Below are positions 1 through 64,000 of a stretch of 64,000 bases of DNA, piece by piece. Location: contig MTMD02000002.1 of assembly GCA_002010065.2 (NCBI GenBank), forward strand, positions 62,001-126,000, in the 5' to 3' direction. This DNA is from Candidatus Pyrohabitans jungbluthii. GTDB lineage: Archaea; Hydrothermarchaeota; Hydrothermarchaeia; Hydrothermarchaeales; BMS3B. Each line of letters starts with the position of its first letter. Position 1 is the stretch's first letter. The notes below the pieces were generated by a model. That model did not search any database. It was given only the letters and a program-made list of their open reading frames with translations, and was not told the origin of the DNA. A program made the position numbers and the translations under genes.

Positions 1-332
1 TAACACTGAACACAACGCAGAGAGATGAGATAGTGGAAGAGATAGCAAACATCACAGGGTTAACGCCAAACGAAGTGGAGCAGCTTCTGGAGCTTAAAGT
101 GGAAAAGGAAGAGCATAAACCAAAGACCAAGATGAAGACAGAAGTCGAGGTTGAAGAGGAAGAGTCTGAGACGAAGGTGGAAATAGAAGTGAAGAAGGAA
201 GAGAGCGAGGAGAAGTCTGAGGTGAAGGTAGAGATCGAGGAAGAAGAGGAAGAGCACAGGGAGAAGCCCAAGGCGGAAGTAGAAATTGAGATAGAGGGTG
301 CCGGAAGTACCAGAAGAGGCTGGGGCAGGTAA
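1..332 (+). CDS. C-terminal part of an unknown protein with a Lys/Glu-rich tail (cut by window edge)
   Basis: The reading frame is open from the left edge, with no stop before the TAA at 330-332, so the GTG at 33 need not be the start. The first visible residues resemble the end of a small helical or HTH-like domain (EIANITGLTPNEVEQLLEL). About 70 residues of alternating acidic/valine and lysine blocks follow (repeats like KVEIEV, EVKVEIE, AEVEIEIE), and then a short GSTRRGWGR end. Such tails are usually extended, highly charged and solvent-exposed. It converges on the membrane regulator at 343-1266. The function cannot be named from this fragment. Confidence 0.6.
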   Translation, partial: TLNTTQRDEIVEEIANITGLTPNEVEQLLELKVEKEEHKPKTKMKTEVEVEEEESETKVEIEVKKEESEEKSEVKVEIEEEEEEHREKPKAEVEIEIEGAGSTRRGWGR

Positions 333-342
333 TTTCCCGAAC

Positions 343-1266
343 CTACCCCTTCCCTCCAAACTCTTTTTTTAGAATAAGCCTGTTTGTCTTGCGGTAAGGC
401 TCCTTTTTTATTATCCCCTTCTCCTCCAGGTTTCGCACCAGTTTGCTCACCTTCGCCTTGGAAAAGCCGGTCTGCTTGACAATCTCCTCCTGCAGTATTT
501 CTCCCTTCTCCGCCAGGAGGTCGTATATTTTCTGCTCATCCTCTCTGAGCACTAGCTTGACGATTTTGCTCTGCTCCTCTCCCCGCCTCTTTTTCTGGTA
601 AGCGAAATATGCATACGTAAGCGCTGCTCCCAAGGCAAGTCCCAAGAACGCCAAGGCATAGGCTGAGCGCTGCTCCTGCCTAACTGTGGTGTACATCACA
701 AAAATCCTGAAGCTCTCGCGAGGCGAAAGTTCCCACTTCTTCCACATCACTATTATGTGCTCCCCATCGGTGAGAATCTTCTCCGGCGTTGGATAAACCG
801 CGGCTATCGCCTCGCCGGTGCCCCGCTGCTCCGACACGAGAACGCTGCCCTTAGGGAGCTTGACCATAAAGGTAAAGTTGACCACCCTCACCTCGGGCAC
901 GTAGCTCATGGTAAGTATGTTATCCCCGCGGTAGCTGGATACCACCTCAGGCAGGGTAAAGACAAATCGCAGCCTCTGGCTTTCGCCCGTCTGGAGCTTC
1001 TTACGCAGGGGCACCACCAGGGTATTGTCTTCAATGAAAACTTCAAGCTCGCCCTCCTCGTCGTACACCTCTACCTGCGAGGGCATCGCAGCAATCGCGT
1101 ACTCCACCGCTGAGATATTGCCCTTTAGATTTACAACGGTGAAGGAGACCTCCTCTACGGCGTTGCCCTGGTAATCAGGCGCAATCGATATGGTGTAGTC
1201 TCTGAAGTGGTACTCTTGAGCGGCAGCTACGGGTATGAGCAGTAGGAAGAGGATTATGAATCTCAT
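343..1266 (-). CDS. membrane-anchored winged-helix regulator with extracytoplasmic sensor domain
   Basis: 307 residues. A signal peptide (about 1-16, ending AAAQ) is followed by a beta-rich extracytoplasmic domain (about 17-200), one transmembrane helix (about 203-224), a basic stop-transfer KKRRG, and a cytoplasmic MarR/ArsR-type winged helix (about 240-300: DEQKIYDLLAEKGEILQEEI, KAKVSKLVRNLEEKGIIKK). This is the common archaeal architecture of a one-component transmembrane transcription factor, probably sensing an envelope condition. The gene at 54621-55544 has the same length and domain order, and alignable segments (DEQKI, TGFSK.KVSK), so the two are paralogs. The ligand and target genes are unknown. 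Confidence 0.8.
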   Translation of the reverse strand: MRFIILFLLLIPVAAAQEYHFRDYTISIAPDYQGNAVEEVSFTVVNLKGNISAVEYAIAAMPSQVEVYDEEGELEVFIEDNTLVVPLRKKLQTGESQRLRFVFTLPEVVSSYRGDNILTMSYVPEVRVVNFTFMVKLPKGSVLVSEQRGTGEAIAAVYPTPEKILTDGEHIIVMWKKWELSPRESFRIFVMYTTVRQEQRSAYALAFLGLALGAALTYAYFAYQKKRRGEEQSKIVKLVLREDEQKIYDLLAEKGEILQEEIVKQTGFSKAKVSKLVRNLEEKGIIKKEPYRKTNRLILKKEFGGKG

Positions 1267-1376
1267 TGACTAAAAATTGATTCGCTGCTCAAATAAAGGT
1301 TACCCGCAACTGTGTTGCGGGTGACGAACTTTGCCAGGGCAGGTATTAAATACAAAGAGAGCGCATACCTTTGGGC

Positions 1377-2579
1377 ATGGAAATTGGTGTTGTGGGCAAG
1401 CCAAACGTGGGCAAGAGCACCTTCTTCAGTGCTGCCACGCTGAGTAAGGCGGAGATAGCTAACTACCCCTTTACCACCGTTGAAGCAAACAAAGCGGTAG
1501 CCTTCGTGCGTGTTCCCGAGCCCGCGGTGGAGCTTGGAGTTACGCCAAACCCGCGCAACTCTCTCACTATGGGAGGCTATCGCTTCGTGCCCGTGGAGAT
1601 GATAGACGTCGCGGGCTTGGTGCCAAAAGCGCACGAAGGCAGAGGCTTGGGAAATAAGTTTCTGGACGACCTGCGCCAGGCGGGGGCGCTCATCCATGTC
1701 GTCGACGCCTGCGGTGCGACGGACGAGGAAGGAAATCCGCTAAAGCCAGGAGAGCACGACCCTCGCAAGGATGTGCGCTTCCTTGAGGAGGAGATTGAGC
1801 TGTGGTTCTTCGGCATATTCCAGCGAAACTGGGAGAAGCTTTCCCGCAGAGTTCAGCTCGCTGGCGAGAGCTTTGAGCACCTCTTCCAGGAGCTCTTCGC
1901 CGGCTTGGGGATACGCGAGGCACATGTGCAGCTTGCGCTCAGAGAGACAGGCTTAGACCCTAAGAAACCGGCACAGTGGAGCCAGGAGGAACTCTTCTCC
2001 TTCACCCGCACCCTGCGCAGGCTGGCGAAGCCCATAATCGTTGCTGCAAACAAGGCGGACGTTGGTATAGCCGAGGAGAACATAGCCAGACTTAAGGAGG
2101 AGTTCTCTCATACGAAGGTAATCCCCACCAGCGCAATGGCGGAGCTCATGCTGAAGAATCTTGCGGAGGCTGGGGTAATAAGCTATGTGCCCGGGGAGAG
2201 CAGCTTTGAAATTTTAAAGCCCGCTGAGCTCTCGCCCAAGCAGAAGAAGGCTCTGGAGATAATTAAAAAGAATGTGCTCGAGCGCTACGGGAGCACGGGC
2301 GTGCAGCAGGCGATTAACGTCGCTGTGTTGGACGTGCTCAGGAAGATTGTGGTTTTCCCTGTCGAAGATGAGAATCGCTACTGTGACGGCGAGGGGAATA
2401 TTTTACCGGACGCCTACCTTCTCGACGAGGGCGCCACTCCTCGCGACTTAGCGTATAAAATCCACACGGAAATAGGGGAGAATTTTATCGCCGCCATAGA
2501 TGCGCGCACCAAACGAAGAATCGCCAGCGACACACCGCTAAAACACATGGATATAATTAAGATAGTGACAAGAAAATAG
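1377..2579 (+). CDS. ychF: YchF/Obg-family translation-associated GTPase/ATPase
   Basis: 400 residues from the ATG at 1377; an in-frame TTG lies 6 bases upstream, but the family begins M-x-I-G-V-V-G. The P-loop GKPNVGKST is at residues 7-15, then DVAGLVP (G3-type motif) and NKAD (G4 position). The C-terminal TGS-like domain is recognisable (YLLDEGATPRDLAYKIHTEIG). This is the archaeal/eukaryotic branch of COG0012, a P-loop NTPase that associates with ribosomes; bacterial members prefer ATP. It is probably transcribed alone. A dispersed hairpin element lies 5 bases after its stop codon. Confidence 0.93.
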   Translation: MEIGVVGKPNVGKSTFFSAATLSKAEIANYPFTTVEANKAVAFVRVPEPAVELGVTPNPRNSLTMGGYRFVPVEMIDVAGLVPKAHEGRGLGNKFLDDLRQAGALIHVVDACGATDEEGNPLKPGEHDPRKDVRFLEEEIELWFFGIFQRNWEKLSRRVQLAGESFEHLFQELFAGLGIREAHVQLALRETGLDPKKPAQWSQEELFSFTRTLRRLAKPIIVAANKADVGIAEENIARLKEEFSHTKVIPTSAMAELMLKNLAEAGVISYVPGESSFEILKPAELSPKQKKALEIIKKNVLERYGSTGVQQAINVAVLDVLRKIVVFPVEDENRYCDGEGNILPDAYLLDEGATPRDLAYKIHTEIGENFIAAIDARTKRRIASDTPLKHMDIIKIVTRK

Positions 2580-2583
2580 GAAC

Positions 2584-2626
2584 ATAAGGGCGCCGCACCC
2601 GCCCTTATCAACCCGTCTTCACCAAA
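2584..2626 (+). repeat. 3'-end hairpin element, copy 1
   Basis: A perfect 9-bp inverted repeat (ATAAGGGCG at 2584-2592, CGCCCTTAT at 2600-2608) encloses the 7-base loop CCGCACC. The pyrimidine-rich tail AACCCGTCTTCACCA follows. It starts 5 bases after the ychF stop codon, in sense orientation. Copies 2 (63817) and 3 (56873, minus strand) share stem length, loop length and the tail consensus. It could be a transcript 3'-end stabiliser, a termination signal or a dispersed repeat. Confidence 0.75.
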
Positions 2627-2654
2627 ATAAAGGCGCTATCCCTAAGGTGAAAAA

Positions 2655-3074
2655 ATGCGCGTGGAGAGCTATACCATAGAGGTGGAGCTTGAGGCGGAGA
2701 AGGGCTTCGCAGACATCACCGCTCAGGTGCAGGAGATTGTTACAAAAAGCGGGATGAAGCGCGGCATCGCCGTGGTGTTCAACGTGGGCTCCACCGGCGC
2801 AGTAACAACGATGGAGTACGAACCCGGACTAAAGAAGGACATCCCCCGCGCCTTAGAGCGCATAGCACCGCGAAGCGAGAGCTACGAGCACCACCTCACC
2901 TGGGGTGACGACAATGGCAGTGCCCATGTTAAGGCGGCGCTTCTGGGCCCCAGCCTAGCAGTGCCCTTCACCGACGGCAGGCTCACCCTAGGCACGTGGC
3001 AGCAGATCGTCGTAATTAACTTTGACACCCGCGCAAGACGTCGCCGTGTTGTGGTACAGCTCTTAGGGGAGTAG
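2655..3074 (+). CDS. YjbQ/UPF0047 family protein
   Basis: 139 residues, the full length for the family. Conserved features include GFADITAQVQEIV near the N-terminus, HHLTWGDDNGSAHVKAALLGPS in the middle (the His and Asp residues of the family's proposed active site) and LGTWQQIVVINFD near the C-terminus. YjbQ proteins form small trimers; some members show weak thiamine-phosphate-synthase-like activity in bacterial complementation, but the physiological role is unsettled. The start follows a GGTGA motif. It converges on the next gene with no gap, so it is probably a single-gene unit. Confidence 0.88.
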   Translation: MRVESYTIEVELEAEKGFADITAQVQEIVTKSGMKRGIAVVFNVGSTGAVTTMEYEPGLKKDIPRALERIAPRSESYEHHLTWGDDNGSAHVKAALLGPSLAVPFTDGRLTLGTWQQIVVINFDTRARRRRVVVQLLGE

Positions 3075-3443
3075 CTACTGGTTGAGGTACCGCCTTACCT
3101 TCGAGAGAAGCTCGCCAAGGTCGTGCTTCGGCGTAACCGGGTCGAGGATAACGCTGTCCTCGCTCTCCAGCTCCAGCTTCTCCATACTCTCCGGCGAGAG
3201 CAGCGCGTAGCCCTGGCGCGCTAAGGCGTAGCCGTAGTGTACCCGCTTGTCCACCTCCACCACGAAGTGGCGCTGCCTCAAGAAATAGGGCTTAACCTCG
3301 CCTAAGCGATAAATAATAACCTCGTCCATAGCTGAGATCTCGCTACCCCTGAGATGCTCCCGCGCAAAGCCTATCTCATTCTCCCCAACATCGCCCTCAC
3401 GCACACGTACAAGGTACTTGTTGCCCAGCACTCTCTCAAGCAT
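3075..3443 (-). CDS. conserved-looking small protein of unknown function
   Basis: About 122 residues from the ATG at 3443; a GTG at 3473 would add ten hydrophobic residues. It has no membrane segment and no motif I recognise. The charged, mixed alpha/beta sequence contains two VxxVxxG-like strands (YLVRVREGDVG, HFVVEVDKRVHYGYALARQGYALL) and ends in a helical KVRRYLNQ. A TATTTAGG box occurs twice just upstream (about 3472-3496), consistent with a promoter and a nearly leaderless start. It is convergent with yjbQ. The function is unknown. Confidence 0.6.
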   Translation of the reverse strand: MLERVLGNKYLVRVREGDVGENEIGFAREHLRGSEISAMDEVIIYRLGEVKPYFLRQRHFVVEVDKRVHYGYALARQGYALLSPESMEKLELESEDSVILDPVTPKHDLGELLSKVRRYLNQ

Positions 3444-3610
3444 CTCAATAAGCGCAGAGAAGATTAACGTCACCTAAATACATCCGCACCTAAATAATGC
3501 AACCCGCTATTGCTCCTTAAGCCACTGTTTCAAAACTCTGCGTTAGATTTGTCCCGTCCCACCAACACACTCCTACATGTAATACAGTGAGGTTTATTCT
3601 TCTTCAGTTA

Positions 3611-4416
3611 TCAAAATAGTCCTGCAATTTTAACTCCAATATCCAAAAAGAATTTTTTAACTTTTGAAGCGAATGTTAGCCCTTCATATCTAATTCCACT
3701 GCCCCACGCTTGTTTAAATGCCGCAAATGGATCCTCTGCATTTATTATTTCTACTATTGCTTTTTCATCAATATAAAGGGCCATTGTCGGTTTTATTCCT
3801 TGCTTTTGCCAGATGTCGTGTATCCCATTGCTGTCTTGGTCTAACCAGGTGTTTCCTTCTACTATTACCCCATTTTCTGTGATTGAAGCATATTCTGATT
3901 TGGTTCCATCCAGATGTGTAATATAAATATGCAGCTTCTCATTCCCCAAAAGGCCCTTGACAAAACCCGGCAAGTAATTGACATTCTGGTTGTAGTTGCT
4001 GATGCTTTCAGATAATTTTTCCTTTTCAAGCTCTTCCTTTTCCATCTGTTCCAATATTTCTTCCATACTTGGTGGAAGAGGTTTATCTTTTTTCCAGTAC
4101 TCACATGCCAGAATTTCATCATATTCTACGGTGATATCTCCAGTTTCCTCATCGACTGTTGACTCCGTTTGCGATGCAATGTATACATAACCACCTGGCG
4201 AACTCGATGGAACCCATCTTCCTTCGTCATAGGCGACGGCATGATTAATAGTTATTTGCACCCAATCAAAATATAGCCTGGCTCAGGTGGCGGGCAATCT
4301 TTTGTGCATGTAAAATATTTACCTGAAAATGACGAAGTTCCAGGGGTTATTTGAGCTTGAGCTACACTAATTAAGCTCATTACAATTAATGGGATTATTA
4401 ATATAATTTTTTTCAC
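3611..4416 (-). pseudogene. secreted, calcium-binding-repeat protein split by a one-base frameshift
   Basis: The GTG at 4416 follows GGAGAG and opens a classic signal peptide (KKIILIIPLIVMSLISVAQA), then about 30 residues with two cysteines, and stops at 4252-4254. The rest of the protein (216 codons to 3611) continues one base out of frame. The frames join if the A/T run at 4268-4271 had one more base, which would read through GYIFDWVQ. The mature part has a Glu/Lys helix and a DQDSNGIHD motif typical of calcium-binding thrombospondin-type-3 or EF-like loops. The gene is much AT-richer than its neighbours, which suggests acquisition. It may be a true pseudogene, a slippage switch or a homopolymer sequencing error. 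Confidence 0.65.
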
Positions 4417-4567
4417 TTTTCTCTCCTTACATACTCAAATTAGTTAAATACTTGTATTTCAAACTATAAAAGCTTTACGCTCTCCAATTTTTCAAAGAGT
4501 AAACTGAAATTTTTCGCCACAGCTTTATAGACTTGCCAATTCAGTGCTTACAAGGTTATTTCGAGAA

Positions 4568-5491
4568 TTAAATGGTTATCTCTATGTCCAGCTTCTCCGC
4601 CAGCTCCTTGTAGCGGTTGCGTATGGTTACCTCTGTTACGCCAGCCACTTCTGCAACCTCGCGCTGCGTCCTGCGCTCGCCAAGCAGCACACTCGCTATG
4701 TAAAGCGCAGCAGCACTTACGCCAGTGGGTCCACGCCCTGAAGTGAGCTCCTTGTCCATCGCCTTCTTGAGAATTTCCCTCGCCTTGCTCCTCACCTCAC
4801 CGCTCAACCCCAGAGCGGTGCCAAAGCGCTCGATGTAGTCCACGGGCGTGGTGGGGCGCAGACTCAGCCCCAGTTCGCGGGCAACGAAGCGGTAGGTTCT
4901 GCCTATCTCCTTGCGGTTCAGCTTGGCGGCGTCGGCAATCTCGTCAAGGGTGCGGGGAACGCCACACTGCCGGCAAGCGGCATAGATAGCGGCGGCGGTT
5001 ACACCCTCGATGCTCCGCCCGCGGATTAAGCCCTTCTCCACCGCACGGCGGTAGAGCACCGCAGCAGCCTCGCGCACATTCTTGGGCAAACCCAGGCGAG
5101 AGGATATCCGCTCCAGCTCAGTGAGCGCTATAGCAAGGTTGCGCTCCATGGCATTGCCAACGCGGATGCGCTGCTGCCATTTGCGCAGGCGGTACAGCTG
5201 GGCACGCTTGCTTGCGGAAAGCTCTTTACCATAGCTGTCCTTGTTGCGCCAGTCTATAATCGTAGAAAGCCCCTTGTCGTGGATCGTGTACGTAAGCGGA
5301 GCTCCGGTGCGGGTTCGCCTCACCGCCTGTTCATGGTCGAAGGCACGCCACTCCGGACCCTCGTCCAGCAGGTCTTGGTCTATTACGAGACCGCAGCCAT
5401 TGCACACAATCTCAGCGCGCTCATAATCGCGCATTAAACTCGTGCTCCCGCATTCGGGGCACTCATCTACGTACTCTACCTTTCTTTCCAA
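4568..5491 (-). CDS. tfb: transcription initiation factor B (TFB)
   Basis: 307 residues from the TTG at 5491, chosen because GGAGGAGGT lies 3-10 bases upstream; a longer frame would overlap that site. The N-terminal zinc ribbon has C11/C14 and C30/C33. Next comes the B-finger/linker region ([21 protein letters not shown]), then two cyclin folds (about 110-200 and 205-300) with [17 protein letters not shown] and [31 protein letters not shown]. The latter holds the helix-turn-helix that reads the BRE next to the TATA box. It recruits RNA polymerase to TBP-bound promoters. Its start overlaps the end of gar1, a linkage often seen in archaea. Confidence 0.96.
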
Positions 5492-5750
5492 GGGACCTCC
5501 TCCTCTCCTCTTTCTTGGATAACACAAATAACCCCCCGCTCTTTGCAGCGCTAAGCGCCCTCTCGAAAGCTCCCTCCTCCGGTTTAATCACGAAGTACGG
5601 ATTGGAGACAGGACCGATTATATCAACAACTTTTCCAACTTTTACACCATTTTTTGTGAAAACGTCCGCGTATAGCGGAGGAAAATCCCTTCCACGAAAA
5701 AGAAGTGTCCCACTCTTGCTTACATGGCTGAAAGTCCCCAGCATCCTCAA
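5463..5750 (-). CDS. H/ACA ribonucleoprotein subunit Gar1
   Basis: 95 residues. The small beta-barrel of Gar1 is visible: [47 protein letters not shown], followed by a basic [17 protein letters not shown] tail. Gar1 binds Cbf5 in the H/ACA guide RNP that makes pseudouridines in rRNA. The TTG at 5750 is preferred over the ATG at 5744 because AGGAGA sits 5 bases before it and archaeal Gar1 proteins begin M-[KR]-x-L-G. It overlaps the downstream tfb by 29 bases, so the two are co-transcribed. Confidence 0.88.
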
Positions 5751-5780
5751 AGAGCTCTCCTCCGGGCATAAAACTTAAAA

Positions 5781-6437
5781 CTATAGATGGCCTAATATTC
5801 TCTTGGGGTTAACACTGGTAATAATTTCTGAATACTTTTTGCTCATCCCTGAGCCAAGAGCGACGCTGATGAACTCTTCTGGGCTGAGTATATCCCCTGG
5901 TGAATGAGCGTCGGTGCACACCACAAGCTCCGCCTTTGCTTCCTTCGCAACGCTCGCCACGTGGCCGTTGGTCAGGCAGTGCCCCCTGCGAGAGGTCAGC
6001 TCTAAGTAAACTCCGTGCTCCCTCGCCTTCTCCGCCTCTTCCAGGGTTATGAATCCGGGATGGGCGAGGATGTCAACGTGAGTGCACTCTACGGCGGCGG
6101 CGTTTGTTCCCCTTGCGACTGGCTCAACCATGGTTTCGCCATGCACAACCACAATGCCTGCGCCAAGCTTCTTAGCCTTAGCCGCCAGCTCGGGAATCTT
6201 CGCCGGCGGGAGATGGGTAAGCTCTATCCCGGGTATAACCTCTATCCCGTGAGCCTCAAGCTCTTTTCCTATGCCCTGCAAACGGCGAAGGATGAACTCC
6301 ATATTTGAGCTGTCGGCGTGGTCAGTGATAGCTACCGCCTTAAACCCCTTCTCCGCATACCGCCGCGCTATCTCGGCGGGTATCAACTCGCCGTCGCTGA
6401 AAATTGAATGCACGTGCAGATCATAAGCCATGCTCAT
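5781..6437 (-). CDS. PHP-domain phosphoesterase
   Basis: 218 residues spanning one PHP domain. Metal-binding motifs are in order: DLHVHSIFSDGE (motif 1), AITDHAD (motif 2), HGE and ILAHPG (motif 3 region), and CTDAHSPGD (motif 4). The family binds three metals and hydrolyses phosphoesters; relatives include histidinol phosphatase and the PHP domains of polymerases. The single-domain archaeal form has no assigned substrate, so histidinol phosphatase is a possibility only. It lies 30 bases upstream of gar1 on the same strand and could share its transcript. Confidence 0.85.
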   Translation of the reverse strand: MSMAYDLHVHSIFSDGELIPAEIARRYAEKGFKAVAITDHADSSNMEFILRRLQGIGKELEAHGIEVIPGIELTHLPPAKIPELAAKAKKLGAGIVVVHGETMVEPVARGTNAAAVECTHVDILAHPGFITLEEAEKAREHGVYLELTSRRGHCLTNGHVASVAKEAKAELVVCTDAHSPGDILSPEEFISVALGSGMSKKYSEIITSVNPKRILGHL

Positions 6438-6610
6438 TAAATTCCCCTTTTGATATAATTTATTTTCTGTGATCCCCGCATTTGCTCGCTCCTCGCCTGT
6501 GCATGCTGAGCAAATACATAGAGGAATTATGTAATACTAGGATAGAATAGTAGGTGTTAATAAAATAAAAGAATGAGGCGCCTCACGGCGCACTGATAAA
6601 CACAAGTTTT

Positions 6611-6775
6611 CTAGAACCTGTAGCTTCTGCTCCTTCTCTCCGCTTTCTTTTTGTCGCGACAGGCTTTGCATCGCTTGGGGTCGGCGAACCCCTTCTCAGC
6701 AAAGAATTCCTGCTCACCTACGGTGAAGACGAACTCTTCTCCGCAGTCGACACAAACCAGGGTTTTATCTTCCAT
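6611..6775 (-). CDS. small zinc-ribbon protein
   Basis: 54 residues starting at the ATG at 6775 behind AAGGAGAG. The sequence contains CVDCGEEFVFTVGEQEFF, then KGF and RCKACR, followed by a basic end (DKKKAERRSRSYRF). The CxxC...CxxC spacing with G-E-Q-x-F-F between is the hallmark of the short probable-zinc-ribbon family found in bacteria and archaea. It probably binds one zinc and RNA or protein; no function is established. It lies downstream of another tiny zinc ribbon on the same strand. Confidence 0.82.
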   Translation of the reverse strand: MEDKTLVCVDCGEEFVFTVGEQEFFAEKGFADPKRCKACRDKKKAERRSRSYRF

Positions 6776-6793
6776 TTTTACATCTCTCCTTTC

Positions 6794-6976
6794 TTACTTT
6801 TTTCTGTACCCTTTGTTCGGGGGCGGCACAGTCTCCCCTCTGAAGATTTTGCCGCAGTCGCAGCTCACCACCTGATAGAAGGTAGCCTTGCCATGTTTGT
6901 AAACCCGGGTTGTTCCCACAACCGAGTTGAGCGAACAAAGAGTACCGCAAGAGGGACACCTTATCTCCGACGACAA
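6794..6976 (-). CDS. second tiny zinc-ribbon protein
   Basis: About 60 residues from the TTG at 6976, which sits 6 bases after AAGGAGA; a GTG two codons upstream is the alternative. It has CPSCGTLC and CDCGK separated by about 28 residues, which would form a zinc ribbon, and a lysine-rich C-terminus (PPPNKGYRKK). A much longer open frame exists upstream, but it runs into the AhbD-like gene and looks non-coding. The three small/radical-SAM genes from 8127 to 6611 are on one strand and closely spaced, so they may form one transcript. The function is unknown. Confidence 0.6.
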   Translation of the reverse strand: MSSEIRCPSCGTLCSLNSVVGTTRVYKHGKATFYQVVSCDCGKIFRGETVPPPNKGYRKK

Positions 6977-7068
6977 ATGCACATCTCCTTGAAGAAGCTC
7001 CCCCTTTCGAAGGAAACCTCTTTTCCTCCTGGGGCTAATATTCACGAAAATAAAAGTTGCTGGAAAAT

Positions 7069-8127
7069 TTACTCTTTCCTCAACTTCCTGGGTACATAGC
7101 TGCAGTATGGCTCCTCTGCAAGGTAGTCGCCTGTCACAGCATACGCACGAGCGCGGCAACCCCCGCAAACTGCGAGGTACTCGCACACTCCGCACTTACC
7201 CTTATAGCGCTTGAAGTCTCTGAGCTCTTTAAAAAGCTCACTGTTCTCCCAGATATCCTTAAAGCTCTTCTCGTATATGTTTCCAGCGCTCTTGGGGAAG
7301 TATGAGCAGGGGTAGACTTCGCCCTTGTGATTTATGAGCGCTATTAGCTGCCCGGCTATGCAGCCCTTTCCTCCGCCCGTGGAGAAGCTCAGGGAGCGCC
7401 GCTTTATGGGCTTGCCCTCCTGCTTCGCGCGCTGGGCGAATATGCGGTAGTACATGGGTGCGCAGGTTGGGCGCACGTACATCTCAGTCTCGCGCTGCTC
7501 CATGTCGTAGTGCCAGTTGAGTATCTTTTCATAGTCCTCCTTGCTTATCAGCTCCTCCATTATCTCCTTTCCTCTGCCTGTGGGCACAATCATGAACATA
7601 TACCACGCGGTGGCGCCGAGCTTCTTGGCAAGCTCGTAAACCTTAGGAATCTCGTCTTGGTTCCTCTTTGTGAAGGAGGAATTGACTATGAAGGGGATGC
7701 CGTGCTTTTTGAAGAGCTTGGCCGCGCGTATCGCGCCCTCAAAAGCTCCGCGCTGGTTGCGGAAGTTGTCATGCACCTCTGCGGTTGAGCCGTCTATGCT
7801 GATGGAGACTATCCTTATCCCGGCATCCTTGATCTTCTCACACACCTCGTCGGTAACGAGAGTTCCATTTGTCGCCATAGCCATTCGCAAGCCGCGCTCA
7901 GTACCGTAACGGGCTATCTCAAAAATATCCTTGCGCAGCAGTGGTTCGCCCCCGCTGAGCACCAGCACAGGCTTGGCATAGCTGGCGATGTCATCTATCA
8001 CCGCCTTAGCCTGCTCTGTGCTCGGGCCCTTCTCAGCCTTTATCGCTGCCTCAGCGCGACAATGCACACAGCGCAGGTTGCACCTCTGCGTAATCTCCCA
8101 GGCTATCCAGCGAGGTTCGAACTTCAT
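7069..8127 (-). CDS. ahbD: radical SAM/SPASM enzyme of the alternative heme pathway (AhbD/AhbC-like)
   Basis: 352 residues from the ATG at 8127. [22 protein letters not shown] carries the CxxxCxxC motif for the SAM-binding [4Fe-4S] cluster; SGGEPLLR and the SISIDG strand follow the radical SAM barrel. The C-terminal SPASM-type region (CSYFP...[31 protein letters not shown]) strongly resembles heme b synthase AhbD and its relatives AhbC/NirJ. AhbD decarboxylates two propionates of Fe-coproporphyrin III to make heme b from siroheme. AhbC, AhbD and NirJ2 are close, so the exact step is uncertain. A heme role fits the ccm operon and multiheme cytochrome in this window. Confidence 0.72.
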
Positions 8128-8235
8128 TGTAATAATCGCAGGAGCTATCAATAAAAATCAAAGCTGAACCAGGGAAGGAGGATACCCAACCCCCAACAGG
8201 TATATACGTAAGAAATGATACGATTTTGAGGAAAA

Positions 8236-8922
8236 ATGAGAATCCACGGAAAGCTTAAACAGGGCACCTTTATCCAGCGCTTGAACAGGTTTTCAGCGCT
8301 TGTGGAGGTGGATGGAAGCATTGCAAAAGCACACCTCCCAAACCCGGGCAGGCTTCAGGAGCTTCTCATCCCTAGCACGCCTGTGCTGCTGCGTGAGAGC
8401 AACGCTGCCCACAGAAAGACCGCCTATGACCTCATAGGGGTTAAAGCTGGCGAGGTGTGGGTGAGCATCGATTCTCGCCTGCCGAACGCGCTTTTCAGAG
8501 AGGCGATGGAGCAGGGCACATTGGAAGAATTTGCAGGCTACCGCATAGCCAAGGAAGAGGTGAGCTTCGACACGAGTAGAATAGATTTCCTGCTTGAAAA
8601 CTCTTCACCCTGCCTTGTGGAAGTCAAGTCCTGCACCCTTGTTGAGGAGGGTGTTGCCAAGTTTCCTGACGCGCCAACCGATAGAGGGAGGAGACACCTC
8701 CACCACTTAATGAAAGCAAAAGAGGCTGGCTACCGCTGCGCCGTCGTCTTTGTTATCCAACGCAGCGATGCCTTTGCTTTTGCGCCCAACGACGCCACAG
8801 ACGAAGCCTTTGGCGAAGCTTTGAGAGAGGCGCATCGCAGAGGCGTTGAGGTCTACGCCTATCGCTGTGACTTCGACGGGAGGGAGATTAGGATAAAAAG
8901 CAAGGTTGAGGTGCTGATTTAG
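8236..8922 (+). CDS. sfsA: SfsA family nuclease-like protein
   Basis: 228 residues, the usual family length. Recognisable blocks are the N-terminal OB-like region (GTFIQRLNRFSALVEVDG, HLPNPGRL), the nuclease-like core (SRIDFLLE, CLVEVKSCTL, FPDAPTDRGRRHLHHL) and YRCAVVFVIQRSD. The D...EVK signature matches PD-(D/E)xK nucleases. The name comes from E. coli sugar fermentation stimulation; DNA binding is reported, but the biological function is unclear. It stands alone, divergent from the AhbD-like gene, with a T-rich stretch after its stop. The 8923-9089 gap is AT-rich and shows only promoter-like sequence. Confidence 0.92.
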   Translation: MRIHGKLKQGTFIQRLNRFSALVEVDGSIAKAHLPNPGRLQELLIPSTPVLLRESNAAHRKTAYDLIGVKAGEVWVSIDSRLPNALFREAMEQGTLEEFAGYRIAKEEVSFDTSRIDFLLENSSPCLVEVKSCTLVEEGVAKFPDAPTDRGRRHLHHLMKAKEAGYRCAVVFVIQRSDAFAFAPNDATDEAFGEALREAHRRGVEVYAYRCDFDGREIRIKSKVEVLI

Positions 8923-9089
8923 AGAATTGAAAAATCTTTTCTGCTTTTTCTAAGCAAAGTTAACCATAAATACAATCATGATAAAATATAGATTGATGAA
9001 CAATATTTTGTCTGACAGATATTTACAATATAGTCATAAGATGAGAATAAACACTATTAATTTAAATAAATCTCTATGATTTGGTGAAA

Positions 9090-10196
9090 ATGGCAGGAAA
9101 ATGCGCAATATGCGGAGCCGAGGGCAAAGAAATCTCAGCAGAGCTTCAGGTGTGCCTCCGCTGCATAAGGCAGAAGCCCGAGGAAGCTCTCGCGCTGGCG
9201 CAGGAGGCTCACGCAACCTCGCGAAGGCGCTTTGGCTTTCCCGCCAAGGTGCCGAGAGGTGGCAAGGTTAAGTGCACCCTGTGCGTCAACCAGTGCGAGC
9301 TCCATGAGGGCGAGCGCTCGCTCTGCGGGCTGCGCGTTAATCGCGGAGGTAAGCTGGTGCACCTCTCTGGCACCGCTCGCGAAGCGGTGGTGAGCGCCTA
9401 CCACGACGCCCTGCCGACGAACTGTGTCGCCGCCTGGGTATGCGCTGGCTGCACCGGCGCAGGCTATCCGCGCTACTCGCACGCGGAGCATGGGGTAGAG
9501 CTCGGGTACAAGAATCTGGCGGTCTTCTACGGCGCGTGCACCTTCGACTGTCTCTTCTGTCAGAACTGGGAGTACCGCGAAAATGCTCGGACGCTGAGTC
9601 CGAGGATGACGCCGGAGCAGCTTGCCTCGCTTGCAGACTCCAAGACGAGCTGCATCTGCTACTTTGGCGGCGATCCCTCACCGCAGATAGCACACTCAAT
9701 AAAGACAAGCGAGCTTGCGCTTAGCCATGGCGAAGGTGAAATTTTGAGGATATGCTACGAGACCAATGGGAGTATGCATCCTGGCGCACTCAGGAAGGCT
9801 GCGAAGCTCAGCCTTGAATCGGGAGGGTGCATAAAGTTCGACCTCAAGGCATGGGATGATAACCTTCACCTTGTGCTCACTGGGGCGAGCAACCGCTATA
9901 CCATTGAGAACTTCGCCTACCTGGCTAGCCTTGTGGAGGAGCGCCCTTCGCCACCCTTTCTGATAGCGAGCACCCTGCTGGTGCCGGGCTACATCGACGA
10001 GGCTGAGGTCGAGGCGATAGCGCGCTTTATCGCAGAGCTAAACCCGGAGATACCCTACTCCCTGCTCGCATTCTACCCCACCTATATGATGCGCGACCTT
10101 CCAACGACGAGCTGGAAGCAGGCGAGGGCATGCTTAGAAGCGGCGCGGCGTTACCTTCGCAACGTTAAGCTTGGCAATGTGCACCTGCTGCGCTAA
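9090..10196 (+). CDS. PflA-like radical SAM protein with N-terminal zinc-ribbon extension
   Basis: 368 residues from the ATG at 9090, behind GGTGA. An N-terminal CxxC pair (CAICG, CLRC) precedes a second cysteine-rich block (CTLCVNQCELHEG, CGLR). The radical SAM motif CTFDCLFCQNW and the YFGGDPSPQ strand place it in COG1180-type proteins related to pyruvate formate-lyase activators and the AmmeMemoRadiSam enzymes. No glycyl-radical enzyme partner is in the window, so the substrate is unknown. It overlaps the end of the convergent BFN lipoprotein gene by 4 bases. Confidence 0.8.
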   Translation: MAGKCAICGAEGKEISAELQVCLRCIRQKPEEALALAQEAHATSRRRFGFPAKVPRGGKVKCTLCVNQCELHEGERSLCGLRVNRGGKLVHLSGTAREAVVSAYHDALPTNCVAAWVCAGCTGAGYPRYSHAEHGVELGYKNLAVFYGACTFDCLFCQNWEYRENARTLSPRMTPEQLASLADSKTSCICYFGGDPSPQIAHSIKTSELALSHGEGEILRICYETNGSMHPGALRKAAKLSLESGGCIKFDLKAWDDNLHLVLTGASNRYTIENFAYLASLVEERPSPPFLIASTLLVPGYIDEAEVEAIARFIAELNPEIPYSLLAFYPTYMMRDLPTTSWKQARACLEAARRYLRNVKLGNVHLLR

Positions 10197-10672
10197 ACGG
10201 CGAGAGCTCCTGGCACCTTCGACTCTTCAAGCAGCGCGGAGTTAACGTATATGGGTGCATCCTCAATCAGCGCTAATATTATAGCATCGCTGGGGCGGGC
10301 GTCCAGCTCTTCTACGCCCGGAATGTGGATAGAGGCATAGTAAACATCGCCTATCAGCGTATCAACGCTCACATAGCTCACCTTCTTTCCCATTTTGAGC
10401 AGAAGCATGGCGAAAACCTCATGCATCCATGGGCGAGGAGGCTTCTCCCCTGCGAGCACCATAAGCATGCGCTCCCCCTGCTCCCTACTCACAACAATGG
10501 TAAGCTTGCCCTTACCATCAACCTCCTTCAGCACCACCGCATAGCCAAAGGCTTCCTCGCGCACATCGGTGACCTCAACCAGCGCATAGTTCGCGGGCGG
10601 AGCTTTTTCTTTGCCAACGCAGCCTGCAGCGGTGATCAGGAGCACAAGCAGCGGAGCCATGCGAAGAAGCAT
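10193..10672 (-). CDS. lipoprotein with a bifunctional-nuclease (DUF151/BFN) domain
   Basis: 159 residues. A lipoprotein signal (LLVLLITAAGC, lipobox cysteine about 18) is followed by a BFN/DUF151 domain (about 30-155) with the diagnostic DARPSDAIILALIEDAPIYV segment. BFN proteins are usually cytoplasmic; here the sequence predicts export and lipid anchoring. Nuclease activity was reported for a plant member, but the bacterial/archaeal role is not settled. Its start codon overlaps the stop of dcd (TAATG), so the two are translationally coupled. Confidence 0.82.
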   Translation of the reverse strand: MLLRMAPLLVLLITAAGCVGKEKAPPANYALVEVTDVREEAFGYAVVLKEVDGKGKLTIVVSREQGERMLMVLAGEKPPRPWMHEVFAMLLLKMGKKVSYVSVDTLIGDVYYASIHIPGVEELDARPSDAIILALIEDAPIYVNSALLEESKVPGALAV

Positions 10673-11160
10673 TACTTCACCTTTCCCCCCTGGTAGCGCC
10701 CCTCATAGGCGATGGCGTTGCCCTCCACGCGGGCGAAAACAACCTGCGCTATGCGCGCGCCCCTTTCAAGGGTGAACTCAAAGCTGCCCTCGTTTTTTAT
10801 GCCTATCGTAAGCGCCCCCCTGTAGCCTGGGTCTATGACAGCGGTGCGCAGGCTTACGCCACAGCGGAAAAGCGTGGAGCGCTGAAACATGAAGGCTACT
10901 AAATCTTTAGGCATGTTCACTCTCTCAAGGGTAGTGCACAGGTAGTATTTCCCTGGCTTTAGCACATAGCGCTCGCCCTTTATCTCGCGAAGCTGCGGCA
11001 GGCTGCGCTCACTCTTACCCAGCGACGCAGGAGAAGTTATGTCGTAGAGCTTGTTGATGCGCAGGTCGACGCCAGCACCCTGAACATTACTCTCGTCCAC
11101 GCCTTCCAGCAGCTTTTCCTCACGTATTCTGCGCAGAAGTTCTTCATAGCCGAGGTACAT
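10672..11160 (-). CDS. dcd: dCTP deaminase
   Basis: 162 residues with the trimeric dUTPase fold. Signature segments are FMFQRSTLFRCGVSLRTAVIDPGYRGALTIGIKNEG, with the catalytic Glu in the last stretch, and the N-terminal VDLRINKLYDI. It deaminates dCTP to dUTP (or directly to dUMP in bifunctional archaeal forms) for dTTP synthesis; sequence alone does not separate these. It is the first gene of a two-gene unit with the BFN lipoprotein. The upstream gap 11161-11345 is AT-rich with no supported gene. Confidence 0.93.
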   Translation of the reverse strand: MYLGYEELLRRIREEKLLEGVDESNVQGAGVDLRINKLYDITSPASLGKSERSLPQLREIKGERYVLKPGKYYLCTTLERVNMPKDLVAFMFQRSTLFRCGVSLRTAVIDPGYRGALTIGIKNEGSFEFTLERGARIAQVVFARVEGNAIAYEGRYQGGKVK

Positions 11161-11345
11161 GATTCTAAATTCGCTGCAGGGAAGATAACTTTTTCTATGT
11201 GTTCATAGAACAGATACGAGAAATTAAAAAGTATCTTCTATTTTTATTTCACCTCACTAAAATCAATTTCTTCTACAAAGCAGATAACCAACTGAAAAAA
11301 TATGGGTAATGAATTAATAAACTCTTCGTTCACGTTTGTGTAAGG

Positions 11346-13205
11346 TTACCCCCTGAACTTCGGCCTCTGAGAAAGCCTCTCCGGCAGAGGCAACTTAGCA
11401 AAGGGTTTGCCCTCATTCTCCTTCTCCACCCGCTCGGCGAGCTCTTCCTTGGTTAGCTGCACCTGCTCGCCGGTGCTCCTCACGCGCACCGTGAGGTAAC
11501 CTCCCTCCTGCTCTCGCGCGCCCACCACGACGATATATGGAATCCACTCCTTCTCAGCATTGCGTATCTTCTTTTGAAGCGTTGCCGCCTCATCGTCTAA
11601 GTCGGCGCGCACCCTGCGCTTTTTAAAGTACGCCAGCACCTCTTCCGCATAGCCGAGGTTCTGCTCAGACACAGGGATTATCCTCACCTGCGTCGGGCAA
11701 AGCCAGGTTGGTAGAGAAGGCTTCTCGCCGCGCTTTGATTTGAGGTAGGCCTGTTCGAGCAGCGCATAGAGGTTGCGGTCTATGCCTCCGCTGATACTGG
11801 CATGCAAAAGCAGCGGGTGGCGCCTCTCTCCGCTTTCATCCACGTAAGTTATGTCGAAGCGCTCTGTGTTCTCAACGTCGATCTGCACCGTGGAGAGCGT
11901 CGCCGCTTTGTTCTGCGCATCGTTGACGCTGAACTCGAACTTCATCACAAAGTAGAAGAAGCGCTTATCCCATAGCTCGATTAGGATAGGCTTGCCTATT
12001 AGGCGAGCGAGCTGCTTCGCAAACTCCTCGTTTTCCTCGTAGAAGTCGCGCACAAAGCGAATCGCCACCTCGTACTCTAAGCCAAGCTCCTCCATCCAGC
12101 GCATGCTCAGCTTGAACTGGCGCAGAAACTCCTCCTTCGCCTGCTCCATATCTCTGCACAGAGTGTGCATATCCGGCATGGTGAAGGTGCGCAGGCGTTT
12201 AAGCCCTGCCAGCTCACCGCTCTGTTCGCGACGGAAGGAGTAGTGGGTAAGCTCGTACAGGCGAAGTGGGAGGTGGCGGTAGCTTATGGTCATGTCGTGC
12301 ATCATTAAATACTGCCCAAAGCACGCAGCGAAGCGCAGGAAGTATTCCTTGTCGTCGCTTATCACCACGTACTGCCTCGCCGGGAAGCGGTGCAGATAGC
12401 GGCTGAGCGTGGGATGAGCAAAGTCGTACATTACCGGCGTCTCCACTTCCATGGCGCCGTAGTCGAGCACAAGCTGGGTGACGTGCTCCTCCAGAAGCTT
12501 CTTGATCAGCCTCCCCTTGGGATACCAGCGTAAATTGCCGGGGTCGCTGCCCGGCTCGTGATCCACAAGCTCATGCTCTTTCATTAAGCGAATGTGGGGC
12601 GGCTCCTCGGTTACAGCGCGAGTGCCCTTAGTCTCGTACTCATAGAATATTTTTAAGCCTTCATGCTGTGAAAAATCGAAGCTTTCTGCAGGCGTTAGCT
12701 TGCCTTCAGGGGTAAGCACATACCATTCGCTCTTTAGCTTCTTCTCCGCTTTAAGCGCGAGGCTCTCTTTTTCCTCCTTCTCCTCCACGCGGATCTCCCG
12801 CGAAAGCTCGCTCAGGGGATGCCCCTTGCAGCGCAGCTCAAACGCCTTGTACCACCCGAAGGGTGCGCGCAAAACCTCGTAGCCCCTCGCTACAAGTTCC
12901 TCCTCCAAGCTCTTAAGCACTTCTACCGCAAAGTCTGGCTTAGCCAGCGATGAGCTTAGATGGGCATAGGGGTATAGCACCACTCGCTTTGCCTTAACTT
13001 GGGAGTAAACCTTCTCTATCTCATCAGCGGCGCGCTTCACCACCTCTTCGCTGTACCCCTCGTCCGATTTTTCGACAGCAATAAACGCGGCAAGCGCCTC
13101 CTCCGCCCTGCCTGCAAGCTTCTCCTGACTAACCTCCTCAGCCACCTTCGTCTTCTGCTTTGCTTTAAACTCTATGTGGTCCACGTGAAGGAGAAGAAGC
13201 TTCAT
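11346..13205 (-). CDS. thrS: threonyl-tRNA synthetase, archaeal type
   Basis: 619 residues. The N-terminal 140 or so residues (MKLLLLHVDHIEFKAK..., KRVVLYPYAHLSSSLAKP) form the archaeal editing domain related to D-aminoacyl-tRNA deacylase, which clears Ser-tRNA(Thr). The class II core follows, with motif 2 FRREQSGELAGLKRLRTF and motif 3 LLHASISGGIDRNLYALLE. The C-terminal anticodon-binding domain ends the protein (VRIIPVSEQNLGYAEEV). It charges tRNA-Thr. A TTTTTATAA box about 30 bases upstream of the ATG looks like its promoter. It is probably monocistronic. Confidence 0.95.
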   Translation of the reverse strand: MKLLLLHVDHIEFKAKQKTKVAEEVSQEKLAGRAEEALAAFIAVEKSDEGYSEEVVKRAADEIEKVYSQVKAKRVVLYPYAHLSSSLAKPDFAVEVLKSLEEELVARGYEVLRAPFGWYKAFELRCKGHPLSELSREIRVEEKEEKESLALKAEKKLKSEWYVLTPEGKLTPAESFDFSQHEGLKIFYEYETKGTRAVTEEPPHIRLMKEHELVDHEPGSDPGNLRWYPKGRLIKKLLEEHVTQLVLDYGAMEVETPVMYDFAHPTLSRYLHRFPARQYVVISDDKEYFLRFAACFGQYLMMHDMTISYRHLPLRLYELTHYSFRREQSGELAGLKRLRTFTMPDMHTLCRDMEQAKEEFLRQFKLSMRWMEELGLEYEVAIRFVRDFYEENEEFAKQLARLIGKPILIELWDKRFFYFVMKFEFSVNDAQNKAATLSTVQIDVENTERFDITYVDESGERRHPLLLHASISGGIDRNLYALLEQAYLKSKRGEKPSLPTWLCPTQVRIIPVSEQNLGYAEEVLAYFKKRRVRADLDDEAATLQKKIRNAEKEWIPYIVVVGAREQEGGYLTVRVRSTGEQVQLTKEELAERVEKENEGKPFAKLPLPERLSQRPKFRG

Positions 13206-13292
13206 TGCAGCACCCCTGCTACCTTGGCTCTGCCTTTTTATAAGGTTTTCGAAGACCTACCTCAATCCCTATCTTACGGTTGAGAGAAGAAG

Positions 13293-13805
13293 CTACTTTT
13301 CGGCGATGATTTTCAGAATATCCTTTATGTCCCTCAGAAGACCTGTGTTCTCCTTTAAAGTGCCGTCGATAGAGCTGAGGCGGGTGCTGACGGAATCGAG
13401 GCGCACGTCCACAGACTTCATGTATCCCTCCATAGATGTGAGATGTTCATCAACAGAACCAAGTTTGCTGTCAATAGAACCAAGTCTATCTACTCCCAAG
13501 TCAAGCCTATCAAAAATGTCTTTTTCTACGCCTCCAATCACTCTGCCTACAGGCTTTGGCAGGAGTATTTTTTCTGAGAATGATATCTTTTTAACTCCGG
13601 GATATCTGCTTATTTCTTCTGAAATCCTCTCGATTTTTGAAATCTCTCCCTCACAGACAAATTTTACATTCCTCTCATTATAATCATTGTATACAAATCC
13701 TGCTAAATCGTACTTATGAGCTAGATTTTCTATGTAATTCCGGAATCCAACATACTGAACATCTCCCTCAATCACAAGGGTTAGCTGCTTTACCTTTGAG
13801 AGCAT
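13293..13805 (-). CDS. acylphosphatase-like domain fused to a coiled-coil repeat
   Basis: 170 residues. Residues 1-85 match the acylphosphatase fold: VIEGDVQYVGFRNYIENLAHKYDLAGFVYND, with the Arg of the catalytic VxYVGFR loop and a downstream Asn/Asp-rich turn. Residues about 90-170 are heptad-like repeats of the pattern D-x-L-x-S-V/I-D (RLGSIDSKLGSVDEHL, RLDSVSTRLSSIDGTL), which predict a long coiled coil. Acylphosphatases are normally single-domain proteins of about 95 residues. Composition is AT-richer than the flanking thrS and purM. It may be a scaffold or signalling protein; enzymatic activity is uncertain. Confidence 0.75.
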   Translation of the reverse strand: MLSKVKQLTLVIEGDVQYVGFRNYIENLAHKYDLAGFVYNDYNERNVKFVCEGEISKIERISEEISRYPGVKKISFSEKILLPKPVGRVIGGVEKDIFDRLDLGVDRLGSIDSKLGSVDEHLTSMEGYMKSVDVRLDSVSTRLSSIDGTLKENTGLLRDIKDILKIIAEK

Positions 13806-13837
13806 GTCATAATGTTTATGTTTAGTCTATATAAAGG

Positions 13838-14461
13838 TTAAGTTGTAATGCAAAGTTCACTTTTTGTCTGATTTACTTCAGTCTTTGAGTTGATCTTGTG
13901 ATAGGCGAACAATGCCCTGTCAACCTTGCGAATATCCCCTCCTGCATACTTTTTAGCAATATTTAGTACTTCGCGCCGGAAGATTTTGTAACCTTCGATT
14001 TTATCACGGTAATGATAATACTTTTTTGATCCATCGAGATAGTTTGCTTTCTGCAGTACCTGAACCGTTCTTTTATCCACGATCGGGAAGTCTTTTGGAG
14101 AAATGAAATGCACAATCGTAGATGCTATTGGAATCCCGATACCATCTAACTTATCCAGATCACGAATAATGGTTTCTAAATATTTATCAGGATTTTCTTT
14201 TATCATCTTGATAACTTGTTTAAATGTATCTTCGTAGCCTTTAAAATTGTCCAATTTCACATAACCTTTTACACGAGCTGCTTTCCAGTTTAAAATGCAT
14301 CTGAATGTTGATTTAGATATATTTCCTTGTGAAACATCATAAGATACTCTCTTAATTAGTTCACTATATTCTCTTTCGTCACCTCCAATTTCTGGATCGT
14401 CATATTTGGATTCATACTCAATTATAAACTCCTCATCAATTACAATTTCATTTCCCTTCAT
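13838..14461 (-). CDS. AT-rich protein with a helix-hairpin-helix (HhH) motif
   Basis: 207 residues from the ATG at 14461, which has GGGGG 7 bases upstream. The central segment DKLDGIGIPIASTIVHFISPKDFPIVDKRTVQVL resembles the HhH and following loop of HhH-GPD DNA glycosylases and of a related family of uncharacterised proteins. The catalytic Lys/Asp of true glycosylases cannot be assigned confidently. The gene is strongly AT-rich and lies with the acylphosphatase fusion between two housekeeping genes, so it may be acquired. A role in DNA binding is a guess from the motif. Confidence 0.6.
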   Translation of the reverse strand: MKGNEIVIDEEFIIEYESKYDDPEIGGDEREYSELIKRVSYDVSQGNISKSTFRCILNWKAARVKGYVKLDNFKGYEDTFKQVIKMIKENPDKYLETIIRDLDKLDGIGIPIASTIVHFISPKDFPIVDKRTVQVLQKANYLDGSKKYYHYRDKIEGYKIFRREVLNIAKKYAGGDIRKVDRALFAYHKINSKTEVNQTKSELCITT

Positions 14462-14535
14462 ATTCATCCCCCTTTACTATGTTGTGTTAAGACTCCGTCC
14501 ACAACCCTTATTAACCTCCACGCCTACCTCTCAGC

Positions 14536-15573
14536 ATGGAAGAGGGAATGACCTATGCCAAAGCGGGAGTTGATATAGATAAAGAGAGCCTTGCAATTCG
14601 CGCCATTGCTGAGCATCTTAAAGGTACCCTGAGGCTCCGCCAAGGCAAAGCTGGGGAGAGCCTCCTGGGAGTGGGGCACTTCGCAGGCTTGGTTAAGCTG
14701 GACGAGAAGCGCGCGCTTGCTTTATCTGCCGATGGCGTGGGCACTAAAATTCTCGTCGCCAGGGCGATGAACAAGTACGACACCATAGGTATTGATTTAG
14801 TGGCAATGAACGCCAACGACGTAATCTGCGTGGGCGCGGAGCCGCTGGTGCTCCTGGATTACCTTGCCATCGATGAGCCTGACCCGAGCATAACCGGGGA
14901 AATCGCCAAGGGCTTGGCAAAGGGTGCTGAAATGGCGAACATAAGCATCCCCGGCGGCGAGCTTGCAACGCTGCCCGAGATGGTCAAGGGTTTTGACCTC
15001 GCGGGTTTAATCGTGGGCATGGTGGAGATGGATAAGATAATCACAGGCGAGAAGGTTGCGCCTGGCGACGTGGTTATAGGTCTGGAAAGCTCTGGCATAC
15101 ACAGCAACGGGTTAACCCTCGCCAGGAAGGTTATTCTCGAGCATTACAGCATAGATGAGGAGATATTCCCTGGCAGAACCGCTGGTGAGGAGCTTCTTGA
15201 GCCGACAAAGATATACGTGCGGGAGGTTATGCGTTGCCTTGCTGAAGCGGATGTGCACGGCTTGGCTAACATCACCGGCGGTGGCTTGGCGAATCTAACA
15301 AGGATAACGAGGCACGGCTATTATCTGGATGCCCTGCCCGAGCCGCCCAGGATATTCCAGCTTATCCAGGAGCTTGGCAAAGTGCCAGAGCATGAGATGT
15401 ACAGGACGTTCAACATGGGCGTGGGCTTCTGCATCGTAACCAGCGAAGAGGAGAGCGAGAAGATAATAGATATATGCAAACGCCACTCCACTCGCGCTCA
15501 GGTTATTGGCAGGGTGGTCGAGGGGGAGAACGTGGTTAAAATCGCCGACAAGAGCTTTACCCTGCGCTACTGA
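14536..15573 (+). CDS. purM: phosphoribosylformylglycinamidine cyclo-ligase (AIR synthetase)
   Basis: 345 residues, full length. Family landmarks are YAKAGVDIDKES, the ATP-binding SADGVGTK strand, GIDLVAMNANDVICVGAEPL, GGELATLPEM, and GLESSGIHSNGLTLAR. PurM closes formylglycinamidine ribotide to aminoimidazole ribotide in purine synthesis. The ATG at 14536 is used; the ATG at 14548 also fits the family N-terminus (MTYAKAG). A TTATTAA promoter-like box is about 25 bases upstream. It ends convergently on a small HTH gene with 7 bases of overlap. Confidence 0.96.
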   Translation: MEEGMTYAKAGVDIDKESLAIRAIAEHLKGTLRLRQGKAGESLLGVGHFAGLVKLDEKRALALSADGVGTKILVARAMNKYDTIGIDLVAMNANDVICVGAEPLVLLDYLAIDEPDPSITGEIAKGLAKGAEMANISIPGGELATLPEMVKGFDLAGLIVGMVEMDKIITGEKVAPGDVVIGLESSGIHSNGLTLARKVILEHYSIDEEIFPGRTAGEELLEPTKIYVREVMRCLAEADVHGLANITGGGLANLTRITRHGYYLDALPEPPRIFQLIQELGKVPEHEMYRTFNMGVGFCIVTSEEESEKIIDICKRHSTRAQVIGRVVEGENVVKIADKSFTLRY

Positions 15574-15764
15574 CGCCTCGCGCGATATAGAAAGCGCCTT
15601 CCGTCCCAGCGCCGCTCCACCAGGCCGAGGTTGTAAAGCTCCTCCAGAAGCCTGCGGGTCTTTCGCCTGTTGCTAAATGTGGCGCTGGAGAGGGTGTCTA
15701 TGTCCATATATGCACTTCCCAGAAGCCTCAAAACAAAAGTGTGGTCCATACTCAACTCTCGCAT
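15567..15764 (-). CDS. small winged-helix protein
   Basis: 65 residues starting at the ATG at 15764 behind GGTGAT. The sequence reads as a compact winged helix: MDHTFVLRLLGSAYMDIDTLSSATFSN, recognition helix RRKTRRLLEELYNLGLVERR, and wing WDGRRFLYRARR. Such stand-alone wHTH proteins are common archaeal regulators without known targets. It lies directly downstream of the propeller lipoprotein gene's 3' side and could be separate from it. The function is unknown. Confidence 0.65.
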   Translation of the reverse strand: MRELSMDHTFVLRLLGSAYMDIDTLSSATFSNRRKTRRLLEELYNLGLVERRWDGRRFLYRARRQ

Positions 15765-15773
15765 ATCATCACC

Positions 15774-16994
15774 TCACGTGAAGAAGTAAATATGCCTTAT
15801 GCTGTTGTCGGCGGCGGCGTAGCTACCTGCGGGGGAGACTGCTATCTTGGAATAAACCCTGCCGTAGCTCCGCTTCAGCAACACCTCGCCCTCTGCGTTG
15901 AAGTAGTAGATGTTCTTGTCGTAGGAAACAGCGGCAAAGTAGGAGTCGTCAGGAGCAGCGAACACCTGTATAACCTCCGCCCCAGTCTTTATCTCAATGG
16001 GCGCCTGAGGTGAATCTGAGCTAAAGAGCAGCCCTCTATAGTAGTCTGTGCCCGCCACTACATGGCTGCCATCGCCGCTGACCGCCACATCCAGAATGTC
16101 AATATTGAAGGAGTAGCCCTCCCACTCCCACAGAAGCTCGCCCTCGCCTGTGTACAGGCTGACTGTTCCGTCTTTCCCTGCCACAGCAACGTAACTAGCA
16201 TTCTCTGAAAGCGCAAAGGCTGCGATGTCCACTTCGGTTTTTATCTCCCTGAATAGGGTGCCGTTGTTCGCATGGAGGAGGTAAATCTTCTTGTAGCTGG
16301 AGTAGCCCACCACCTCACCGTTGCCGCTGATTGCGAGATTCTCAATCACATCCTTAGCGGAGTGTTTCCACAGAAGCTCAGCGCTGCTGGAGATGGCGTA
16401 TAAACCCCTGTCCCACGCCGCTGTAGCGCCGTATACCACACTTCCCTCTGGCGAGAGCACCACATGCTTCGGCTCCGCCTGCGTGGGATAGAAGGCTATT
16501 TGATTACCGTAAATGTCGAAAAGGTAAAAGCCCTTCTCACCAGCAACGCCCACGTATTCCCGCGAAGCTGCAAGCTCGCTTACCTGCTCCCTGAGGTTGA
16601 CGTCTGCCACCTGCGTGGGAGAAGCTTCCAGCACAAGCTCAAGGTAGTTCTTTCCAGCGGCTGGCAGCGTAGCAGGAGGCGGCGTAGTGAGCGGAGCCTC
16701 CGTTTTAGGCGGGAGCGTTGTGGGAGGTGGAGTTACCTCTGGTTGAGGCGCAGCTTCAGGTGCTTCCTCTGGCTTCACCTCTTCTTCCTTCTTTCCGGGT
16801 ATTGTGGGGTCAAGGGGGTTAGGGTCAAGAGGGTCCCAGAGTCCGTCACCATCTGTATCCACCCTCGTCGGGTCAGTTCCTGCTCTAGCCTCTTGCGCAT
16901 CGTCCCAGCCGTCACCATCGGTGTCTGGAATCTTCTCCTTGATGCAGCCTGAAAAGAGGGATAGGAGTATAAGGAGAAGTAGGAGCTTTCTCAT
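15774..16994 (-). CDS. lipoprotein with thrombospondin type 3 repeats and a beta-propeller
   Basis: 406 residues from the ATG at 16994; a TATATATCC box lies about 40 bases upstream. The signal ends at a lipobox (LLSLFSGC). Two calcium-binding type 3 repeats follow (DTDGDGWDDAQEARAGTDP, DTDGDGLWDPLDPNPLDP), then a Pro/Thr/Glu-rich spacer, and from about residue 115 repeats of the kind SGNGEVVGYSSYKKIYLL and SGDGSHVVAGTDYYRGLLF that make a WD40/PQQ-like propeller. This is an extracytoplasmic anchored protein, probably for protein-protein or ligand binding. No enzymatic motif is visible. Confidence 0.8.
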   Translation of the reverse strand: MRKLLLLLILLSLFSGCIKEKIPDTDGDGWDDAQEARAGTDPTRVDTDGDGLWDPLDPNPLDPTIPGKKEEEVKPEEAPEAAPQPEVTPPPTTLPPKTEAPLTTPPPATLPAAGKNYLELVLEASPTQVADVNLREQVSELAASREYVGVAGEKGFYLFDIYGNQIAFYPTQAEPKHVVLSPEGSVVYGATAAWDRGLYAISSSAELLWKHSAKDVIENLAISGNGEVVGYSSYKKIYLLHANNGTLFREIKTEVDIAAFALSENASYVAVAGKDGTVSLYTGEGELLWEWEGYSFNIDILDVAVSGDGSHVVAGTDYYRGLLFSSDSPQAPIEIKTGAEVIQVFAAPDDSYFAAVSYDKNIYYFNAEGEVLLKRSYGRVYSKIAVSPAGSYAAADNSIRHIYFFT

Positions 16995-17110
16995 GTGTAT
17001 ACACAATCATCGGGAGGATATATAACTCTTCCGCCCCAGAGAGTAACACGCCCTTATAGGCAAAGGTATTTATTGCCCGGGCGTAAAGATTGTGATAGAG
17101 GGATGTAACT

Positions 17111-17401
17111 TTGAAGATAGCAGATTTACGCCCGGGTCAGGGCAGGGTTAATATTGTGGTTGAGGTTGTGAGCGTTGGCGATGTCAGGACTTTCCAGAAG
17201 TACGGTCGCAGCGGGAGGGTTGCGACTGCCACCGTTAAGGACGATTCTGGTGAGATAAACCTGAGCCTGTGGAATGAGGACATAGACAGGGTCAGCCCCG
17301 GTACAAAGCTAAAGATAGAAAACGGTTACGTTGGCGAGTTTAAAGGCGAAATGCAGCTTACCACCGGAAAGTACGGCAAACTTGTTGTGCTCGCCGACTA
17401 A
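17111..17401 (+). CDS. single OB-fold protein, RPA/SSB-like
   Basis: 96 residues from the TTG at 17111, with GGGATG upstream. One OB fold is visible: VNIVVEVVSVGDVRTFQKYGRSGRVATATVKDDSGEINLSLWNEDIDRVSPGTKLKIENGYVGEFKGEMQLTTG. The pattern matches the archaeal RPA-type nucleic-acid-binding OB domains that bind single-stranded DNA or act as accessory subunits; no zinc finger is present. It appears to be a single gene. The upstream bases include a TATTTATTG box about 40 bases before the start. Confidence 0.82.
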   Translation: MKIADLRPGQGRVNIVVEVVSVGDVRTFQKYGRSGRVATATVKDDSGEINLSLWNEDIDRVSPGTKLKIENGYVGEFKGEMQLTTGKYGKLVVLAD

Positions 17402-17560
17402 TCCTCTCTCAATATGGACTCCAGCCGGAAGTCAGCGAAGTAGCACTTATTTTTATATTTTACTTACTTTTATTGAAATTGTCTTCAAATAAAATTTATA
17501 ACCCCCCCCTCGTGATATTACTCTCAAATTTGGTAGCTGTACCCCTGCAGGTGGGGAGTC

Positions 17561-17929
17561 TTGGCCAGAATACTCGTGGTGGACGACGACGCTGACATAT
17601 GCAGTCTTGTAAAGGTTATACTGGAAAGGGAGGGTTATGAGGTAGAGGTGGCAAGGTCAGGGGAAGAGTGCCTTGTGCGGCTTTCTATGGGCCCCAACCC
17701 CGATTTAATTCTCATGGATTTTTTAATGCCCGGCAAGGATGGCCTCAGGATAACCCAGGAGATTAAGAGCAACCCGAGGACAAAGAAAATACCCGTCTAC
17801 CTCTTTACGGTTGCAGCAAATGAGGAATGGAAGAGAGAGGCAAAGAAATCGAGGGCCGACGGGTACATCTTGAAGCCTTTCAGTGTGGAGGAGTTTGTTA
17901 ACACGATTGAGGGCGCCTTTAAGCGATAG
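17561..17929 (+). CDS. stand-alone response-regulator receiver protein
   Basis: 122 residues from the TTG at 17561, preceded by GGTGGGGAGT. Receiver-domain residues are all present: acidic pocket DDD near the N-terminus, phosphoacceptor Asp in LILMDFLMPGKDG, conserved Thr in YLFTVAAN, and Lys in YILKPFS. There is no output domain, so it resembles CheY or SpoIIA-type phosphorelay intermediates. No histidine kinase is in the window. The gene that follows 38 bases later encodes a small helical protein that may be its partner. Confidence 0.9.
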   Translation: MARILVVDDDADICSLVKVILEREGYEVEVARSGEECLVRLSMGPNPDLILMDFLMPGKDGLRITQEIKSNPRTKKIPVYLFTVAANEEWKREAKKSRADGYILKPFSVEEFVNTIEGAFKR

Positions 17930-17967
17930 TGGATTTGCTTGGAAATGTTAAGGCTCGAGCTTAGGGT

Positions 17968-18339
17968 GTGGAAGACGAGGATATTGCGATTGCCCTGGAG
18001 TTTAGGAATCTGATAGTGGAGCTTGAAAACGTTGCCGAGGAGATATTCAGGCACGATTTTACAGATGCGATGAAGGAGAAGCTTCTGAGGATTCACGAGA
18101 GGCTGCACAGCGACCTTGAAAGTCTGATAAAACATGGCCACGCCGACGCAGCAAGGGTGGAGAAGGCGATCGCAGGCTTGCCAGCTGAACATGAGGCGAA
18201 AAAGCTTTTCAGGGAGCTTAAGGAGAGCCTCAACAGGGCGGAACAGGAGCTTGAGCGGGAAAATTACAGGGAGTGCATGTCTGAGATTCTGGTTTTCCTC
18301 GACTCTCTGAGGGCGCTGGAGATGGTTTTTGAGGTGTAG
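17968..18339 (+). CDS. small all-helical protein next to the receiver gene
   Basis: 123 residues from the GTG at 17968. Composition is almost entirely amphipathic helix with heptad character (ELENVAEEIFRHDFTDAMKEKLL, RIHERLHSDLESLIKHGHADAARV, FRELKESLNRAEQELEREN). A four-helix bundle resembling a histidine phosphotransfer domain is conceivable, but no HPt His motif can be assigned. Its position after the orphan receiver suggests shared transcription. The function is unknown. Confidence 0.6.
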   Translation: MEDEDIAIALEFRNLIVELENVAEEIFRHDFTDAMKEKLLRIHERLHSDLESLIKHGHADAARVEKAIAGLPAEHEAKKLFRELKESLNRAEQELERENYRECMSEILVFLDSLRALEMVFEV

Positions 18340-18340
18340 G

Positions 18341-18477
18341 ATGGAAAAGTTGTTTTTGGCTGTTGATAGCAATCGCAGTGGCAGGGGGATGCGTGCTCCA
18401 GCTACAAAAAAGCTCACATCAGCGATGAAAACTCTGAGCACAGCTTTTACTTTAAAATGAGATTAATGTTTTTATAG
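18341..18477 (+). pseudogene. remnant of a small lipoprotein gene with homopolymer frameshifts
   Basis: The ATG at 18341 opens MEKLF. If the run of five T at 18353-18357 is read as four, the frame continues as a lipoprotein signal WLLIAIAVAGGC. A second shift in the A run at 18406-18411 would join it to AHISDENSEHSFYFKMRL, ending at the TAG at 18475-18477. In the sequence as given, no single frame codes for the whole. It may be a decayed short lipoprotein or sequencing errors in homopolymers. Confidence 0.4.
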
Positions 18478-18497
18478 TTAATATAAAAAATAGTGCC

Positions 18498-19175
18498 ATG
18501 CTTGGAACCATTGTCAATAGCTTGAGCATTGTCATTGCCTCCCTGGTAGGTGTCCTGATAGGTCACCGATTTCCGGCAAAGGTCAGGGCAACTGTAATGC
18601 AGGCATTGGGGCTTGCTGTATTGCTTGTTGGCTTCCAGATGGCTTTTAAGACTCATAATCCCCTTATTGTAATCACAAGCCTCGTGCTTGGAAGCATTAT
18701 AGGAGAAGCCACAGATATTGAGGGCTTTCTTGAAAGGATTGGCAGGAAACTGGAAGCTGGCTCTGAAAATCCTGTTGCCAAAGCCTTTGTGAGTTCAACG
18801 CTGATATTCTGCGTTGGCTCAATGGCGATAGTGGGCTCCATCCAGGATGGCCTTCTTAAAGACCCAACCCTACTTTACACCAAGTCGATGCTTGACGGGG
18901 TTGTGGCGCTCGCCTTTGCCTCGGTAATGGGCATAGGGGTGATGTTTTCGGCAATCTCAGTGTTTGTTTACCAGGGGTTGATTACGCTACTGGCAGGTTC
19001 TTTGAGTCAGTTTCTGGTGGAGGAAGCCGTGAGAGAGCTGGAAGCAACCGGGGGCTTGTTAATTGCAGGGATAGGTATAAACATACTGGAAATAAAGGAG
19101 ATAAAAGTGGGAAACATGCTCCCCGCCATTTTTATAGCCCCGATATTGGTAAATCTCTTAATAGCAATAGGTTAG
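18498..19175 (+). CDS. DUF554 family membrane protein
   Basis: 225 residues with about six to seven predicted transmembrane segments. Family motifs are GTIVNSLSIVIASLVGVLIG at the N-terminus, VLGSIIGEATDIEG, FCVGSMAIVGSIQDGLLKDP and GINILEIKEIKVGNMLPA at the C-terminus. DUF554 (YqgA-type) proteins are probable transporters or channels with no established substrate. It ends one base before the tRNA-Cys gene on the opposite strand. Confidence 0.88.
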   Translation: MLGTIVNSLSIVIASLVGVLIGHRFPAKVRATVMQALGLAVLLVGFQMAFKTHNPLIVITSLVLGSIIGEATDIEGFLERIGRKLEAGSENPVAKAFVSSTLIFCVGSMAIVGSIQDGLLKDPTLLYTKSMLDGVVALAFASVMGIGVMFSAISVFVYQGLITLLAGSLSQFLVEEAVRELEATGGLLIAGIGINILEIKEIKVGNMLPAIFIAPILVNLLIAIG

Positions 19176-19176
19176 A

Positions 19177-19248
19177 AGCCGAGGGAGGGAATTGAACCCC
19201 CGAAAAGCGGATCTGCAGTCCGCCACGTTACCACTCCGTCACCTCGGC
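19177..19248 (-). tRNA. tRNA-Cys (anticodon GCA)
   Basis: 72-base cloverleaf. The acceptor stem GCCGAGG pairs with CCTCGGC; the anticodon stem GCGGA/TCCGC encloses loop CTGCAGA with anticodon GCA; the T arm is GGGGG with loop TTCAATT. The discriminator base is U, as expected for tRNA-Cys. No CCA is encoded after it and no intron interrupts the anticodon loop. It lies between DUF554 and the DsbA-like gene. Confidence 0.95.
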
Positions 19249-19294
19249 GCTAAGAATAATGCCAAAAAATAACAACCTCAATCTATAGAAGCAG

Positions 19295-19936
19295 CTAAAG
19301 CTCACAACTCTCTTTTGTGCAGGTGCCTGTAGCTTTGCCTGTTTCAGCTGGGGAATCGCCAAGAGCCTTTACCAGATCCTCATAGGTCTGGAGCCCGCTG
19401 AGCAGTTTACCATTGATAATAAAAGTGGGAACGGCATAAACTCCATAAGACTCTGCCAGTTTTAGATTCTCTTCGAATCTCTCTCTGGCAGTGTTTTTGA
19501 GGAAAGCATCTATCTCACTCTTGGATATTCCAAGCTCCCTCAGGTAGCCGTAAAGTCTTGCCCTATCGCTTATATCGATCCCCCTAACCCAGTAGTCCCG
19601 GTATACTCTGTCGTTAAACTCTTTGAATACTCCCCTATCCTTTGCAAGCTCCGTAAGAAGAAGGGCAAGATGTGAGTTGCTGAACCTCTCGGGGATGTTT
19701 ATTTCCACACCGAGCTGAAGTGCACGTTTTTTTATCTCACCCACAATAACATCTATATAATCCTCATCAAAACCCATCTCCAGAAGCGTCATGCCTCCTT
19801 CTGGTATTTCCGGATGAATCTCGTATCCTATCCACTCTAGCTGAACGTCATGATTCTCCACCAGCTTGTCCAGCGCCTTTTTGCTCAGATAGCAGAATGG
19901 GCAGGAGTAATCTGAAAAAACGATGACTTTGTTCAT
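19295..19936 (-). CDS. DsbA/FrnE-like thioredoxin-fold oxidoreductase
   Basis: 213 residues from the ATG at 19936 (GGTGA 6 bases upstream). The redox motif is CPFC in FSDYSCPFCYLSKKAL, followed by the all-helical insertion of the DsbA fold and the cis-Pro region YGVYAVPTFIINGKLLSG. There is no signal peptide, so it acts in the cytoplasm, as FrnE-type proteins do. An extra C-terminal pair (TCTKESCEL) is unusual and could be a second redox or metal site. It is the last gene of the tetR-dsrE-tusA-dsbA-like unit, so a thiol or persulfide substrate is likely. Confidence 0.83.
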   Translation of the reverse strand: MNKVIVFSDYSCPFCYLSKKALDKLVENHDVQLEWIGYEIHPEIPEGGMTLLEMGFDEDYIDVIVGEIKKRALQLGVEINIPERFSNSHLALLLTELAKDRGVFKEFNDRVYRDYWVRGIDISDRARLYGYLRELGISKSEIDAFLKNTARERFEENLKLAESYGVYAVPTFIINGKLLSGLQTYEDLVKALGDSPAETGKATGTCTKESCEL

Positions 19937-19970
19937 GTATTTCACCCGCGGTATGGCATCACCTAACGAG

Positions 19971-20219
19971 CTAACTTTTCTCTCTGATCTTAATTAGATA
20001 GATAAATTTCCCGTCCTCTTCACTCATATCTAAGAGCTCATTTCCAGTATGCTTAACCCACGCTGGAATGTCTTTTCTGGTGCCCAAATCAGTGGCTATG
20101 ACCTTTAGAACCTTCCCTGCTTCCATTTTGGATAATGCCTGTTTGACTCTAAAAATTGGCATGGGGCAAGCCATGCCAGAAACATCCAGCACCTCATCAG
20201 CTTCTATCAAGCCTCTCAC
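19971..20219 (-). CDS. TusA-like sulfur carrier
   Basis: 82 residues. The sulfur-accepting cysteine is in the family motif DVSGMACPMPIFRVKQAL; the C-terminal strand DIPAWVKHTGNELL is also typical. TusA proteins carry persulfide sulfur between desulfurases, DsrE-type proteins and acceptors. The start is GTG at 20219, two bases after the dsrE stop; a TTG three codons in is the alternative. Its pairing with dsrE implies a DsrE-TusA relay. A second tusA homolog is at 24231-24461. Confidence 0.88.
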   Translation of the reverse strand: MRGLIEADEVLDVSGMACPMPIFRVKQALSKMEAGKVLKVIATDLGTRKDIPAWVKHTGNELLDMSEEDGKFIYLIKIREKS

Positions 20220-20221
20220 CC

Positions 20222-20638
20222 TCAGAACGTAAGGACGACGTCTGCCTTCTGAGCCTTTTCCAGGAGGAACCAGGTTGCTCCGACGATGTCCTCAGCCTCA
20301 GGCACAAGGTTCTCCTTGGTAACGTCAAAAATCTGCGCAGCAAGGCTGCACACGTACATCCTTACCTTCCCTGTAGCCTTCAGCGCCTTGATAATCTCGT
20401 ACACGTCTGTGGGAAGCCCAGCCTCAGCCACCTTAGCCTTTATCATCTCATCGCTGCCTTCATGCTCCTTTGAGACCTTCAGATTCTCTGCACCACCTTT
20501 TGTCAGTACTCTGGCAGCCCAGTTTACGAACAGTATGTCAACCTCCATGTCAGAGGCGGCCCCGAGGTAGGCGAAAGCCAGAGGGGTCAAAATTCTATCG
20601 TATGCATCTTCCCTTACAATTATTGCCAGTCTCTTCAT
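20222..20638 (-). CDS. DsrE/F-family sulfur-relay protein
   Basis: 138 residues with the flavodoxin-like DsrE fold: N-terminal RLAIIVREDAYDRILTPLAFAYLGAASDMEVDILFVNWAA, and the cysteine-bearing strand KVRMYVCSLAAQIF that aligns with the persulfide-carrying cysteine of the family. It starts 5 bases after AGGAGG. A perfect 16-base palindrome sits 17-32 bases upstream of the start codon, so the TetR protein encoded just upstream probably controls it. The sequence suits the DsrE-like partner of TusA rather than the DsrEFH heterohexamer, whose other subunits are absent here. Confidence 0.85.
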   Translation of the reverse strand: MKRLAIIVREDAYDRILTPLAFAYLGAASDMEVDILFVNWAARVLTKGGAENLKVSKEHEGSDEMIKAKVAEAGLPTDVYEIIKALKATGKVRMYVCSLAAQIFDVTKENLVPEAEDIVGATWFLLEKAQKADVVLTF

Positions 20639-20654
20639 ATCTTTTCCTCCTATC

Positions 20655-20670
20655 GAACGAACGTTCGTTC
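20655..20670. promoter_or_regulatory. perfect 16-base palindrome, probable TetR operator
   Basis: GAACGAACGTTCGTTC is a perfect inverted repeat. It lies between the tetR gene and dsrE, close to the dsrE ribosome-binding site and downstream of the tetR stop. This length and the GAAC/GTTC half-sites are typical of operators bound by TetR-family dimers. Repression of dsrE-tusA-dsbA-like by the adjacent regulator is inferred from position only. Confidence 0.72.
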
Positions 20671-20707
20671 TATTGTAGAATAATAACCTGTGAAAAACAA
20701 CTTGAAA

Positions 20708-21274
20708 CTACCTTCTCAGCGCCCTCCAGCAGGAATCAAGAGTCTCATCCACATAATTTAAAAGGCTGTCCCGAATAACACCGTCCAGCTTTAGGGTTAT
20801 CAGCCTGATTGGAAGCCCCATTAAAGTTGCAGTTGCCAGCAGGGGGTCCATTTCCCTGATTTCCCCCTTTACAATGGCATCCGATACTATTTCCATGATA
20901 TAGTCAAATGGTTTAGAGGAACAGATAGTGCGGTTGTCCCTCAGGATTTCTCTGTGCTTTACATACAGGGCATACTCCATAATATCTGGGTACTCATCGG
21001 TAAGCCTGTAGAATACTTCAATAATCCTCCTGAATTTCTCTTTAACATCTTTTTCATCGCCGAGTGCCTCTTTCAGGTTTTTCATGAGAAACTGTACTGT
21101 ATCGTTGTAGAGGTACTCCGCAATATCTTCTTTTCCGTCAAAGTAGTGATATATCGCCCCTATGCTTAGCCCAGCCTCCCGCGAGATGTCCCGAATGGAG
21201 GTGTTAAAATACCCCTTTCTTGTGAAAAGTCTCCGGGCAGTTTTAATGATTTTACCTTTTGTTTCTGTGTCCAT
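20708..21274 (-). CDS. TetR-family transcriptional regulator
   Basis: 188 residues from the ATG at 21274 (GAGGT 5 bases upstream). The N-terminal helix-turn-helix is canonical: KIIKTARRLFTRKGYFNTSIRDISREAGLSIGAIYHYFDGKEDIAEYL. The C-terminal ligand/dimer domain is all-helical, with cysteine C-S-S at about residue 130. It is on the same strand as, and directly upstream of, dsrE, with the palindrome between them, so it probably represses or induces the sulfur-relay genes. The ligand could be a sulfur compound, but nothing in the sequence proves that. Confidence 0.9.
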   Translation of the reverse strand: MDTETKGKIIKTARRLFTRKGYFNTSIRDISREAGLSIGAIYHYFDGKEDIAEYLYNDTVQFLMKNLKEALGDEKDVKEKFRRIIEVFYRLTDEYPDIMEYALYVKHREILRDNRTICSSKPFDYIMEIVSDAIVKGEIREMDPLLATATLMGLPIRLITLKLDGVIRDSLLNYVDETLDSCWRALRR

Positions 21275-21364
21275 CTGAGACCTCATTTGTCTTACACCAG
21301 GTGGAGGTGCGAAATAATAACTTCTTCTAAAGGTTTGAGCAATTAAGAATAAAAATATTATGCG

Positions 21365-22207
21365 CTAGTCAATCATCCCGCCGGCACGCATCGCTCGCCG
21401 TGCTTTCTCAGCTATCTCCTCAGGCACGCGAACCTCTGGTGCGAGGTCTTCAAGGCACCACAACACCTTGGCGGCGTCGGTCAGCTTGTGGTTGCTGCAG
21501 CTTGCGCGCTCACTGGGGAAGTAGAATCGCTTTTCAGGAAACTCCCTCTCAAGGCGGTGCTTCATTCCTATCTCAGTGGCGACGATGAACTCCTCGCTGG
21601 GCGAGGCTCTGATGTGCTCCACCATTTGCTGTGTGTCAAGCACGTGGTCCGCGAGCGCAATCACGTCGCCCCTGCACTGAGGATGGACGAGCACCTCTGC
21701 ATTAGCGTGAGCCTCCTTAAGCCTTGAGACCTCACTGGCGAGAATACGCACATGGGGCGGACAGTACCCTTCAGCGATGATTAAATCTTTGCCGCTGGTG
21801 TTGCGGAGATAGCTCCCCACGTACTGGTCGGGCAGGAATATCGCCTTTTCGTTGAGTTCTGAGAGCACGCGAAGCGCTTTGCTGTGGTTGCATATGTAGT
21901 CGCACGCAGCATACTGCTCTGCCCTGGCTTTAATGTAGCCAACAACCTTCGCCTCGGGTGAGCGTTCTTTAATGCCCGCGATCTGCTCCACGCTCACCAT
22001 AGCCACCATGGGGCAGCGCGCCTCAGCGCTGGGAATGAGCACCTTCTTGTCAGGATTTAAAATCGCAATAAGCTCCGCCATGAAATCAATGCCGCACGCC
22101 ACAACCACGCTTGCATTGCTCTTCTGGGCAAAAAGGGCACATTCGAATTTATTCCCCACGAAGTCCGCTAAGTCCTGCACATCACCGGGTTGAAAATTGT
22201 GCGCCAC
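21365..22207 (-). CDS. nadA: quinolinate synthase
   Basis: NadA condenses iminoaspartate with dihydroxyacetone phosphate to quinolinate and carries a [4Fe-4S] cluster. The three cluster cysteines appear in ARCPMVAM, HPQCRGDV and ERASCSN; the AHNFQPGDVQDLADFVG N-terminal motif is present. The GTG at 22207 is the first canonical start, but it begins inside the first conserved strand. The same frame continues upstream for 19 more sensible residues (IEKLKEEHNAII) to an ATA at 22262-22264 with no ATG/GTG/TTG, so the true start may be non-canonical. It overlaps or abuts the end of the IscU-like gene, fitting Fe-S delivery. Confidence 0.9.
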   Translation of the reverse strand: MAHNFQPGDVQDLADFVGNKFECALFAQKSNASVVVACGIDFMAELIAILNPDKKVLIPSAEARCPMVAMVSVEQIAGIKERSPEAKVVGYIKARAEQYAACDYICNHSKALRVLSELNEKAIFLPDQYVGSYLRNTSGKDLIIAEGYCPPHVRILASEVSRLKEAHANAEVLVHPQCRGDVIALADHVLDTQQMVEHIRASPSEEFIVATEIGMKHRLEREFPEKRFYFPSERASCSNHKLTDAAKVLWCLEDLAPEVRVPEEIAEKARRAMRAGGMID

Positions 22208-22256
22208 TATTATGGCGTTGTGCTCCTCCTTGAGCTTCTCAATCCTGCGCTCAAGC

Positions 22257-22634
22257 TTAGCTATACTCCTGCCCCCTGTAGTTGGCGATCGCCTTCTTCA
22301 GAGCGCGCACGCCAACTTCCTTGCAGCACCTGTTTATCTCAGGTAAGCCCCCCGCGGCGCGCTCTATATCGGCTAAGCCAAGCTCAGCCGCCTCCTTCAC
22401 GCTCTTACCCTCTGCCAGGCTTGCCAGTATTTCGCTGCTTGCTATGGCGGCGGCGCAGTTGTACGCCTGGAAGCGCGCCTCCTTTATCACGTCACCCTCA
22501 ACTTTGATGTAAAACTCCACCTCGTCGTCGCAGAGGGGGTGTACTTCTTTGCCCACGCCGCTGGCATCGCTCAGCATGCCCTCATGCCTAGCCTCGCGAA
22601 GTATTCGAGCGACCTCTTCACCCCTCAGAGGCAT
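22257..22634 (-). CDS. second IscU-like Fe-S scaffold paralog
   Basis: 125 residues. It keeps the IscU cysteine positions in altered contexts: VHPLCDDEVEF (versus NPACGD), YNCAAAIASSEI and GLPEINRCCKEVG. The invariant Asp next to the first cysteine is present. It overlaps the canonical iscU by 17 bases. Paralogous scaffolds adjacent to iscU are unusual; it could be a specialised or regulatory scaffold for the downstream nadA. The CC pair at the third site is a further oddity. Confidence 0.8.
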   Translation of the reverse strand: MPLRGEEVARILREARHEGMLSDASGVGKEVHPLCDDEVEFYIKVEGDVIKEARFQAYNCAAAIASSEILASLAEGKSVKEAAELGLADIERAAGGLPEINRCCKEVGVRALKKAIANYRGQEYS

Positions 22635-23025
22635 CTCCCTTCCCCGCTTTTTTCTTCTTGTAGTCCTCGATTGCTGCCTTCAAGCCATCGCTGGCGAGAA
22701 GCGAGCAGTGCATCTTTATCGGCGGGAGCCCGCCAACCGCGTCGGCGACATCCTCTTTGCTTATCTTCGCCGCCTCCTCCAGGGTTTTGCCCTTGGCAAG
22801 CTCCGTCACCATGCTACTCGTGCCTATTGCTGCGGCACAGCCAAAGGTCTCAAACTTTATGTCCTCGATTATCTCCTCGCCCTTTTCGTTCTTCCCGACT
22901 TTAATGTAGATGTACATCACGTCCCCGCACGCGGGGTTTCCCACCTTGCCCACGCCGTCGGGGTTCTCCATCCTCCCCATATTCCTGGGGTTTCTAAAGT
23001 GGTCTATCAAGGTTTTGCTATACAT
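22618..23025 (-). CDS. iscU: Fe-S cluster scaffold IscU
   Basis: 135 residues. All three scaffold cysteines are in standard motifs: GNPACGDVM, FGCAAAIGTSS and MHCSLLASDG. The N-terminal YSKTLIDHFRNPRNMG is the archetypal IscU/NifU start. The product assembles [2Fe-2S]/[4Fe-4S] clusters on sulfur delivered by IscS. The start overlaps the end of iscS by 8 bases, so the pair is translationally coupled. The C-terminus is Lys/Gly-rich (KKKKAGKGDASEG). Confidence 0.95.
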   Translation of the reverse strand: MYSKTLIDHFRNPRNMGRMENPDGVGKVGNPACGDVMYIYIKVGKNEKGEEIIEDIKFETFGCAAAIGTSSMVTELAKGKTLEEAAKISKEDVADAVGGLPPIKMHCSLLASDGLKAAIEDYKKKKAGKGDASEG

Positions 23026-24229
23026 GGCAGTGCTCGCCTCCTTTCCATTCTGTTCCCTCTACGTAATCCTCAAAGCTGTCCTTAAATGGCGATATATCGC
23101 GCAGGCGCTTAACCACGCGGGGCAGGACTTCAAGCAGGCGCTGCACATCTTCGCGGGTGGAAAACCTGCCAAGCGTGACGCGAAGCGAACCATGCGCCTC
23201 GGCGTGGCTCAGCCCTATCGCCGTTAAAACATGGCTCGGCTCAAGCGTTGGCGAGGAGCACGCGCTGCCTGTGCTCGCGCTTATGCCCTCGAAGTCCAGC
23301 TCCAGTATCAACCCCTCGCCCTCTATGAATGCAAAGGCGAAGTTCGCGTTGCCGGGGAGGCGCTGCTTGGGATGCCCGTTTAAGCGGGTGCGCGGTATCT
23401 TCAGCACCTCCTTAATAAGCTCGTCTCGAAGTTTTGTCAGGCGCTCCGTTTCGTCCTTCATCTCTTTCTTCGCTATCTCCGCTGCCTTGCCAAAGCCAAC
23501 TATGCCGGGGACGTTCTCAGTGCCGGAGCGCAGCTTTCTCTCCTGCCCGCCTCCATGAAACAGGGGCTCAAGTCTTGTGCCCCTAGCTACGAAGAGGGCG
23601 CCTATGCCCTTGGGACCATACATCTTGTGTGCACTCATGGCGAGCATGTCCACGCCAAGCTCTTCAACGTCTATCGCCACCTGACCGTTGCTTATGCACG
23701 CGTCGCTGAAGAAGGCAACGCCCTTATCCTGCGCCACCTCCGCAAGCTCCTTTATGGGCTCTATTGTACCTATCTCGTTGTTTGCGTGGTTGATTATGGC
23801 TAAGATGGTATCGCTGTTAATTGCATCCTCCAGCGTCTCGGGCTTAACGAGACCATATTCGTCCACATCTAGGTAAGAAACCTCAAACCCCTGCTTCTCG
23901 AGCCAACGGCACGCCTCAAGCACAGCAAAGTGCTCTATCTTGGAAACAACTATATGCTTTCCCTTGTTCTTATTCTTCAGCGCAAACCCCTTTATGGCAA
24001 GGTTGCACGCCTCTGTGCCGCCAGAGGTGAAGATTATCTCCTCGGGCGAGGCGTTTATCAGCTCAGCAACCTTAGCTCGAGCCTCCTCTACGGCTGCCTT
24101 TGCCTCCTGCCCAAATGAGTAAAAGCTGGTTGGGTTGCCGTACTTCTCAGTGAAGTAGGGCAGCATCGCCTCAACCACGCGTTCGTCCACCGGCGTAGTC
24201 GAGGCGTAGTCGAGGTACACTCTCCTCAT
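23018..24229 (-). CDS. iscS: cysteine desulfurase IscS
   Basis: 403 residues. It is a PLP aminotransferase-fold desulfurase with YLDYASTTPVDERV at the start, FTSGGTEACNLAIKG, the PLP lysine in MSAHKMYGPKGIG, and the mobile-loop catalytic cysteine in STGSACSSP. It removes sulfur from L-cysteine as a persulfide and hands it to IscU or TusA. The C-terminus ends in histidine/cysteine (GGEHCHV). It lies between tusA and iscU, and upstream on the same strand is a paralog lacking the PLP lysine. Confidence 0.95.
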   Translation of the reverse strand: MRRVYLDYASTTPVDERVVEAMLPYFTEKYGNPTSFYSFGQEAKAAVEEARAKVAELINASPEEIIFTSGGTEACNLAIKGFALKNKNKGKHIVVSKIEHFAVLEACRWLEKQGFEVSYLDVDEYGLVKPETLEDAINSDTILAIINHANNEIGTIEPIKELAEVAQDKGVAFFSDACISNGQVAIDVEELGVDMLAMSAHKMYGPKGIGALFVARGTRLEPLFHGGGQERKLRSGTENVPGIVGFGKAAEIAKKEMKDETERLTKLRDELIKEVLKIPRTRLNGHPKQRLPGNANFAFAFIEGEGLILELDFEGISASTGSACSSPTLEPSHVLTAIGLSHAEAHGSLRVTLGRFSTREDVQRLLEVLPRVVKRLRDISPFKDSFEDYVEGTEWKGGEHCHV

Positions 24230-24230
24230 C

Positions 24231-24461
24231 TTAAACTTTCCTCCTTATGTACGCTTTTATTATCCCGCCTTCTCGCGCATAGCCAAGATACTCGTTCCCG
24301 GTTACACGGCACCAGGCAGGGAGGTCTTCAATTATATCTTCGTCGTCTGCAACTATCTCCAGAACTTCCCCGACGGCAAGCTTTTGCAAAGCTTCGCCAG
24401 CCTTTGCGAGAGGCACAGGGCAGTGCATACCCACGCAGTCCACGCTGAGCTTTGCCTTCAT
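24231..24461 (-). CDS. TusA-like sulfur carrier (second copy)
   Basis: 76 residues. The motif VDCVGMHCPVPLAKAGEALQKL carries the acceptor cysteine, and DLPAWCRVTGNEYLG matches the TusA C-terminal strand with an extra cysteine. It is one base upstream of iscS and overlaps the end of the NifS-like gene by 4 bases. In this position it probably receives persulfide from IscS. Confidence 0.88.
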   Translation of the reverse strand: MKAKLSVDCVGMHCPVPLAKAGEALQKLAVGEVLEIVADDEDIIEDLPAWCRVTGNEYLGYAREGGIIKAYIRRKV

Positions 24462-25594
24462 CTCTCCCGCAACCTGTTTATAACCTCCCCCGCCTCCTGC
24501 GCAACCCGCGCTACGTCTGCCTCGCTCGTGGGGATGCCGAAGGAGAAGAGCATGGCACCGCGGATTAGCTCCTGGGATAAGCCCATCGCCGCAAGCACGT
24601 GGCTCGCCTTCGCTGCTCGAGCCATGCAGGGCGAACCCGAGGTTATGTATATTCCTCGTGAGCTGAGCTCAGCCACGACAGCCTCGCCCTCTACCCCAGG
24701 GACGCTAATGTGCACATACATGGGGTTAACTTCGCTCGGGTGCCCGTTTATCTTGGCTTCGGGCACCTCACGGCGCAGCGCCTCTATAAACTTGCTCCTC
24801 AGCGTGCGCAGCTTCTCTAGGCGCTGCGACATCTCCCTCTCAGCCAGCTCTGCTGCCTTTCCCATGCCCACTATTCCTGCGACGTTTTCGGTGCCCGCTC
24901 TGTAACCGCGCTCTTGTATGCCGCCCTCTATCTGGGGCAGAAGCCTTACTCCACGAGCTAAATAAAGCGCTCCCACACCCTTAGGGCCATAGAAGCGGTG
25001 CGCCGAAAGGGTGTAGATATCTACGCCCAGCTCTTCCACCTTAGCGGGCACTATGCCAGCGGCGCTGACGCCGTCGCAGTGAAATGTTATCCCCCGCTCC
25101 TCGGCGATTTCGGCAATCTCCTTAATCGGCTGGAGGGTGCCCACCTCGTGGTTGGCGTGCTGCACAGAGATTAAAATCGTGTCGTCGCGAATCGCCTTCT
25201 CAAGCTCCTCCACGTTAACGCGGCCGTGCTCGTCAACGCCCACGCGGGTAACCTGCACCCCCTCGCGGGCTAAGCTCTGGAGCGGATGCATTATGGAGTA
25301 GTGCTCCACCGCAGAGATAACCACATGCCTCCCCCTCGCCTTATTAGCCTGAATCACGCCTTTAATCGCTAAGTTGTTTGCCTCCGCCCCGCCGGAGGTG
25401 AAGACTATCTCCTCGCTCCTCGCCCCCAAAAGCTGGGCTACCTTCTCCCTTGCCCCCTCCACAGCGCGCCTCGCTTTGAGCGCAAAGTCGTGCAGATTGG
25501 AGGGGTTCGCGTAGAGCTCGTCGAAGTACGGAAGCATCTCCTGCTTTACCTCTTGCAGCACAGGAGTAGAAGAGGCGTAGTCTGCGTAAATCAT
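24458..25594 (-). CDS. NifS/IscS-like protein lacking the PLP lysine
   Basis: 378 residues from the ATG at 25594; the alternative ATG at 25627 adds 11 residues. The desulfurase fold is intact: MIYADYASSTPV, FTSGGAEANNLAIKG, and a cysteine in TSGSPCMARA at the mobile loop. But the PLP-binding SAHK motif reads SAHRFYGPKG, with Arg (codon CGC on the minus strand, bases 24995-24997, about residue 200). Without that Lys a normal Schiff base is impossible. The A. fulgidus IscS also lacks this lysine and supplies a cluster ligand. Here a canonical iscS is also present. It may be a non-catalytic cluster or scaffold partner. Confidence 0.85.
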   Translation of the reverse strand: MIYADYASSTPVLQEVKQEMLPYFDELYANPSNLHDFALKARRAVEGAREKVAQLLGARSEEIVFTSGGAEANNLAIKGVIQANKARGRHVVISAVEHYSIMHPLQSLAREGVQVTRVGVDEHGRVNVEELEKAIRDDTILISVQHANHEVGTLQPIKEIAEIAEERGITFHCDGVSAAGIVPAKVEELGVDIYTLSAHRFYGPKGVGALYLARGVRLLPQIEGGIQERGYRAGTENVAGIVGMGKAAELAEREMSQRLEKLRTLRSKFIEALRREVPEAKINGHPSEVNPMYVHISVPGVEGEAVVAELSSRGIYITSGSPCMARAAKASHVLAAMGLSQELIRGAMLFSFGIPTSEADVARVAQEAGEVINRLRER

Positions 25595-25677
25595 TCTCCT
25601 CGCCTGAATAACGCTGCTCCTTCCCATCGCAAAATTGTTTGGAAAGGTTTAAGCAGCTTTAGTCAACATTCTGGTGC

Positions 25678-26493
25678 ATGCTCTACCTTATCCTCGCCTC
25701 ATTGATATGGGGAACCACGCCCATAGTGGCGAAGCTTGCGTATGCTCAGGGCATCTCACCCTTGGCGCTGGTCGAGGTGAGGCTTGTCGTGGGCGCGCTC
25801 CTCTTCGCCTTTTATCTCCGCAGCTTTCGCATGGAGCACCTCCTCAGTAAAGAGCTCCTCGCCCTCGCGCTTTTAGGCTTAGCCGCCAACTTCCTCTTCT
25901 ACCACTTGGCTGTGAAGCACACCTCTGCGGCGGCGGCGCAGGTGCTGGAAAGCACCTCCGTAGCCTTCGCTGCTCTCTTCGCCTACCTTCTGCGGGAGGA
26001 GAGGCTGAGCCAGCGCAAGCTCCTCGCCATAACCGCGAGCTTAGCAGGCTCAGCGCTTATATTCTACTCCCACGCCTCTGGTAGTAACCTGTTTGGCGAC
26101 ACCCTTGCAATTCTGGCGGCGCTAACCTGGGCGCTCTTCACTGTGCTTGCCTCACGTTTGCTTGCCTCGCTTCGCGAGGAGGAAGTGCTCCTGCTTGTCT
26201 TTACTATAGCTGCGCTCGCGTTGCTACCCTTCGCCGCAGCTTCGCCAGTGATAACCCTGAACGGCGCTTTGATTGCGTTTGCCATGGGGGCTGTGCACAC
26301 CTTCCTTGCCTACCTTCTCTACTTTCGGGGCATCGCGAGGGCGAAGGCTATTGCAGCTAGCATAGCTTTTGCTCTTTCGCCTGTGGTTGCGATAGCACTT
26401 TCTGCGCTACTCCTGCATGAGATGCTCACTCCAGCGTTTTACGCGGGCGCTGCTCTGATCATAGGCGGCATCCTCGTGGCAAGGGCGAGATAG
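25678..26493 (+). CDS. EamA/DMT-superfamily transporter
   Basis: 271 residues with ten predicted membrane helices arranged as two EamA repeats (about 1-130 and 140-270). Recognisable ends are LILASLIWGTTPIVAKLAY and FALSPVVAIALSALLLHEMLTPAFYAGAALIIGGILVARAR. Such proteins export or import small metabolites such as amino acids or nucleotides, and the substrate is not predictable from sequence. It is transcribed away from the NifS-like gene. Confidence 0.9.
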   Translation: MLYLILASLIWGTTPIVAKLAYAQGISPLALVEVRLVVGALLFAFYLRSFRMEHLLSKELLALALLGLAANFLFYHLAVKHTSAAAAQVLESTSVAFAALFAYLLREERLSQRKLLAITASLAGSALIFYSHASGSNLFGDTLAILAALTWALFTVLASRLLASLREEEVLLLVFTIAALALLPFAAASPVITLNGALIAFAMGAVHTFLAYLLYFRGIARAKAIAASIAFALSPVVAIALSALLLHEMLTPAFYAGAALIIGGILVARAR

Positions 26494-26526
26494 CACTTTT
26501 CCAATGTTAGCCTCCTGCGCGGGGGC

Positions 26527-27672
26527 ATGGAGATAATCACCACCTTCCCCCGCGGTCTGCGCTACGCGTGCACACTCGAGAGCTGCTTCACCTGCTGCTC
26601 CCTCTTCGAGGACATCCCGGTTACCATCGAGGAGATAAAGCGGGTGAAGGCGCTGGGGTATAAGGATTTTTACGAGGCACGGAGCGGGCGATACTTCATA
26701 AAGAAGCCCTGCACCTTCCTTGAAGACAAGCTGTGCTCTCTTCACAGGGAGCACGGCAAAGCCAAGAAGTTCATGACCTGCCGCAAGTATCCTTTCTCGG
26801 CGAGCGTGCTTGACAACGGGAGCGTAATCGTCGACGTGAAGTGGACATGCCCTGGCGTGGGGTTTGAGGGTGGAGAGGAGATAACCGAGGCGCTGCTTAG
26901 AGAAGAGTTTCTGGAAGACCTTCTCAAAGGCGGAGCAGAGGAGATAAAGCGAGGCGAGGTGGTTTACCTGCACAGCCCGAGCGGGCAGCGCATCCCGTGG
27001 GGAGCGCTTGTGAAGCTTCACTCAGGCATAGCCGAAGCCCTTGCTGGGGAGGGATTCTACGATACCCTGCTTTTGCTCACCGCTGCGGTGCGCCACCTGG
27101 GCAGCAACCTGGGTGGGAAGAGCTTTGTCTCCGAAAGCGACGCTGCCTCAGCCCTGGAAAGCTTCGAGGCGCGGTATCGCCAGGAGAGGGAGGCGTTGCT
27201 CCGCGAAGTAAAGGCGCAGGCACAGGTGGCGGTGGATATCCTTACAATATACGACTATTTTGATGAACTCTTTGAGTACGAGATTAACCCTGGCTACGCG
27301 GCGAAGAAACTGGGTATAGCAGAGGAGCTGGAGTTCGACGAGGACTTCGCCCGGCTCTTCTCCAAGCCTATATCCGCTGAAGCTCAGCGCTTGCTTGCCA
27401 TGCACACCAGGCAGAGCTTCATGGAGACTTTAGCAAGACCTTGGGATTTGCCCTCAGCCTACTTCTGGACCCTGGGCGTGGCCTGCGTCGCCGACTACTT
27501 AGCAAGGCTGCTTTCAAGCGATGAGGTTACCCGCGACGACGCGCGAAAGGCGCTCAGCATAGTGGACTTCCTCAACAAGCACTTCCGCTCCTTCCGCGAT
27601 TACTACTTCCCCCGCTACCCGGAGCTGGGAATGCAGTACCTGCAATTCCTGCTGGGTGGGGTGCTTGAATAG
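26527..27672 (+). CDS. YkgJ-type cysteine-cluster protein
   Basis: 381 residues. The N-terminal third carries the YkgJ/UPF0153 metal motif: CFTCCSLFEDIPV, CTFLEDKLCSLH and KFMTCRKYPFSASV, with a later WTCPGVG. The cysteines are expected to bind an Fe-S cluster or zinc. The remaining 250 residues are helical and charged with no motif I recognise, so the protein is longer than the usual family member. It follows the EamA gene by 33 bases, possibly co-transcribed. Confidence 0.8.
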   Translation: MEIITTFPRGLRYACTLESCFTCCSLFEDIPVTIEEIKRVKALGYKDFYEARSGRYFIKKPCTFLEDKLCSLHREHGKAKKFMTCRKYPFSASVLDNGSVIVDVKWTCPGVGFEGGEEITEALLREEFLEDLLKGGAEEIKRGEVVYLHSPSGQRIPWGALVKLHSGIAEALAGEGFYDTLLLLTAAVRHLGSNLGGKSFVSESDAASALESFEARYRQEREALLREVKAQAQVAVDILTIYDYFDELFEYEINPGYAAKKLGIAEELEFDEDFARLFSKPISAEAQRLLAMHTRQSFMETLARPWDLPSAYFWTLGVACVADYLARLLSSDEVTRDDARKALSIVDFLNKHFRSFRDYYFPRYPELGMQYLQFLLGGVLE

Positions 27673-27706
27673 AAAATATTAAAAGTCACAGCGCAAAACT
27701 CTCCCC

Positions 27707-28690
27707 ATGCCAGTCGCTTGTTTCGATCTTGAGGGGCCACTCTCGCCGCAGGACAACGCGTACGAAGTTATGGGTCTCGTGGATAGGGGGAAGGAGATTT
27801 TTGAAGTTATAAGCAGGTACGACGATCTACTCACGCTGGCGAAGAGGCAGGGGTATGAGCCTGGCGATACGCTCAAGCTGATCGTACCCTTTTTGATATA
27901 TCACGGCATCACCGAGGAAGACATAGAGCGCGTTTCTAAGCGCGCAAAGGTGGTGAATGGAGCAAAGGAAACAATAGCGCATCTGCGCGAAGCCGGCTGG
28001 AAGGTGCACATAATTTCGACAAGCTATCAGCAGCACGCGTATAACATAGCGGAGCAGCTTGGCGTCGCCAGAGAAGACGTTGCGTGCACAAAGCTTGAGC
28101 TGAGCAAATATCGCAACGCCGCTGGTGTGGAGCTGGTTGCAGAGGTGGAGAAGACTATCCTTGAAAAGCTTTACCCGCGCATGCGCGACGATGAGATCGT
28201 CGCAACTCTGGACGACTTCTTCTTTAACAAGCTTCAGCGCACACAGCTTGGCAAAGTTTTCAACGAGGTTCGCGTGGTCGGAGGCAGGCGCAAGGTTGAG
28301 GCTATGCTCGGCTTTCTTAAAAGGCATAACGCAAAGCTCAGCGACTGCGCAGCCATAGGCGACAGCATCACCGACTTTAAGATGCTCCGCGAGGTAAGCA
28401 GCGGCGGGGGCATTGCCATAGCGTTTAATGGAAATGAATACTCCCTGCCATACTGCGACGTCGCTATTGCTGCTCGCGATTTGCGTGCCCTTCTCCCTGT
28501 TATGGACGCCTTCGCCTCTGGTGGCAGAAGCGAGGCGCTTGAGGCGGCGCGCAAGCTTCAAAGCAGTGGAGATGATGAGGTGGAATATACGCTGTTCCCC
28601 GCTGCCAGCGACGAGAAGCTAAAGCTCACTCTTGAAGTGCACAAACGCTTTAGGGCGCTGGTTAGAGGCGATGCCGCAAAGCTGGGGTGA
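27707..28690 (+). CDS. HAD-superfamily protein, COG4030-like
   Basis: 327 residues. HAD motif I is CFDLEGPLSP (nucleophile Asp, with Glu in the usual second-Asp position), motif II is IISTSYQ, and motif IV is AIGDSITDFKML. The family is archaeal and has been annotated as a predicted energy-converting-hydrogenase subunit R; that assignment is by association. A phosphatase reaction is plausible. It sits between a YkgJ-type gene and a tiny ORF. Confidence 0.78.
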   Translation: MPVACFDLEGPLSPQDNAYEVMGLVDRGKEIFEVISRYDDLLTLAKRQGYEPGDTLKLIVPFLIYHGITEEDIERVSKRAKVVNGAKETIAHLREAGWKVHIISTSYQQHAYNIAEQLGVAREDVACTKLELSKYRNAAGVELVAEVEKTILEKLYPRMRDDEIVATLDDFFFNKLQRTQLGKVFNEVRVVGGRRKVEAMLGFLKRHNAKLSDCAAIGDSITDFKMLREVSSGGGIAIAFNGNEYSLPYCDVAIAARDLRALLPVMDAFASGGRSEALEAARKLQSSGDDEVEYTLFPAASDEKLKLTLEVHKRFRALVRGDAAKLG

Positions 28691-28691
28691 G

Positions 28692-28799
28692 TCAACACTC
28701 CTCCGACACCCTCACCACGGTCATGCCCGGCAGCAGCCCAACTGTTAGAGCAACCTCTCTGAACTTGTCCATAAACTCCTCTACAATTTTTCTGCTCAC
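28692..28799 (-). CDS. tiny ORF divergent from a peptide-type radical SAM gene
   Basis: 35 codons from the GTG at 28799, which has GGAGGGGG just upstream. The peptide is amphipathic and ends in cysteine (RVSEEC at the C-terminus). An ATG at 28832 in the same frame would add 11 residues, including CTSIGGGS. A promoter-like TTTTAAATATG lies about 30 bases before that ATG. The next gene is a SPASM radical SAM protein of a peptide-modifying type. It might be a substrate peptide, but this is position and size only; it could also be spurious. Confidence 0.45.
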   Translation of the reverse strand: MSRKIVEEFMDKFREVALTVGLLPGMTVVRVSEEC

Positions 28800-28873
28800 A
28801 CTACCCCCTCCTATGGACGTGCACGCACTCATAGTAATAATATTCAATATACTTTCACATATTTAAAACTTTT

Positions 28874-28889
28874 GTGAATGTATATTCAC
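28874..28889. promoter_or_regulatory. GTGAAT...ATTCAC palindrome in a divergent promoter region
   Basis: GTGAATGTATATTCAC has 6-base inverted half-sites around GTAT. It lies in the AT-rich intergenic region between the tiny ORF and the radical SAM gene, about 45 bases before the latter's start, and could be an operator. No regulator gene is adjacent, so the binding protein is unknown. Confidence 0.4.
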
Positions 28890-28932
28890 ATAATAAAAAT
28901 CTCTGCCCAGGTGTGGGTTGATTTAAAAAGTC

Positions 28933-30003
28933 ATGCACTACCACCTGCTGCTCACCCAGCGGTGCAATCTTAGGTGCAGCTACTGCGGTGGCACTCGCGA
29001 TGACGCCGAGCACATGGAGATGGAGTATCCCCTGGAGGTGCTGCGCAGCTTTATCGCTCAGGACCCTGACCCTGTGATCGCTTTTTACGGCGGCGAGCCC
29101 CTTCTTCGCGTTGATTTGGTGGAGGAAGTTATGGATACCATACCAGCGAAGTACATCCTGCACACCAATGGGATCCTTCTCCACAGGATTAAACCACACT
29201 ACCTGCGCAGGTTCCACACCATCTTAATCTCAATAGACGGTCGCCGCGAGGTTACTGATGCGTACCGCGGTGAGGGAGTTTATGACAGGATAATAAGAAA
29301 CGCCCGCAGGATAAGGAGGCACTTCAGCGGAGACCTTATTGCAAGAATGGTGGCTTCGCTTAGAAGCGACATCTATGAGGATGCGCTTCACCTGGCGAAG
29401 CTGGGCGTCTTTGACCACGTGCACTGGCAGCTTGACTTTGAGCTTTTCTGGGACGGTGGAAGCGAGACTACGCGGGAGTGGCTGCGCAGCTATAACTCCG
29501 GCATAACAAGGCTGGTTCATGCATGGGTTGAGGAGATGCGCCGCGGCGAGGTGCTCGGCTTCGTGCCATTCATAGGGATTACAAAGACTCTGCTCTCCCG
29601 GAAGCCAACGAAGCTGCGCTGCGGCGCCGGCGTGGACTTCTTTGCAATTTCGCCAAGCGGTGAGATAACCCTGTGCCCAGTAACGCCGGAGTACGAGTTC
29701 ATGCGCGTGGGCAGCATCTTCACCACTGCGCCAGAGGAGCTGCACAACTGCGCTTCGCCGGGCGAGCCATGCGCTAGCTGCGATTTGCTCTGGGTGTGCG
29801 GCGGACGCTGCCTCTTCATAAACCTGGCGAAAGAGTGGGTGGGCGAGGAGGGCTACGCCTTAATATGCTCCACTGTGCGCCACCTTGTTAATGAGCTTGA
29901 GGCAGCGCTGCCCGAGATTAAGAAGCTGATAGGCGATGGTGTGATTTCAGCCAGAGTCTTCGACTACCCGGAGATAAACAACGACTGCGAGGTTATCCCT
30001 TGA
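28933..30003 (+). CDS. SPASM radical SAM protein, AF1577-like peptide-modifying family
   Basis: 356 residues. The radical SAM motif is CNLRCSYC in [13 protein letters not shown], then AFYGGEPLLR and ISIDGRRE. The C-terminal SPASM-type cysteine region spans CGAGVDFFAISPSGEITLCP and CASCDLLWVCGGRCLF. From memory this resembles the archaeal AF1577 family, annotated as putative peptide-modifying. SPASM enzymes of that kind modify ribosomally made peptides, so the divergent tiny ORF is a candidate substrate. It begins at the ATG at 28933; upstream is AT-rich promoter sequence. Confidence 0.75.
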   Translation: MHYHLLLTQRCNLRCSYCGGTRDDAEHMEMEYPLEVLRSFIAQDPDPVIAFYGGEPLLRVDLVEEVMDTIPAKYILHTNGILLHRIKPHYLRRFHTILISIDGRREVTDAYRGEGVYDRIIRNARRIRRHFSGDLIARMVASLRSDIYEDALHLAKLGVFDHVHWQLDFELFWDGGSETTREWLRSYNSGITRLVHAWVEEMRRGEVLGFVPFIGITKTLLSRKPTKLRCGAGVDFFAISPSGEITLCPVTPEYEFMRVGSIFTTAPEELHNCASPGEPCASCDLLWVCGGRCLFINLAKEWVGEEGYALICSTVRHLVNELEAALPEIKKLIGDGVISARVFDYPEINNDCEVIP

Positions 30004-30029
30004 TAAAAACATCAGCGGTTGTTCGGCTC

Positions 30030-30569
30030 TTATCTTAGCAGCCCATCCCCCTGCTCAAACCCCATATGAAGCGCCTTTTTGTTTAGCTCTTCGGTACCCT
30101 TGGGCACGCTCTCCAGCACCGCCTTCTCTATCGCCTCCCTGCTGACTATCCCCGTAATAGAGGTTAGCGCCCCAAGCATTATTATGTTGGCGACGATGGT
30201 TTTGCCCAGCTCGCGCTTAGCGAGCAACGTTGCAGGTACCGCAAACGCCTTGCCCCTTTCGGGTGGGGTTTTGATTAGCGAGGAGTCGTAGATAACTGTG
30301 CCATCCTTCTTAAGGTCCCGTATGTACTTCTGCATCGCCTGCCCCGACATAACCACAAAGATATCCGGGTTCAGAACCTTGGGGTAGAGTATCTCCTCGT
30401 CGCTTATTATCACCTCGCTCCTGGAAGCGCCTCCTCTCGCTTCAGGACCATAGCTCTGAGTCTGAACAGCATTCTTGCCGTCGTGGATGCTCGCCGCCCT
30501 GGCAAGGATTATACCCGCTGTGACGATGCCCTGCCCACCGAAGCCTGAGAAGCGAACCTCAACCCTCAT
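30030..30569 (-). CDS. korC: 2-oxoacid:ferredoxin oxidoreductase gamma subunit (KorC)
   Basis: 179 residues. Characteristic blocks are RFSGFGGQGIVTAGIILARAA at the N-terminus, QSYGPEARGGASRSEVIISDEEI, and TIVANIIMLGAL. The gamma subunit joins alpha, beta and delta in KGOR, which interconverts 2-oxoglutarate plus CoA and succinyl-CoA plus CO2 with ferredoxin. It overlaps korB by 11 bases and is the last gene of korDABC. A 2-oxoacid specificity other than 2-oxoglutarate cannot be excluded. Confidence 0.88.
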   Translation of the reverse strand: MRVEVRFSGFGGQGIVTAGIILARAASIHDGKNAVQTQSYGPEARGGASRSEVIISDEEILYPKVLNPDIFVVMSGQAMQKYIRDLKKDGTVIYDSSLIKTPPERGKAFAVPATLLAKRELGKTIVANIIMLGALTSITGIVSREAIEKAVLESVPKGTEELNKKALHMGFEQGDGLLR

Positions 30570-31575
30570 GCTTCACCAGCTCCTTCTCAATCTTCTCCAC
30601 ATCGCCGCCCAGCTCTATCATGCGCCTTATCTTGGGCGAGCCCAGCTTTGCTATAACCTCAAGGATGCGCTTCCTCGCCTCGCGCAGGCGCTCCTCTTCC
30701 TCCTTGCGCTTCGCTGCGCGCTGCTCAGGCGTCAGCTTCTCCTCCTTCTTTTCAATGCGCTTCTCCTCTTCCTTCACCAGCCCCAATAGGCGCACCAAGC
30801 CAGGGCGGTCGCGGTCCACGAACTCGCCCACCACAACCTTTGCGGAGAGGTCAACGCCCTGCTCCTCAAGCTCCTGGGCGTGGTGAAGCGCAACAGTATT
30901 CTCCTTGTACCAGCGCAGCATATCCACGGCGGTGCGCAGCTTGTTTCTCCTGCCAAGTGCGGTAGGACACTGGGTGAGCACCTCTACTAAGGTGAACCCC
31001 TCTTTGGTCAGAGCCTTCTTTATCGACTCCTTAATCTGCAGCGGCGACGCGGTGCTCCACCTCGCCACGTAGTTCGCCCCGGCAGCAACGGCGACTCTTG
31101 CTATATCCATCGGAGGCTCGGCGTTGCCATACGGCGAGGTTGTGGTGCGCCAGCCGCGCGGCGTAGTAGGCGAGACCTGCCCGCCTGTCATGCCGTAGGT
31201 GTAGTTGTTGGAGCAGATTACAGTCATGTCTATGTTGCGCCTAGCAGCGTGGAGAAAATGGTTGCCACCTATGCTCGCCATATCGCCGTCGCCTGTTATA
31301 ACTATAACCTTGAGCTCAGGGTTGGCGAGCTTTATACCCGTGGCAAAGGCGATGGGTCTACCGTGGGTGGTGTGCAGAGAGTCGAAGAGCAGGTAGCCAG
31401 GTATTCGTGAAGAGCAGCCGATACCAGAGACGAATACAATTTTTTCCCTAGGCAAGTTCAGCTCCACTATCGCCTCGAGCAACGCGTTGACTATTATGCC
31501 ATCGCCGCAGCCCTCGCAGAGTATATGTGGCAAGCGGTCGCGACGAAGCAGTGGCTCTGAAGGATGCATGCTCAT
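30559..31575 (-). CDS. korB: 2-oxoglutarate:ferredoxin oxidoreductase beta subunit with charged C-terminal extension
   Basis: 338 residues. Thiamine-diphosphate binding is shown by CEGCGDGIIVNAL near the start and GDGDMASIGGNHFLHAARRN. ICSNNYTYGMTGGQVSPTTP matches the KorB catalytic core. The core ends about residue 265; the last 70 or so residues are a Lys/Glu-rich coiled-coil (EEEKRIEKKEEKLTPEQRA... EKIEKELVKHEG) beyond the usual KorB length. It is overlapped by korA upstream by 4 bases. Confidence 0.92.
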   Translation of the reverse strand: MSMHPSEPLLRRDRLPHILCEGCGDGIIVNALLEAIVELNLPREKIVFVSGIGCSSRIPGYLLFDSLHTTHGRPIAFATGIKLANPELKVIVITGDGDMASIGGNHFLHAARRNIDMTVICSNNYTYGMTGGQVSPTTPRGWRTTTSPYGNAEPPMDIARVAVAAGANYVARWSTASPLQIKESIKKALTKEGFTLVEVLTQCPTALGRRNKLRTAVDMLRWYKENTVALHHAQELEEQGVDLSAKVVVGEFVDRDRPGLVRLLGLVKEEEKRIEKKEEKLTPEQRAAKRKEEEERLREARKRILEVIAKLGSPKIRRMIELGGDVEKIEKELVKHEG

Positions 31576-32693
31576 TTCAGCGCCTCCACAAACTTAACAA
31601 TCTCTCGCGGAGTGTGAAGCTCCCCGCCTATCTTGGGCAGGAAGTGCACATCTCGCTTAGCGCAGCGCTGCACTTCTCTGAGAATCTGCCCGAGGTTCAT
31701 CTCCAGCACCACAAGCTTTGCGCGGCGCGCAAGCTTCGCCAACAGCTTTTCCGGGAACGGGAAGAGGGTTACCAAGCGTAGGAGTCCTGCCTTAATCCCG
31801 CGCTTTCTCAACTCTCTCACCGCAGCTAGGGCTGAGCGAGACACAGCGCCGTAAGCGATGAGCACCACCTCTGCGTCGTCCAGGTGGTGCTCCTCCACCT
31901 TGATAATTTTATCAGCGTTCTTCTCAATCTTCTCCACCAGCCTGCGCACAAGCCTCGCATGCACTTTCGCATCGTTCGTCGCAGGATAGCCACGCTCATC
32001 GTGGGTTAAGCCAGTGACATGCACATTATAGCCCCTGCCAAACACCTGCATCTTGGGCACCAGCGTTTTGGGGTCTGGTTTGAAGTAGTATCTCGCGCCC
32101 TTTTTACTCAGAGGCGCAGTGAAGGTTTCCACCTCCTCGGGAAGCACCACCTTCTCCCGCATGTGACCGACGATCTCGTCTGCCATTAAGAAGGTGGGAA
32201 CGCGGTAGCGCTCGCTCAGGTTGAAGGCCTCAACGGTCAGGTCGAACATCTCCTGCACGCTGTTGGGCGAGAGCGCTATTATTGCGTAGTCGCCGTGAGA
32301 GCCAAAGCGCGCCTGCATTATGTCGCCACTCGCGGGCATCGTGGGCTGCCCTGTGCTAGGCCCGCCGCGCTGCACATTTACTATAACGATAGGCGTCTCA
32401 GTCATGGCGGCGAAGCCGATGTTCTCCATCATCAGCGAGAACCCAGGACCGGAGGTGGCAGTCATCGCCTTGACGCCTGCCCATCGCGCTCCAATTATCG
32501 CGGAGATTGAACCAATCTCGTCCTCCATCTGGATGAAAACTCCGCCCACCTTGGGTAAGCGCTGCGCCAGCCACTCTGCCACTTCAGTGCTCGGGGTTAT
32601 TGGGTAGCCGGCGAAGAACCTGCACCCAGCGGCGATAGCGCCTTCAGCACAGGCGATGTTACCCTGAAGGAAGCGCACTCCAGCCATGTGCAT
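31572..32693 (-). CDS. korA: 2-oxoglutarate:ferredoxin oxidoreductase alpha subunit
   Basis: 373 residues. Core motifs are FLQGNIACAEGAIAAGCRFFAGYPITPSTEVAEWLA, TATSGPGFSLMMENIGFAAMTE, and RGGPSTGQPTMPASGDI. KorA binds substrate and, with KorB, forms the ThDP active site. The C-terminal domain (DDAEVVLIAYGAVSRSALAAVRELRKRG) is the transketolase-C-like fold. It is the third gene of the lrp-korDABC unit; korD ends one base into its start. Confidence 0.94.
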   Translation of the reverse strand: MHMAGVRFLQGNIACAEGAIAAGCRFFAGYPITPSTEVAEWLAQRLPKVGGVFIQMEDEIGSISAIIGARWAGVKAMTATSGPGFSLMMENIGFAAMTETPIVIVNVQRGGPSTGQPTMPASGDIMQARFGSHGDYAIIALSPNSVQEMFDLTVEAFNLSERYRVPTFLMADEIVGHMREKVVLPEEVETFTAPLSKKGARYYFKPDPKTLVPKMQVFGRGYNVHVTGLTHDERGYPATNDAKVHARLVRRLVEKIEKNADKIIKVEEHHLDDAEVVLIAYGAVSRSALAAVRELRKRGIKAGLLRLVTLFPFPEKLLAKLARRAKLVVLEMNLGQILREVQRCAKRDVHFLPKIGGELHTPREIVKFVEALK

Positions 32694-32956
32694 TATTCAT
32701 CTTCCTCCTCTGCGTAAATATCTATGTCGATTGCAAAGTCTGGGCACATGTCCTGGCATAGCGAGCAAACCTTGCGCTTCAGATGCTTACTCACCTTGAG
32801 CTTTGTGCACCTCTCTGGATGGGCTACAATGGGCACAAAGTACCCCTTCTCGTTAGGCTCCTCTGCCGGCTCGAAAACCTTCATGGGGCAGAATTCTATA
32901 CAGATATTGCATCCCTTGCAGTACTTCTCATTTATGGTTATTTTGCCCATGCTCAC
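32693..32956 (-). CDS. korD: 2-oxoglutarate:ferredoxin oxidoreductase delta (ferredoxin) subunit
   Basis: 87 residues. A ferredoxin-like CKGCNICIEFCPMKVF binds one [4Fe-4S] cluster; a second CSLCQDMCPDFAIDI supplies another, with its first cysteine nearby. KorD passes electrons between the ThDP site and external ferredoxin. The C-terminus is acidic (YAEEEDE). It is translationally coupled to korA and overlaps the preceding regulator gene. Confidence 0.92.
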   Translation of the reverse strand: MSMGKITINEKYCKGCNICIEFCPMKVFEPAEEPNEKGYFVPIVAHPERCTKLKVSKHLKRKVCSLCQDMCPDFAIDIDIYAEEEDE

Positions 32957-33408
32957 ACCTGATACATCTCTATTACCACGTGGGAAGAGGTCTCTTCTAC
33001 ACCTTTGAGCCTGGAAGCGCCGTCAAGGAATTCGCGAAGCTTCGCCGCAGCTACGACAGCGATGACGTCGTACTCGCCAGCCACGCGGTATACGCGCTCC
33101 GCAGGCAGAGAGCGAAGCTTGCGGTACGCCTCGTCTCGGTAGCGGGGCTTTACCCTGAGGAGCACAAAGGCTTCCTCGCCAAACTTGCCGATTTCAGCCA
33201 AGGCTTTGTCGGTGAGGTCTATGAAACCTCTGCCCGTGCGTATTAAACCTCGCTCGCGAAGCTCGCGAAGGTGGGCGCTTAACGCCTGCCTACTTATGCC
33301 AAGCTCTGCCGCAAGCTCCGCCTGGGTTTTATGCGTTGAATGAACTTTGAGGCTGCGCGCACTCTCATAAAGTTTACGCAGCACCTGAAGCTGCTTCTCA
33401 CTTGTCAT
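32953..33408 (-). CDS. Lrp/AsnC-type regulator leading the kor operon
   Basis: 151 residues. The N-terminal HTH is clear (KTQAELAAELGISRQALSAHLRELRERGLI); the C-terminal about 70 residues (AFVLLRVKPRYRDEAYRKLRSLP, GEYDVIAVVAAAKLREFLDG) form an RAM/Lrp-type ligand and oligomer domain. It overlaps the start of korD by 4 bases, so it is the first gene of the operon and may autoregulate it. An inverted repeat lies just upstream. The ligand is unknown. Confidence 0.85.
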   Translation of the reverse strand: MTSEKQLQVLRKLYESARSLKVHSTHKTQAELAAELGISRQALSAHLRELRERGLIRTGRGFIDLTDKALAEIGKFGEEAFVLLRVKPRYRDEAYRKLRSLPAERVYRVAGEYDVIAVVAAAKLREFLDGASRLKGVEETSSHVVIEMYQV

Positions 33409-33419
33409 GGCTTCACAAC

Positions 33420-33433
33420 TTTACTTTTGTAAA
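33420..33433. promoter_or_regulatory. TTTAC-TTTT-GTAAA palindrome upstream of the Lrp/kor operon
   Basis: An inverted repeat TTTACTTTTGTAAA lies 12 bases before the start of the regulator gene. Two further GTAAA sequences follow within 35 bases (TTGTAAAGC, GTGTAAATA), so it looks like a multi-site operator. Autoregulation by the adjacent Lrp-type protein is the obvious reading, but the binding is not shown. The same region also serves the divergent lipoprotein gene. Confidence 0.4.
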
Positions 33434-33555
33434 CGTTTGCTTGCTAATTGTAAAGCTTCGCAAGTGTAAATATTTTGGCAGTGTTCGGCTGGCGGTGAAC
33501 AATTTCGCGGGGTTTATATAACCATAGGCACAAGGTAACATCGAGGTGTGGAGAT

Positions 33556-34398
33556 ATGAGAGTGAGGGTTGTCGTGCTCATCCTGCTGATACTTGCCGCA
33601 GGCTGCGCAGCAAAAGCACCAAAGCAGGATATGGCGGTTATGCCGGAGCCGGCGGTAGGCGGGGAGGTGGTGAGGGAAGAAGCGATGAAAAGCCGGGGGA
33701 TAGGTTTCCCCGAATTTCAGACCACAGAGGCGGAGCCTACAGCCGAGCCTCAGATCGATAGGAAGGTTATAAAGACCGCGTATATTAAACTCGAGGTGAG
33801 CGATTTCGACGCTGCGGCCAGCGAAGTTGAAAGGCTCGCCTATGAAGCAGGGGGCTACATCTCTGAGTCCAATTCCTACGTCACGCCGAGCAACCACAGA
33901 CGAGGCACTATAACAATTCGCGTTCCTGAGAGTAGCTTTGGAAGTATTATCCAGGAGATAAGAAAGCTGGGCAAAGTTGTGTCTTACTCTTCGTCGGGCA
34001 GAGACGTTACAGAGGAGTATATTGATTTAGAGGCGAGGCTGCGCAATCTTCGCAGGCAAGAAGAGCGCTTGCTTGAGATTCTGGACAGGGCGGAGAGCGT
34101 TGAGGATGTGCTTGAGGTGGAACGTGAGCTTGGGCGCGTGAGAGGCGAGATTGAGCGCCTCGAGGGAAGGCTACGCTACCTGAACAACCGCGTAGAATTC
34201 GCCACAATAACTGTGGAGCTTCTCGAGCCGGAGCCAATAGCTCAAAGTCTTGGCTTGAGAAGTGTGATAAGCGATGCTGTGAAGGGCCTTGTGACTGTTA
34301 CCCGCGCGCTAATCGTGGCAATAGGTTATCTACTCCCCATCGCAGCAGTGGCAGCTGTGCTATTTGCTTTGCTCCGCCGGGTGAGGAAGAAAAGGTAG
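33556..34398 (+). CDS. DUF4349-domain lipoprotein
   Basis: 280 residues. A lipobox (ILLILAAGCAAK) is followed by about 50 unstructured residues and then a DUF4349 domain: KVIKTAYIKLEVSDFDAAASEVERLAYEAGGYISESNSY, a charged central helical coiled coil (RNLRRQEERLLEILDRAESVEDVLEVE), and a C-terminal membrane helix (ALIVAIGYLLPIAAVAAVLFALL). Function is unknown. It begins behind GGTGTGGAGAT and a TTTATATAA promoter box. It precedes the ccm operon. Confidence 0.85.
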   Translation: MRVRVVVLILLILAAGCAAKAPKQDMAVMPEPAVGGEVVREEAMKSRGIGFPEFQTTEAEPTAEPQIDRKVIKTAYIKLEVSDFDAAASEVERLAYEAGGYISESNSYVTPSNHRRGTITIRVPESSFGSIIQEIRKLGKVVSYSSSGRDVTEEYIDLEARLRNLRRQEERLLEILDRAESVEDVLEVERELGRVRGEIERLEGRLRYLNNRVEFATITVELLEPEPIAQSLGLRSVISDAVKGLVTVTRALIVAIGYLLPIAAVAAVLFALLRRVRKKR

Positions 34399-34410
34399 CG
34401 GTGATGCTCC

Positions 34411-34959
34411 TTGGATAAAGAGATACGTATGACCAGGCAGGTGTTCGAGGCGCTTGTGTCAGAGACGCGCATCGCCATATTAAAAAAGCTGGACCGCCGC
34501 GCCATGACGCTCAGCGAACTTGCGAGGGAGCTTGGCTTAGCCAAGTCGGCGGTACATGAGCACCTGGCGAAGCTTGCCGACGCTGGCTTAGTGGAAAAGC
34601 GCGACGCTGGAAGAAAGTGGGTGTACTACCACCTCACACCCAAAGCGAGGGGGATACTCCATCCGGAGGAGAGGCACCGTATTCTCGTGCTTCTCAGCTC
34701 CGCGCTGCTCGCGCTGCTCGGCGGGGTTTTCACGGGTTTAAAATACCTTCGCGTAGCGGGAGAGGTTGCAGAAAGCAGAGTGACGTTTGAAGCCGCGCCA
34801 AAAGCGATGGAAACACCAGTCGCTGAGGCAGTGAGGACGACCAAGCCCTACCTAGCTCTGAGCATAGCGCTTCTCGCAGCTTCTCTGCTTTTATTCTTCC
34901 TTGCCTACCGCGCGTGGAAGCGGGGCAAAAACTATTATAACCTTTCAGGAGAATCCTGA
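34411..34959 (+). CDS. membrane-anchored ArsR-type regulator heading the ccm operon
   Basis: 182 residues, TTG start at 34411 after GGTGATG. An N-terminal winged helix (VSETRIAILKKLDRRAMTLSELARELGLAKSAVHEHLAKLADAGLVEKRDAGRKWVYYHLT) is followed by two transmembrane helices (about 88-108 and 145-170) around a short extracytoplasmic loop. ArsR-family transcription factors anchored in the membrane are known in archaea. It is 12 bases after the DUF4349 gene and 4 bases before ccmA, so it probably controls cytochrome c maturation in response to an envelope signal. Confidence 0.85.
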   Translation: MDKEIRMTRQVFEALVSETRIAILKKLDRRAMTLSELARELGLAKSAVHEHLAKLADAGLVEKRDAGRKWVYYHLTPKARGILHPEERHRILVLLSSALLALLGGVFTGLKYLRVAGEVAESRVTFEAAPKAMETPVAEAVRTTKPYLALSIALLAASLLLFFLAYRAWKRGKNYYNLSGES

Positions 34960-34963
34960 ATGC

Positions 34964-35680
34964 ATGCATGCGATTGAGCTCCGCGACGTGAAGAAGCGCT
35001 TCGGCGCACTGCAGGTGCTTCGTGGTGTCACTCTCAGCATAGAGAAGGGCGAAGCCTTCGCCTTGCTTGGTCCCAACGGTGCTGGAAAGACCACGCTTAT
35101 AAGAATAGTGGCAACTTTGCTGAGGCAGGATGAGGGTGAGGTGCGCGTCGCTGGCTACGACATTCGTGAGGAAGCGCGGGAGGTGAGGCGTAGAATAGGT
35201 GTGGTTTCCCACAACCCTTTTCTCTATGAGGAGCTAACAGCTAGGGAGAATCTGGAGTTCTATGCCCGCGCCTACGGGGTAGCACAGAGCCGTGTGGATG
35301 AAATGCTGGAGAGGGTTAACCTGGCTGAGCGCGAAGACGACCTGGTGGCGACGTTCTCGCGGGGAATGAAGCAGCGCCTGAGCATAGCCCGTGCCTTACT
35401 TCACTCGCCTGAGGTGCTCCTTTTAGACGAGCCCACCACAGGCTTGGACTTAAAAGGCAGACAGGACTTCTATACCCTGCTTGAAGAGCTTCTTGGCGAG
35501 GGAGCTACTCTGCTCATGACCACCCACCACATGGACGAGGCTGAGAGGCTCTGCTCCCGCGGAGCGGTGCTTCACTCTGGCAGGGTAGTGGCACAGGGTG
35601 CGCTGGATGAACTCAAGGAAAGTGTGGAAAGCCTGGAGGAGGCGTACCTGCGCATCACGGGTGAGGGAAATGGGGCTTAA
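34964..35680 (+). CDS. ccmA: heme ABC exporter ATP-binding protein CcmA
   Basis: 238 residues from the ATG at 34964. Walker A is GPNGAGKTT, the ABC signature is TFSRGMKQRLSIARALL, Walker B is LLLDEPTTGLD, and the H-loop is THHMD. Context identifies it as CcmA: ccmB follows with an 11-base overlap. The ATPase releases holo-CcmE heme chaperone in the system I pathway. Confidence 0.88.
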   Translation: MHAIELRDVKKRFGALQVLRGVTLSIEKGEAFALLGPNGAGKTTLIRIVATLLRQDEGEVRVAGYDIREEAREVRRRIGVVSHNPFLYEELTARENLEFYARAYGVAQSRVDEMLERVNLAEREDDLVATFSRGMKQRLSIARALLHSPEVLLLDEPTTGLDLKGRQDFYTLLEELLGEGATLLMTTHHMDEAERLCSRGAVLHSGRVVAQGALDELKESVESLEEAYLRITGEGNGA

Positions 35681-36347
35681 AGCTGTGTTCAACCTGGCGA
35701 GCAAGGATATACGGGCAGAGCTCAGGACAAAGCACACCATAAACTTCATGCTCCTCTTTTCAGGCTTGGCGGTAATCTTCTTCTCCCGCATAGCTGGCAA
35801 CTACGTGGCTGCGGCACCTGAGATGGGCGCAGGCTTGCTATGGCTGGTTTTCCTCTTCACCGGCATGCTGGGCCTGGGCAGGGCTTTCGTCAAGGAGAAG
35901 GAGCTGGGCACTTTCGACGGGCTGAAGCTCACGCCCATGAGCAGCGAGGAGATTCTCGCGGGCAAGGCGATATACAACCTCGCGCTGATGCTGGGGATAC
36001 AGAGCATAATCTTCCCCCTATTTATCATCTTCTTCGACTTTCCCATCCAGGGAAGCGTTGCCTTGGCGTTTGGTGTGCTCACCCTGGGCAACCTGAGCTT
36101 CGTCATCGTTAGCTCGGCGCTCTCAACGCTGGTGCTCAACGCCAGAGCGCGAGAGCTTCTCCTTCCGGTGATTCTCCTACCTGTACTGTTCCCGGTGATC
36201 GTAACCTCGGTCTCTGCACTGAACCGCGTGCTCGTCGGTGGTGAAGGATTTTTAAATATTCTTGGAGAGATTAAAATTATTTTAGCTTATGCTGTGGTGA
36301 TGAGTGTAATAGCTGCGCTAACCTTCGATTTCGCCTTAGAGGAATAG
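35670..36347 (+). CDS. ccmB: heme ABC exporter permease CcmB
   Basis: 225 residues from the ATG at 35670. Six membrane helices are predicted; DIRAELRTKHTINFMLLFS at the N-terminus and GRAFVKEKELGTFDGLKLTP are characteristic of CcmB. It forms the CcmABCD complex with CcmA and CcmC. It overlaps ccmA by 11 bases and precedes ccmC by 2 bases. Confidence 0.9.
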   Translation: MGLKAVFNLASKDIRAELRTKHTINFMLLFSGLAVIFFSRIAGNYVAAAPEMGAGLLWLVFLFTGMLGLGRAFVKEKELGTFDGLKLTPMSSEEILAGKAIYNLALMLGIQSIIFPLFIIFFDFPIQGSVALAFGVLTLGNLSFVIVSSALSTLVLNARARELLLPVILLPVLFPVIVTSVSALNRVLVGGEGFLNILGEIKIILAYAVVMSVIAALTFDFALEE

Positions 36348-36349
36348 AT

Positions 36350-37006
36350 ATGAGGAAGATTTATTTCAGCTTGGCAATCGCCTGGGTGCTGTTCATCTAC
36401 GGCTCCTACAATGCACTGCTGGTTTTCCCGCCTATATCCTCGCCTGCCAACCCGCCCATGGAGGAGCTCTATCGCAATGTTTTCTTCCACGTACCAATAA
36501 ACGCCAGCGCCTTTCTTGGCTTCACCATAACCCTTGGGGCGAGTATCCTCTATCTGCGAACGCGCAAGCTCAGCTACGACTTGGTTGCCAGCAAAGCTGC
36601 GAAGATTGCGGTGCTCTTCACCACCTTCACCCTGCTTACCGGCATGGTGTGGGCAAAGCCAGCGTGGGGGACCTACTGGAACTGGGACCCCCGGGAGACG
36701 ACGGCTCTAATAATGTGGTTCGTGTACCTGGGCTACTTTGCACTCCGCGAGGCTATGCCAGCTGGAGAGCCAAGAGCAAGGGCAAGCGCAGTGCTGGGCA
36801 TCTTCGGCTACGCCTCGGGTATATTCACCCTGCTATCAACGCGGATATTCCCCTCGCTTCACCCCCCAACGCTGGGGCTGGAGCTGGAGCCAAAGATGGG
36901 CATGACGCTTGGCTTAATGATAACAGCCGCTATAATAATATTCCTCAACCTCGTTTATCTGGAAATAAGGCTGGAAAGGCTAAAAGAAAAAGTTACTAGG
37001 GGGTAG
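36350..37006 (+). CDS. ccmC: cytochrome c biogenesis protein CcmC
   Basis: 218 residues. Six membrane helices; the tryptophan-rich heme-handling motif reads WGTYWNWDPRETTALIMWF, as in CcmC/CcsA proteins. Conserved histidines lie on both sides (FFHVPINAS, PSLHPP). CcmC loads heme onto CcmE. The gene follows ccmB by 2 bases and precedes ccmD by 3 bases. Confidence 0.93.
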   Translation: MRKIYFSLAIAWVLFIYGSYNALLVFPPISSPANPPMEELYRNVFFHVPINASAFLGFTITLGASILYLRTRKLSYDLVASKAAKIAVLFTTFTLLTGMVWAKPAWGTYWNWDPRETTALIMWFVYLGYFALREAMPAGEPRARASAVLGIFGYASGIFTLLSTRIFPSLHPPTLGLELEPKMGMTLGLMITAAIIIFLNLVYLEIRLERLKEKVTRG

Positions 37007-37009
37007 ATT

Positions 37010-37138
37010 ATGGAGAACTATCAGAGCATATTCTTCGTTGCAACCTCGCTGTGGGCGGCGCTGGTGGTTTACCTCGCGTACCTTCACAGGCGAATTGGAG
37101 ATTTGGAAAAAAGAATAAATAGGTTAAAATCGAGGTAA
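37010..37138 (+). CDS. ccmD: CcmD-like small membrane protein
   Basis: 42 residues. One membrane helix (SIFFVATSLWAALVVYLAYL) is followed by a basic, helical tail (HRRIGDLEKRINRLKSR), the standard CcmD pattern. It lies in the canonical place between ccmC and ccmE. CcmD stabilises the CcmABC complex and assists release of holo-CcmE. Sequence conservation in this family is low, so the call relies on topology and position. Confidence 0.8.
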   Translation: MENYQSIFFVATSLWAALVVYLAYLHRRIGDLEKRINRLKSR

Positions 37139-37144
37139 GAAGGT

Positions 37145-37573
37145 ATGGATAAGAAGACCGCAAAGAATCTCAAGTACCTTGTGGGTGTTGCGGTAGTTCT
37201 GGTTTTTGTTGGAATAGCCTTCAGCACGACTTCGAGCGAGAGCTTTGTCAACCCCTACAAGAGTGTGAGCGAGGTTGTTAATAACGCCCAGAGCTACCAG
37301 GGCAAGCAGGTCCAGGTTCAGGGTTATGTGGTTGAAGGCACAGTAAGCTGGGTGCCCAAGAATCTGAACTTCACCCTCACCGACGGCAAGGCGAGCATAA
37401 AGGTGGCCTACTATGGTGTTATACCCGCAACCTTCCCGCTGGATAAGGAGTTTGATCCCAACTCGCAGATAGACGTCGTTGCCATAGGCACACTCCGCGG
37501 GGATACACTCATAGCAAATAAGCTGCTTGTAAAGTGTCCCTCAAAGTATGAGGCAAAGGTAAGTGCAGAGTGA
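37145..37573 (+). CDS. ccmE: heme chaperone CcmE (CxxxY type)
   Basis: 142 residues. An N-terminal membrane anchor (about 10-28) is followed by the OB-type barrel (VQVQGYVVEGTVSWVPKNLNFTLTDG...) and a C-terminal heme-binding CPSKY (C131 to Y135). Classical CcmE has HxxxY; the Cys form occurs in archaea and some delta-proteobacteria. It carries heme from CcmC to CcmF. It overlaps the start of the next gene by 4 bases. Confidence 0.93.
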   Translation: MDKKTAKNLKYLVGVAVVLVFVGIAFSTTSSESFVNPYKSVSEVVNNAQSYQGKQVQVQGYVVEGTVSWVPKNLNFTLTDGKASIKVAYYGVIPATFPLDKEFDPNSQIDVVAIGTLRGDTLIANKLLVKCPSKYEAKVSAE

Positions 37574-38520
37574 AGCTCATGAGGTGGCTTCTTGTATTTT
37601 TGGTTGTTGCATTAGCGCTGAGCGCAGGCTGCGTAGGCGAGAAGCAGCCGCAGAGCACAGCGCCAAGCCCCTTCCAGCCAGAGGTTGCACCTCAGCAGTT
37701 CAGCTACATCCCTCTAAGCCAGGTTCCTCGAGCCTCGCCGCCACCGGAGTTTGAACCTGTGTTTGTGGAAAACCTCTCTGGCCTAATCGCCCTGCCTCAG
37801 GCGGCGATAACCATGCCCAACGACGTATCTAACTTCGCCCCAGACGTTGCGAACCGCATCCTTGACAAGATTCAGAATAAATTCGGAGCGGTGTATATAG
37901 AGGGGGAGGAGACCAGCGTGGTGGTGAGTTTTGAGGCTTACCTGTTCCCAGACCCTAGCTATGCGAGGCAGGCGCTTGAGGTTTACAAAACGAACTGGAA
38001 CAAGCTCAGGTTCAACGCCTCTGGTAAGGAGATGTGGATATGGGAAGGTTATCTCGAACAGGTAACCCCGCCTGGCTGGGCGGTGAAGGGTTCGCACATC
38101 TTCTGGGACACCACCTTTAACGAGGCGTCACTTAGCGGAGGCGACGCAATAGTCGCGAATATTGCAGACGACCTGTACTGCTACCACGGCGAAGCTGCGC
38201 TTGGCAACTACTTTGTTATGGTGGATGTGCACCTGCCTAAAGATCGAGTGGTGGAGGAGGGACAGGAGATATTCAGGGAGTACCTTGAGAAGGTGGCGGT
38301 TAATATATCCGCCGCTGAGGAACCTGTGGTTGAGGAGCCTCCGGCTACGGTTAATGCATCCCCCGGCGTAGAGGACAGGATAGCGCAGCTGGAAGCCAAA
38401 AAAGCTGAGATAACCCAAGCATATCTGGAAAATAAAATAAGCCTGGAGCTTTATAACTACACACTTCAAAAGATAGAAGAAGAGCTTAGGAGAATAAGAA
38501 ACAGGAGTGCGTCGCCATGA
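37570..38520 (+). CDS. unidentified lipoprotein inside the ccm operon
   Basis: 316 residues. The GTG at 37570 overlaps the ccmE stop and the TGA at 38518 overlaps the ccmF ATG, so it is co-translated with both. A lipobox (LALSAGC) is followed by a Pro-rich linker and a globular domain (about 60-240: DVSNFAPDVANRILDKIQNKFGAVYIEGEETSVVV, WIWEGYLEQV, IFWDTTFNEASLSGGDAIV). A SHOCT-like helical end follows (EDRIAQLEAKKAEI...LEEELRRIRNR). I do not recognise it as CcmG, CcmH or CcmI. No CxxC is present. Confidence 0.8.
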   Translation: MKLMRWLLVFLVVALALSAGCVGEKQPQSTAPSPFQPEVAPQQFSYIPLSQVPRASPPPEFEPVFVENLSGLIALPQAAITMPNDVSNFAPDVANRILDKIQNKFGAVYIEGEETSVVVSFEAYLFPDPSYARQALEVYKTNWNKLRFNASGKEMWIWEGYLEQVTPPGWAVKGSHIFWDTTFNEASLSGGDAIVANIADDLYCYHGEAALGNYFVMVDVHLPKDRVVEEGQEIFREYLEKVAVNISAAEEPVVEEPPATVNASPGVEDRIAQLEAKKAEITQAYLENKISLELYNYTLQKIEEELRRIRNRSASP

Positions 38521-40823
38521 GCTTTTCCTGGAATGTTGGCAATTTCATGCTTCTCATAGCTTTCGTTGCAAGCGCGGTAGTGCTGATAGCGGTAACCCTT
38601 CAGGAGCGCGGTTATCGCGTCCCCTTCGCCTCGAGGCTTAAAATTTTTCCCTGGATAACCATGGGGATGCTCGCAGCAGCTACGCTTTACCTCACCTACC
38701 TCTTTTTGAAGTCTGACTTCACGTACATGTACGTGTGGAGCTATAGCTCTAGAGCATTGCCATGGTACTACAAGGCTTCTGCGGTGTGGGCAGGGCAGGA
38801 GGGCACCTTCCTGCTGTGGGCGCTTATTATCTATGCCTCGGCGCTCTGGGCGAGTGAGAGGCTGGGCTTCGAGGACTACCTTTCAAGGAGGGTCCACCTA
38901 GTAACTCACCTGATTGGGCTATTCTTCCTGACAATGACTCTGCTTGTCTCGCCCTTCCGCAAGATATACGACCTCTATCCTGACCTGCCTAAAGATTTTA
39001 TTCCTCCTGATGGTAATGGATTGAACCCACTGCTCCAGGACCCGTGGATGGCTGCCCACCCCCCGGTTATCTTCATCGCCTACGGCGCTGTTACCATACC
39101 CTTTGCCGCTGCCCTTGCCCATCTCTGGCGCAGGGATGAGCGCTGGCTCAGCATCTCCAAACCCTGGGCTAGGCTCTCTTGGCTCTTCCTTACCCTCGGC
39201 ATAGCACTGGGCGGCTTCTGGAGCTACAAGGTTCTGGGCTGGGGTGGCTTTTGGGCCTGGGACCCTGTAGAGACTTCCTCCCTTATACCCTGGTTTACGG
39301 TCACCGCTCTGCTTCATGCAACTGTGCAGAACTTGAGGAAGCGCGAATTTCCGCTCCTCACCCCGCTGCTGGCGGTTTTGTCCTTCTTCCTCGTGGCCTA
39401 TGCTACCTTCATAACGCGCTCAGGCTTGTGGGAATCTGTGCATGCCTTTGGGGAAACCACAACGGGACCCTACCTGGCTCTTCTTCTCGTGAACATCCCG
39501 ATAATTCCCGCGATACTCGTGGCTGACTACCTGATAAGGAAGAAGCGGGAGGTCAGCGCTGAGGCAAAGGCGCTCTCTGTAGCCTTTCTCCTCGCTCAGG
39601 GCATAATGGTGGTTTATAAAGCTGTGACCCAAGGCAGCCAGCTCCCGAGTTTTGAGGAGGTACTTGTAATTTTTGGTTTGACCGGTGCTCTCTTCCCCCT
39701 CCTTAGGAGGCGCTTCTCAGAAGATGGAGAAAAGATTGAGGAGACCCCTACCTCGGAGAGTGTGCAGCTCTTCACTCGCACAAACCTCTTTTACCTCGCT
39801 ATTATCTCACTGCTCATTCTTGGCTTTGTATCCTTCTGGGGACTGAGCTACCCCTTTTTGATGCAGGCGCTCAAGGATGTGAAGATTAAGGTAGAGATAG
39901 ATTTCTTTAACACCTGGAGCTATCCCTTTACCATCCTCCTTCTCGTCACCATTGCGCTGTGCATGGGCTATGGCTTAATGCGTAAGCGCAGCCTTCTCCT
40001 CGGCACAGTTGCGATTCTCGCAATGGGTGCGATCTCTGCCTTAAAGGGCGTGACTGGTAAGCCCATGGTGGACTTCATTCTTCCTGTGCTGGGCTATGCC
40101 TTTGCAATATCTGTGTGGCGCACCACACAGCTCGCCACAAGCAGAGCTAAGCCCATGCCAAAAGCCAAGCTGGTGGGCTTCTATCTCATTCATGCAGGCG
40201 TTGCCATGATAATCTTTGGGGCGATTTTCAGCACAAGCTTCAGCTCACAGCGCGATGTGGTGTTCCAATTCATACCCAACCAGGGTATAGTGAGCGAGCG
40301 CAAGGATGTGGGCGCAGGCTACGCGGTTGAGGTTGCAGGGATAAACGTGTATGAGAACTACGAAGGATACTTAACCAGCGAGGTCTTGGTAAAGGTTTAC
40401 AAGAACGGGCGTTACATCGGCGAAGGTGCGGCGAGTACAATAAACAACCTGAAATTCGGAAGGGTTACGAAGGTGTACATCAACCGCAATCTAGATGCTG
40501 ACGTCTACGTCATATTTCAGGGCATAGGCGGACATTCAGAGGGGAAAATAGAAATCCCGCTTACGGTGAAGATTGAGCCCCTTGTGAACATCCTCTGGCT
40601 GGGGATAGCGCTTATTTCAATAGGCATACTCCCAGGCATGATTATCGACGGCTTCTCAGTACCCTGGGCAAGGCGGGAGGAAGAGGAGGAAGAAGAGGAA
40701 GATGAAGAGGAGGAGAGGAAGCGCCTTATAGCGGAGATAAAGAAGATAAAACCAGACTGGCAGGATAAGGGCTACACCGTGGAGCAGCTCCGAGATATTC
40801 TGGCGCTGCTCAGGGAGGAGTAG
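38517..40823 (+). CDS. ccmF: heme lyase subunit CcmF with acidic C-terminal tail
   Basis: 768 residues. About 13-15 membrane helices; the WWD-type motif reads GFWAWDPVETSSLIPWF, and external histidines (VTHLIG, AAHPPVIF, LLHATV) fit CcmF. A large extracytoplasmic beta domain (about 575-690) precedes the last membrane helix. The final 80 residues include an acidic stretch (EEEEEEEEDEEEER) and a helical end. CcmF attaches heme to apocytochrome CxxCH cysteines. It is the last gene of the ccm operon. Confidence 0.94.
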   Translation: MSFSWNVGNFMLLIAFVASAVVLIAVTLQERGYRVPFASRLKIFPWITMGMLAAATLYLTYLFLKSDFTYMYVWSYSSRALPWYYKASAVWAGQEGTFLLWALIIYASALWASERLGFEDYLSRRVHLVTHLIGLFFLTMTLLVSPFRKIYDLYPDLPKDFIPPDGNGLNPLLQDPWMAAHPPVIFIAYGAVTIPFAAALAHLWRRDERWLSISKPWARLSWLFLTLGIALGGFWSYKVLGWGGFWAWDPVETSSLIPWFTVTALLHATVQNLRKREFPLLTPLLAVLSFFLVAYATFITRSGLWESVHAFGETTTGPYLALLLVNIPIIPAILVADYLIRKKREVSAEAKALSVAFLLAQGIMVVYKAVTQGSQLPSFEEVLVIFGLTGALFPLLRRRFSEDGEKIEETPTSESVQLFTRTNLFYLAIISLLILGFVSFWGLSYPFLMQALKDVKIKVEIDFFNTWSYPFTILLLVTIALCMGYGLMRKRSLLLGTVAILAMGAISALKGVTGKPMVDFILPVLGYAFAISVWRTTQLATSRAKPMPKAKLVGFYLIHAGVAMIIFGAIFSTSFSSQRDVVFQFIPNQGIVSERKDVGAGYAVEVAGINVYENYEGYLTSEVLVKVYKNGRYIGEGAASTINNLKFGRVTKVYINRNLDADVYVIFQGIGGHSEGKIEIPLTVKIEPLVNILWLGIALISIGILPGMIIDGFSVPWARREEEEEEEEDEEEERKRLIAEIKKIKPDWQDKGYTVEQLRDILALLREE

Positions 40824-40891
40824 GGGGTTTTAATATCCTTTATGGAGGGCACAAATACTTTTCTAACTAAAAGTTAGGAAAGTGTACAAGA

Positions 40892-41371
40892 ATGAAGTTT
40901 GCGGAAAGGCTTGAGAAGTGCGAGAACATCGCGGACATATTCGAGCTGGTGAAAGAAGCTGTTCTGAAGCACCTGGGCACAAGCAGAGCAGGCTTAACCT
41001 TGGTGCTTGCAGAGCTTGGAAGCAGCGACTATGGCTTTGTGGGTGCCTACTACCCGGTTGGCTCCAATACGATTGTGATGAACAGGAGCGTGCTGCGCAG
41101 GCTTCGCAGAGAGGCACCTGAACTTTTCAAGGCTTACGTTTTCAATGTGCTGCTCCACGAGTATCTGCACGCTCTTGGCGTGCTGGACGAGGCTCAGACG
41201 CGGCTTCACACCTACAATATAACCCGCTCAGTTTTTGGCGAAGAGCACGCGGCAACGAAGCTTGCGCTAAAGATGGAAGAGTTAATCCCTCTCCTTAAAA
41301 ATTTGGAGAGGCTTGGAAAAGTAGAGTACGTACCCGACTTCGACAGGTCGAGCACAGAATATATAATGTAG
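40892..41371 (+). CDS. small HExxH-type putative metalloprotease
   Basis: 159 residues. The zinc-binding HExxH is in NVLLHEYLHALGVLDE with H-E-Y-L-H, and a third ligand candidate His lies about 15 residues later (RLHTY). Upstream is a helical N-terminus. This layout is like small archaeal zincin or SprT-like families, but I do not recognise a named family. It starts about 70 bases after ccmF and is convergent with rpl10e with no gap. Confidence 0.7.
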   Translation: MKFAERLEKCENIADIFELVKEAVLKHLGTSRAGLTLVLAELGSSDYGFVGAYYPVGSNTIVMNRSVLRRLRREAPELFKAYVFNVLLHEYLHALGVLDEAQTRLHTYNITRSVFGEEHAATKLALKMEELIPLLKNLERLGKVEYVPDFDRSSTEYIM

Positions 41372-41899
41372 CTACCTGACCAGCTCCTGCCCCTTCTCAA
41401 CGACAATGCCGCAGGGCATGGGGAGCTTCATTGCAGCGCGACGAAGCGCCTCCTTGGCGTCGTTGAAGTAGTTTGCATTGGTGCGCAGCGTTATTATGCG
41501 CTGCCCTTCCTTTACCACGGCAGCTAACCCTACTGGCTTGCCAAAGGCACGGCGCATGCCATCGCTCACTCTGTCGGCACCAGCACCGGTTGCCATCTTG
41601 TTCTCCCTGAGCACCACGTGGGGGTAAATCCTGAACTTCATGTAGAAGCCGCTCTTACCGGCGCGCTTTGTTATGTACCTGTTGGCTGCGATGCGGCTCG
41701 CCTCCAGCGCGTTGTGGGTGATCTGCGCAGCCTCCTTGGCAACCAGTGAAAGCTGAACCTCGAAGCGGTCAGGGTTGCTCACATCCCCCATGTCGAAGAT
41801 GGTAATCTTGGGGTTGGGTATGCTATCTATGTACTCCTTTCGTGTATAAAGCCTCTTCTTGGGTATGCGGTATATCTTGCCTGGCTTTAGCTTTGCCAT
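41372..41899 (-). CDS. rpl10e: 50S ribosomal protein L10e (uL16)
   Basis: 175 residues from the ATG at 41899 (GGAGG 8 bases upstream). Recognisable blocks are [80 protein letters not shown], and the [18 protein letters not shown] end. It sits in the ribosomal large-subunit central protuberance region and is essential for translation. Upstream lie a GC-rich hairpin and a structured repeat region. Confidence 0.96.
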
Positions 41900-41971
41900 C
41901 GCTGTGCCTCCAGATAAAAAGACACTCCCTACATGCACCTTCCCATAGTAAAAGAATTATAAAACCAGGCC

Positions 41972-42020
41972 AGGGGAGGGGGGTGTCCCCCTCCCCTTAG
42001 GTTAACCCCTCCCCCTAGGG
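41972..42020. repeat. GC-rich hairpin with partial second repeat
   Basis: AGGGGAGGGGG (41972-41982) pairs perfectly over 11 bases with CCCCCTCCCCT (41987-41997) around the loop GTGT. A second C-rich arm (CCCCTCCCCC, 42006-42015) could pair alternatively with the first arm, giving mutually exclusive structures. It lies between the start of rpl10e and the repeat region. No gene is encoded. It could act in DNA structure, termination of transcription coming from the right, or as an assembly-level repeat. Confidence 0.6.
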
Positions 42021-42050
42021 ATATGCGGGAGAAAACACTAAGGAAACATG

Positions 42051-42292
42051 GCGGTATTGAAGCGAAGCGAGTTGCCCGAACGAAGTGAGGGTGACGAGGG
42101 AAAAACCCGAAGGGTTTTGACCGAAATACCGCAATCTGATGATCAAACTTTCTGAAGCTTCCGCAGCCACAGTTGGTTGCATCCACATAATGTGGTATCC
42201 TTCGATACCACATTTTAGACTGTGAGACATAGCGGTATTGAGCATTAGCGAAATACCGCAATCTGATGATGCAACTGTCTGCAGTTGCCGAA
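42051..42292. repeat. structured intergenic repeat region (two related copies)
   Basis: The 41900-42346 gap has no supported gene. It holds two copies of a unit flanked by GCGGTATT and AATACCGC and followed by AATCTGATGAT and a hairpin with loop TCTG: copy A 42051-42165 and copy B 42232-42292. In B the hairpin GCAACTG/CAGTTGC is perfect, while in A the paired bases differ but mostly still match. Inside A is AAAACCC-GAA-GGGTTTT (42102-42118). Between the copies an 11-base stem AATGTGGTATC/GATACCACATT (42189-42214) has loop CTTC. Open frames crossing the region repeat the same short peptide and look non-coding. Confidence 0.7.
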
Positions 42293-42346
42293 GTTAAGTA
42301 TTTATAGCGCCTGTGGGAGATTAATTTTTTGCAGGAGGTGAATGCT

Positions 42347-43018
42347 TTGCCCGAGAGCTTTGTGGATAGAGAGCTTGAGATGATTGCCGAGAACCTGAAG
42401 GTTTTTGTTGGCAAGGACAAGGAAACCAAAGAGATGCTTAAAACGATGGGCTTAACCATCGAGGATGTGCCCGAAGTAGCGAGAGAGAAGGTTGCGCAGA
42501 TAGAGAGTGTGCTTAAAGATAGTAGCAAGAAGCCTGAGGAGAGGATAAACCAGGCTGAAGCCCTGCTCGCTGAGCTTCAGGTGCTTGAGGAGCTGCCTGC
42601 GGTGATAAAGAAGCTTATTGTTGAAGAGGCGATGCGCAGGCTGAGCGTGGTTAGGTACAACCTGGACTGGGTGGAGAGGCAGGCGAAGAGTATCGAAGCT
42701 GCGAAGCGGATCTCTTACTCCCTTGACCTCTTCCTTAACCCGGATGACAAGGAGGTAAAGAAGAAGCTTCGCCAAATAGGCATCCAAGAAGTGCCAGAGT
42801 TTATCCGCGACGTAGCTAAGCGCGCAAAGGAGGTGCTGGAGGATAGAAAGCTCGACGCGCGAGAGCGTGCCCTGCGTGCGGCGGATATACTGATGGAGCC
42901 GCTGCAACCCGCGCTTTACGGCAAGCGCGATGATATGGAAAAGCTTCAGCACGAGATAAAGTGCGTGCTGTGGGAAATCGCCAACGACTTCGTGATGGAG
43001 GCGCAGCTGGCGAAGTGA
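42347..43018 (+). CDS. predicted coiled-coil protein, unrecognised family
   Basis: 223 residues from the TTG at 42347, which sits 6 bases after GGAGGTGA. The sequence is nearly all helical and charged (DRELEMIAENLKVF, EVAREKVAQIESVLKDSSKKPEERINQAEALLAELQVLEEL). Two similar modules recur: KEMLKTMGLTIEDVPEVAREK (about 30-55) and KKLRQIGIQEVPEFIRDVAKRAKEVL (about 137-162). They suggest an internal duplication of about 100 residues. There is no membrane segment or enzyme motif. It is convergent with tfx. The function is unknown. Confidence 0.75.
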   Translation: MPESFVDRELEMIAENLKVFVGKDKETKEMLKTMGLTIEDVPEVAREKVAQIESVLKDSSKKPEERINQAEALLAELQVLEELPAVIKKLIVEEAMRRLSVVRYNLDWVERQAKSIEAAKRISYSLDLFLNPDDKEVKKKLRQIGIQEVPEFIRDVAKRAKEVLEDRKLDARERALRAADILMEPLQPALYGKRDDMEKLQHEIKCVLWEIANDFVMEAQLAK

Positions 43019-43261
43019 TTACTTCAGCACCGCATCACCGCGAAATCCGCGCTCCCTCAACTCTTTTATATATTTTAATTCTTCGTAAAACTCCAGGGTT
43101 TTCCTGGCTAAGGCTATCTTCTCCTGCGCTGCCTTCAGCGCACTTGAAACACGGGGCTGGGATATTCCGAGAGCCTTGGCGATTTCCTCCTGGGTGTAGC
43201 CCATGGCAGCGTAGCGCAGCACCTGCGCCTGCCTTTCGGTGAGTATGCCTACTCCTTCCAT
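43019..43261 (-). CDS. Tfx family DNA-binding protein
   Basis: 80 residues from the ATG at 43261 (GGTGAT 3 bases upstream); the longer frame starts inside promoter sequence. The HTH is MEGVGILTERQAQVLRYAAMGYTQEEIAKALGISQPRVSSALKAAQEKIALARKTLEFY, characteristic of Tfx. The founding member binds DNA upstream of the formylmethanofuran dehydrogenase operon in a methanogen. The target here is unknown. It is divergent from a conserved small gene at 43422. Confidence 0.9.
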   Translation of the reverse strand: MEGVGILTERQAQVLRYAAMGYTQEEIAKALGISQPRVSSALKAAQEKIALARKTLEFYEELKYIKELRERGFRGDAVLK

Positions 43262-43359
43262 GCTATCACCATAATAGATAATTATTATATCCGGGGCGAG
43301 TATATATTCTTTTCTCATCCCGACGAAGGCAAATATTTATATATCAGGAGGTGCATATA

Positions 43360-43416
43360 ATGGTCAGCGGCATTCTTGCTGCAATACATATAATAAAAAA
43401 CTGTTATGTGAGGTGA
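43360..43416 (+). CDS. candidate 18-residue leader ORF
   Basis: ATG at 43360 preceded by AGGAGGTG (6 bases before) and a TATTTATATA box further upstream. The frame MVSGILAAIHIIKNCYVR ends at TGA 43414-43416, six bases before the next gene's ATG. If translated, it could couple translation of the downstream gene. The archaeal promoter spacing would put the RNA start close to this ATG, so the motif may not be transcribed. Low confidence. Confidence 0.3.
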   Translation: MVSGILAAIHIIKNCYVR

Positions 43417-43421
43417 AGTGA

Positions 43422-43787
43422 ATGGGAATGAATCCGCTTGAGGCTCCGTGGTTAAGCTCTAGGAAGTTCCCCGGAAAGTTTGAGGAGGAGCTTACCGACG
43501 ACGATATCCGCGAGTGGGAGGAGAAGGAGAGGCAGGGTCTGATCGTTGATGACGTGCCTGGCGGCACAGACGTGAGCATACCAATACGCGTTGACTACAT
43601 GAACGGCGACTATCACCGCGCCTATGAGATTCTCCAGAAGAACAAGATACCCATAAAGTACAAGACGGTGATGACCGTCCCGCCCTTCCACGCCACCATC
43701 CACGTGTTCCCGCCAGATGGCGTTAAGGCGATGAAGCTCCTGCGCAAAGCAGGAATAACAATGTACAAGGTGAAGCCCGTCTTCTAA
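43422..43787 (+). CDS. conserved-looking small protein of unknown function
   Basis: 121 residues. The sequence is compact: KFPGKFEEELTDDDIREWEEKERQGLIVDDVPGGTDVSIPIRVDYMNGDYHRAYEILQKNKIPIKYKTVMTVPPFHATIHVFPPDG. It has an acidic N-terminal helix and an alpha/beta C-terminal half. No motif or family is recognised. An ATG two codons later (43428) is also possible. The promoter region is shared with the divergent tfx gene. Confidence 0.7.
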   Translation: MGMNPLEAPWLSSRKFPGKFEEELTDDDIREWEEKERQGLIVDDVPGGTDVSIPIRVDYMNGDYHRAYEILQKNKIPIKYKTVMTVPPFHATIHVFPPDGVKAMKLLRKAGITMYKVKPVF

Positions 43788-43874
43788 GGGCTCAACTCTT
43801 TTCCTTTTTCGATTTTTTATTGTGCTGATTTTGTGGTTGTAACTTTTTTATTCTACCTCTGTGAACATAACCAC

Positions 43875-44756
43875 ATGGACATTGATCTCCCCCAAGGGTG
43901 GGAGGAAGCGGCGAGGTGCATAGCTGAGGAGAAGCCGCGCAGGATTCTTGTTCTCGGCGATGTAGACGTGGGCAAGAGCACCTTCATCAATTACCTGCTC
44001 AGGACGTTGCTTGGGGAAGGGTTAACCTGCTCACTAATCGATGCGGATATTGGGCAGAAGGATTTAGGTCCGCCGGCGACGGTTACACTAGGCGAATTTC
44101 AGTACCTTTACGAGCTTCGCTTGGGGAAGGTTAGGGCGATGTACTTCGTGGGCTCAACCTCGCCGCGAGGGCATCTCCTGCCCCTTCTGGTGGGCACAAA
44201 GCTTCTTGCCGACAAAGCCCAGGGCACAGTTGCTGTGGTAAACACCACGGGCTTTGTGAAGAACGCGGGCTTCGCTTTGAAGGGCTTCAAGATAGAGCTG
44301 CTCAAGCCTGAGCTTCTAATCGCACTGCAGCGCGATGCGGAGCTTGAGCCACTGCTGCGGAGCTATGCACATGTGCACTGCCTTAGGCTTCCGGTCTCTG
44401 CTATGGCTAAGTCCAAGAGCTTTGAGGAGCGCCGTGCGCTTCGCAGAGAGGCGTTTCGCAGGTACTTCAGCTCCGCGGTGGAGCGAAGGCTTGAGGTTGA
44501 GGCTGTGAGATTCCAGAGGGTGAGCGCACACAACGAGGAGGGTGAGGTGGAGGATGCTATTGGAAGGCTAAAGCATAACCTGCTCATAGGGCTTGCGAAT
44601 GAGGAGGGCGAGGTTCTTGGCTTGGGGATAGTGAAGGGGTTCGACGGCAGAACGCTGAGCATAATAACACCGGTGAAGGATGAGATTGCGGTAGTGCAAC
44701 TTGGCAGCATGCTGGTGCGCGAAAATGGCGAGGAGCTTGGTTTTGTGAGGAGGTGA
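43875..44756 (+). CDS. Clp1-type polynucleotide 5'-kinase-like protein
   Basis: 293 residues from the ATG at 43875; an upstream GTG frame is not supported. Walker A is GDVDVGKSTF; the LIDADIGQKDLGPPATVTLG segment and YFVGSTSPRGHLLPLLVGTKLL follow the archaeal COG1341 (Clp1/Grc3) pattern. These proteins phosphorylate 5'-OH ends of RNA or DNA and act in tRNA splicing or RNA repair. The last about 60 residues contain a small beta domain. It overlaps the next gene by 4 bases. Confidence 0.85.
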   Translation: MDIDLPQGWEEAARCIAEEKPRRILVLGDVDVGKSTFINYLLRTLLGEGLTCSLIDADIGQKDLGPPATVTLGEFQYLYELRLGKVRAMYFVGSTSPRGHLLPLLVGTKLLADKAQGTVAVVNTTGFVKNAGFALKGFKIELLKPELLIALQRDAELEPLLRSYAHVHCLRLPVSAMAKSKSFEERRALRREAFRRYFSSAVERRLEVEAVRFQRVSAHNEEGEVEDAIGRLKHNLLIGLANEEGEVLGLGIVKGFDGRTLSIITPVKDEIAVVQLGSMLVRENGEELGFVRR

Positions 44757-45961
44757 GGTTACTGGATAATAGGAGCTCTGCCAGGCGGGTGCCATACTAC
44801 CGCTGCGGAATTAAGCAGGCTAAAGCGTACATGGCGCGAAGGGTTGTGCTGGGATTCAACGTCAACGTCGATGCCGTAAAGCTTGCAAAGCCGGGTGAAC
44901 TAGACGCCCTTGAGCTACCAGACGAGCTTAGCTCGCTAAGAGAGTGCGCTGCCACGGGAGAGCAGCGCGAGGTTGTGGTGGGCAGAAGCACATTGGATTT
45001 CCTTCTTGAGAATCTGGGCTACGACTACCTCGCCATAGGCGGGCAGGGCGGACAGGCTGCGTTAGCTGCCTCTCGCCTGGGCGTGGAGAGCTACCTGCAC
45101 TTAGCCAAGAGGTGCAGGCTGATAGGTGAGCTTCTGGATGAGCGTGTTTTTGTACCAGGCGAAGATGGCTTCGTTCCTGCGAAGGAGCTTACCGAAGAGT
45201 GTACGCCAGCGATGCACTATGTGATTGAGTTCAAAAAGGGCGATGTGCACTTTGGCAGCGCTGTGCCGGAGGCAACGCGCTTTATTGCCTCCTACGACCC
45301 ACCCGTGGCTGAGCTGAGCATAGACGATGCCTTTGTAGAGCTTATCAGAGAGGAGATTAGAGGCATACCCAAGGGCGTGATTTCAGGCTTCCATTTAACC
45401 AGCCCAGAGAACGCCGGGAGAATAAGAGAGGTGGAGAAGATTATAGAGGAGTGGAAGGAGCTCAACCCTGAACTCTTCCTTCACCTTGAGATGGCGCAGT
45501 ACCACAGCGAACGCGTTCTGCTAGAGGTGAGGCGGCGCCTTTTCCCGATAGTGGACAGCGTGGGCTTCGACGAGGCAGAGCTATGCCAGCTCACCGGTGA
45601 GGACGAGCTCATCCCGGCGCTTGAGGAGGTTTCCAGCTATGCTGAGCGGGCGGTGCTTCACACCTCCCACTACTCCCTTTGTCTGAGCGACGACTACCCC
45701 AAGCAGGTTAAAGCAGCACTGCAGTTTGGCTCTCTGCTCGCTGCCTTCAGAGCAAAGCACGGCAGAGTGCCGAGCATGGCAGAGCTTGAGCGTTTTTCTC
45801 CGCCAAAGCCGTGCCGCGCTGGAATAGTGGCAAGGAGAGAGCTTCTCAAGCACAGCTTTGAGAAAGGCTTAGTGGTGGTGCCAGCGTTGTACGTGGAGAA
45901 GCCAAAAGCAACAGTAGGGCTGGGAGACACCTTTGCCCTGGGATTTACGCTGATTGTTTGA
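44753..45961 (+). CDS. ADP-dependent sugar kinase (ADP-PFK/ADP-GK family)
   Basis: 402 residues from the GTG at 44753, coupled to the Clp1-like gene (AGGAGGTGAGG upstream). Conserved features are LGFNVNVDAV near the start, LAIGGQGGQAALAA, ISGFHLTSP, and the GLGDTFALGF catalytic motif near the C-terminus, with the Asp that activates the sugar hydroxyl. The family uses ADP rather than ATP. Glucose versus fructose-6-phosphate specificity cannot be decided from sequence. An internal ATG at 44831 is an alternative start. Confidence 0.88.
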   Translation: MRLLDNRSSARRVPYYRCGIKQAKAYMARRVVLGFNVNVDAVKLAKPGELDALELPDELSSLRECAATGEQREVVVGRSTLDFLLENLGYDYLAIGGQGGQAALAASRLGVESYLHLAKRCRLIGELLDERVFVPGEDGFVPAKELTEECTPAMHYVIEFKKGDVHFGSAVPEATRFIASYDPPVAELSIDDAFVELIREEIRGIPKGVISGFHLTSPENAGRIREVEKIIEEWKELNPELFLHLEMAQYHSERVLLEVRRRLFPIVDSVGFDEAELCQLTGEDELIPALEEVSSYAERAVLHTSHYSLCLSDDYPKQVKAALQFGSLLAAFRAKHGRVPSMAELERFSPPKPCRAGIVARRELLKHSFEKGLVVVPALYVEKPKATVGLGDTFALGFTLIV

Positions 45962-45992
45962 GCCTTGAAAAATAAAAAAGAAAAAGAGGAAC

Positions 45993-46817
45993 TCACGCAA
46001 TTGTCCTGTTCTTTCTCCTCTGCACAGCGAAGTACACCGCTATGAAGGCGTAGACCATGTGGAACAGGTATGTGAATGGGAACACTGCAAAGATTGTCAA
46101 ACCAAGCGCTGCGTGGTAGTACACTATTCCCGGCACCAGCTCCAGTCTCGCAAGGATCTCTGTCCAAATAATGGAGAAGACCAGCAGGGTAACGAAGAGA
46201 TGCTCCCAGGAGAAGTGTCCGGGCGTGCGTATGCCTCGTGCTGCTGGGTCAAGGTCGTCCATCACCGCGCCGCTCTTCTTGCGAAGGATGGTGATGAGCA
46301 GGTTGGTGTTGCCATAGAGACCGAAGAGTACTGCTACCCAGGTAACGGCGATGAAGATGCCCGCGAGCCTTCCGAAGAGGTAGGGCGCCTGCAGGTGCTC
46401 TGCGTTGCCGAAGACTATCGCAAGTAAATTAGCAGGCGAGTAGTTGTAAGACTCTGGTATGCCAAGAGCCACGTCAGGCACTGGAGAGCCGCTGAGTATC
46501 CTCACCGCTAAGATGAGCGCAGACAGAGCGTAGCCCGAGAGGATGGTGATTATCGCCACGTGGTAGAACATGTAGCCCCTTGCCCACGTGCGGTTCGCTT
46601 TGAGGTAGAAGTGGGTTATTGGTCCAAAGAGTACCTTCTTTATCGCCTCAAAGGTAGGCATGGGCTCTGGTGCATCTAAGGCTGTGGGTGTTCTCCCACG
46701 GGGCTTGCGGTTGGTTATCGCCACCCTCACGAAGCGCCCAAGCTTGAGCGCCGTGCCCAGGAAAAACAGGGTAAAGGCGATGTAGGCGTAGACGTTGAGA
46801 AATCCTTCGATGCTCAT
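45993..46817 (-). CDS. dsrM: DsrM-like membrane cytochrome b subunit
   Basis: 274 residues. Five to six predicted membrane helices; conserved histidines in FYHVAIITILSG, WEHLFVTLLVFS, YYHAALGL and LFHMVYAF suit binding of two b hemes as in the NarI/DsrM family. It would exchange electrons with the quinol pool. It overlaps dsrK by 4 bases (ATGA). In sulfate-reducing archaea the equivalent is HmeC. The DsrJOP-like genes are not adjacent. Confidence 0.88.
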   Translation of the reverse strand: MSIEGFLNVYAYIAFTLFFLGTALKLGRFVRVAITNRKPRGRTPTALDAPEPMPTFEAIKKVLFGPITHFYLKANRTWARGYMFYHVAIITILSGYALSALILAVRILSGSPVPDVALGIPESYNYSPANLLAIVFGNAEHLQAPYLFGRLAGIFIAVTWVAVLFGLYGNTNLLITILRKKSGAVMDDLDPAARGIRTPGHFSWEHLFVTLLVFSIIWTEILARLELVPGIVYYHAALGLTIFAVFPFTYLFHMVYAFIAVYFAVQRRKNRTIA

Positions 46818-48349
46818 CTCGCCTTAACCTCCTGCTTGAACTTCTTCTCAATCATCTGCTTGAGCTCCTGCATCTTCTCAAACGCATGCGGGTTATCGCG
46901 GAAGTAGCGCTGCACAATTTCATCGCCTTCCAGCCACTCCATGAGCTTCGGGAAGTCTGGGTTCTGCATCATCTGCGCCATTATGCCAGAGATGCTGTGC
47001 TTCATGAAGAACTCCTCGTCTCTGCCTTTGAGCTCAGCTGGCATTCGCATTCGATCTAGCTCGCCGCGCTTCTCAAGTGCCTTAACCATAGCCTCGTACA
47101 CCACCTCGAACATCATCAGCGACATGCGCTTGTTCTCTGGCGCCAAGCCATAGACCTTGCAGGTGTCCTCGATGCTGAGCATGCACACAGCGCAGGGCGT
47201 GGTCACAAGTTCAGCGCCTGTGTTCTTTATCTGCTCCGCCTTTATCTTCGAAACCTTCCTGCGAAGCTCAGTGTTCTCGGGCAGGCGCATCGGTCCAGAG
47301 CCAGCGTTGCAGCAGTAGTTGTACTCTCTGTTGGGCGTCATCTCCACGAAATTCTCTGCGACGCTGCGCAGAAGCTCGCGCTCCATCTCGCCCATGCCAG
47401 CTAGGCGAGTGACGTAGCACGGGTCGTGCATTGTTATCTTCTGTTTAATCTTCTCAACCGGAAGCTTGCCAGACTTTATAAGCTCAAGCATCAGCGAGTC
47501 CACGCTTACAATCGGGAACTTGAAGGGTCTGCCCAGTGTTTCAGTCGCCTCGACGTAAAGCGTGCGCACGTCGCAGCCGCACTCCACGACGAGCACCTTC
47601 TGCACCCCGAGGCGCTCCGCCTCAGCCTCCCACTCAAGGAGCATCTGCTTGCTCAGCTCGTGGTGCACCACGATGTGGTCTATCTCTGTACCCGTGTCAA
47701 TAACTCTTGGCGATACTGTGTAGCTCACTCCGGCGGCGTTCAGAATCTTGGGCAGCTTTATGCCGTAGTCAGGTATCTTTGTGTTGCCTGCAGCTGGGCA
47801 CACGAAGAGGTACTCCGCGCCCTTAACTTCGACAGGAAGCTCTGTGCCGTCGGTGTACAGGAATAGGCCCACTCGCCCGAAGACCTGCTCTCTTGTTAAG
47901 CCAAAGGAGTGACGCAGGTTGCGGGTGTTCTCCACTATGGACTTAATCGTGGGGTTCTCCTCGCTCAAGCCAGCGTCGCTGTAGGCTGCTCTGGCTAAGC
48001 GAACTATTCGCCTAGTGCTCAGCCCCTGAGGACACGCGAGGGTGCAGCGCCCGCAGGCAGTGCACTTCCAGAAGTACTCCATGTTCTCTCTCAGGTCCTT
48101 CACTGTAGGCGTTTCCATTAAACCGAGGGCACCCTTTATCTTGCCCTCCAGCGTCATGTAGCGCTTGTAGATCTTTCGTATAAAGTCGGTCTTGTAGGTG
48201 GGATGCAGCTTTTCATCGCCAGTGGTGAGGTACCAGGCGCAGGCTTCGCCGCAGTTCTTGCAGCCTATGCATGCTTCTAGGTTCACTATATCCTCTGCTG
48301 TGAGGTTCCTCTTTAGTGAGTCCACAAAGAGCTGCATTTCGCGCTCCAT
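46814..48349 (-). CDS. dsrK: DsrK-like heterodisulfide-reductase-type Fe-S subunit
   Basis: 511 residues from the ATG at 48349 (GGAGGTG upstream). Two ferredoxin-type motifs, CIGCKNCGEACAW and CTACGRCTLACP, are followed by two CCG-like domains (HDPCYVTRLAG...CCNAGSGPM and TTPCAVCMLS) that in HdrD/DsrK hold the catalytic cluster for thiol/disulfide chemistry. It pairs with DsrM to couple quinol oxidation to reduction of a disulfide or protein trisulfide. It is known as HmeD in A. fulgidus. It is divergent from an ATP-cone regulator. Confidence 0.9.
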   Translation of the reverse strand: MEREMQLFVDSLKRNLTAEDIVNLEACIGCKNCGEACAWYLTTGDEKLHPTYKTDFIRKIYKRYMTLEGKIKGALGLMETPTVKDLRENMEYFWKCTACGRCTLACPQGLSTRRIVRLARAAYSDAGLSEENPTIKSIVENTRNLRHSFGLTREQVFGRVGLFLYTDGTELPVEVKGAEYLFVCPAAGNTKIPDYGIKLPKILNAAGVSYTVSPRVIDTGTEIDHIVVHHELSKQMLLEWEAEAERLGVQKVLVVECGCDVRTLYVEATETLGRPFKFPIVSVDSLMLELIKSGKLPVEKIKQKITMHDPCYVTRLAGMGEMERELLRSVAENFVEMTPNREYNYCCNAGSGPMRLPENTELRRKVSKIKAEQIKNTGAELVTTPCAVCMLSIEDTCKVYGLAPENKRMSLMMFEVVYEAMVKALEKRGELDRMRMPAELKGRDEEFFMKHSISGIMAQMMQNPDFPKLMEWLEGDEIVQRYFRDNPHAFEKMQELKQMIEKKFKQEVKAR

Positions 48350-48400
48350 ATAGCACCTCCATCTTTTAATTTTTTTGTACATTACTTAAGGTAGTATTTA

Positions 48401-48420
48401 ACATTTATAAACATTTATAT
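48401..48420. repeat. tandem ACATTTATAA direct repeat in divergent promoter
   Basis: Two tandem copies of ACATTTATA (48401-48409 and 48411-48419), followed by TATATGTG, lie between dsrK and the regulator gene. They overlap the likely TATA region of one or both promoters. They may be regulator half-sites or redundant TATA boxes. The evidence is position and sequence only. Confidence 0.5.
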
Positions 48421-48534
48421 GTGTTTTATATATATAGCGACTATGTTTCAAAAATTGATACATTCATCGAAACTCACATATCATGGACATTCATTTTAAA
48501 AACATGGTCAATGTTAGGTGCGCTGGATTTAAGC

Positions 48535-49329
48535 ATGGAGACTCTTGAAAAGCTTGTAAAGCAGCTTGCGAGCCTATCCCCGGGCACCGAGGAGAAGCTA
48601 AGGATTATAGAGATGCTCGCAAGGCAGGGGGAGATGCCCTTCAGCAAGCTGAGAGAAGCCATGCCTGAGCTCAACAGGTCCACACTGTACAACTACCTAG
48701 ACGACCTAGTTAAGGGAGGGCTTCTCAAGAAGCGTATTGTTCATGAGCCCGGAAAGAGGCCAGTGTCCTACTACTCCGTAGCGGACTTCTTCATTTACCT
48801 TTCGCCCCAGTGCCTTCTCCGCATAGCCTCCGGCGCTGATACAGGCTTTGTGAACGACAAGTTTTACCCCACAGTGAAGGTTAAGGTGGTGGACAGCGCG
48901 GGCAATGAAAGCGAGTACCATCCAAGCATCCTGGTGCGTGATCTGCTGGACGCTGGCATACGCGTGGAAGACGCCCTTGATGCGGCGCTCTACGTGGCTG
49001 AGAACCTGTACGAGGGCATAACCACCGACGAAATCGCTGAACTCGCTGCAAAGCGCCTCGCCGAGAAGGACAAATCGTTAGCGGAGCGTTTTCTCTGGTT
49101 CCTTCACGGGCCAATAAGCGTTCGCCGCTCCAACGGGAGCTATGAGAACTGGGATAGAGCAAAACTTGAGAAGGAGATTGCCAAGGAGTGGAAGGGCATA
49201 GAGAAGACTCCACGTGAGCTGGCGCTGCTCTCAAGGCAGGCGGAGAGGTGCATAAAGAGGCAGGGTTTGCAGGGCGCGGTGGACGAGAATTACGTTAAGG
49301 ATGTTATTAAGATGGTGCTGCGGGGGTGA
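48535..49329 (+). CDS. winged-helix regulator with C-terminal ATP-cone-like domain
   Basis: 264 residues from the ATG at 48535; an ATG at 48511 and a GTG at 48421 are alternatives and no clear ribosome-binding site decides. The N-terminal ArsR/PadR-like winged helix (KLREAMPELNRSTLYNYLDDLVKGGLLKKRIVHEPGKRPVSYYSV) is followed by an ATP-cone-like segment (TVKVKVVDSAGNESEYHPSILVRDLLDAGIRVEDALDAALYVAENL). ATP-cones bind adenine nucleotides in NrdR and ribonucleotide reductases. Its divergence from dsrMK suggests control of that unit by cellular energy. Confidence 0.75.
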   Translation: METLEKLVKQLASLSPGTEEKLRIIEMLARQGEMPFSKLREAMPELNRSTLYNYLDDLVKGGLLKKRIVHEPGKRPVSYYSVADFFIYLSPQCLLRIASGADTGFVNDKFYPTVKVKVVDSAGNESEYHPSILVRDLLDAGIRVEDALDAALYVAENLYEGITTDEIAELAAKRLAEKDKSLAERFLWFLHGPISVRRSNGSYENWDRAKLEKEIAKEWKGIEKTPRELALLSRQAERCIKRQGLQGAVDENYVKDVIKMVLRG

Positions 49330-49332
49330 GGG

Positions 49333-51003
49333 CTACATCCTCTCAAGCACTGGCATGCCTAAGAGTTTCATAGCATTGCCCAGCACTGTTCTCGTGGCAT
49401 TAACAAGATTGAGTCTGAAATCCTTAAACTCGCTTTTCAGCACGGGGTCAAACATGTAGAAGCGGTGGAAGGCAGTGGCAAGCTCGAGAAGGTAGGAGGC
49501 GAGCATACTCGGCTTGCGCTGCTTTGCCGAACTCTCCACCACCTCGGGAAAGGCGGCGAGAAGCTTCACAAGTGCGCGCTCGTTGTCAGTAAGCTCGTGA
49601 ACTTCGAAGCTCGCCGGTGGGGACTCCTTCTCAAGAATCCTTGTAGCCCTGGCGTAGGCGTACTGCAGGAAGGGTCCACCCTGACGCTCGAAATCCAAGG
49701 CTTCCTCCCAGCGAAAAACCATCGCCTTCTCGGGTGAGACCTTAACTATGTTGAACCTAACGGCGGCGATTCCAACCTTCTCAGCCACGCTGCGTTTGAA
49801 CTCCTCGCTGGCATCGCCTCGACGCTTCGCCACCTCTTCATAAGCCCTGAAGACCGCTTCGGTAATAAGCTCATCCAGGGATATGAAGACACCCTTCCGG
49901 GTGGACATTCGCCCAGAGGGCAGGGAGATGAACTCGTAGATTATAAACTCCGGCTCCTCCTCGCCCAGGATGCGGAGGGCTGCGCTAAGCTGCGCCGCAA
50001 GCAACTTGTGGTCCGCGCCCCACACGTTTATAAGCTTGCCCAGCTTCGCCTTCCAGAGGTGATGCGCTATATCGCGGGTGGCGTAGAGGTAGGTGCCATC
50101 GCTCCTGCGCAGCACCAGCTCCTTCTCTATCCCGAACTCCTCCAGGTCAAGGTAGAGCACATCGTCCTCCCGAGCGTACTTTGTGGAGCGCAGCCTTTCT
50201 ACGACCTCATCCACATCACCACGACGCACAAACTCGCTCTCCCAGGTGATCATGTCATGCGAAATGCCCAGCCTTTCCAGCGTCGCAGTGATTCCCTGCA
50301 GGCAGTACTCCGCCGCAGATTTGAACTCCTCCACAACGCGCTCATCGCCTGCTTCGTAGGCGCGCATCAGCGAAGAAAGCTCCTGCTGGAGCTCCTCCCT
50401 CTCCTCCACCATTTTATTAGCCTTAACGTACACCTCCGCTATGGCATGGTCTGGCTTTTTAGCCCTGTCCAGCTCAAGCGTGCGAAGCCCCAGCACCACG
50501 ACGGCGAGCTGCTTCCCCATGTCGTTCAGGTAGTACTGGGTTGTAACCTCGTAACCAGCGAAGCGCAGTATTCTCGCAAGAGCATCGCCCAGTATGGCGT
50601 TTCTCCCATGCCCTATGTGGAGGGGACCGTCCGGGTTAGCTGAGGTGTGCTCCAGTATAATTTTCTCCCCCTTCGCCTCCCCTTTTCCATAATCCTCGCC
50701 CTTTTCCAGAATCTCCTCTACAAGCGCTTCAGCGAGGGCTTCGTAGTTAAAGTAGAAGTTGATGAACCCGTTGAGCGCCTTAACCTCTTTTATAAATCTC
50801 GCCCCAGCCACATCGATACGCGAAGCAAGCTCCTCCGCAATCTTGGCAGGAGGCTTTTTTAACTGCCTTGCAAGGGTAAAGCACACCGGCGAGGCTAGGT
50901 CGCCATACCCCTGCCTTGGCTCCTCAAGGGTAACCTCAGCCTCAACATCGCCAAGAGCTTTGAGCAGTAGCTCCTTCGCCTCCCTCTTCACCTTGCTCAG
51001 CAT
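49333..51003 (-). CDS. argS: arginyl-tRNA synthetase
   Basis: 556 residues from the ATG at 51003, behind GAGGT; the ORF runs 12 codons further upstream. The N-terminal ArgRS domain precedes the HIGH-type signature HIGHGRNAILGDALA. The KMSK-equivalent region reads SGRMSTRKGVFI, and the DALR C-terminal domain is ENERALVKLLAAFPEVV. It charges tRNA-Arg. It starts 5 bases after the prf1 stop on the same strand, so both may be co-transcribed. Confidence 0.96.
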   Translation of the reverse strand: MLSKVKREAKELLLKALGDVEAEVTLEEPRQGYGDLASPVCFTLARQLKKPPAKIAEELASRIDVAGARFIKEVKALNGFINFYFNYEALAEALVEEILEKGEDYGKGEAKGEKIILEHTSANPDGPLHIGHGRNAILGDALARILRFAGYEVTTQYYLNDMGKQLAVVVLGLRTLELDRAKKPDHAIAEVYVKANKMVEEREELQQELSSLMRAYEAGDERVVEEFKSAAEYCLQGITATLERLGISHDMITWESEFVRRGDVDEVVERLRSTKYAREDDVLYLDLEEFGIEKELVLRRSDGTYLYATRDIAHHLWKAKLGKLINVWGADHKLLAAQLSAALRILGEEEPEFIIYEFISLPSGRMSTRKGVFISLDELITEAVFRAYEEVAKRRGDASEEFKRSVAEKVGIAAVRFNIVKVSPEKAMVFRWEEALDFERQGGPFLQYAYARATRILEKESPPASFEVHELTDNERALVKLLAAFPEVVESSAKQRKPSMLASYLLELATAFHRFYMFDPVLKSEFKDFRLNLVNATRTVLGNAMKLLGMPVLERM

Positions 51004-51007
51004 AGCC

Positions 51008-52246
51008 CTACCTCGGTCTGTAGCGGAGGATCGCGGCAATGCCTCCGAAGCTGCGTAGCTGCTGACCCTCCTCTGTTTCTGTGGATATCACTTCAACCTT
51101 GGCGTTCGTCGCGTCTGCCAGCTCTTTAAGCTCATCCAGAGTGCTCTTAAAGCTCTCAATAGATAGGGAGCGCTCTCCGCACTTGGGGCACTGCTCCTTA
51201 TTTAGCTGCTGCTCCAGCGTCTTTAAATCCTTGACCGTCTTCTCAGTCTTGTAATCGCAACTTGAGCAGGCGATGGTAACGCGGTAGCTCTCCACATCCT
51301 CGGAAAAGAGCAGCGTATCCACGGCGCCCATCTGAAGGTATTCTCTGACTTCATTCAAACCGTATGCCGCTAAGCCGTGATCCTTGACCACCTCTCTGAG
51401 AAACTTCTGCACCAGCTTCTTCTCCTTGACTATCTCCAGCTCTTCGAAGACGCCAGAAGCCTTGTCCACCAGCTCCGTTAAGCCAAACTCGTCGGTATAG
51501 GAGGTGTCTATTATGTCTATAACCTTCTTCTTAACTTCGTGGTGCAGGTAGTCGGCGTTCACAAAAAACTCTTTCGTCGGTCCAGGTCCGCCCACAAGCA
51601 CACCCAACAGGTCTGGCACGTTCATGAAAATCTCGCTCGCCTGCTCACCCACGCGTTTGAAGTATTCATGGGCGGCGATCTCTATAAGCCTCTCAAAGCG
51701 GCGCTGACTTTGACCGCCGCGACCATGCTTTCTGGGCACGTTGGAGATTATCCTGCGCACTGTCTCTATTCGCTTGCCCTTGAGCAGGCCTATTGTAGCT
51801 TCATTCCTATCCACTAGAAGCAAGCCGTAGGTGCCCTTCTCCTCAAGCATCTCCTTTATGGGGTCTAGGAGAAACTGGGAGTCGCAGCGGTAGATGTAGG
51901 TGGTTATGGGCTCCGGGGGCTCTATTATGTAAACTTCCATCTTATCCTTGGTGCCGTGGGGGATAGTGCCCACGAGCAACACCATACCCTTCTCAGGCGG
52001 GCGCTTGAACAGCTTGAGGCGCTGCATTATAACCTCTAAAGCAGACTGCACATTCTTCCTCGTCCTCGCACTCTTTATGTTCATCGCCTGGGAGTACTCC
52101 TCCCGCATCTGAGCCATGACGTCGGCTAAGTTCTTATCCGGCGGGATGTAAAGGCTAATCAGCTCTGTGCCTTTGCCCTTCTTGCTCTCCAGAAACTCTA
52201 TTTCCTTTTTCAGCCTGTGCAGCTCAACCGAGGATGCCTTTGCCAT
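51008..52246 (-). CDS. prf1: peptide chain release factor aRF1
   Basis: 412 residues. Stop-codon recognition motif NIKS is at residues 56-59 and the GGQ motif is at 177-179 (RGGQSQRRFERL). The C-terminal CxxC pairs (SCDYK, CPKCGERS) match the zinc-like mini-domain. It recognises all three stops and triggers peptide release together with aEF1/ABCE1 partners. It is directly upstream of argS. Confidence 0.96.
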   Translation of the reverse strand: MAKASSVELHRLKKEIEFLESKKGKGTELISLYIPPDKNLADVMAQMREEYSQAMNIKSARTRKNVQSALEVIMQRLKLFKRPPEKGMVLLVGTIPHGTKDKMEVYIIEPPEPITTYIYRCDSQFLLDPIKEMLEEKGTYGLLLVDRNEATIGLLKGKRIETVRRIISNVPRKHGRGGQSQRRFERLIEIAAHEYFKRVGEQASEIFMNVPDLLGVLVGGPGPTKEFFVNADYLHHEVKKKVIDIIDTSYTDEFGLTELVDKASGVFEELEIVKEKKLVQKFLREVVKDHGLAAYGLNEVREYLQMGAVDTLLFSEDVESYRVTIACSSCDYKTEKTVKDLKTLEQQLNKEQCPKCGERSLSIESFKSTLDELKELADATNAKVEVISTETEEGQQLRSFGGIAAILRYRPR

Positions 52247-52369
52247 TATATCACCAAATATCCCGAAAAGAAGGGAAGTCTTTCCTTTTGTTTTTTTCCT
52301 GTTTATTTTTAAACTTTGCGCCTAAAAGTTTAAATATGTACCTGATGAATCACAGGTAGCAAAGTTAAC

Positions 52370-53050
52370 ATGGTGAGATATTTGAAGGCTGTGCTCAGCT
52401 TGGGTGGCTCCATAGTTGCGTCGCCTGGCATAAATCTGGATTTTATTAGAGAGTTTGCTTCGCTCGTGACTAAGCTTCGACGCGAGGGGTATCACCTAGC
52501 GATAGTGGTAGGTGGCGGAAGGGTGGCGAGGGAGTACATCGAAGCTGCTCGCGGCCTTGGAGCGAGTGAGAGTTTCTGCGATGAACTGGGTATATTGGCC
52601 ACGAGGATGAACGCACGCTTGGTTATAGCTGCGCTTGGGAATGAAGCGTATGAGCATGTGCCCGAGAGCATTGAGGAGATAGAGGAGTGGGATAAGGTTA
52701 TAGTTATGGGGGGTACTACCCCAGGACACACCACCGATGCCGTAGCTGCGATGCTTGCAGCGAGGCTGGGCGCAGAGCTGCTGGTAAACGCTACAAACGT
52801 AGACGGCGTTTACAGCGACGATCCGAAGAAGAATCCTGAGGCAAAGAAGTACGAAAGGATAAGCGTGGAGGAGTTAATTAAGCTTGTGGGCAACGAGCAC
52901 AGGGCAGGCGTCTCAGCAATCCTCGACCCCAAGGCAGTGAGGATAATAAAAGAGCACAGAATTAAAACTGTGGTAGTTAAGGGCGAACTCCAGCGCATTG
53001 AGGCAGCGCTGCGCGGAGGCGAGCATCGAGGCACTGAGATAGAGGTGTAG
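52370..53050 (+). CDS. pyrH: UMP kinase, archaeal type
   Basis: 226 residues. It has the amino-acid-kinase fold: AVLSLGGSIVASPGINLDFIREFA, VVGGGRVAREYI, VMGGTTPGHTTDAVAA, NATNVDGVYSDDPKKNPEAK. It phosphorylates UMP to UDP. The TTTAAATAT box about 30 bases before the ATG is a good promoter. It is followed 3 bases later by argJ, so the two share a transcript. Confidence 0.95.
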   Translation: MVRYLKAVLSLGGSIVASPGINLDFIREFASLVTKLRREGYHLAIVVGGGRVAREYIEAARGLGASESFCDELGILATRMNARLVIAALGNEAYEHVPESIEEIEEWDKVIVMGGTTPGHTTDAVAAMLAARLGAELLVNATNVDGVYSDDPKKNPEAKKYERISVEELIKLVGNEHRAGVSAILDPKAVRIIKEHRIKTVVVKGELQRIEAALRGGEHRGTEIEV

Positions 53051-53053
53051 AAA

Positions 53054-54268
53054 TTGGTAGAGCTTAAGGTTACAAATCGCGGCGTTTGCGTTCCAGGGTT
53101 TATGGCAGCTGGGGTTAAGCGCGGAAAGTACGGCGTCGCCCTTATCAGAAGCGAAGCCCCTGCGAAGGCCTCGGTTATGCTCACCTCAAATAAGGTTAAG
53201 GCGGCGCCTCTGTTGGTCTCCAAGGAGCATGTGAACAACGATATTTTCGGGATAATCGCAAACTCTGGCAACGCGAATGCGTTTACCGGCGACGCTGGCA
53301 TGGAGGATGCCCGCGAGATGTGCTCGCTCGCGGCAAAGTTGCTTGGGGGCAAAGCGGAGAACTACCTCGTGGCAAGTACCGGCGTTATAGGCAGGAGGCT
53401 TGACCTGGCTACGGTTGAGAGGCTCGCTAACGAAGCCGCTCGCTCGCTGGAAACCTCGCCAAAGGCAAGCGAGGCTGCGGCTCGAGCTATAATGACCACC
53501 GACACCTTTCCAAAGATCTGCTCAGTCGAAGTTGAGCTCAGCGACGGCTCCCGCTACGAGGTAGGGGGCATAGCCAAAGGCGCGGGGATGATCGCGCCAA
53601 AGCTCAGCCATGCGACGATGCTTTGTTTCCTCACCACCAACGCGCGCCTGGAAAAGGAGGAGATGGACGAAGCGCTAGCTAAGGCGGTGGAGCAGAGCTT
53701 CAACCGCGTGGTTGTGGACGGCGACACAAGCACCAACGACTTTGTTGTTCTGCTCGCAAATGGAAGTGCAGCTAACGATAGCATCGAGGGCTTCCAGGAG
53801 GCACTGAATTTTGTTACGCAGACGCTCGCAAAGAGCATCGCTCGAGACGGAGAAGGGGCGACGAAGTACATAGAGGTGCGCGTTTTGGGTGCTGTGAGCG
53901 ATAGCGACGCAAATTTAGCCGCTAGAGCAGTGGTTGGCTCAAATTTAGTGAAAAGCGCTGTCTTTGGGGGCGACCCAAACTGGGGGCGAATAATCGCCGC
54001 CTTAGGCTACTCGGGCGCTGAGGTCGTGCCTGAAAAGATAACCCTGTACGTGGGTACAAAAGGCGACGAGAGAAGGGTGTGCCTGGTTGAAAAGGGGAAA
54101 CCCCTCGCTCTTGAGGGCACCGCAGAGCTTAAAGCAGCGGAGGAGGTGCTTAGACAAAAGGAGATTTACATCACCGCAGAGCTTAACCTTGGCAGAGGCA
54201 GGGGCGAAGCATACGGCTGCGATCTAACTTATGAGTACATCAGGATAAACGCCGAGTACACCACATGA
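53054..54268 (+). CDS. argJ: glutamate N-acetyltransferase / ornithine acetyltransferase
   Basis: 404 residues from the TTG at 53054. The self-cleavage site A-T lies in KLSHATMLCFLTT, with the nucleophile Thr generating the beta chain. Other landmarks are SGNANAFTGDAGMEDA, MTTDTFPK and NRVVVDGDTSTNDFVVLLANG. It recycles the acetyl group between acetylornithine and glutamate in arginine synthesis. The TTG follows a GAGGTG in the end of pyrH. Confidence 0.94.
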   Translation: MVELKVTNRGVCVPGFMAAGVKRGKYGVALIRSEAPAKASVMLTSNKVKAAPLLVSKEHVNNDIFGIIANSGNANAFTGDAGMEDAREMCSLAAKLLGGKAENYLVASTGVIGRRLDLATVERLANEAARSLETSPKASEAAARAIMTTDTFPKICSVEVELSDGSRYEVGGIAKGAGMIAPKLSHATMLCFLTTNARLEKEEMDEALAKAVEQSFNRVVVDGDTSTNDFVVLLANGSAANDSIEGFQEALNFVTQTLAKSIARDGEGATKYIEVRVLGAVSDSDANLAARAVVGSNLVKSAVFGGDPNWGRIIAALGYSGAEVVPEKITLYVGTKGDERRVCLVEKGKPLALEGTAELKAAEEVLRQKEIYITAELNLGRGRGEAYGCDLTYEYIRINAEYTT

Positions 54269-54336
54269 CTTAAAACTTCTTTTCGGAAATGTTAAATATT
54301 CTTAAGGAGAAATTAAGAGCGAAGCTAGGGGTAGCC

Positions 54337-54624
54337 ATGGAGATAGAAAAAATCAACCTTGAAAAAGGCTCAGCAACTGGATTGAGAATCCTCCTCGGGA
54401 AAGCACCGCTTATAGTAATTAAGGCAGAAAAAGGCTACCTTATGTGCGGCTACCTCAATATAGAGGTGGCTGAGAAGCTTGGCGATGCTGCGGCGGTTGT
54501 GAGAGGGGTTAACACTTTCGAGGACATGCTCGAAAAAGAGGTTGCAGAGGTCACTAGTGCAGCGGAAGCACTTGGCATAAGGAGAGGGATGAAAGGTAGG
54601 GAAGCGCTGGAGAGGATGCTGTGA
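54337..54624 (+). CDS. DUF1805/YunC family protein
   Basis: 95 residues from the ATG at 54337, as the family begins with a short strand before the L-G-K-A-P-L motif; the ORF also opens at 54289. Conserved core: APLIVIKAEKGYLMCGYLNIEVAEKLGDAAAVVRGVNTFEDMLEKEV. The function of YunC is not established. It overlaps the following membrane regulator by 4 bases, so the two may be co-regulated. Confidence 0.85.
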   Translation: MEIEKINLEKGSATGLRILLGKAPLIVIKAEKGYLMCGYLNIEVAEKLGDAAAVVRGVNTFEDMLEKEVAEVTSAAEALGIRRGMKGREALERML

Positions 54625-55544
54625 TGAGACCCTCGCTAGTATTGGTGCTTTTCCTGATACTGCTCACCCCCGTGCATGGAATTGAAATCACAAACTATGT
54701 GGCAAGCTTGGAAATATCCAACGATTATGGAATAGAGGAAGTGACGATCACAATATTCAATAACCAGAACATCACCATTACCGAGTTTCGATACCCCTTC
54801 TCCGGAAAGCTTAGAAATGTGATGGTCAGGAGCGGAGAGGAAGAGCTTAACTTCCGGGTAGAGAAGAGAGGTGAGCGCTCCTACATCGTGACAACCCTGC
54901 CAAAGCCTCTGCGCTTCGGCGACACCTACGAAATTACCTACCGCTACACCCTAGAACACATCGTGGAGAGGCACGAGAATATCTACATCCTGAGCGTAAC
55001 CCACTCCCTCTTCGCAAATGTAAAGAACTTCAAGTTCACCATAGCCTTACCACCTGGCTACGGTGTGGTGGAGAACGGAGTCAGCCCGGAGAGTGAGCCC
55101 ACCTCTGATGGGAGGAGAGTTATACTAAAATGGGAGCTCCACGAACCTATACCGCCAGAGTTTAAGGATTTCAGAGTTATTGTGATTTATGAGAACCTTT
55201 TCGAGGCGAGAGATTATATTTACATAGCTTTGCTCTTAATCGCCGCTGTAATCATACTCTTCCTTACATACAAGTATCTAAAGGCGAAGGGGATATCTAT
55301 TAGGTTGTTGCTCGACAGAAAGAAGAGGCTTGAAGAGAAGATAGAAATCCTCAAAGAGGATGAACAGAAGATAATGAAGCTGATAATAGAGAATGAAGGC
55401 ATAGACCAGCGAGACATTGTTAGAATTACAGGTTTTTCTAAAACAAAGGTAAGTAAGATATTATCTGAGCTTGAAAAGAGAGGAGCCATAAGGAAGGAGC
55501 AGGTAGGTAGAAGAAACAAGATATATCTTGCAAAGAAGCCATGA
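54621..55544 (+). CDS. membrane-anchored winged-helix regulator, paralog of the gene at 343-1266
   Basis: 307 residues, identical in length and order to the first. A signal peptide (about 1-20, LFLILLTPVHG) is followed by an extracytoplasmic beta domain, a membrane helix (about 194-213, YIYIALLLIAAVIILFLTYK), and a wHTH domain (DEQKIMKLIIENEGIDQRDIVRITGFSKTKVSKILSELEKRGAIRKEQ). Shared core residues with the other are DEQKI, TGFSK.KVSK and LVERKGxIRK-like. The gene is lower in GC than the first. The signal sensed is unknown. Confidence 0.82.
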   Translation: MMRPSLVLVLFLILLTPVHGIEITNYVASLEISNDYGIEEVTITIFNNQNITITEFRYPFSGKLRNVMVRSGEEELNFRVEKRGERSYIVTTLPKPLRFGDTYEITYRYTLEHIVERHENIYILSVTHSLFANVKNFKFTIALPPGYGVVENGVSPESEPTSDGRRVILKWELHEPIPPEFKDFRVIVIYENLFEARDYIYIALLLIAAVIILFLTYKYLKAKGISIRLLLDRKKRLEEKIEILKEDEQKIMKLIIENEGIDQRDIVRITGFSKTKVSKILSELEKRGAIRKEQVGRRNKIYLAKKP

Positions 55545-55545
55545 T

Positions 55546-55589
55546 TTTCCATATGAAAACGTATGAAAACGTTACATCCAATATGGAAA
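55546..55589. repeat. inverted and direct repeats after the membrane regulator
   Basis: TTTCCATAT (55546-55554) and ATATGGAAA (55581-55589) form a 9-base inverted repeat enclosing two overlapping copies of TATGAAAACGT. It starts just after the regulator gene and before the small gene at 55766. It may be an operator for the regulator or a 3'-end signal. Nothing else in the 55545-55765 gap is supported as a gene; TTTTTAAAAC near 55666 is a likely TATA-type box for 55766. Confidence 0.4.
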
Positions 55590-55765
55590 TTTCCGTAACG
55601 ACAAGGAGTAAATTTTAGCTGCTATTCGGTGAAAGGAACATTGTAAAACAAAAGGAAACAAAAAGGTTTTTAAAACACTTTTATTTTATGAGCATGTCTA
55701 AATGGTTATCAGAAAAATTTTATATCACTCATCCGGGACTATTATTAGAACGTGGTGAGGTGAAC

Positions 55766-55987
55766 ATGAAGAGGTTTGCAAATACCGCTCAGAAGGTTAA
55801 GGCAATCCTCGAGGTATTTGAGGGGAGGGAGAAGCTAGCCGGGGATGAGATAGTAACAAGACTCCGTGAGCGTGGCTACGATGTCAACCCTGGAAATATA
55901 AAGATGTTCATACGCTACCACATGCTTTACAAGTACCTGCGCAAGGAGTCGAGAAGCGGAAAGAACCTGTACTTCCTTATAAGTTAG
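55766..55987 (+). CDS. small helical protein, HTH-like
   Basis: 73 residues from the ATG at 55766 (GGTGAGGTGA upstream); a longer frame from 55688 lacks a site. The sequence KVKAILEVFEGREKLAGDEIVTRLRERGYDVNPGNIKMFIRYHMLYKYLRKESRSGKNLYFLI resembles a winged helix with a short wing. No family is recognised. It lies 36 bases before larB but probably is separate. Confidence 0.6.
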   Translation: MKRFANTAQKVKAILEVFEGREKLAGDEIVTRLRERGYDVNPGNIKMFIRYHMLYKYLRKESRSGKNLYFLIS

Positions 55988-56023
55988 GATAAATTTTTAA
56001 GTTATCTCCTATCTTCTCTATTC

Positions 56024-56818
56024 ATGCATCTCAGGAAAGTGCTTGAGGAGCTTTTAGCTGGGAAGCTCAGCGTGGAGGAAGCGGAAAGGAAGATCAAGCT
56101 TTTCAGCTTGGAGGAAATCTCCGGTTTATCCAAGCTGGATATAAACAGAGAAGCGAGAGCGGGTGCCCCCGAGGCGGTGTTCGGCGAGGGTAAGAGCGCT
56201 GAGCAGATAATTAAAATTGCTGAGAAGTTTATTGAGCGAAAGGGGAGGTGCATAGTCACCCGCCTAAATGAGGAGAAGATAAGGGCGCTTAAAGAGAAGT
56301 TTGAGGGCAGAGCCAAGGTGGAGATTTATCCCAATGCCAGGCTGGTGGTGCTCAAGGCGAAAGACTTTAAGCTGGAGAAGACAGGCGGCAGGGTAGCGGT
56401 GCTCTGCGCAGGAAGCTCAGACATACCCGCCGCTGAGGAGGCGGAGGTGATCGCGAGGGAGATGGGATGCGAGGTGTTCTCCTTCCGCGATATTGGTATA
56501 GCAGGCATACACCGCCTTCTACCCGCGCTGGAAAAGATTGTGAGCGCCGACGTTGACGTGGCAATAGTGGCGGCTGGCATGGAAGGTGCTCTGCCAAGCG
56601 TAGTCGCAGGTCTTGTGGACATACCAATTATAGGCCTGCCCGTCTCCACAGGCTATGGCATCCACGGCAAGGGCGAGACGGCACTCTTTGCCATGCTCCA
56701 GAGCTGTTCCCCCGGCATAGCGGTGGTGAATATAGACAACGGTTTCGGCGCAGGTGTAGTGGCGGCGCTCATAGCGAACCGTGCTGCGAAGTTTAGACAG
56801 AGAGTATCTCATAAATGA
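56024..56818 (+). CDS. larB: nickel-pincer cofactor biosynthesis protein LarB
   Basis: 264 residues. The N-terminal helical region (LRKVLEELLAGKLSVEEAERKIKLF) precedes the PurE/AIR-carboxylase-like domain: GRVAVLCAGSSDIPAAEEAEVIAREMG, IVAAGMEGALPSVVAGLVDIPIIGLPVSTGYG. LarB carboxylates and hydrolyses nicotinic acid adenine dinucleotide in synthesis of the nickel-pincer nucleotide used by lactate racemase and relatives. larC is convergent next door; larE is not in the window. Confidence 0.93.
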   Translation: MHLRKVLEELLAGKLSVEEAERKIKLFSLEEISGLSKLDINREARAGAPEAVFGEGKSAEQIIKIAEKFIERKGRCIVTRLNEEKIRALKEKFEGRAKVEIYPNARLVVLKAKDFKLEKTGGRVAVLCAGSSDIPAAEEAEVIAREMGCEVFSFRDIGIAGIHRLLPALEKIVSADVDVAIVAAGMEGALPSVVAGLVDIPIIGLPVSTGYGIHGKGETALFAMLQSCSPGIAVVNIDNGFGAGVVAALIANRAAKFRQRVSHK

Positions 56819-56833
56819 GCAGGAAGGCGCCAA

Positions 56834-56873
56834 TGGTACGGAAGGGGTGATAGGGGCGGGGAAGGCGCCCCTA
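56834..56873 (-). repeat. 3'-end hairpin element, copy 3
   Basis: On the minus strand, TAGGGGCG pairs perfectly with CGCCCCTA around the 7-base loop CCTTCCC; the tail TCACCCCTTCCGTACCA follows. It begins one base after the larC stop codon, in the sense of larC, and lies between the convergent larB and larC ends. It shares the stem and tail with copies 1 and 2, but the loop differs. Confidence 0.75.
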
Positions 56874-56874
56874 T

Positions 56875-58095
56875 TTAGAAAAACTTAGCCCTCGCCTCGC
56901 AGGCGATCCTGCTCAGCACCTCGCGAATGGGTAGCGAGGTTTTCTCGGCGATGCGCCTTGCATCCTCGTACTCTGGCTTCAGGGTCACAACTTTGCCTTT
57001 TTCGTCCAAGCCCAGTTTCACCCTCGCATAGCCCTCGTAGTTTGAGATTCTCACCCTGATTTTCCTGACCTCTCTCCTGAGGGCAAAGCGCATGCTGACC
57101 CTGGAGTACCTCACCCCCAGGGTGCCCAGTTCGCGCATCATCAGCTGAGCGAGCACTTCCTCCTCGCCGAGAGGCGAAATCACCTGGACCACGTAGCCGG
57201 GGCGGTTTTTCTTTGCTACTGTGGGTATAATCTGCACATCCAGCGCTCCCGCCTTGAAGAGCTCTCCCACCGCATTCCCCAGAACCTCGCCAGAGACGTC
57301 GTCAACGCTTGTTTCGAGCAGCGATATCTGCTCCTTCTCCAGCAAGGGCGCTTCGCAGAGGTAAAGCTGGAGCACATTCGGTGCGCTGCTGAGCTGAGCT
57401 GTACCCGCGCCTCTGCCTATGCTCAAAATCTTGGCTACAGGAAGCTCCTCTGAAAACTCCTCCACAAGGCAAGCGAGAATCGCTAGTCCTGTTGGCGTGG
57501 TAAGCTCGCCTTTGTGTCTCTTAAAAAAGGGCACAGCTTTAGCTCTCAGAATCTCCGCAGCCAGGGGCAGGGGCACAGAAAGCTCACCATGCGAGGTTCT
57601 AACCACACCAGAGCCAACATTTACAGGCGTGGAGATTACATTAAAATCTTTAAAAACGCCCAGAGCGTCGAGCAGCGAAGCAGCACCAAGGATGTCGAAT
57701 AGGGTGTCCACACTCCCAAGCTCGTGGAGGTGGGCATGCTGGTCGCAATGAATGCGTGCCTCGCCCTCTATGAGGGTCTCAAGGCATCGCCTGGCAAAGT
57801 CCTTTGCCTCCCTGCTAATCTGACATTTTTCAAGGATTTTTTCCATATAGTATCTGATGTCATCGTAAGATAACCCTTCAAAATCTTCTTCTATATTCAG
57901 CACCACCTGCTTGCACCTGATATTCTTCCTGTTCACATCTCTAAGCTCGAATCTAACTTTTTTCCCTGTCTCGCCCTCAATGAGCTTAACAACCTCTTCC
58001 AGGGCTTCAGAGGGGGCACCTAAGTCCAAAAGTGCGGCGATGAACATATCGCCGCTTATTCCGGCGACGCTCGGGTCTATAAGCAAGAGTTTCAT
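56875..58095 (-). CDS. larC: nickel-pincer cofactor nickel insertase LarC
   Basis: 406 residues, a full-length single-frame LarC. Family marks are LLIDPSVAGISGDMFIAALLDLG, EARIHCDQHAHLHELGSVDTLFDILGAA (His-rich), LLETSVDDVSGEVLGNAV and YEDARRIAEKTSLPIREV. LarC adds nickel to the pyridinium dithiocarboxylate intermediate in a CTP-dependent manner. In some organisms larC is split with a programmed frameshift; here it is intact. It overlaps the gamma-CA gene by 4 bases. Confidence 0.93.
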   Translation of the reverse strand: MKLLLIDPSVAGISGDMFIAALLDLGAPSEALEEVVKLIEGETGKKVRFELRDVNRKNIRCKQVVLNIEEDFEGLSYDDIRYYMEKILEKCQISREAKDFARRCLETLIEGEARIHCDQHAHLHELGSVDTLFDILGAASLLDALGVFKDFNVISTPVNVGSGVVRTSHGELSVPLPLAAEILRAKAVPFFKRHKGELTTPTGLAILACLVEEFSEELPVAKILSIGRGAGTAQLSSAPNVLQLYLCEAPLLEKEQISLLETSVDDVSGEVLGNAVGELFKAGALDVQIIPTVAKKNRPGYVVQVISPLGEEEVLAQLMMRELGTLGVRYSRVSMRFALRREVRKIRVRISNYEGYARVKLGLDEKGKVVTLKPEYEDARRIAEKTSLPIREVLSRIACEARAKFF

Positions 58096-58604
58096 GGCTG
58101 CTCACGCATGTACTCTTTCGCCAAAGCGTGATAAACCTCGGCGTTTTTCTTTATCGCCTTCACCTCCTCCCTGCTGAGCTCCCTCACAACCTTCGCCGGC
58201 ACACCAAGGATAAGCGAGTTTGGCGGAAAGCTTTTGCCCTCTGTGAGCACAGCGCCAGCGCCCACAAGGCAGTTCTCACCAACATCCACGCCATTCAGCA
58301 CCACAGCGCCCATTCCTATAAGCGAATTGCTCCCAATCCTGCACCCGTGGATGACGCACCCGTGGGCTATGCTCACAAAGTCGCCTATCTCTACTGGAAA
58401 GCCCTTGGAGACATGGATAACTGCGCCGTCCTGCACATTGGAGTACCTGCCTATTTTAATCCTATCCCTATCCCCCCGCAAAACTGCGTTGTACCATACG
58501 CTAGAAAAATCGCCTATCTCCACGTCGCCAATTAGTTGCGCAGATGGAGCTACGAACACATCCTTTCCCAACCTCGGTGAAATCCCTCTGAAGCTCATGA
58601 GCAT
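58092..58604 (-). CDS. gamma-carbonic-anhydrase-like hexapeptide-repeat protein
   Basis: 170 residues of left-handed beta helix: VFVAPSAQLIGDVEIGDFSSVWYNAVLRGDRDRIKIGRYSNVQDGAVIHVSKG. Three His (VIHVSKG, IAHGCVIHGC) could be the zinc ligands. Carbonic-anhydrase activity is possible but unproven for this YrdA-type family. It overlaps larC by 4 bases and starts 5 bases after pepQ. Confidence 0.88.
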   Translation of the reverse strand: MLMSFRGISPRLGKDVFVAPSAQLIGDVEIGDFSSVWYNAVLRGDRDRIKIGRYSNVQDGAVIHVSKGFPVEIGDFVSIAHGCVIHGCRIGSNSLIGMGAVVLNGVDVGENCLVGAGAVLTEGKSFPPNSLILGVPAKVVRELSREEVKAIKKNAEVYHALAKEYMREQP

Positions 58605-58608
58605 GCAA

Positions 58609-59604
58609 TCACTTCCTGAAGCTGGTAATCAGCTTTGGCTTTTTTCCTATTAAAACCATGTCCTCAATCCTTACACCTATCTCCCTATAAACCCCAGGTT
58701 CTACTGTCACCACCATTCCCTCGCGAAGCTCCTCCTTCCCGTGCATGCTTAAGGTAGGAGCCTCGTGCACCTCCAATCCAAGCCCATGTCCCGTGGAATG
58801 CAGAAAGTACTTCTCTAAGCGATACTCCCGCAGCACCTCGCGGGCAGCATTGTCAACCTCACGCACAAGGCTGCCGGCAACGCAATGTTCAATCGCCGCC
58901 CTCTGAGCTTCGAGCACCGCCTCATAAATCTCCTGGAAGGCTTTGCTTTCGGCGAGGGAAAAGCTGCGCGTTATATCGCTTGCGTAGTGCTCAAACCTCG
59001 CCCCCAGGTCGACAATAATCGAAGAAGGCTCAAGGGGAACCGCTTTTGGCGTGTGGTGAGGGATAGCGGAGTTCTCACCTGAGGCGATGATCACATCGAA
59101 GGCAGCATCGGCTTCCCTCTCCAACAGGTACCCAGCGTAGGCGGCAAGTTCCTTCTCACTCTCGGCTTGGGTAAGCCTCTCGGCGACTTTCCCCATTACT
59201 TGCTCTGCTATCCGCGCCGCCTTTTTTATCCTCTTCAGCTCCTCCTTCTCCTTCACCTTCCGCATATCCTCCAAGAACCCTAGGTTAGCCACCTGCCTCC
59301 CTTTAAGATACCTCTCATAGAACTCATAATTGGCGTACCCCTTCTCTATGCCAACTCGCTTACCCTTTATCTGCTTTAACCTTCGTCTGAAGTTCTTGAC
59401 CACCTCCACCTCTACGTTTGAGCCTTCGCTTCGCTTCCCATCCATTGGCGAGACGAGAAGTCTTGGGTTGTCCTCAAGAAGCAGGGCCGCAAAAGCTGAG
59501 GGATAAAAACCGGTGAGGTAGTATATGTTCTGGGGCTTCAGCACTATACCTGTGCTCACCTTTCTCTTCCTAAGCTCCTCAAGGGCTCTCTCAAGGCGGT
59601 TCAT
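58609..59604 (-). CDS. Xaa-Pro dipeptidase-like M24 peptidase
   Basis: 331 residues. The N-terminal creatinase-like domain precedes a pita-bread core with metal ligands in DLGARFEHYASDITRS, HSTGHGLGLEVHE, EPGVYRE and GVRIEDMVLIG. It cleaves Xaa-Pro dipeptides (prolidase) or small peptides. It starts at the ATG at 59604. It is in the same-strand chain queA-pepQ-gammaCA-larC, though intergenic spaces vary. Confidence 0.9.
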   Translation of the reverse strand: MNRLERALEELRKRKVSTGIVLKPQNIYYLTGFYPSAFAALLLEDNPRLLVSPMDGKRSEGSNVEVEVVKNFRRRLKQIKGKRVGIEKGYANYEFYERYLKGRQVANLGFLEDMRKVKEKEELKRIKKAARIAEQVMGKVAERLTQAESEKELAAYAGYLLEREADAAFDVIIASGENSAIPHHTPKAVPLEPSSIIVDLGARFEHYASDITRSFSLAESKAFQEIYEAVLEAQRAAIEHCVAGSLVREVDNAAREVLREYRLEKYFLHSTGHGLGLEVHEAPTLSMHGKEELREGMVVTVEPGVYREIGVRIEDMVLIGKKPKLITSFRK

Positions 59605-59675
59605 GTGAGTTAATTATCTGCGCAGGTTTTTATATATAATCTGAATTGAAAAATTATGCGTTTGACTAAGAGGAC

Positions 59676-60680
59676 TCACCTGAATATCAGCATCGCATCC
59701 CCAAAGCTGTAAAAGCGGTACCTGTGCTTAATCGCCTCCTGGTAAGCCCTGAGAATCCGCTCCCTCCCTGCGAAGGCGCTCACGAGCATTAGAAGCGTAG
59801 AGCGGGGGAGGTGGAAATTGGTTATTAGCCCGGCATAGGGCAGCCTGAACTCGTAGCCAGGGTAGATGAAGAGCGTAGTCGTAGAAACGCCCGGAACAAC
59901 TCCTCCGTCCTGAAAGGCGCTCTCCAGGGCGCGAACAGTCGTCGTACCCACGGCGAAAACCCTGCACCCCTCTTCCAGCGCACGGTTTATCTTCTCTGCC
60001 TCATTGCGGGGTATCTCAAAATGCTCCTCGTGCATTCGATGCTTTTCCACCTCCTCCACCTTCACAGGCAGAAACGTGCCAAGACCAACGTGCAGTGTTA
60101 TGAAAGCAAACTCCACGCCGCGGCTGCGGAGCTCAGCTAAAAGCTCCTGTGTAAAGTGAAACCCTGCGGTGGGTGCGGCGATGCTCCCGTCCTTGCTTGC
60201 ATAAACCGTCTGGTACTCCTCCGGGTTATCTACCCTCCTCTTTATGTACGGCGGGGTTGGCATCTCACCTATCTTCCACATCGCCTGTCTAATATCTCCA
60301 CCACTGAAGCGGACCACAAGTTTACCTTCGCTTTTATTCTCAACCCGAGCATGTATTCCAGAAGGAAATATTATCTCCATGCTCTCCCTCAGCTTGCCCT
60401 TGAAGAGGCACTCCCACAGGTTCTCCTCAAGCTCCTTCACCAGAAGAAGCTCCACCCTGCCGCCAGTGCTCTTCTTCCCCTTAAGGCGCGCAGGAATTAC
60501 GCGAGAATTGTTGAAAACAAGCAGGTCGCCCCTCTCAAGGTAGCGTACTATTTCCCTGAAGATGCGGTGCTCTATATTGTCGCCTCGCAGCACCATTAAC
60601 TTTGAGGCATCCCTCCTTCTAAGGGGCTCCTGGGCGATAAGCTCCTTTGGCAGGGCGTAGTCGAAGTCGCTCAATTTCAT
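59676..60680 (-). CDS. queA: S-adenosylmethionine:tRNA ribosyltransferase-isomerase (QueA)
   Basis: 334 residues from the ATG at 60680; the TTG frame is longer by three codons. Sequence follows QueA throughout: MKLSDFDYALPKELIAQEPLRRRDASKLMVL, LVFNNSRVIPARLKGKK, GSIAAPTAGFHFTQELLAELRSRG, FITLHVGLGTFLPV, GTTTVRALES, YAGLITNFHLPRSTLLMLVSAFAG. QueA adds an epoxycyclopentanediol unit to preQ1 in queuosine synthesis. This is typical of bacteria; archaea normally make archaeosine. No tgt or queG is in the window. Confidence 0.93.
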   Translation of the reverse strand: MKLSDFDYALPKELIAQEPLRRRDASKLMVLRGDNIEHRIFREIVRYLERGDLLVFNNSRVIPARLKGKKSTGGRVELLLVKELEENLWECLFKGKLRESMEIIFPSGIHARVENKSEGKLVVRFSGGDIRQAMWKIGEMPTPPYIKRRVDNPEEYQTVYASKDGSIAAPTAGFHFTQELLAELRSRGVEFAFITLHVGLGTFLPVKVEEVEKHRMHEEHFEIPRNEAEKINRALEEGCRVFAVGTTTVRALESAFQDGGVVPGVSTTTLFIYPGYEFRLPYAGLITNFHLPRSTLLMLVSAFAGRERILRAYQEAIKHRYRFYSFGDAMLIFR

Positions 60681-60861
60681 AGTCAACAAAGGAGAGGTTC
60701 ACGTGGAAAATATATAGTTTAACCTTAATTTTAACAAAACCTCCACCGCAGGATACCGAACAAAACTTTTAAATATTTATTAAATTAATTACACAGGTGG
60801 CTTAGTGGAAGCCCGCTCCGATAATCTGATATTACAAAAAGCTCTGCAGGAGATTGAGAGG

Positions 60862-61554
60862 ATGAAGGAAGTAAGCATTGCCAAGGGTCTGGTAATTCTT
60901 GTTATCCTTTTGAGCATGCTCTCCGTGGCTCATGCCAAGCCAGAGTATGCGGAAAAGACTGGCGAAAGCTGCGTTGTCTGCCATCCCAATGGTCCGCCTG
61001 AACTGGGACCTGCGGGAGAGTACTACAAGGAGCACGGCACCCTCGAAGGCTACGGCGAGCTTCCAGCAGGAGAGCCTGAGCCAGGGGGGAGGTGCAACGT
61101 CTGCCATGCCCAGTTCAAGCCCAACCCCACGCCCCGGGACTTGAGCGCTGCTCCGCGAGAGCCCAACCACAGGTTTGAGTTCAACCACGGCGGCGGCAAG
61201 TTCTGGTGCCTCACCTGCCACAACCCTGTGAACCGCGACACCCTTCGCCTTTTCAACGGGAGCGAAATCCCCTTTGAGGATGCTCCTGAACTATGCGCCC
61301 AGTGCCATGGCGTGATTTACCAAGAGTGGAAGGACCACATCCACGGCAGGTGGGTTGGCAGTATCGAAAGCCCAGAGCCGGATGTTATATGTACAGATTG
61401 CCACAACCCGCATGATCCAGAGTTCAAACCGATTAAGCCAGAGAAGCCGCCGGAGAAGCCTCCAGCTTCAAAGGAGATTCCCAACTATCCGGTATACTCT
61501 TTCATAGTGCTAGCACTAAGCCTTTTGCTTGCTGTGTACGCCGCGTGGAGGTAG
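60862..61554 (+). CDS. five-heme, membrane-anchored cytochrome c
   Basis: 230 residues from the ATG at 60862 (AGGAG 9 bases upstream), which opens a normal signal peptide ending SVAHA; a GTG at 60805 would add 19 residues. Five CxxCH motifs occur in order: CVVCH, CNVCH, CLTCH, CAQCH and CTDCH. Further histidines (FNHGG, DHIHG, NPHDP) could serve as distal ligands. A Pro/Lys linker and a C-terminal membrane helix (FIVLALSLLLAVYAAW) anchor it. It resembles the cytochrome subunits of CISM complexes; it has too many hemes for DsrJ. Confidence 0.9.
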   Translation: MKEVSIAKGLVILVILLSMLSVAHAKPEYAEKTGESCVVCHPNGPPELGPAGEYYKEHGTLEGYGELPAGEPEPGGRCNVCHAQFKPNPTPRDLSAAPREPNHRFEFNHGGGKFWCLTCHNPVNRDTLRLFNGSEIPFEDAPELCAQCHGVIYQEWKDHIHGRWVGSIESPEPDVICTDCHNPHDPEFKPIKPEKPPEKPPASKEIPNYPVYSFIVLALSLLLAVYAAWR

Positions 61555-61558
61555 AGAG

Positions 61559-62536
61559 ATGGTTGACGAGAGCAGGAGAGACTTCCTCAAAAAAGCGGCT
61601 GCTGGTGCAACCGCAGCTGTTATTCCTTTCGCAAACGTGCGTATCCCAGTAATTGACGTAACCCTCGAGGAGTTCTTCCAGAAACACTACAAAGAGATGA
61701 GTGACGATGACAAGAAGCGCGTTATAGAGCGTCTTAAGAAAGAGTACAAGGAGAAGTACGGTATAGACGCTGAGATAAAGACGACGCCACCAAAGGAAGG
61801 CGTTGTTTGGGGCTACGCGCTCAATATACAGAAGTGCATCGGCTGCAGGCGCTGCGTCTATGCCTGCATGCGGGAGAACAACCAGTCTCGAGCCTCACCT
61901 AAGGATCCGACTAAAAGCGAGATACAGTGGATCCGCGTGCTTGAGATAGAGAAGTTCAAGATTCACCCTGGCGAGGAAGGCAAAGACTTCCGTACTCGCT
62001 TTGGCGAGATTATTGCGGGCGTCAACTTAGAGGAGAATGAGCACTACTACAACCCGGAGCATGTGCCAGAGGAGGATAAATTCTACGTGCCTATCCAGTG
62101 CCAGCAGTGCGAGCGCCCACCCTGTGTGAAGGTGTGCCCAACAAAAGCTACATGGAAGGAGCCTGACGGAATAATCGTGGTGGACTACAACTGGTGCATT
62201 GGCTGCAGATTCTGCCTCGCCGCGTGCCCCTACTGGGCTCGCAGGTTTAACTGGAGCGATCCATATTTACCCAAGGAGGAGATCAACCCCAAGATGCACT
62301 ACCTGGGCAATCGTATCCGCATGCGTGGCGTTGTGGAAAAGTGCACCTTCTGCATACAGCGCACCAGAGAGGGGCGCTACCCCGCGTGCGTGGAAGCTTG
62401 TCCAGTGGGTGCAAGGAAGTTCGGCAACCTGCTTGATCCAGAGAGCGATGTGAGGAAGGTGCTGGAGAAAAAGCGCGTCTTCCGGCTGAAAGAGGAACTC
62501 GGAACGCAGCCGAAATTCTTCTACTTCATGGACTGA
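61559..62536 (+). CDS. exported four-cluster ferredoxin subunit (DsrO/HybA-like)
   Basis: 325 residues from the ATG at 61559. An N-terminal SRRDFLKKAAAGATAAVIPF resembles a Tat signal. Cluster motifs are CIGCRRCVYACMRENN, CQQCERPPCVKVCP, CIGCRFCLAACPYWARRF and CTFCIQRTREGRYPACVEACP, giving about four [4Fe-4S] clusters. It would shuttle electrons between the cytochrome and the NrfD-type subunit. It is 4 bases after the cytochrome gene. Confidence 0.9.
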   Translation: MVDESRRDFLKKAAAGATAAVIPFANVRIPVIDVTLEEFFQKHYKEMSDDDKKRVIERLKKEYKEKYGIDAEIKTTPPKEGVVWGYALNIQKCIGCRRCVYACMRENNQSRASPKDPTKSEIQWIRVLEIEKFKIHPGEEGKDFRTRFGEIIAGVNLEENEHYYNPEHVPEEDKFYVPIQCQQCERPPCVKVCPTKATWKEPDGIIVVDYNWCIGCRFCLAACPYWARRFNWSDPYLPKEEINPKMHYLGNRIRMRGVVEKCTFCIQRTREGRYPACVEACPVGARKFGNLLDPESDVRKVLEKKRVFRLKEELGTQPKFFYFMD

Positions 62537-62546
62537 GGTGATGGAG

Positions 62547-63815
62547 ATGAGCAAGCTAATCGACTTCGTGATAACCTCAATAAAGGTTTCCCTGACAGGA
62601 AGCAAGAAGTACTACGCATGGCTGGCGAGTCTGCTCATAATGGTGCTCTTCGGAGCGTTTTCATATTACTACCAGCTCAAATACGGATTGATAATCACCG
62701 ACATCCGCGACCAAGTGAGCTGGGGTAGCTACATCGCCAACTTCACATTCCTCGTTGGCGTAGCAGCGGCGGCAGTGATGATCGTCTTGCCTGCGTACAT
62801 CTACAACTACAAGGAATTCAAACATATCACCATATTCGGCGAACTCCTCGCTGTTGGAGCTTTGACAATGTGTCTGAGCTTCGTGCTTATTGACCTCGGT
62901 AGGATTGACAGGATGCTCCACATCCTGCCCTTCACAGGTACGCCAAACTGGCCTCAGTCCATGCTCACCTGGGACGTGATTGTGCTCAATGGCTACCTGT
63001 TCCTGAACCTGCTAATCCCGGGCTACCTGCTGTACAAAGCCTACGTTCGCGAGCCTCCACGAAAGTGGATTAAGATATTCATCCTCATCTCCATACCCTG
63101 GGCGATAAGCATCCACACAGTTACGGCGTTTCTCTACGGTGGCTTAGCCGCGAGACCCTTCTGGAACACCGCCGTGATGGCTCCGCGATTCCTTGCAAGC
63201 GCGTTTACAGCAGGACCCGCACTGATGATAATTATCCTCCAGATAGTCAGGCGCTACACATGCATTGGCAAGCCCGGGTGTAAGCTCGTTGTGACGGACA
63301 GAGCGCTCTTCACCCTGGCGCACATCGCTTTAATATCCATGCTGGTCAACCTGTTCTTCCTTGGCTCTGAGATTTACACCGTGGGCTACGCCGCAACCTC
63401 ACACCTTGCGCCGCTGAAGTACCTCTTCTTCGGCCTGGAGCACAACGGCGTACACTATGGCAAACTTCAGCCATACATGTGGGCAGCGATTACAATGGAG
63501 ATAATCGCCGCGATCTTGCTGCTCTTCCCGAAGACCCGCAAGAACTTCACAACGCTCAACATAGCCTGCATCTTCGCCTTCCTCGGCATATGGACAGAGA
63601 AGGGTATGGGCCTCATAATACCAGGCTTTATACCCACGCCCATCGGCGAGATATGGGAGTACTATCCCACACTTATGGAGATAATGATAACCCTCGCCGT
63701 GTGGGCTCTTGGTTTTCTGGTGTACACCCTTCTCCTCAAGGTTGCTATAGCGATAGAAGCCGAGGAAGTGGTGCACCCCAGCGCTAAAGACAAAGAGATG
63801 CCTGAGGCGCACTGA
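62547..63815 (+). CDS. NrfD/DsrP-type quinol-interacting membrane subunit
   Basis: 422 residues from the ATG at 62547 (GAGGTG 6 bases upstream); an ATG at 62541 and a GTG at 62538 also exist. About ten membrane helices; typical family blocks are DQVSWGSYIANFTFLVGVAAAAVMIVLPAYIY, LSFVLIDLGRID and PWAISIHTVTAFLYGGL. NrfD subunits bind menaquinol and drive electron transfer through the FeS subunit. It ends one base before hairpin copy 2. Confidence 0.9.
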   Translation: MSKLIDFVITSIKVSLTGSKKYYAWLASLLIMVLFGAFSYYYQLKYGLIITDIRDQVSWGSYIANFTFLVGVAAAAVMIVLPAYIYNYKEFKHITIFGELLAVGALTMCLSFVLIDLGRIDRMLHILPFTGTPNWPQSMLTWDVIVLNGYLFLNLLIPGYLLYKAYVREPPRKWIKIFILISIPWAISIHTVTAFLYGGLAARPFWNTAVMAPRFLASAFTAGPALMIIILQIVRRYTCIGKPGCKLVVTDRALFTLAHIALISMLVNLFFLGSEIYTVGYAATSHLAPLKYLFFGLEHNGVHYGKLQPYMWAAITMEIIAAILLLFPKTRKNFTTLNIACIFAFLGIWTEKGMGLIIPGFIPTPIGEIWEYYPTLMEIMITLAVWALGFLVYTLLLKVAIAIEAEEVVHPSAKDKEMPEAH

Positions 63816-63816
63816 G

Positions 63817-63861
63817 TAGGGGCGCCGCACCCGCCCCTATTACCCCATCCTCACTCACCAA
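63817..63861 (+). repeat. 3'-end hairpin element, copy 2
   Basis: TAGGGGCG pairs perfectly with CGCCCCTA around the loop CCGCACC (identical to copy 1), followed by TTACCCCATCCTCACTCACCA. It begins one base after the stop codon of the NrfD-type gene, in sense orientation. The tail ends at the stop codon of the convergent regulator gene. Confidence 0.75.
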
Positions 63862-64000
63862 CTACCATTTAGAGATTGCTTCTTCCACAGCGTTGACCCA
63901 CTGTTTAACGGCGTTGCGCAAAATCTTCTTTGCCTCTTCCTTGGGCACTGCCTCGTAAAGGTATGCTCTTCCCCTCTCCCGTGTAACCACGCGGCGATAG
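63862..64000 (-). CDS. C-terminal part of a probable winged-helix regulator (cut by window edge)
   Basis: 46 residues are visible, stop codon at 63862-63864. The sequence YRRVVTRERGRAYLYEAVPKEEAKKILRNAVKQWVNAVEEAISKW reads like a wing followed by the C-terminal dimerisation helix of archaeal HTH regulators of the TrmB or MarR kind. The start lies outside the window, so the full domain structure and target cannot be judged. It is convergent with the NrfD-type gene. Confidence 0.55.
   Translation of the reverse strand, partial: YRRVVTRERGRAYLYEAVPKEEAKKILRNAVKQWVNAVEEAISKW

Follow-up and report, generated by a model that had tools for sequence, protein, structure and literature searches.

Hairpin repeats of Candidatus Pyrohabitans are probably copies of a small mobile DNA palindrome, with near-identical units at tRNA genes of other archaea

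Three hairpins in the stretch of 64,000 nucleotides analysed here (the window) belong to a family of repeats that is real and far beyond chance, and in our view its members are likely to be copies of one small DNA palindrome (~41 bp), mobile but non-autonomous. Such a palindrome was among the options raised by a sequence-only reading of the window, and it is supported by sites that are empty in three sister species, by differing copy numbers, by arrays of mixed subfamilies and by near-identical copies in other phyla. The part worth following is the link to tRNA introns in another phylum.

Results

The three hairpin copies of the sequence-only reading are all present, with perfect stems of 8-9 bp and 7-base loops as it had described. 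A pyrimidine-rich tail also follows each of them, although the formula proposed for this tail does not fit the larC copy (TATCACCCCTTCCGTACCA). The units and two possible remnants are as follows.

2583-2624, plus strand: unit 1, after ychF; hairpin ATAAGGGCG-CCGCACC-CGCCCTTAT, tail CAACCCGTCTTCACCA; subfamily with AAGGG stem and GCAC loop; genome coordinates G000:C2:64583-64624.
2625-2655, plus strand: possible second unit in decayed form (AAATAAAGGCGCTATCCC...), recognised by eye in the gap from unit 1 to the following start codon.
56806-56833, minus strand: possible remnant of a second unit (TTGGCGCCTTCCTGCTC...), recognised by eye and below the 1% cut in the array scan.
56834-56875, minus strand: unit 2, after larC; hairpin ATAGGGGCG-CCTTCCC-CGCCCCTAT, tail CACCCCTTCCGTACCA; subfamily with AGGGG stem and TTCC loop; genome coordinates G000:C2:118834-118875.
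63815-63856, plus strand: unit 3, after the NrfD gene; hairpin TAGGGGCG-CCGCACC-CGCCCCTA, tail TTACCCCATCCTCACTC; subfamily with AGGGG stem and GCAC loop; genome coordinates G000:C2:125815-125856.

The possible remnant at 2625-2655 is comparable with the second unit (ATAAAG) of the L051/L071 site and is not significant in the array scan. Each window unit folds as single-stranded DNA with a z of about -4 against shuffled sequences. In the window alone, a loose 19-mer pattern was found three times against 1.1 expected, which is weak evidence for a family. Among the curated families of Rfam at gathering score, the sole match in the window was a tRNA at 19177-19248; with the hairpins unmatched, a known RNA family was ruled out for them.

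The evidence for a family comes from the genome from which the window was taken (G000; 1.99 Mb, 15 contigs), that of a deep-sea archaeon. A covariance model (R1), built from 22 aligned copies, gave 23 matches (E <= 4e-5) at 17 sites, namely 22 whole copies with E < 1e-8, which are the training set of the model and match by construction, and one copy with an insert at 4e-5. Support that is independent of R1 comes from the finds in other genomes and from the first pattern search, which at up to two mismatches returned 18 matches per strand against 9 and 7 for a reversed control. All 15 exact matches were intergenic or at a gene end. The consensus is a 9-bp stem, ATA(A/G)GGGCG ... CGCCC(C/T)TAT, with a loop of 7 nt and a tail of pyrimidines that ends in ACC, in total about 41 bp, and compensatory changes were observed at four of the nine stem pairs.

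According to the sequence-only reading, the copies always lie in sense orientation within five bases after a stop codon. Indeed, the 5' edge of each window copy lies 0-4 nt past the stop; genome-wide, however, simple ORF calls in the stretches around the copies placed a sense stop just left of the unit at only four of 17 sites (ychF, larC, NrfD and L051), three of these four being the window copies. At about 11 of the 17 the unit has an antisense gene start on its left (a tRNA at L047), two are ambiguous, and several units lie between divergent genes or promoters. Because three sites drawn at random from the 17 would all follow a stop with a probability of only about 0.6%, the window is an atypical sample of the genome. 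The covariance search that had been proposed as a check thus revealed no consistent position or orientation relative to stops, the very outcome named beforehand as speaking against the claim. Likewise, the view of a palindrome that tolerates insertion only after stops does not hold, since most copies lie antisense upstream of gene starts and others flank or interrupt tRNA genes.

Eight promoter-facing sites have a TATA-like box (at least 6/8) at a distance of 6-12 nt from the edge of the unit. A similar box is visible by eye at L050, and only a weak one at L047. All copies examined were outside established coding sequence or at its extreme ends, and at gene ends outside the window the TAA or TAG of the unit itself often serves as the stop codon (L030, L051, L084, L089). 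One unit (L036) is located, in antisense and in frame, at the N-terminal end of an ORF that resembles an M24-type peptidase, with frame and family judged by eye.

A chimeric tblastn query and retrieved stretches were used to locate the orthologous sites in three sister species (G002, G003 and G004). All three window sites, and several others, are empty in these species. The unit of the NrfD site is also present in another species, G001, and the G001 copy at the larC site carries a nested palindrome. Within the genus, the species hold 23, 18, 2, 0 and 0 copies, and two species of another genus of the family 4 and 2, these counts being minima from draft genomes. Furthermore, one site (L053/L082) has a single unit in G000 and two in G001, and at another (L051/L071) the first unit is of a different subfamily in the two genomes. 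Part of the pattern of filled and empty sites is loss, because some relatives counted as empty keep partial remnants, as G004 does at L048 and L051. A MITE of a DDE transposon would have terminal inverted repeats and a target-site duplication; in the present unit the stem is itself an inverted repeat, and junctions of empty and filled sites such as L046/L140 showed no clear duplication.

The arrays are polar. Of 35 sites, 17 have an additional unit or remnant on the right-hand side of the first unit and none has one on the left; because the leftmost strong unit served as the anchor of each site, the zero on the left covers only weaker remnants. In 14 of the 17 arrays it is the first unit that is better preserved, or in 11 of 13 after orthologous sites were collapsed by hand (two-sided p = 0.02). 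All units run head to tail, 1-4 nt apart and with no spacers, and a CRISPR array of constant repeats and unique spacers was ruled out on that account. Since adjacent units are often of different subfamilies, the arrays are not simple duplications, and the simplest reading of their polarity would be that insertion recurred at one and the same left border. The hairpin itself, mostly in older units, has repeatedly taken up an insertion of a second palindrome (CTTCGTCACCCG...CGGGYAAC).

The element is not restricted to this lineage. With the binning of metagenome-assembled genomes (MAGs) taken as given, the exact pattern was found among GTDB genomes in Candidatus Pyrohabitans sp. JdFR-17 (Hydrothermarchaeota), a euryarchaeal MAG and a Ca. 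Aenigmatarchaeota MAG, in the latter on contig G516:C97. A strict pattern of the outer hairpin occurred in 11 of 394 archaeal genomes, and R1 copies in seven of 156 genomes of the phylum Aenigmatarchaeota. The near-identical units of other phyla are mostly associated with tRNA genes, at them or within them. Several lineages have the unit 2-4 nt past a tRNA 3' end (L066, L092, L179, L180, L187). In the Aenigmatarchaeota genomes G249, G414, G478 and G516 it interrupts tRNA genes, either in the T-loop or in the anticodon loop.

When the unit and a short purine-rich stretch were cut out and the remainder was submitted to ARAGORN, a tRNA was called at 16 of 22 sites, compared with none of 19 intergenic Hydrothermarchaeota controls under the same treatment, in an intron-aware run that is permissive and gave doubtful isotypes in several of the 16 calls. 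With no second intron allowed the counts were 8/22 and 0/19. At three of the 16 sites (L191, L196, L184) a tRNA was called even before removal; one of these, L184 of genome G253, stands beside tRNA genes and is not a clean case, and at L191 the direct ARAGORN call is tRNA-Met(cat) with the unit as its 51-nt intron. For the Aenigmatarchaeota copies, the ones considered here as tRNA introns, a position in a tRNA loop and a tRNA restored by removal, as expected of such introns, were both found. Predicted folds at the exon-intron junctions had the tail paired with the purine stretch and no clear bulge-helix-bulge motif; these models suggest that in introns the pyrimidine tail may pair with the purine-rich 3' stretch as a second hairpin.

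The stem and the tail are coupled. AAGGG/CCCTT stems occur with the tail AACCC and AGGGG/CCCCT stems with ACCCC; the counts of this co-variation are 7:0 versus 1:19 for Hydrothermarchaeota and, for Aenigmatarchaeota, 17:0 versus 0:3. When the G-rich strand is read, a constant linker of 3 nt separates the tail from the purine arm, giving GGGTT-GAT-AAGGG or GGGGT-AAT-AGGGG. A G-quadruplex, which takes four runs of at least three G (PMC8044849), was ruled out, because the strand has only three such runs. Watson-Crick pairing between the 5' arm and the tail, as an alternative fold, was also ruled out, as it leaves the AAGGG/AACCC combination unexplained, which the rules of a triplex do explain.

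Discussion

The placement of the window copies invites the interpretation that the hairpin is a signal for transcription termination, RNA processing or stabilisation of mRNA 3' ends. All three begin just past a stop codon, and at the NrfD site a T-run follows the stop in the element-free sister species but not in G000 and G001, where the element might have replaced a terminator. This, nevertheless, is a very unlikely account of the family: most units face antisense gene starts rather than follow a sense stop, several sit between divergent promoters, orientation is mixed, the sites are empty in sister species, and in other phyla the unit is found inside tRNA genes. Moreover, the stem is followed by a C-rich tail with no U-run, and in the scanned stretch no window copy resembled an intrinsic (U-tract) terminator. 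As a general role, a terminator or 3'-end signal was ruled out by position, mixed orientation and the missing U-run, so that the stabiliser or terminator suggested by the sequence-only reading was not borne out; most likely, the three window copies have no dedicated role in RNA 3'-end formation. A regulatory or insulating element near promoters, with its 5' edge held at the core promoter for binding of a regulator or for blocking read-through, would agree better with the TATA-like boxes at eight sites, whose distance is closer and more uniform than free insertion into gaps needs. We still regard it as unlikely, since it leaves the copies at stop codons and tRNAs uncovered, the corresponding promoters lack the element in sister species (L042, L045, L046 and L048 sites), selection against damage in the short gaps of a compact genome could produce the same spacing, and the bias of starts over stops (12:4) does not reach significance (p = 0.08). 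That placement near promoters is conserved may nevertheless be a sign of function, and it counts against mobility together with the lack of a Y1_Tnp match, the lack of a clear target-site duplication and the partial remnants in some relatives counted as empty.

It could also be argued that the unit is primarily an intrastrand DNA triplex, which spreads and changes by replication instability and not by a transposition enzyme. The order of the G-rich strand fits the rules for antiparallel triplexes (G.G-C and T.A-T triads), arm and tail co-vary as such a triplex would require, and the repeats of PMC8044849, with the same strand order, formed triplexes in vitro. Slippage, however, leaves the dispersal to unlinked sites and across phyla unexplained, and we judge this account very unlikely. 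As to the structure itself, an antiparallel triplex in the unit is hypothetical, because by sequence there are only five contiguous triads (G.GC, T.AT), whereas Holder et al. (PMC4666352) ask for at least six, or seven with one mismatch (the ITxF criterion), and because descent from two old subfamilies explains the linkage equally well.

A mobile palindrome, as the preferred explanation, would work as follows. The unit may move as DNA, its hairpin being recognised by an enzyme supplied in trans, and on insertion its 5' edge would become joined to a boundary of a transcribed unit, be it the edge of a core promoter, a stop codon, a tRNA 3' end or a tRNA loop. New units would tend to enter at this left boundary too, so that the older, decayed ones come to lie on the right, and the element would be tolerated where no gene is broken. 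Y1_Tnp (PF01797), the sole transposase family searched, had no match in G000 and the other element-bearing genomes tested and 13 in the element-free genome G007; mobilisation by RAYT or IS200 was ruled out because of this absence. A virus-borne element was also ruled out, since two exact patterns had no match in IMG/VR. A literature search on archaeal MITE arrays and on repeats of Hydrothermarchaeota returned nothing relevant.

More speculatively, and with somewhat better odds against it than for it, an undescribed mobile hairpin may pass between archaeal phyla by means of a machinery that reads the hairpin or triplex fold; it would act as an "introner" that creates tRNA introns in the T-loop and anticodon loop of Aenigmatarchaeota, while in Hydrothermarchaeota it would build polar arrays in intergenic DNA along the edges of promoters. 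How archaeal tRNA introns arose is an open question, and in Thermoproteales a transposition-like gain of unknown mechanism has been inferred. If the proposal is true, it links intergenic repeats directly to the origin of these introns. One 41-bp unit was seen both free, as an intergenic repeat, and, in another phylum, as the core of inserts in tRNA genes. With such a mobile sequence, for which filled as well as empty sites are known, the question of intron origin becomes testable; the finding also points to sequence exchange between Hydrothermarchaeota and DPANN archaea.

Among known systems, the element resembles the REP/REPIN sequences associated with RAYT (Y1) transposases in being a short (20-40 bp), extragenic, dispersed, clustered and non-autonomous palindrome (PMC2817692, PMC3733652, PMC3116915). 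It differs from them in its foot, ATA(A/G)GGG / C(C/T)TAT instead of GTAG/CGTC, in units that are only head to tail and not alternating, in tens rather than hundreds of copies, in its association with tRNAs and in the lack of a Y1 transposase in the tested element-bearing genomes. With TM_ECO, BoxC and PIT it shares intergenic, unstable loci and a hairpin with a flank able to form a purine-motif third strand, whereas its third strand lies on the other side of the hairpin, its triads are below their threshold and its sequence is unrelated (PMC4666352); triplex formation by the bacterial TM/BoxC repeats, of different layout, was shown biochemically (PMC4666352). The Methanomicrobiaceae repeats, with a similar architecture also shown biochemically (PMC8044849), are likewise archaeal and intergenic, with a G-rich third strand, 3-nt linker, purine arm, loop and pyrimidine arm on one strand; in contrast to them, our element has fewer and shorter G-runs, only five triads, a mixed stem of 9 bp and an extra conserved tail, and it also occurs in tRNA genes. 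Finally, compared with the 2010 system cited in PMC4090602 and PMC3293823, here the intron core is a repeat that also stands in intergenic arrays and is shared between phyla.

Hairpin Units Within tRNA Genes and at the Ends of Protein-Coding Genes

In Aenigmatarchaeota, the hairpin unit of approximately 41 bp was housed in the T-loops or anticodon loops of tRNA genes (loci L188, L182, L191, L202, L205, L208, L214, and further Aenigmatarchaeota loci), and cutting the unit out restored tRNA calls. In this context, the unit may represent the core of transposed tRNA introns. In two tRNA genes of the Aenigmatarchaeota genome G516 (L190 and L200), the unit occupied the anticodon loop, and the T-loop carried a second, unrelated insert, several hundred bases long.

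At loci L036 and L064 (approximately 1501-1542), an M24-type peptidase ORF contained the unit at its beginning, in frame and in antisense orientation, and the N terminus of the protein may be element-encoded in both species. A T-run was identified 3' of the NrfD gene in the element-free sister species, being absent from both element-bearing species (window 63815-63870; L098, L100, and L097), as if insertion of the element after this gene had replaced a terminator.

Variant, Nested, and Neighboring Repeats

A second palindromic repeat, CTTCGTCACCCG...CGGGYAAC, was nested in the hairpin of several copies (L038, L041, L048, L076, L088, L091, and L061); its nesting point was nearly constant across copies, and its inner hairpins varied. 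A third short repeat, GCAGAGAG.TGCGAGACCTCCTGCCAC.A.AGATT, adjoined two element sites of one genome, on the left flank at L044 and on the right flank at L045. In Ca. Pyrohabitans sp. JdFR-17, one copy (L089; G001:C1:520-561) presented the loop GAGAAGG, the reverse complement of the usual loop, as might result from an inversion of the hairpin.

Multi-hairpin repeats, each of approximately 172 bp, adjoined a complete tRNA-Pro on the minus strand of L163 (G055:C9; approximately 1155-1700 from the minus-strand start), and two of them were fused to partial copies of the tRNA 3'-end (TCGAATCTCGGCGGTCCCA), an arrangement that resembles repeated integration at a tRNA.

Follow-up and report, generated by a model that had tools for sequence, protein, structure and literature searches.

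Lysine-less IscS-like proteins encoded beside tusA: candidates for a TusA-fed sulfur relay in Fe-S cluster building

The IscS of A. fulgidus has no desulfurase activity and instead contributes a Cys as ligand to the cluster carried by IscU; in the crystal of the IscS–IscU complex, it is the loop Cys that ligates the [2Fe-2S] cluster (PMC7585200; PDB 4EB5/4EB7). The IscS1 of Methanosarcina acetivorans is also without the catalytic lysine, and an A. fulgidus-like role has been suggested for it by its authors (PMC7585200). Both proteins are precedents for a lysine-less IscS, the likeness of the second to the protein studied here being drawn from its published description. In contrast, E. coli IscS, although it shares the same fold, is a true PLP desulfurase from which sulfur passes to TusA. 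It binds TusA and IscU around its Cys loop (PMC2854127) and on different sites (PMC2854127; PMC11302665), with TusA held by one subunit while meeting the Cys loop of the other, so that the loop Cys lies ~4 Å from the TusA Cys in the crystal (PMC2854127). TusA is also found beside Cys-bearing DsrE-type proteins in the relays of sulfur-metabolising prokaryotes; the known relays differ in feeding dissimilatory sulfur enzymes via DsrC (PMC3397948), with no IscS-like protein alongside IscU.

Here, we describe NifS-R, a lysine-less IscS-like protein encoded in a window of 64,000 nucleotides from Candidatus Pyrohabitans jungbluthii (Hydrothermarchaeota; contig MTMD02000002.1, positions 62,001 to 126,000), together with a survey of its homologs in loci of 4-14 kb, for which 532 genomes were searched in all. 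The main new result is that lysine-less IscS proteins form a class whose genes are linked to tusA.

The nifS-R locus and its product

The nifS-R gene (24458..25627, minus strand) encodes a protein of 389 amino acids (P0001) and runs from an ATG at 25627 to a stop at 24458; the first-pass annotation had the stop right but began the gene at 25594, which is the internal Met12. Read along the minus strand, the genes are nifS-R, tusA, iscS, iscU1, iscU2, nadA, a TetR-like gene, dsrE and a second tusA, in agreement with the tusA-iscS-iscU-iscU2-nadA cluster noted earlier, with nifS-R upstream of tusA. The first tusA (24231..24461, minus strand; PF01206, 6.5e-21) encodes a CPxP motif, overlaps the end of nifS-R by 4 bp and is kept as its neighbor in two of the family's three genera. 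It is followed by a canonical iscS (23018..24229, minus strand), two genes downstream of nifS-R, whose product (P0002) has the PLP lysine Lys202 in the motif SAHKMYGPKG, Arg350 and loop Cys324. Beyond it lie iscU1 (22618..23025, minus strand), with three Cys, the Asp and the N-terminal Tyr all present, and iscU2 (22257..22634, minus strand; PF01592, 1.5e-25), a divergent paralog with three Cys and the Asp that occurs in the cluster of all three genera. Thus, nifS-R is not directly beside iscU, since iscS stands between them, and both iscU genes belong to the same cluster. The conserved next gene is nadA (21365..22207, minus strand), which encodes the Fe-S enzyme quinolinate synthase, and further along are a gene for a DsrE-family protein (20222..20638, minus strand; PF02635, 1e-9, and PF13686, 1.2e-11) and, adjoining it, the second tusA (19971..20219, minus strand; PF01206, 4.1e-24).

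Some of these neighbors have unusual residues of their own. In IscU2 of the window, Cys replaces the conserved His and the N-terminal Tyr is missing. The canonical IscS carries Ile179 at the position of the PLP-contacting Gln, which is Gln in 92% of Lys-type homologs, and Phe174 at a position that is His in 96% of them.

To our knowledge, all active members of the NifS/IscS family have the PLP lysine. At this position NifS-R has Arg211, encoded by CGC (24995..24997, minus strand) within the motif LSAHRFYGPKG, as the first-pass annotation had read it. Two further positions are altered: Leu360 (24548..24550, minus strand) aligns with E. coli Arg354, the Arg that holds the substrate carboxylate, a position that is Arg in 95% of Lys-type proteins, and Ser188 aligns with E. 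coli Gln183, the Gln that contacts the PLP ring hydroxyl, a position that is Gln in 92% of Lys-type proteins. Cys334 of the mobile loop (24626..24628, minus strand; motif TSGSPC) is retained and is invariant. The fold also persists, as had been proposed: the AlphaFold2 model (pLDDT 92.4, pTM 0.90) has the overall IscS fold and superimposes on the A. fulgidus IscS structures with an rmsd of 1.2-1.3 Å (Foldseek; 4R5F, 1.2 Å) and on E. coli IscS with a TM of about 0.91 (1P3W, 3LVJ). NifS-R misses the cut-off of the TIGR03402 NifS equivalog (439.6 bits vs. 530.75), whereas the neighboring IscS clears it (539.3 bits).

A sequencing error at the Arg codon had been named as a possible pitfall. However, each of the five genomes of the genus has Arg at this position, as do three genomes from a second genus, with CGC, CGG and AGG as the codons across those eight genomes (CGG or AGG in the second genus), and two genomes of a third genus have His (CAC), so that all ten ortholog sequences checked have Arg or His and none has Lys; the ortholog in JdFR-17 is 97% identical. 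Between close relatives, dN/dS is 0.10-0.13 for nifS-R and 0.05-0.08 for iscS, and nifS-R is thus under purifying selection. Since Arg is kept through three codons in eight genomes at a dN/dS of ~0.1, and the fold is predicted with high confidence, the chance that nifS-R is a sequencing error or a decaying pseudogene is practically nil.

Residues lost and kept among lysine-less proteins

To place these substitutions in the family, two well-supported lysine-less clades, clade I (19 rows, including NifS-R) and clade II (15 rows, including A. fulgidus), were examined at the columns that are conserved at >80% among 74 Lys-type rows. Few positions were altered in both clades, and among them were the PLP lysine, the Gln and the Arg. 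The Gln was found in 92% of Lys-type rows vs. 0/19 and 0/15 in clades I and II, the Arg in 95% vs. 0/19 and 0/15, and Lys at the PLP position in 1/19 and 0/15. Conversely, the loop Cys was present in 19/19 and 15/15 rows (34/34). With Lys, Gln and Arg lost and the loop Cys kept, the machinery for binding and cutting cysteine is therefore gone and the sulfur-carrying Cys retained. The absence of desulfurase chemistry in NifS-R is well supported by these residue patterns, and we hold with high confidence that it is not a normal desulfurase.

Lysine-less proteins largely retain the PLP-stacking His and the Asp, and a few members of clade I carry Lys. NifS-R could accordingly be imagined as still a PLP enzyme that holds PLP without a Schiff base, in which Arg211 or some other residue stands in for the lysine and the substrate is cysteine or a different compound. 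Yet the Arg and Gln are also gone, two orthologs in a sister genus are without the stacking His (EQ), and A. fulgidus IscS is without desulfurase activity (PMC7585200), which leaves this reading extremely improbable. The Lys-bearing clade I members are from Nitrospirota (L140, L142, L144, L148, L150 and L158), and most are tusA-linked; in L144, which was checked, Lys is present while Arg and Gln are absent.

In a careful tree from which the trait columns had been masked, lysine-less proteins fell in three places: clade I (support 99/98), clade II (99/97) and a further set, supported at 93/95, in which the Arg is kept and the link to tusA is only partial; the Thr forms L285-L289, from the same archaeal phylum as A. 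fulgidus, belong to this third set. A quick tree also set clades I and II apart, but a tree uniting them scored 82 units higher, and a single origin of the two clades was not rejected (p-AU 0.30), though the masked tree separates them. Because the quick, united and masked trees disagree and one origin is not rejected, we place the number of lysine losses at two to four and claim no firm number.

The first-pass annotation had drawn a comparison with A. fulgidus, which is apt because the A. fulgidus protein has lost the same three residues. A. fulgidus IscS2 (PDB 4EB5, 4EB7, 4HVK; D199K mutant, 4R5F) has the IscS fold, is 42% identical to NifS-R by structural alignment, and has Asp199, Leu347 and Ala176 at the Lys, Arg and Gln positions, with the loop Cys kept. 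It differs in having Asp and the motif SSND rather than Arg and SAHR, in falling in a separate clade of the tree (with the single origin above not rejected), and in its surroundings, as a Lys-type IscS is encoded next door in the window genome while none is seen in A. fulgidus.

Linkage to tusA, dsrE and iscU

To quantify the association with tusA, a gene was scored as linked when tusA lay on the same strand within ≤800 bp, using 90%-identity representatives with full flanks. Among these, 69/79 lysine-less genes were linked vs. 9/126 Lys genes (Fisher p = 3e-33, uncorrected for shared ancestry), and the difference was retained among representatives at 70% identity (27/34 vs. 6/84), 60% identity (16/22 vs. 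4/46) and 50% identity (9/12 vs. 3/23), although these statistics rest on ~2-4 origins of lysine loss and phylogenetically independent pairs are too few for significance. Four of the nine tusA-linked Lys genes are the iscS of the nifS-R/iscS double cassette itself. When 28 genomes carrying both kinds of gene were considered, tusA stood only at the lysine-less copy in 24, only at the Lys copy in none and at neither in 4. The 0/28 at Lys-type copies in the same genomes rules out chance or query bias behind the link. Similarly, of 49 genes taken from a single phylum of Lys-type carriers, none had tusA. Our literature searches, for which most subscription journals fell outside coverage, returned no report of a TusA link to a lysine-less IscS.

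The linked TusA proteins have CPxP in 62/75 cases by strict motif. A DsrE-like gene was nearby in 29/79 lysine-less vs. 1/126 Lys cases, and the DsrE-like protein has one invariant Cys. Many archaeal cassettes consist of tusA, dsrE, iscS and iscU, including that of A. fulgidus IscS1, and a Nitrospirae cassette (L019) has the order rrf2, nifS, iscU, tusA, with the gene for an Rrf2-family regulator first. The iscU gene adjoins 63/79 lysine-less genes, and the linked IscU proteins keep the three Cys, Asp, His and N-terminal Tyr in 67-68/68 cases. In A. fulgidus, iscU is adjacent to IscS2, which is without an adjacent tusA; upstream of the paralog of IscS2, 87% identical to it, lie both tusA and dsrE.

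A second lysine-less paralog is encoded in the window genome on another contig (C8). This Thr form, NifS-T (SAHTMYGPKG), directly follows its own tusA in the window genome and its relatives and in this family has no iscU beside it. At the NifS-T locus (L003, L075), a CopZ-like protein with zinc, BFD-like [2Fe-2S] and HMA domains is encoded nearby.

The lack of iscU beside NifS-T would suit a sulfur branch outside Fe-S clusters, in which the lysine-less protein would be a TusA adaptor in the thiolation of tRNA or for molybdenum cofactor or some other thiolated product, and E. coli TusA does serve both tRNA thiolation and the molybdenum cofactor (PMC11302051). However, the adjacency of iscU with intact ligands at 63/79 lysine-less genes, and the presence of nadA and an Rrf2 gene in cassettes, make such a branch very unlikely.

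Lysine-less proteins of the NifS/IscS family extend to further archaeal phyla and to several phyla of bacteria. The nearest bacterial homologs found are also without the lysine and come from Nitrospirae, Syntrophomonadaceae, Endomicrobia, Aminicenantes and others, with Gln, Val, Ala, Leu or Ser at the lysine position. One large archaeal phylum has mostly Asp forms, and both IscS of A. fulgidus (G508; 100% identical to the PDB chain) are Asp forms. In a search with a sufS model, which detected lysine-less forms at 1e-40 or better, 7/8 Archaeoglobi genomes, including A. fulgidus, had lysine-less forms only and no Lys-bearing IscS or SufS; the eighth genome (G488) had one further distant relative.

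This distribution bears on another proposal of the first-pass annotation, that NifS-R is a dedicated non-desulfurase scaffold or a heterodimer partner of the adjacent IscS. Of this, the dedicated protein without desulfurase chemistry is borne out by the loss of Lys, Arg and Gln under purifying selection. As partner or regulator, NifS-R would be the inactive subunit beside an active one and would carry the TusA site. For this speak the sharing of one cluster by nifS-R and Lys-type iscS in three genera, the arrangement in E. coli, where TusA sits on one subunit and reaches the Cys loop of its partner (PMC2854127), and the trypanosomatid deoxyhypusine synthase, a known case of a dead paralog activating its partner (PMC3663545). 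Yet the second lysine-less paralog of the window genome stands elsewhere, alone with tusA, and the heterodimer fails as a general explanation because most lysine-less cassettes are without a Lys-type nifS and, in the sufS-model search, neither IscS nor SufS of Lys type turned up in 7/8 Archaeoglobi genomes. We therefore consider a heterodimer with canonical IscS improbable for NifS-R and limit it to this family, where both genes share a cluster. The canonical IscS next door is a local feature, and what had looked like an exception of the A. fulgidus kind belongs to a broad class linked to TusA. The consistent link to tusA (with dsrE in archaea), the second lysine-less paralog and the wide bacterial distribution were all absent from the first-pass annotation.

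Proposed sulfur flow and further lysine-less sets

Since a lysine-less IscS cannot load its own Cys and TusA is its constant neighbor, the simplest reading is that sulfur flows in reverse. TusA would be charged elsewhere, with inorganic sulfur via DsrE or rhodanese or, in this organism, possibly by the neighboring IscS. The persulfide would then leave the CPxP cysteine of TusA for loop Cys334 of NifS-R, opposite to the transfer from IscS to TusA in E. coli, and the mobile loop would hand the sulfur to IscU, or Cys334 would become a ligand to the [2Fe-2S] cluster under assembly, as happens in A. fulgidus. Here, we infer the direction of sulfur flow, the donor and the product. Judged on sequence, NifS-R as an IscS-fold non-desulfurase that acts as a TusA-fed sulfur relay, or as a docking or ligand platform, for the IscU scaffold is a proposal in which our confidence is evenly balanced. 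For the class as a whole, dead versions of IscS beside tusA, and usually iscU, probably hand on TusA-derived sulfur in Fe-S cluster building.

A pure ligand role needs no sulfur transfer through NifS-R, which would dock IscU and lend Cys334 as a temporary [2Fe-2S] ligand without ever carrying sulfur, while sulfur would reach IscU directly from TusA or as free sulfide. The A. fulgidus IscS–IscU complex is a precedent (PMC7585200; PDB 4EB5/4EB7), and the invariant loop Cys and intact IscU ligands agree with it; alone, however, it leaves the linkage to tusA and dsrE unexplained, and we regard it as rather unlikely. The behavior of A. fulgidus IscS fits either a relay or a pure ligand role. Several observations are counted against the relay: A. 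fulgidus IscS2 is without the adjacent tusA that its paralog has; nifS-R in the window is not beside iscU, nor is the NifS-T gene in this family; the third lysine-less set keeps Arg and is partly tusA-linked; and Lys without Arg or Gln occurs in some clade I proteins from Nitrospirota, L140 and L144 among them.

With these results, A. fulgidus IscS, until now a single odd case, becomes one of a widespread class with TusA as its common genomic partner, a class that points to a sulfur donor other than cysteine. More tentatively, and with slightly less than even confidence, we propose that archaea and several bacterial phyla may have a cysteine-independent ISC-type assembly in which a dead IscS, charged by TusA (with DsrE), would relay persulfide from inorganic sulfur to IscU, and that in Archaeoglobi this may be the sole NifS-family route. 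If true, the relay would be the IscS–TusA transfer in reverse, and the sulfur source for Fe-S clusters in anaerobic archaea and deep-branching bacteria is now directly testable with small soluble proteins. The class also carries a warning that many annotated cysteine desulfurases are not desulfurases.

Further loci differ in arrangement or motif. In L049 and L083, two lysine-less nifS genes, a Thr form and then a Leu form, stand in tandem after an iscU-like gene and tusA. In a separate lysine-less set (L181, L193 and L194), the PLP lysine is replaced by Arg or Val and iscU is present without tusA, while Arg360 is kept. Finally, in an archaeal Lys-type set (L195, L197, L198 and L290), the glycine-rich motif is replaced by GQ-x-LW; the three members placed on the tree have lost both the Arg and the Gln, and one member has tusA.
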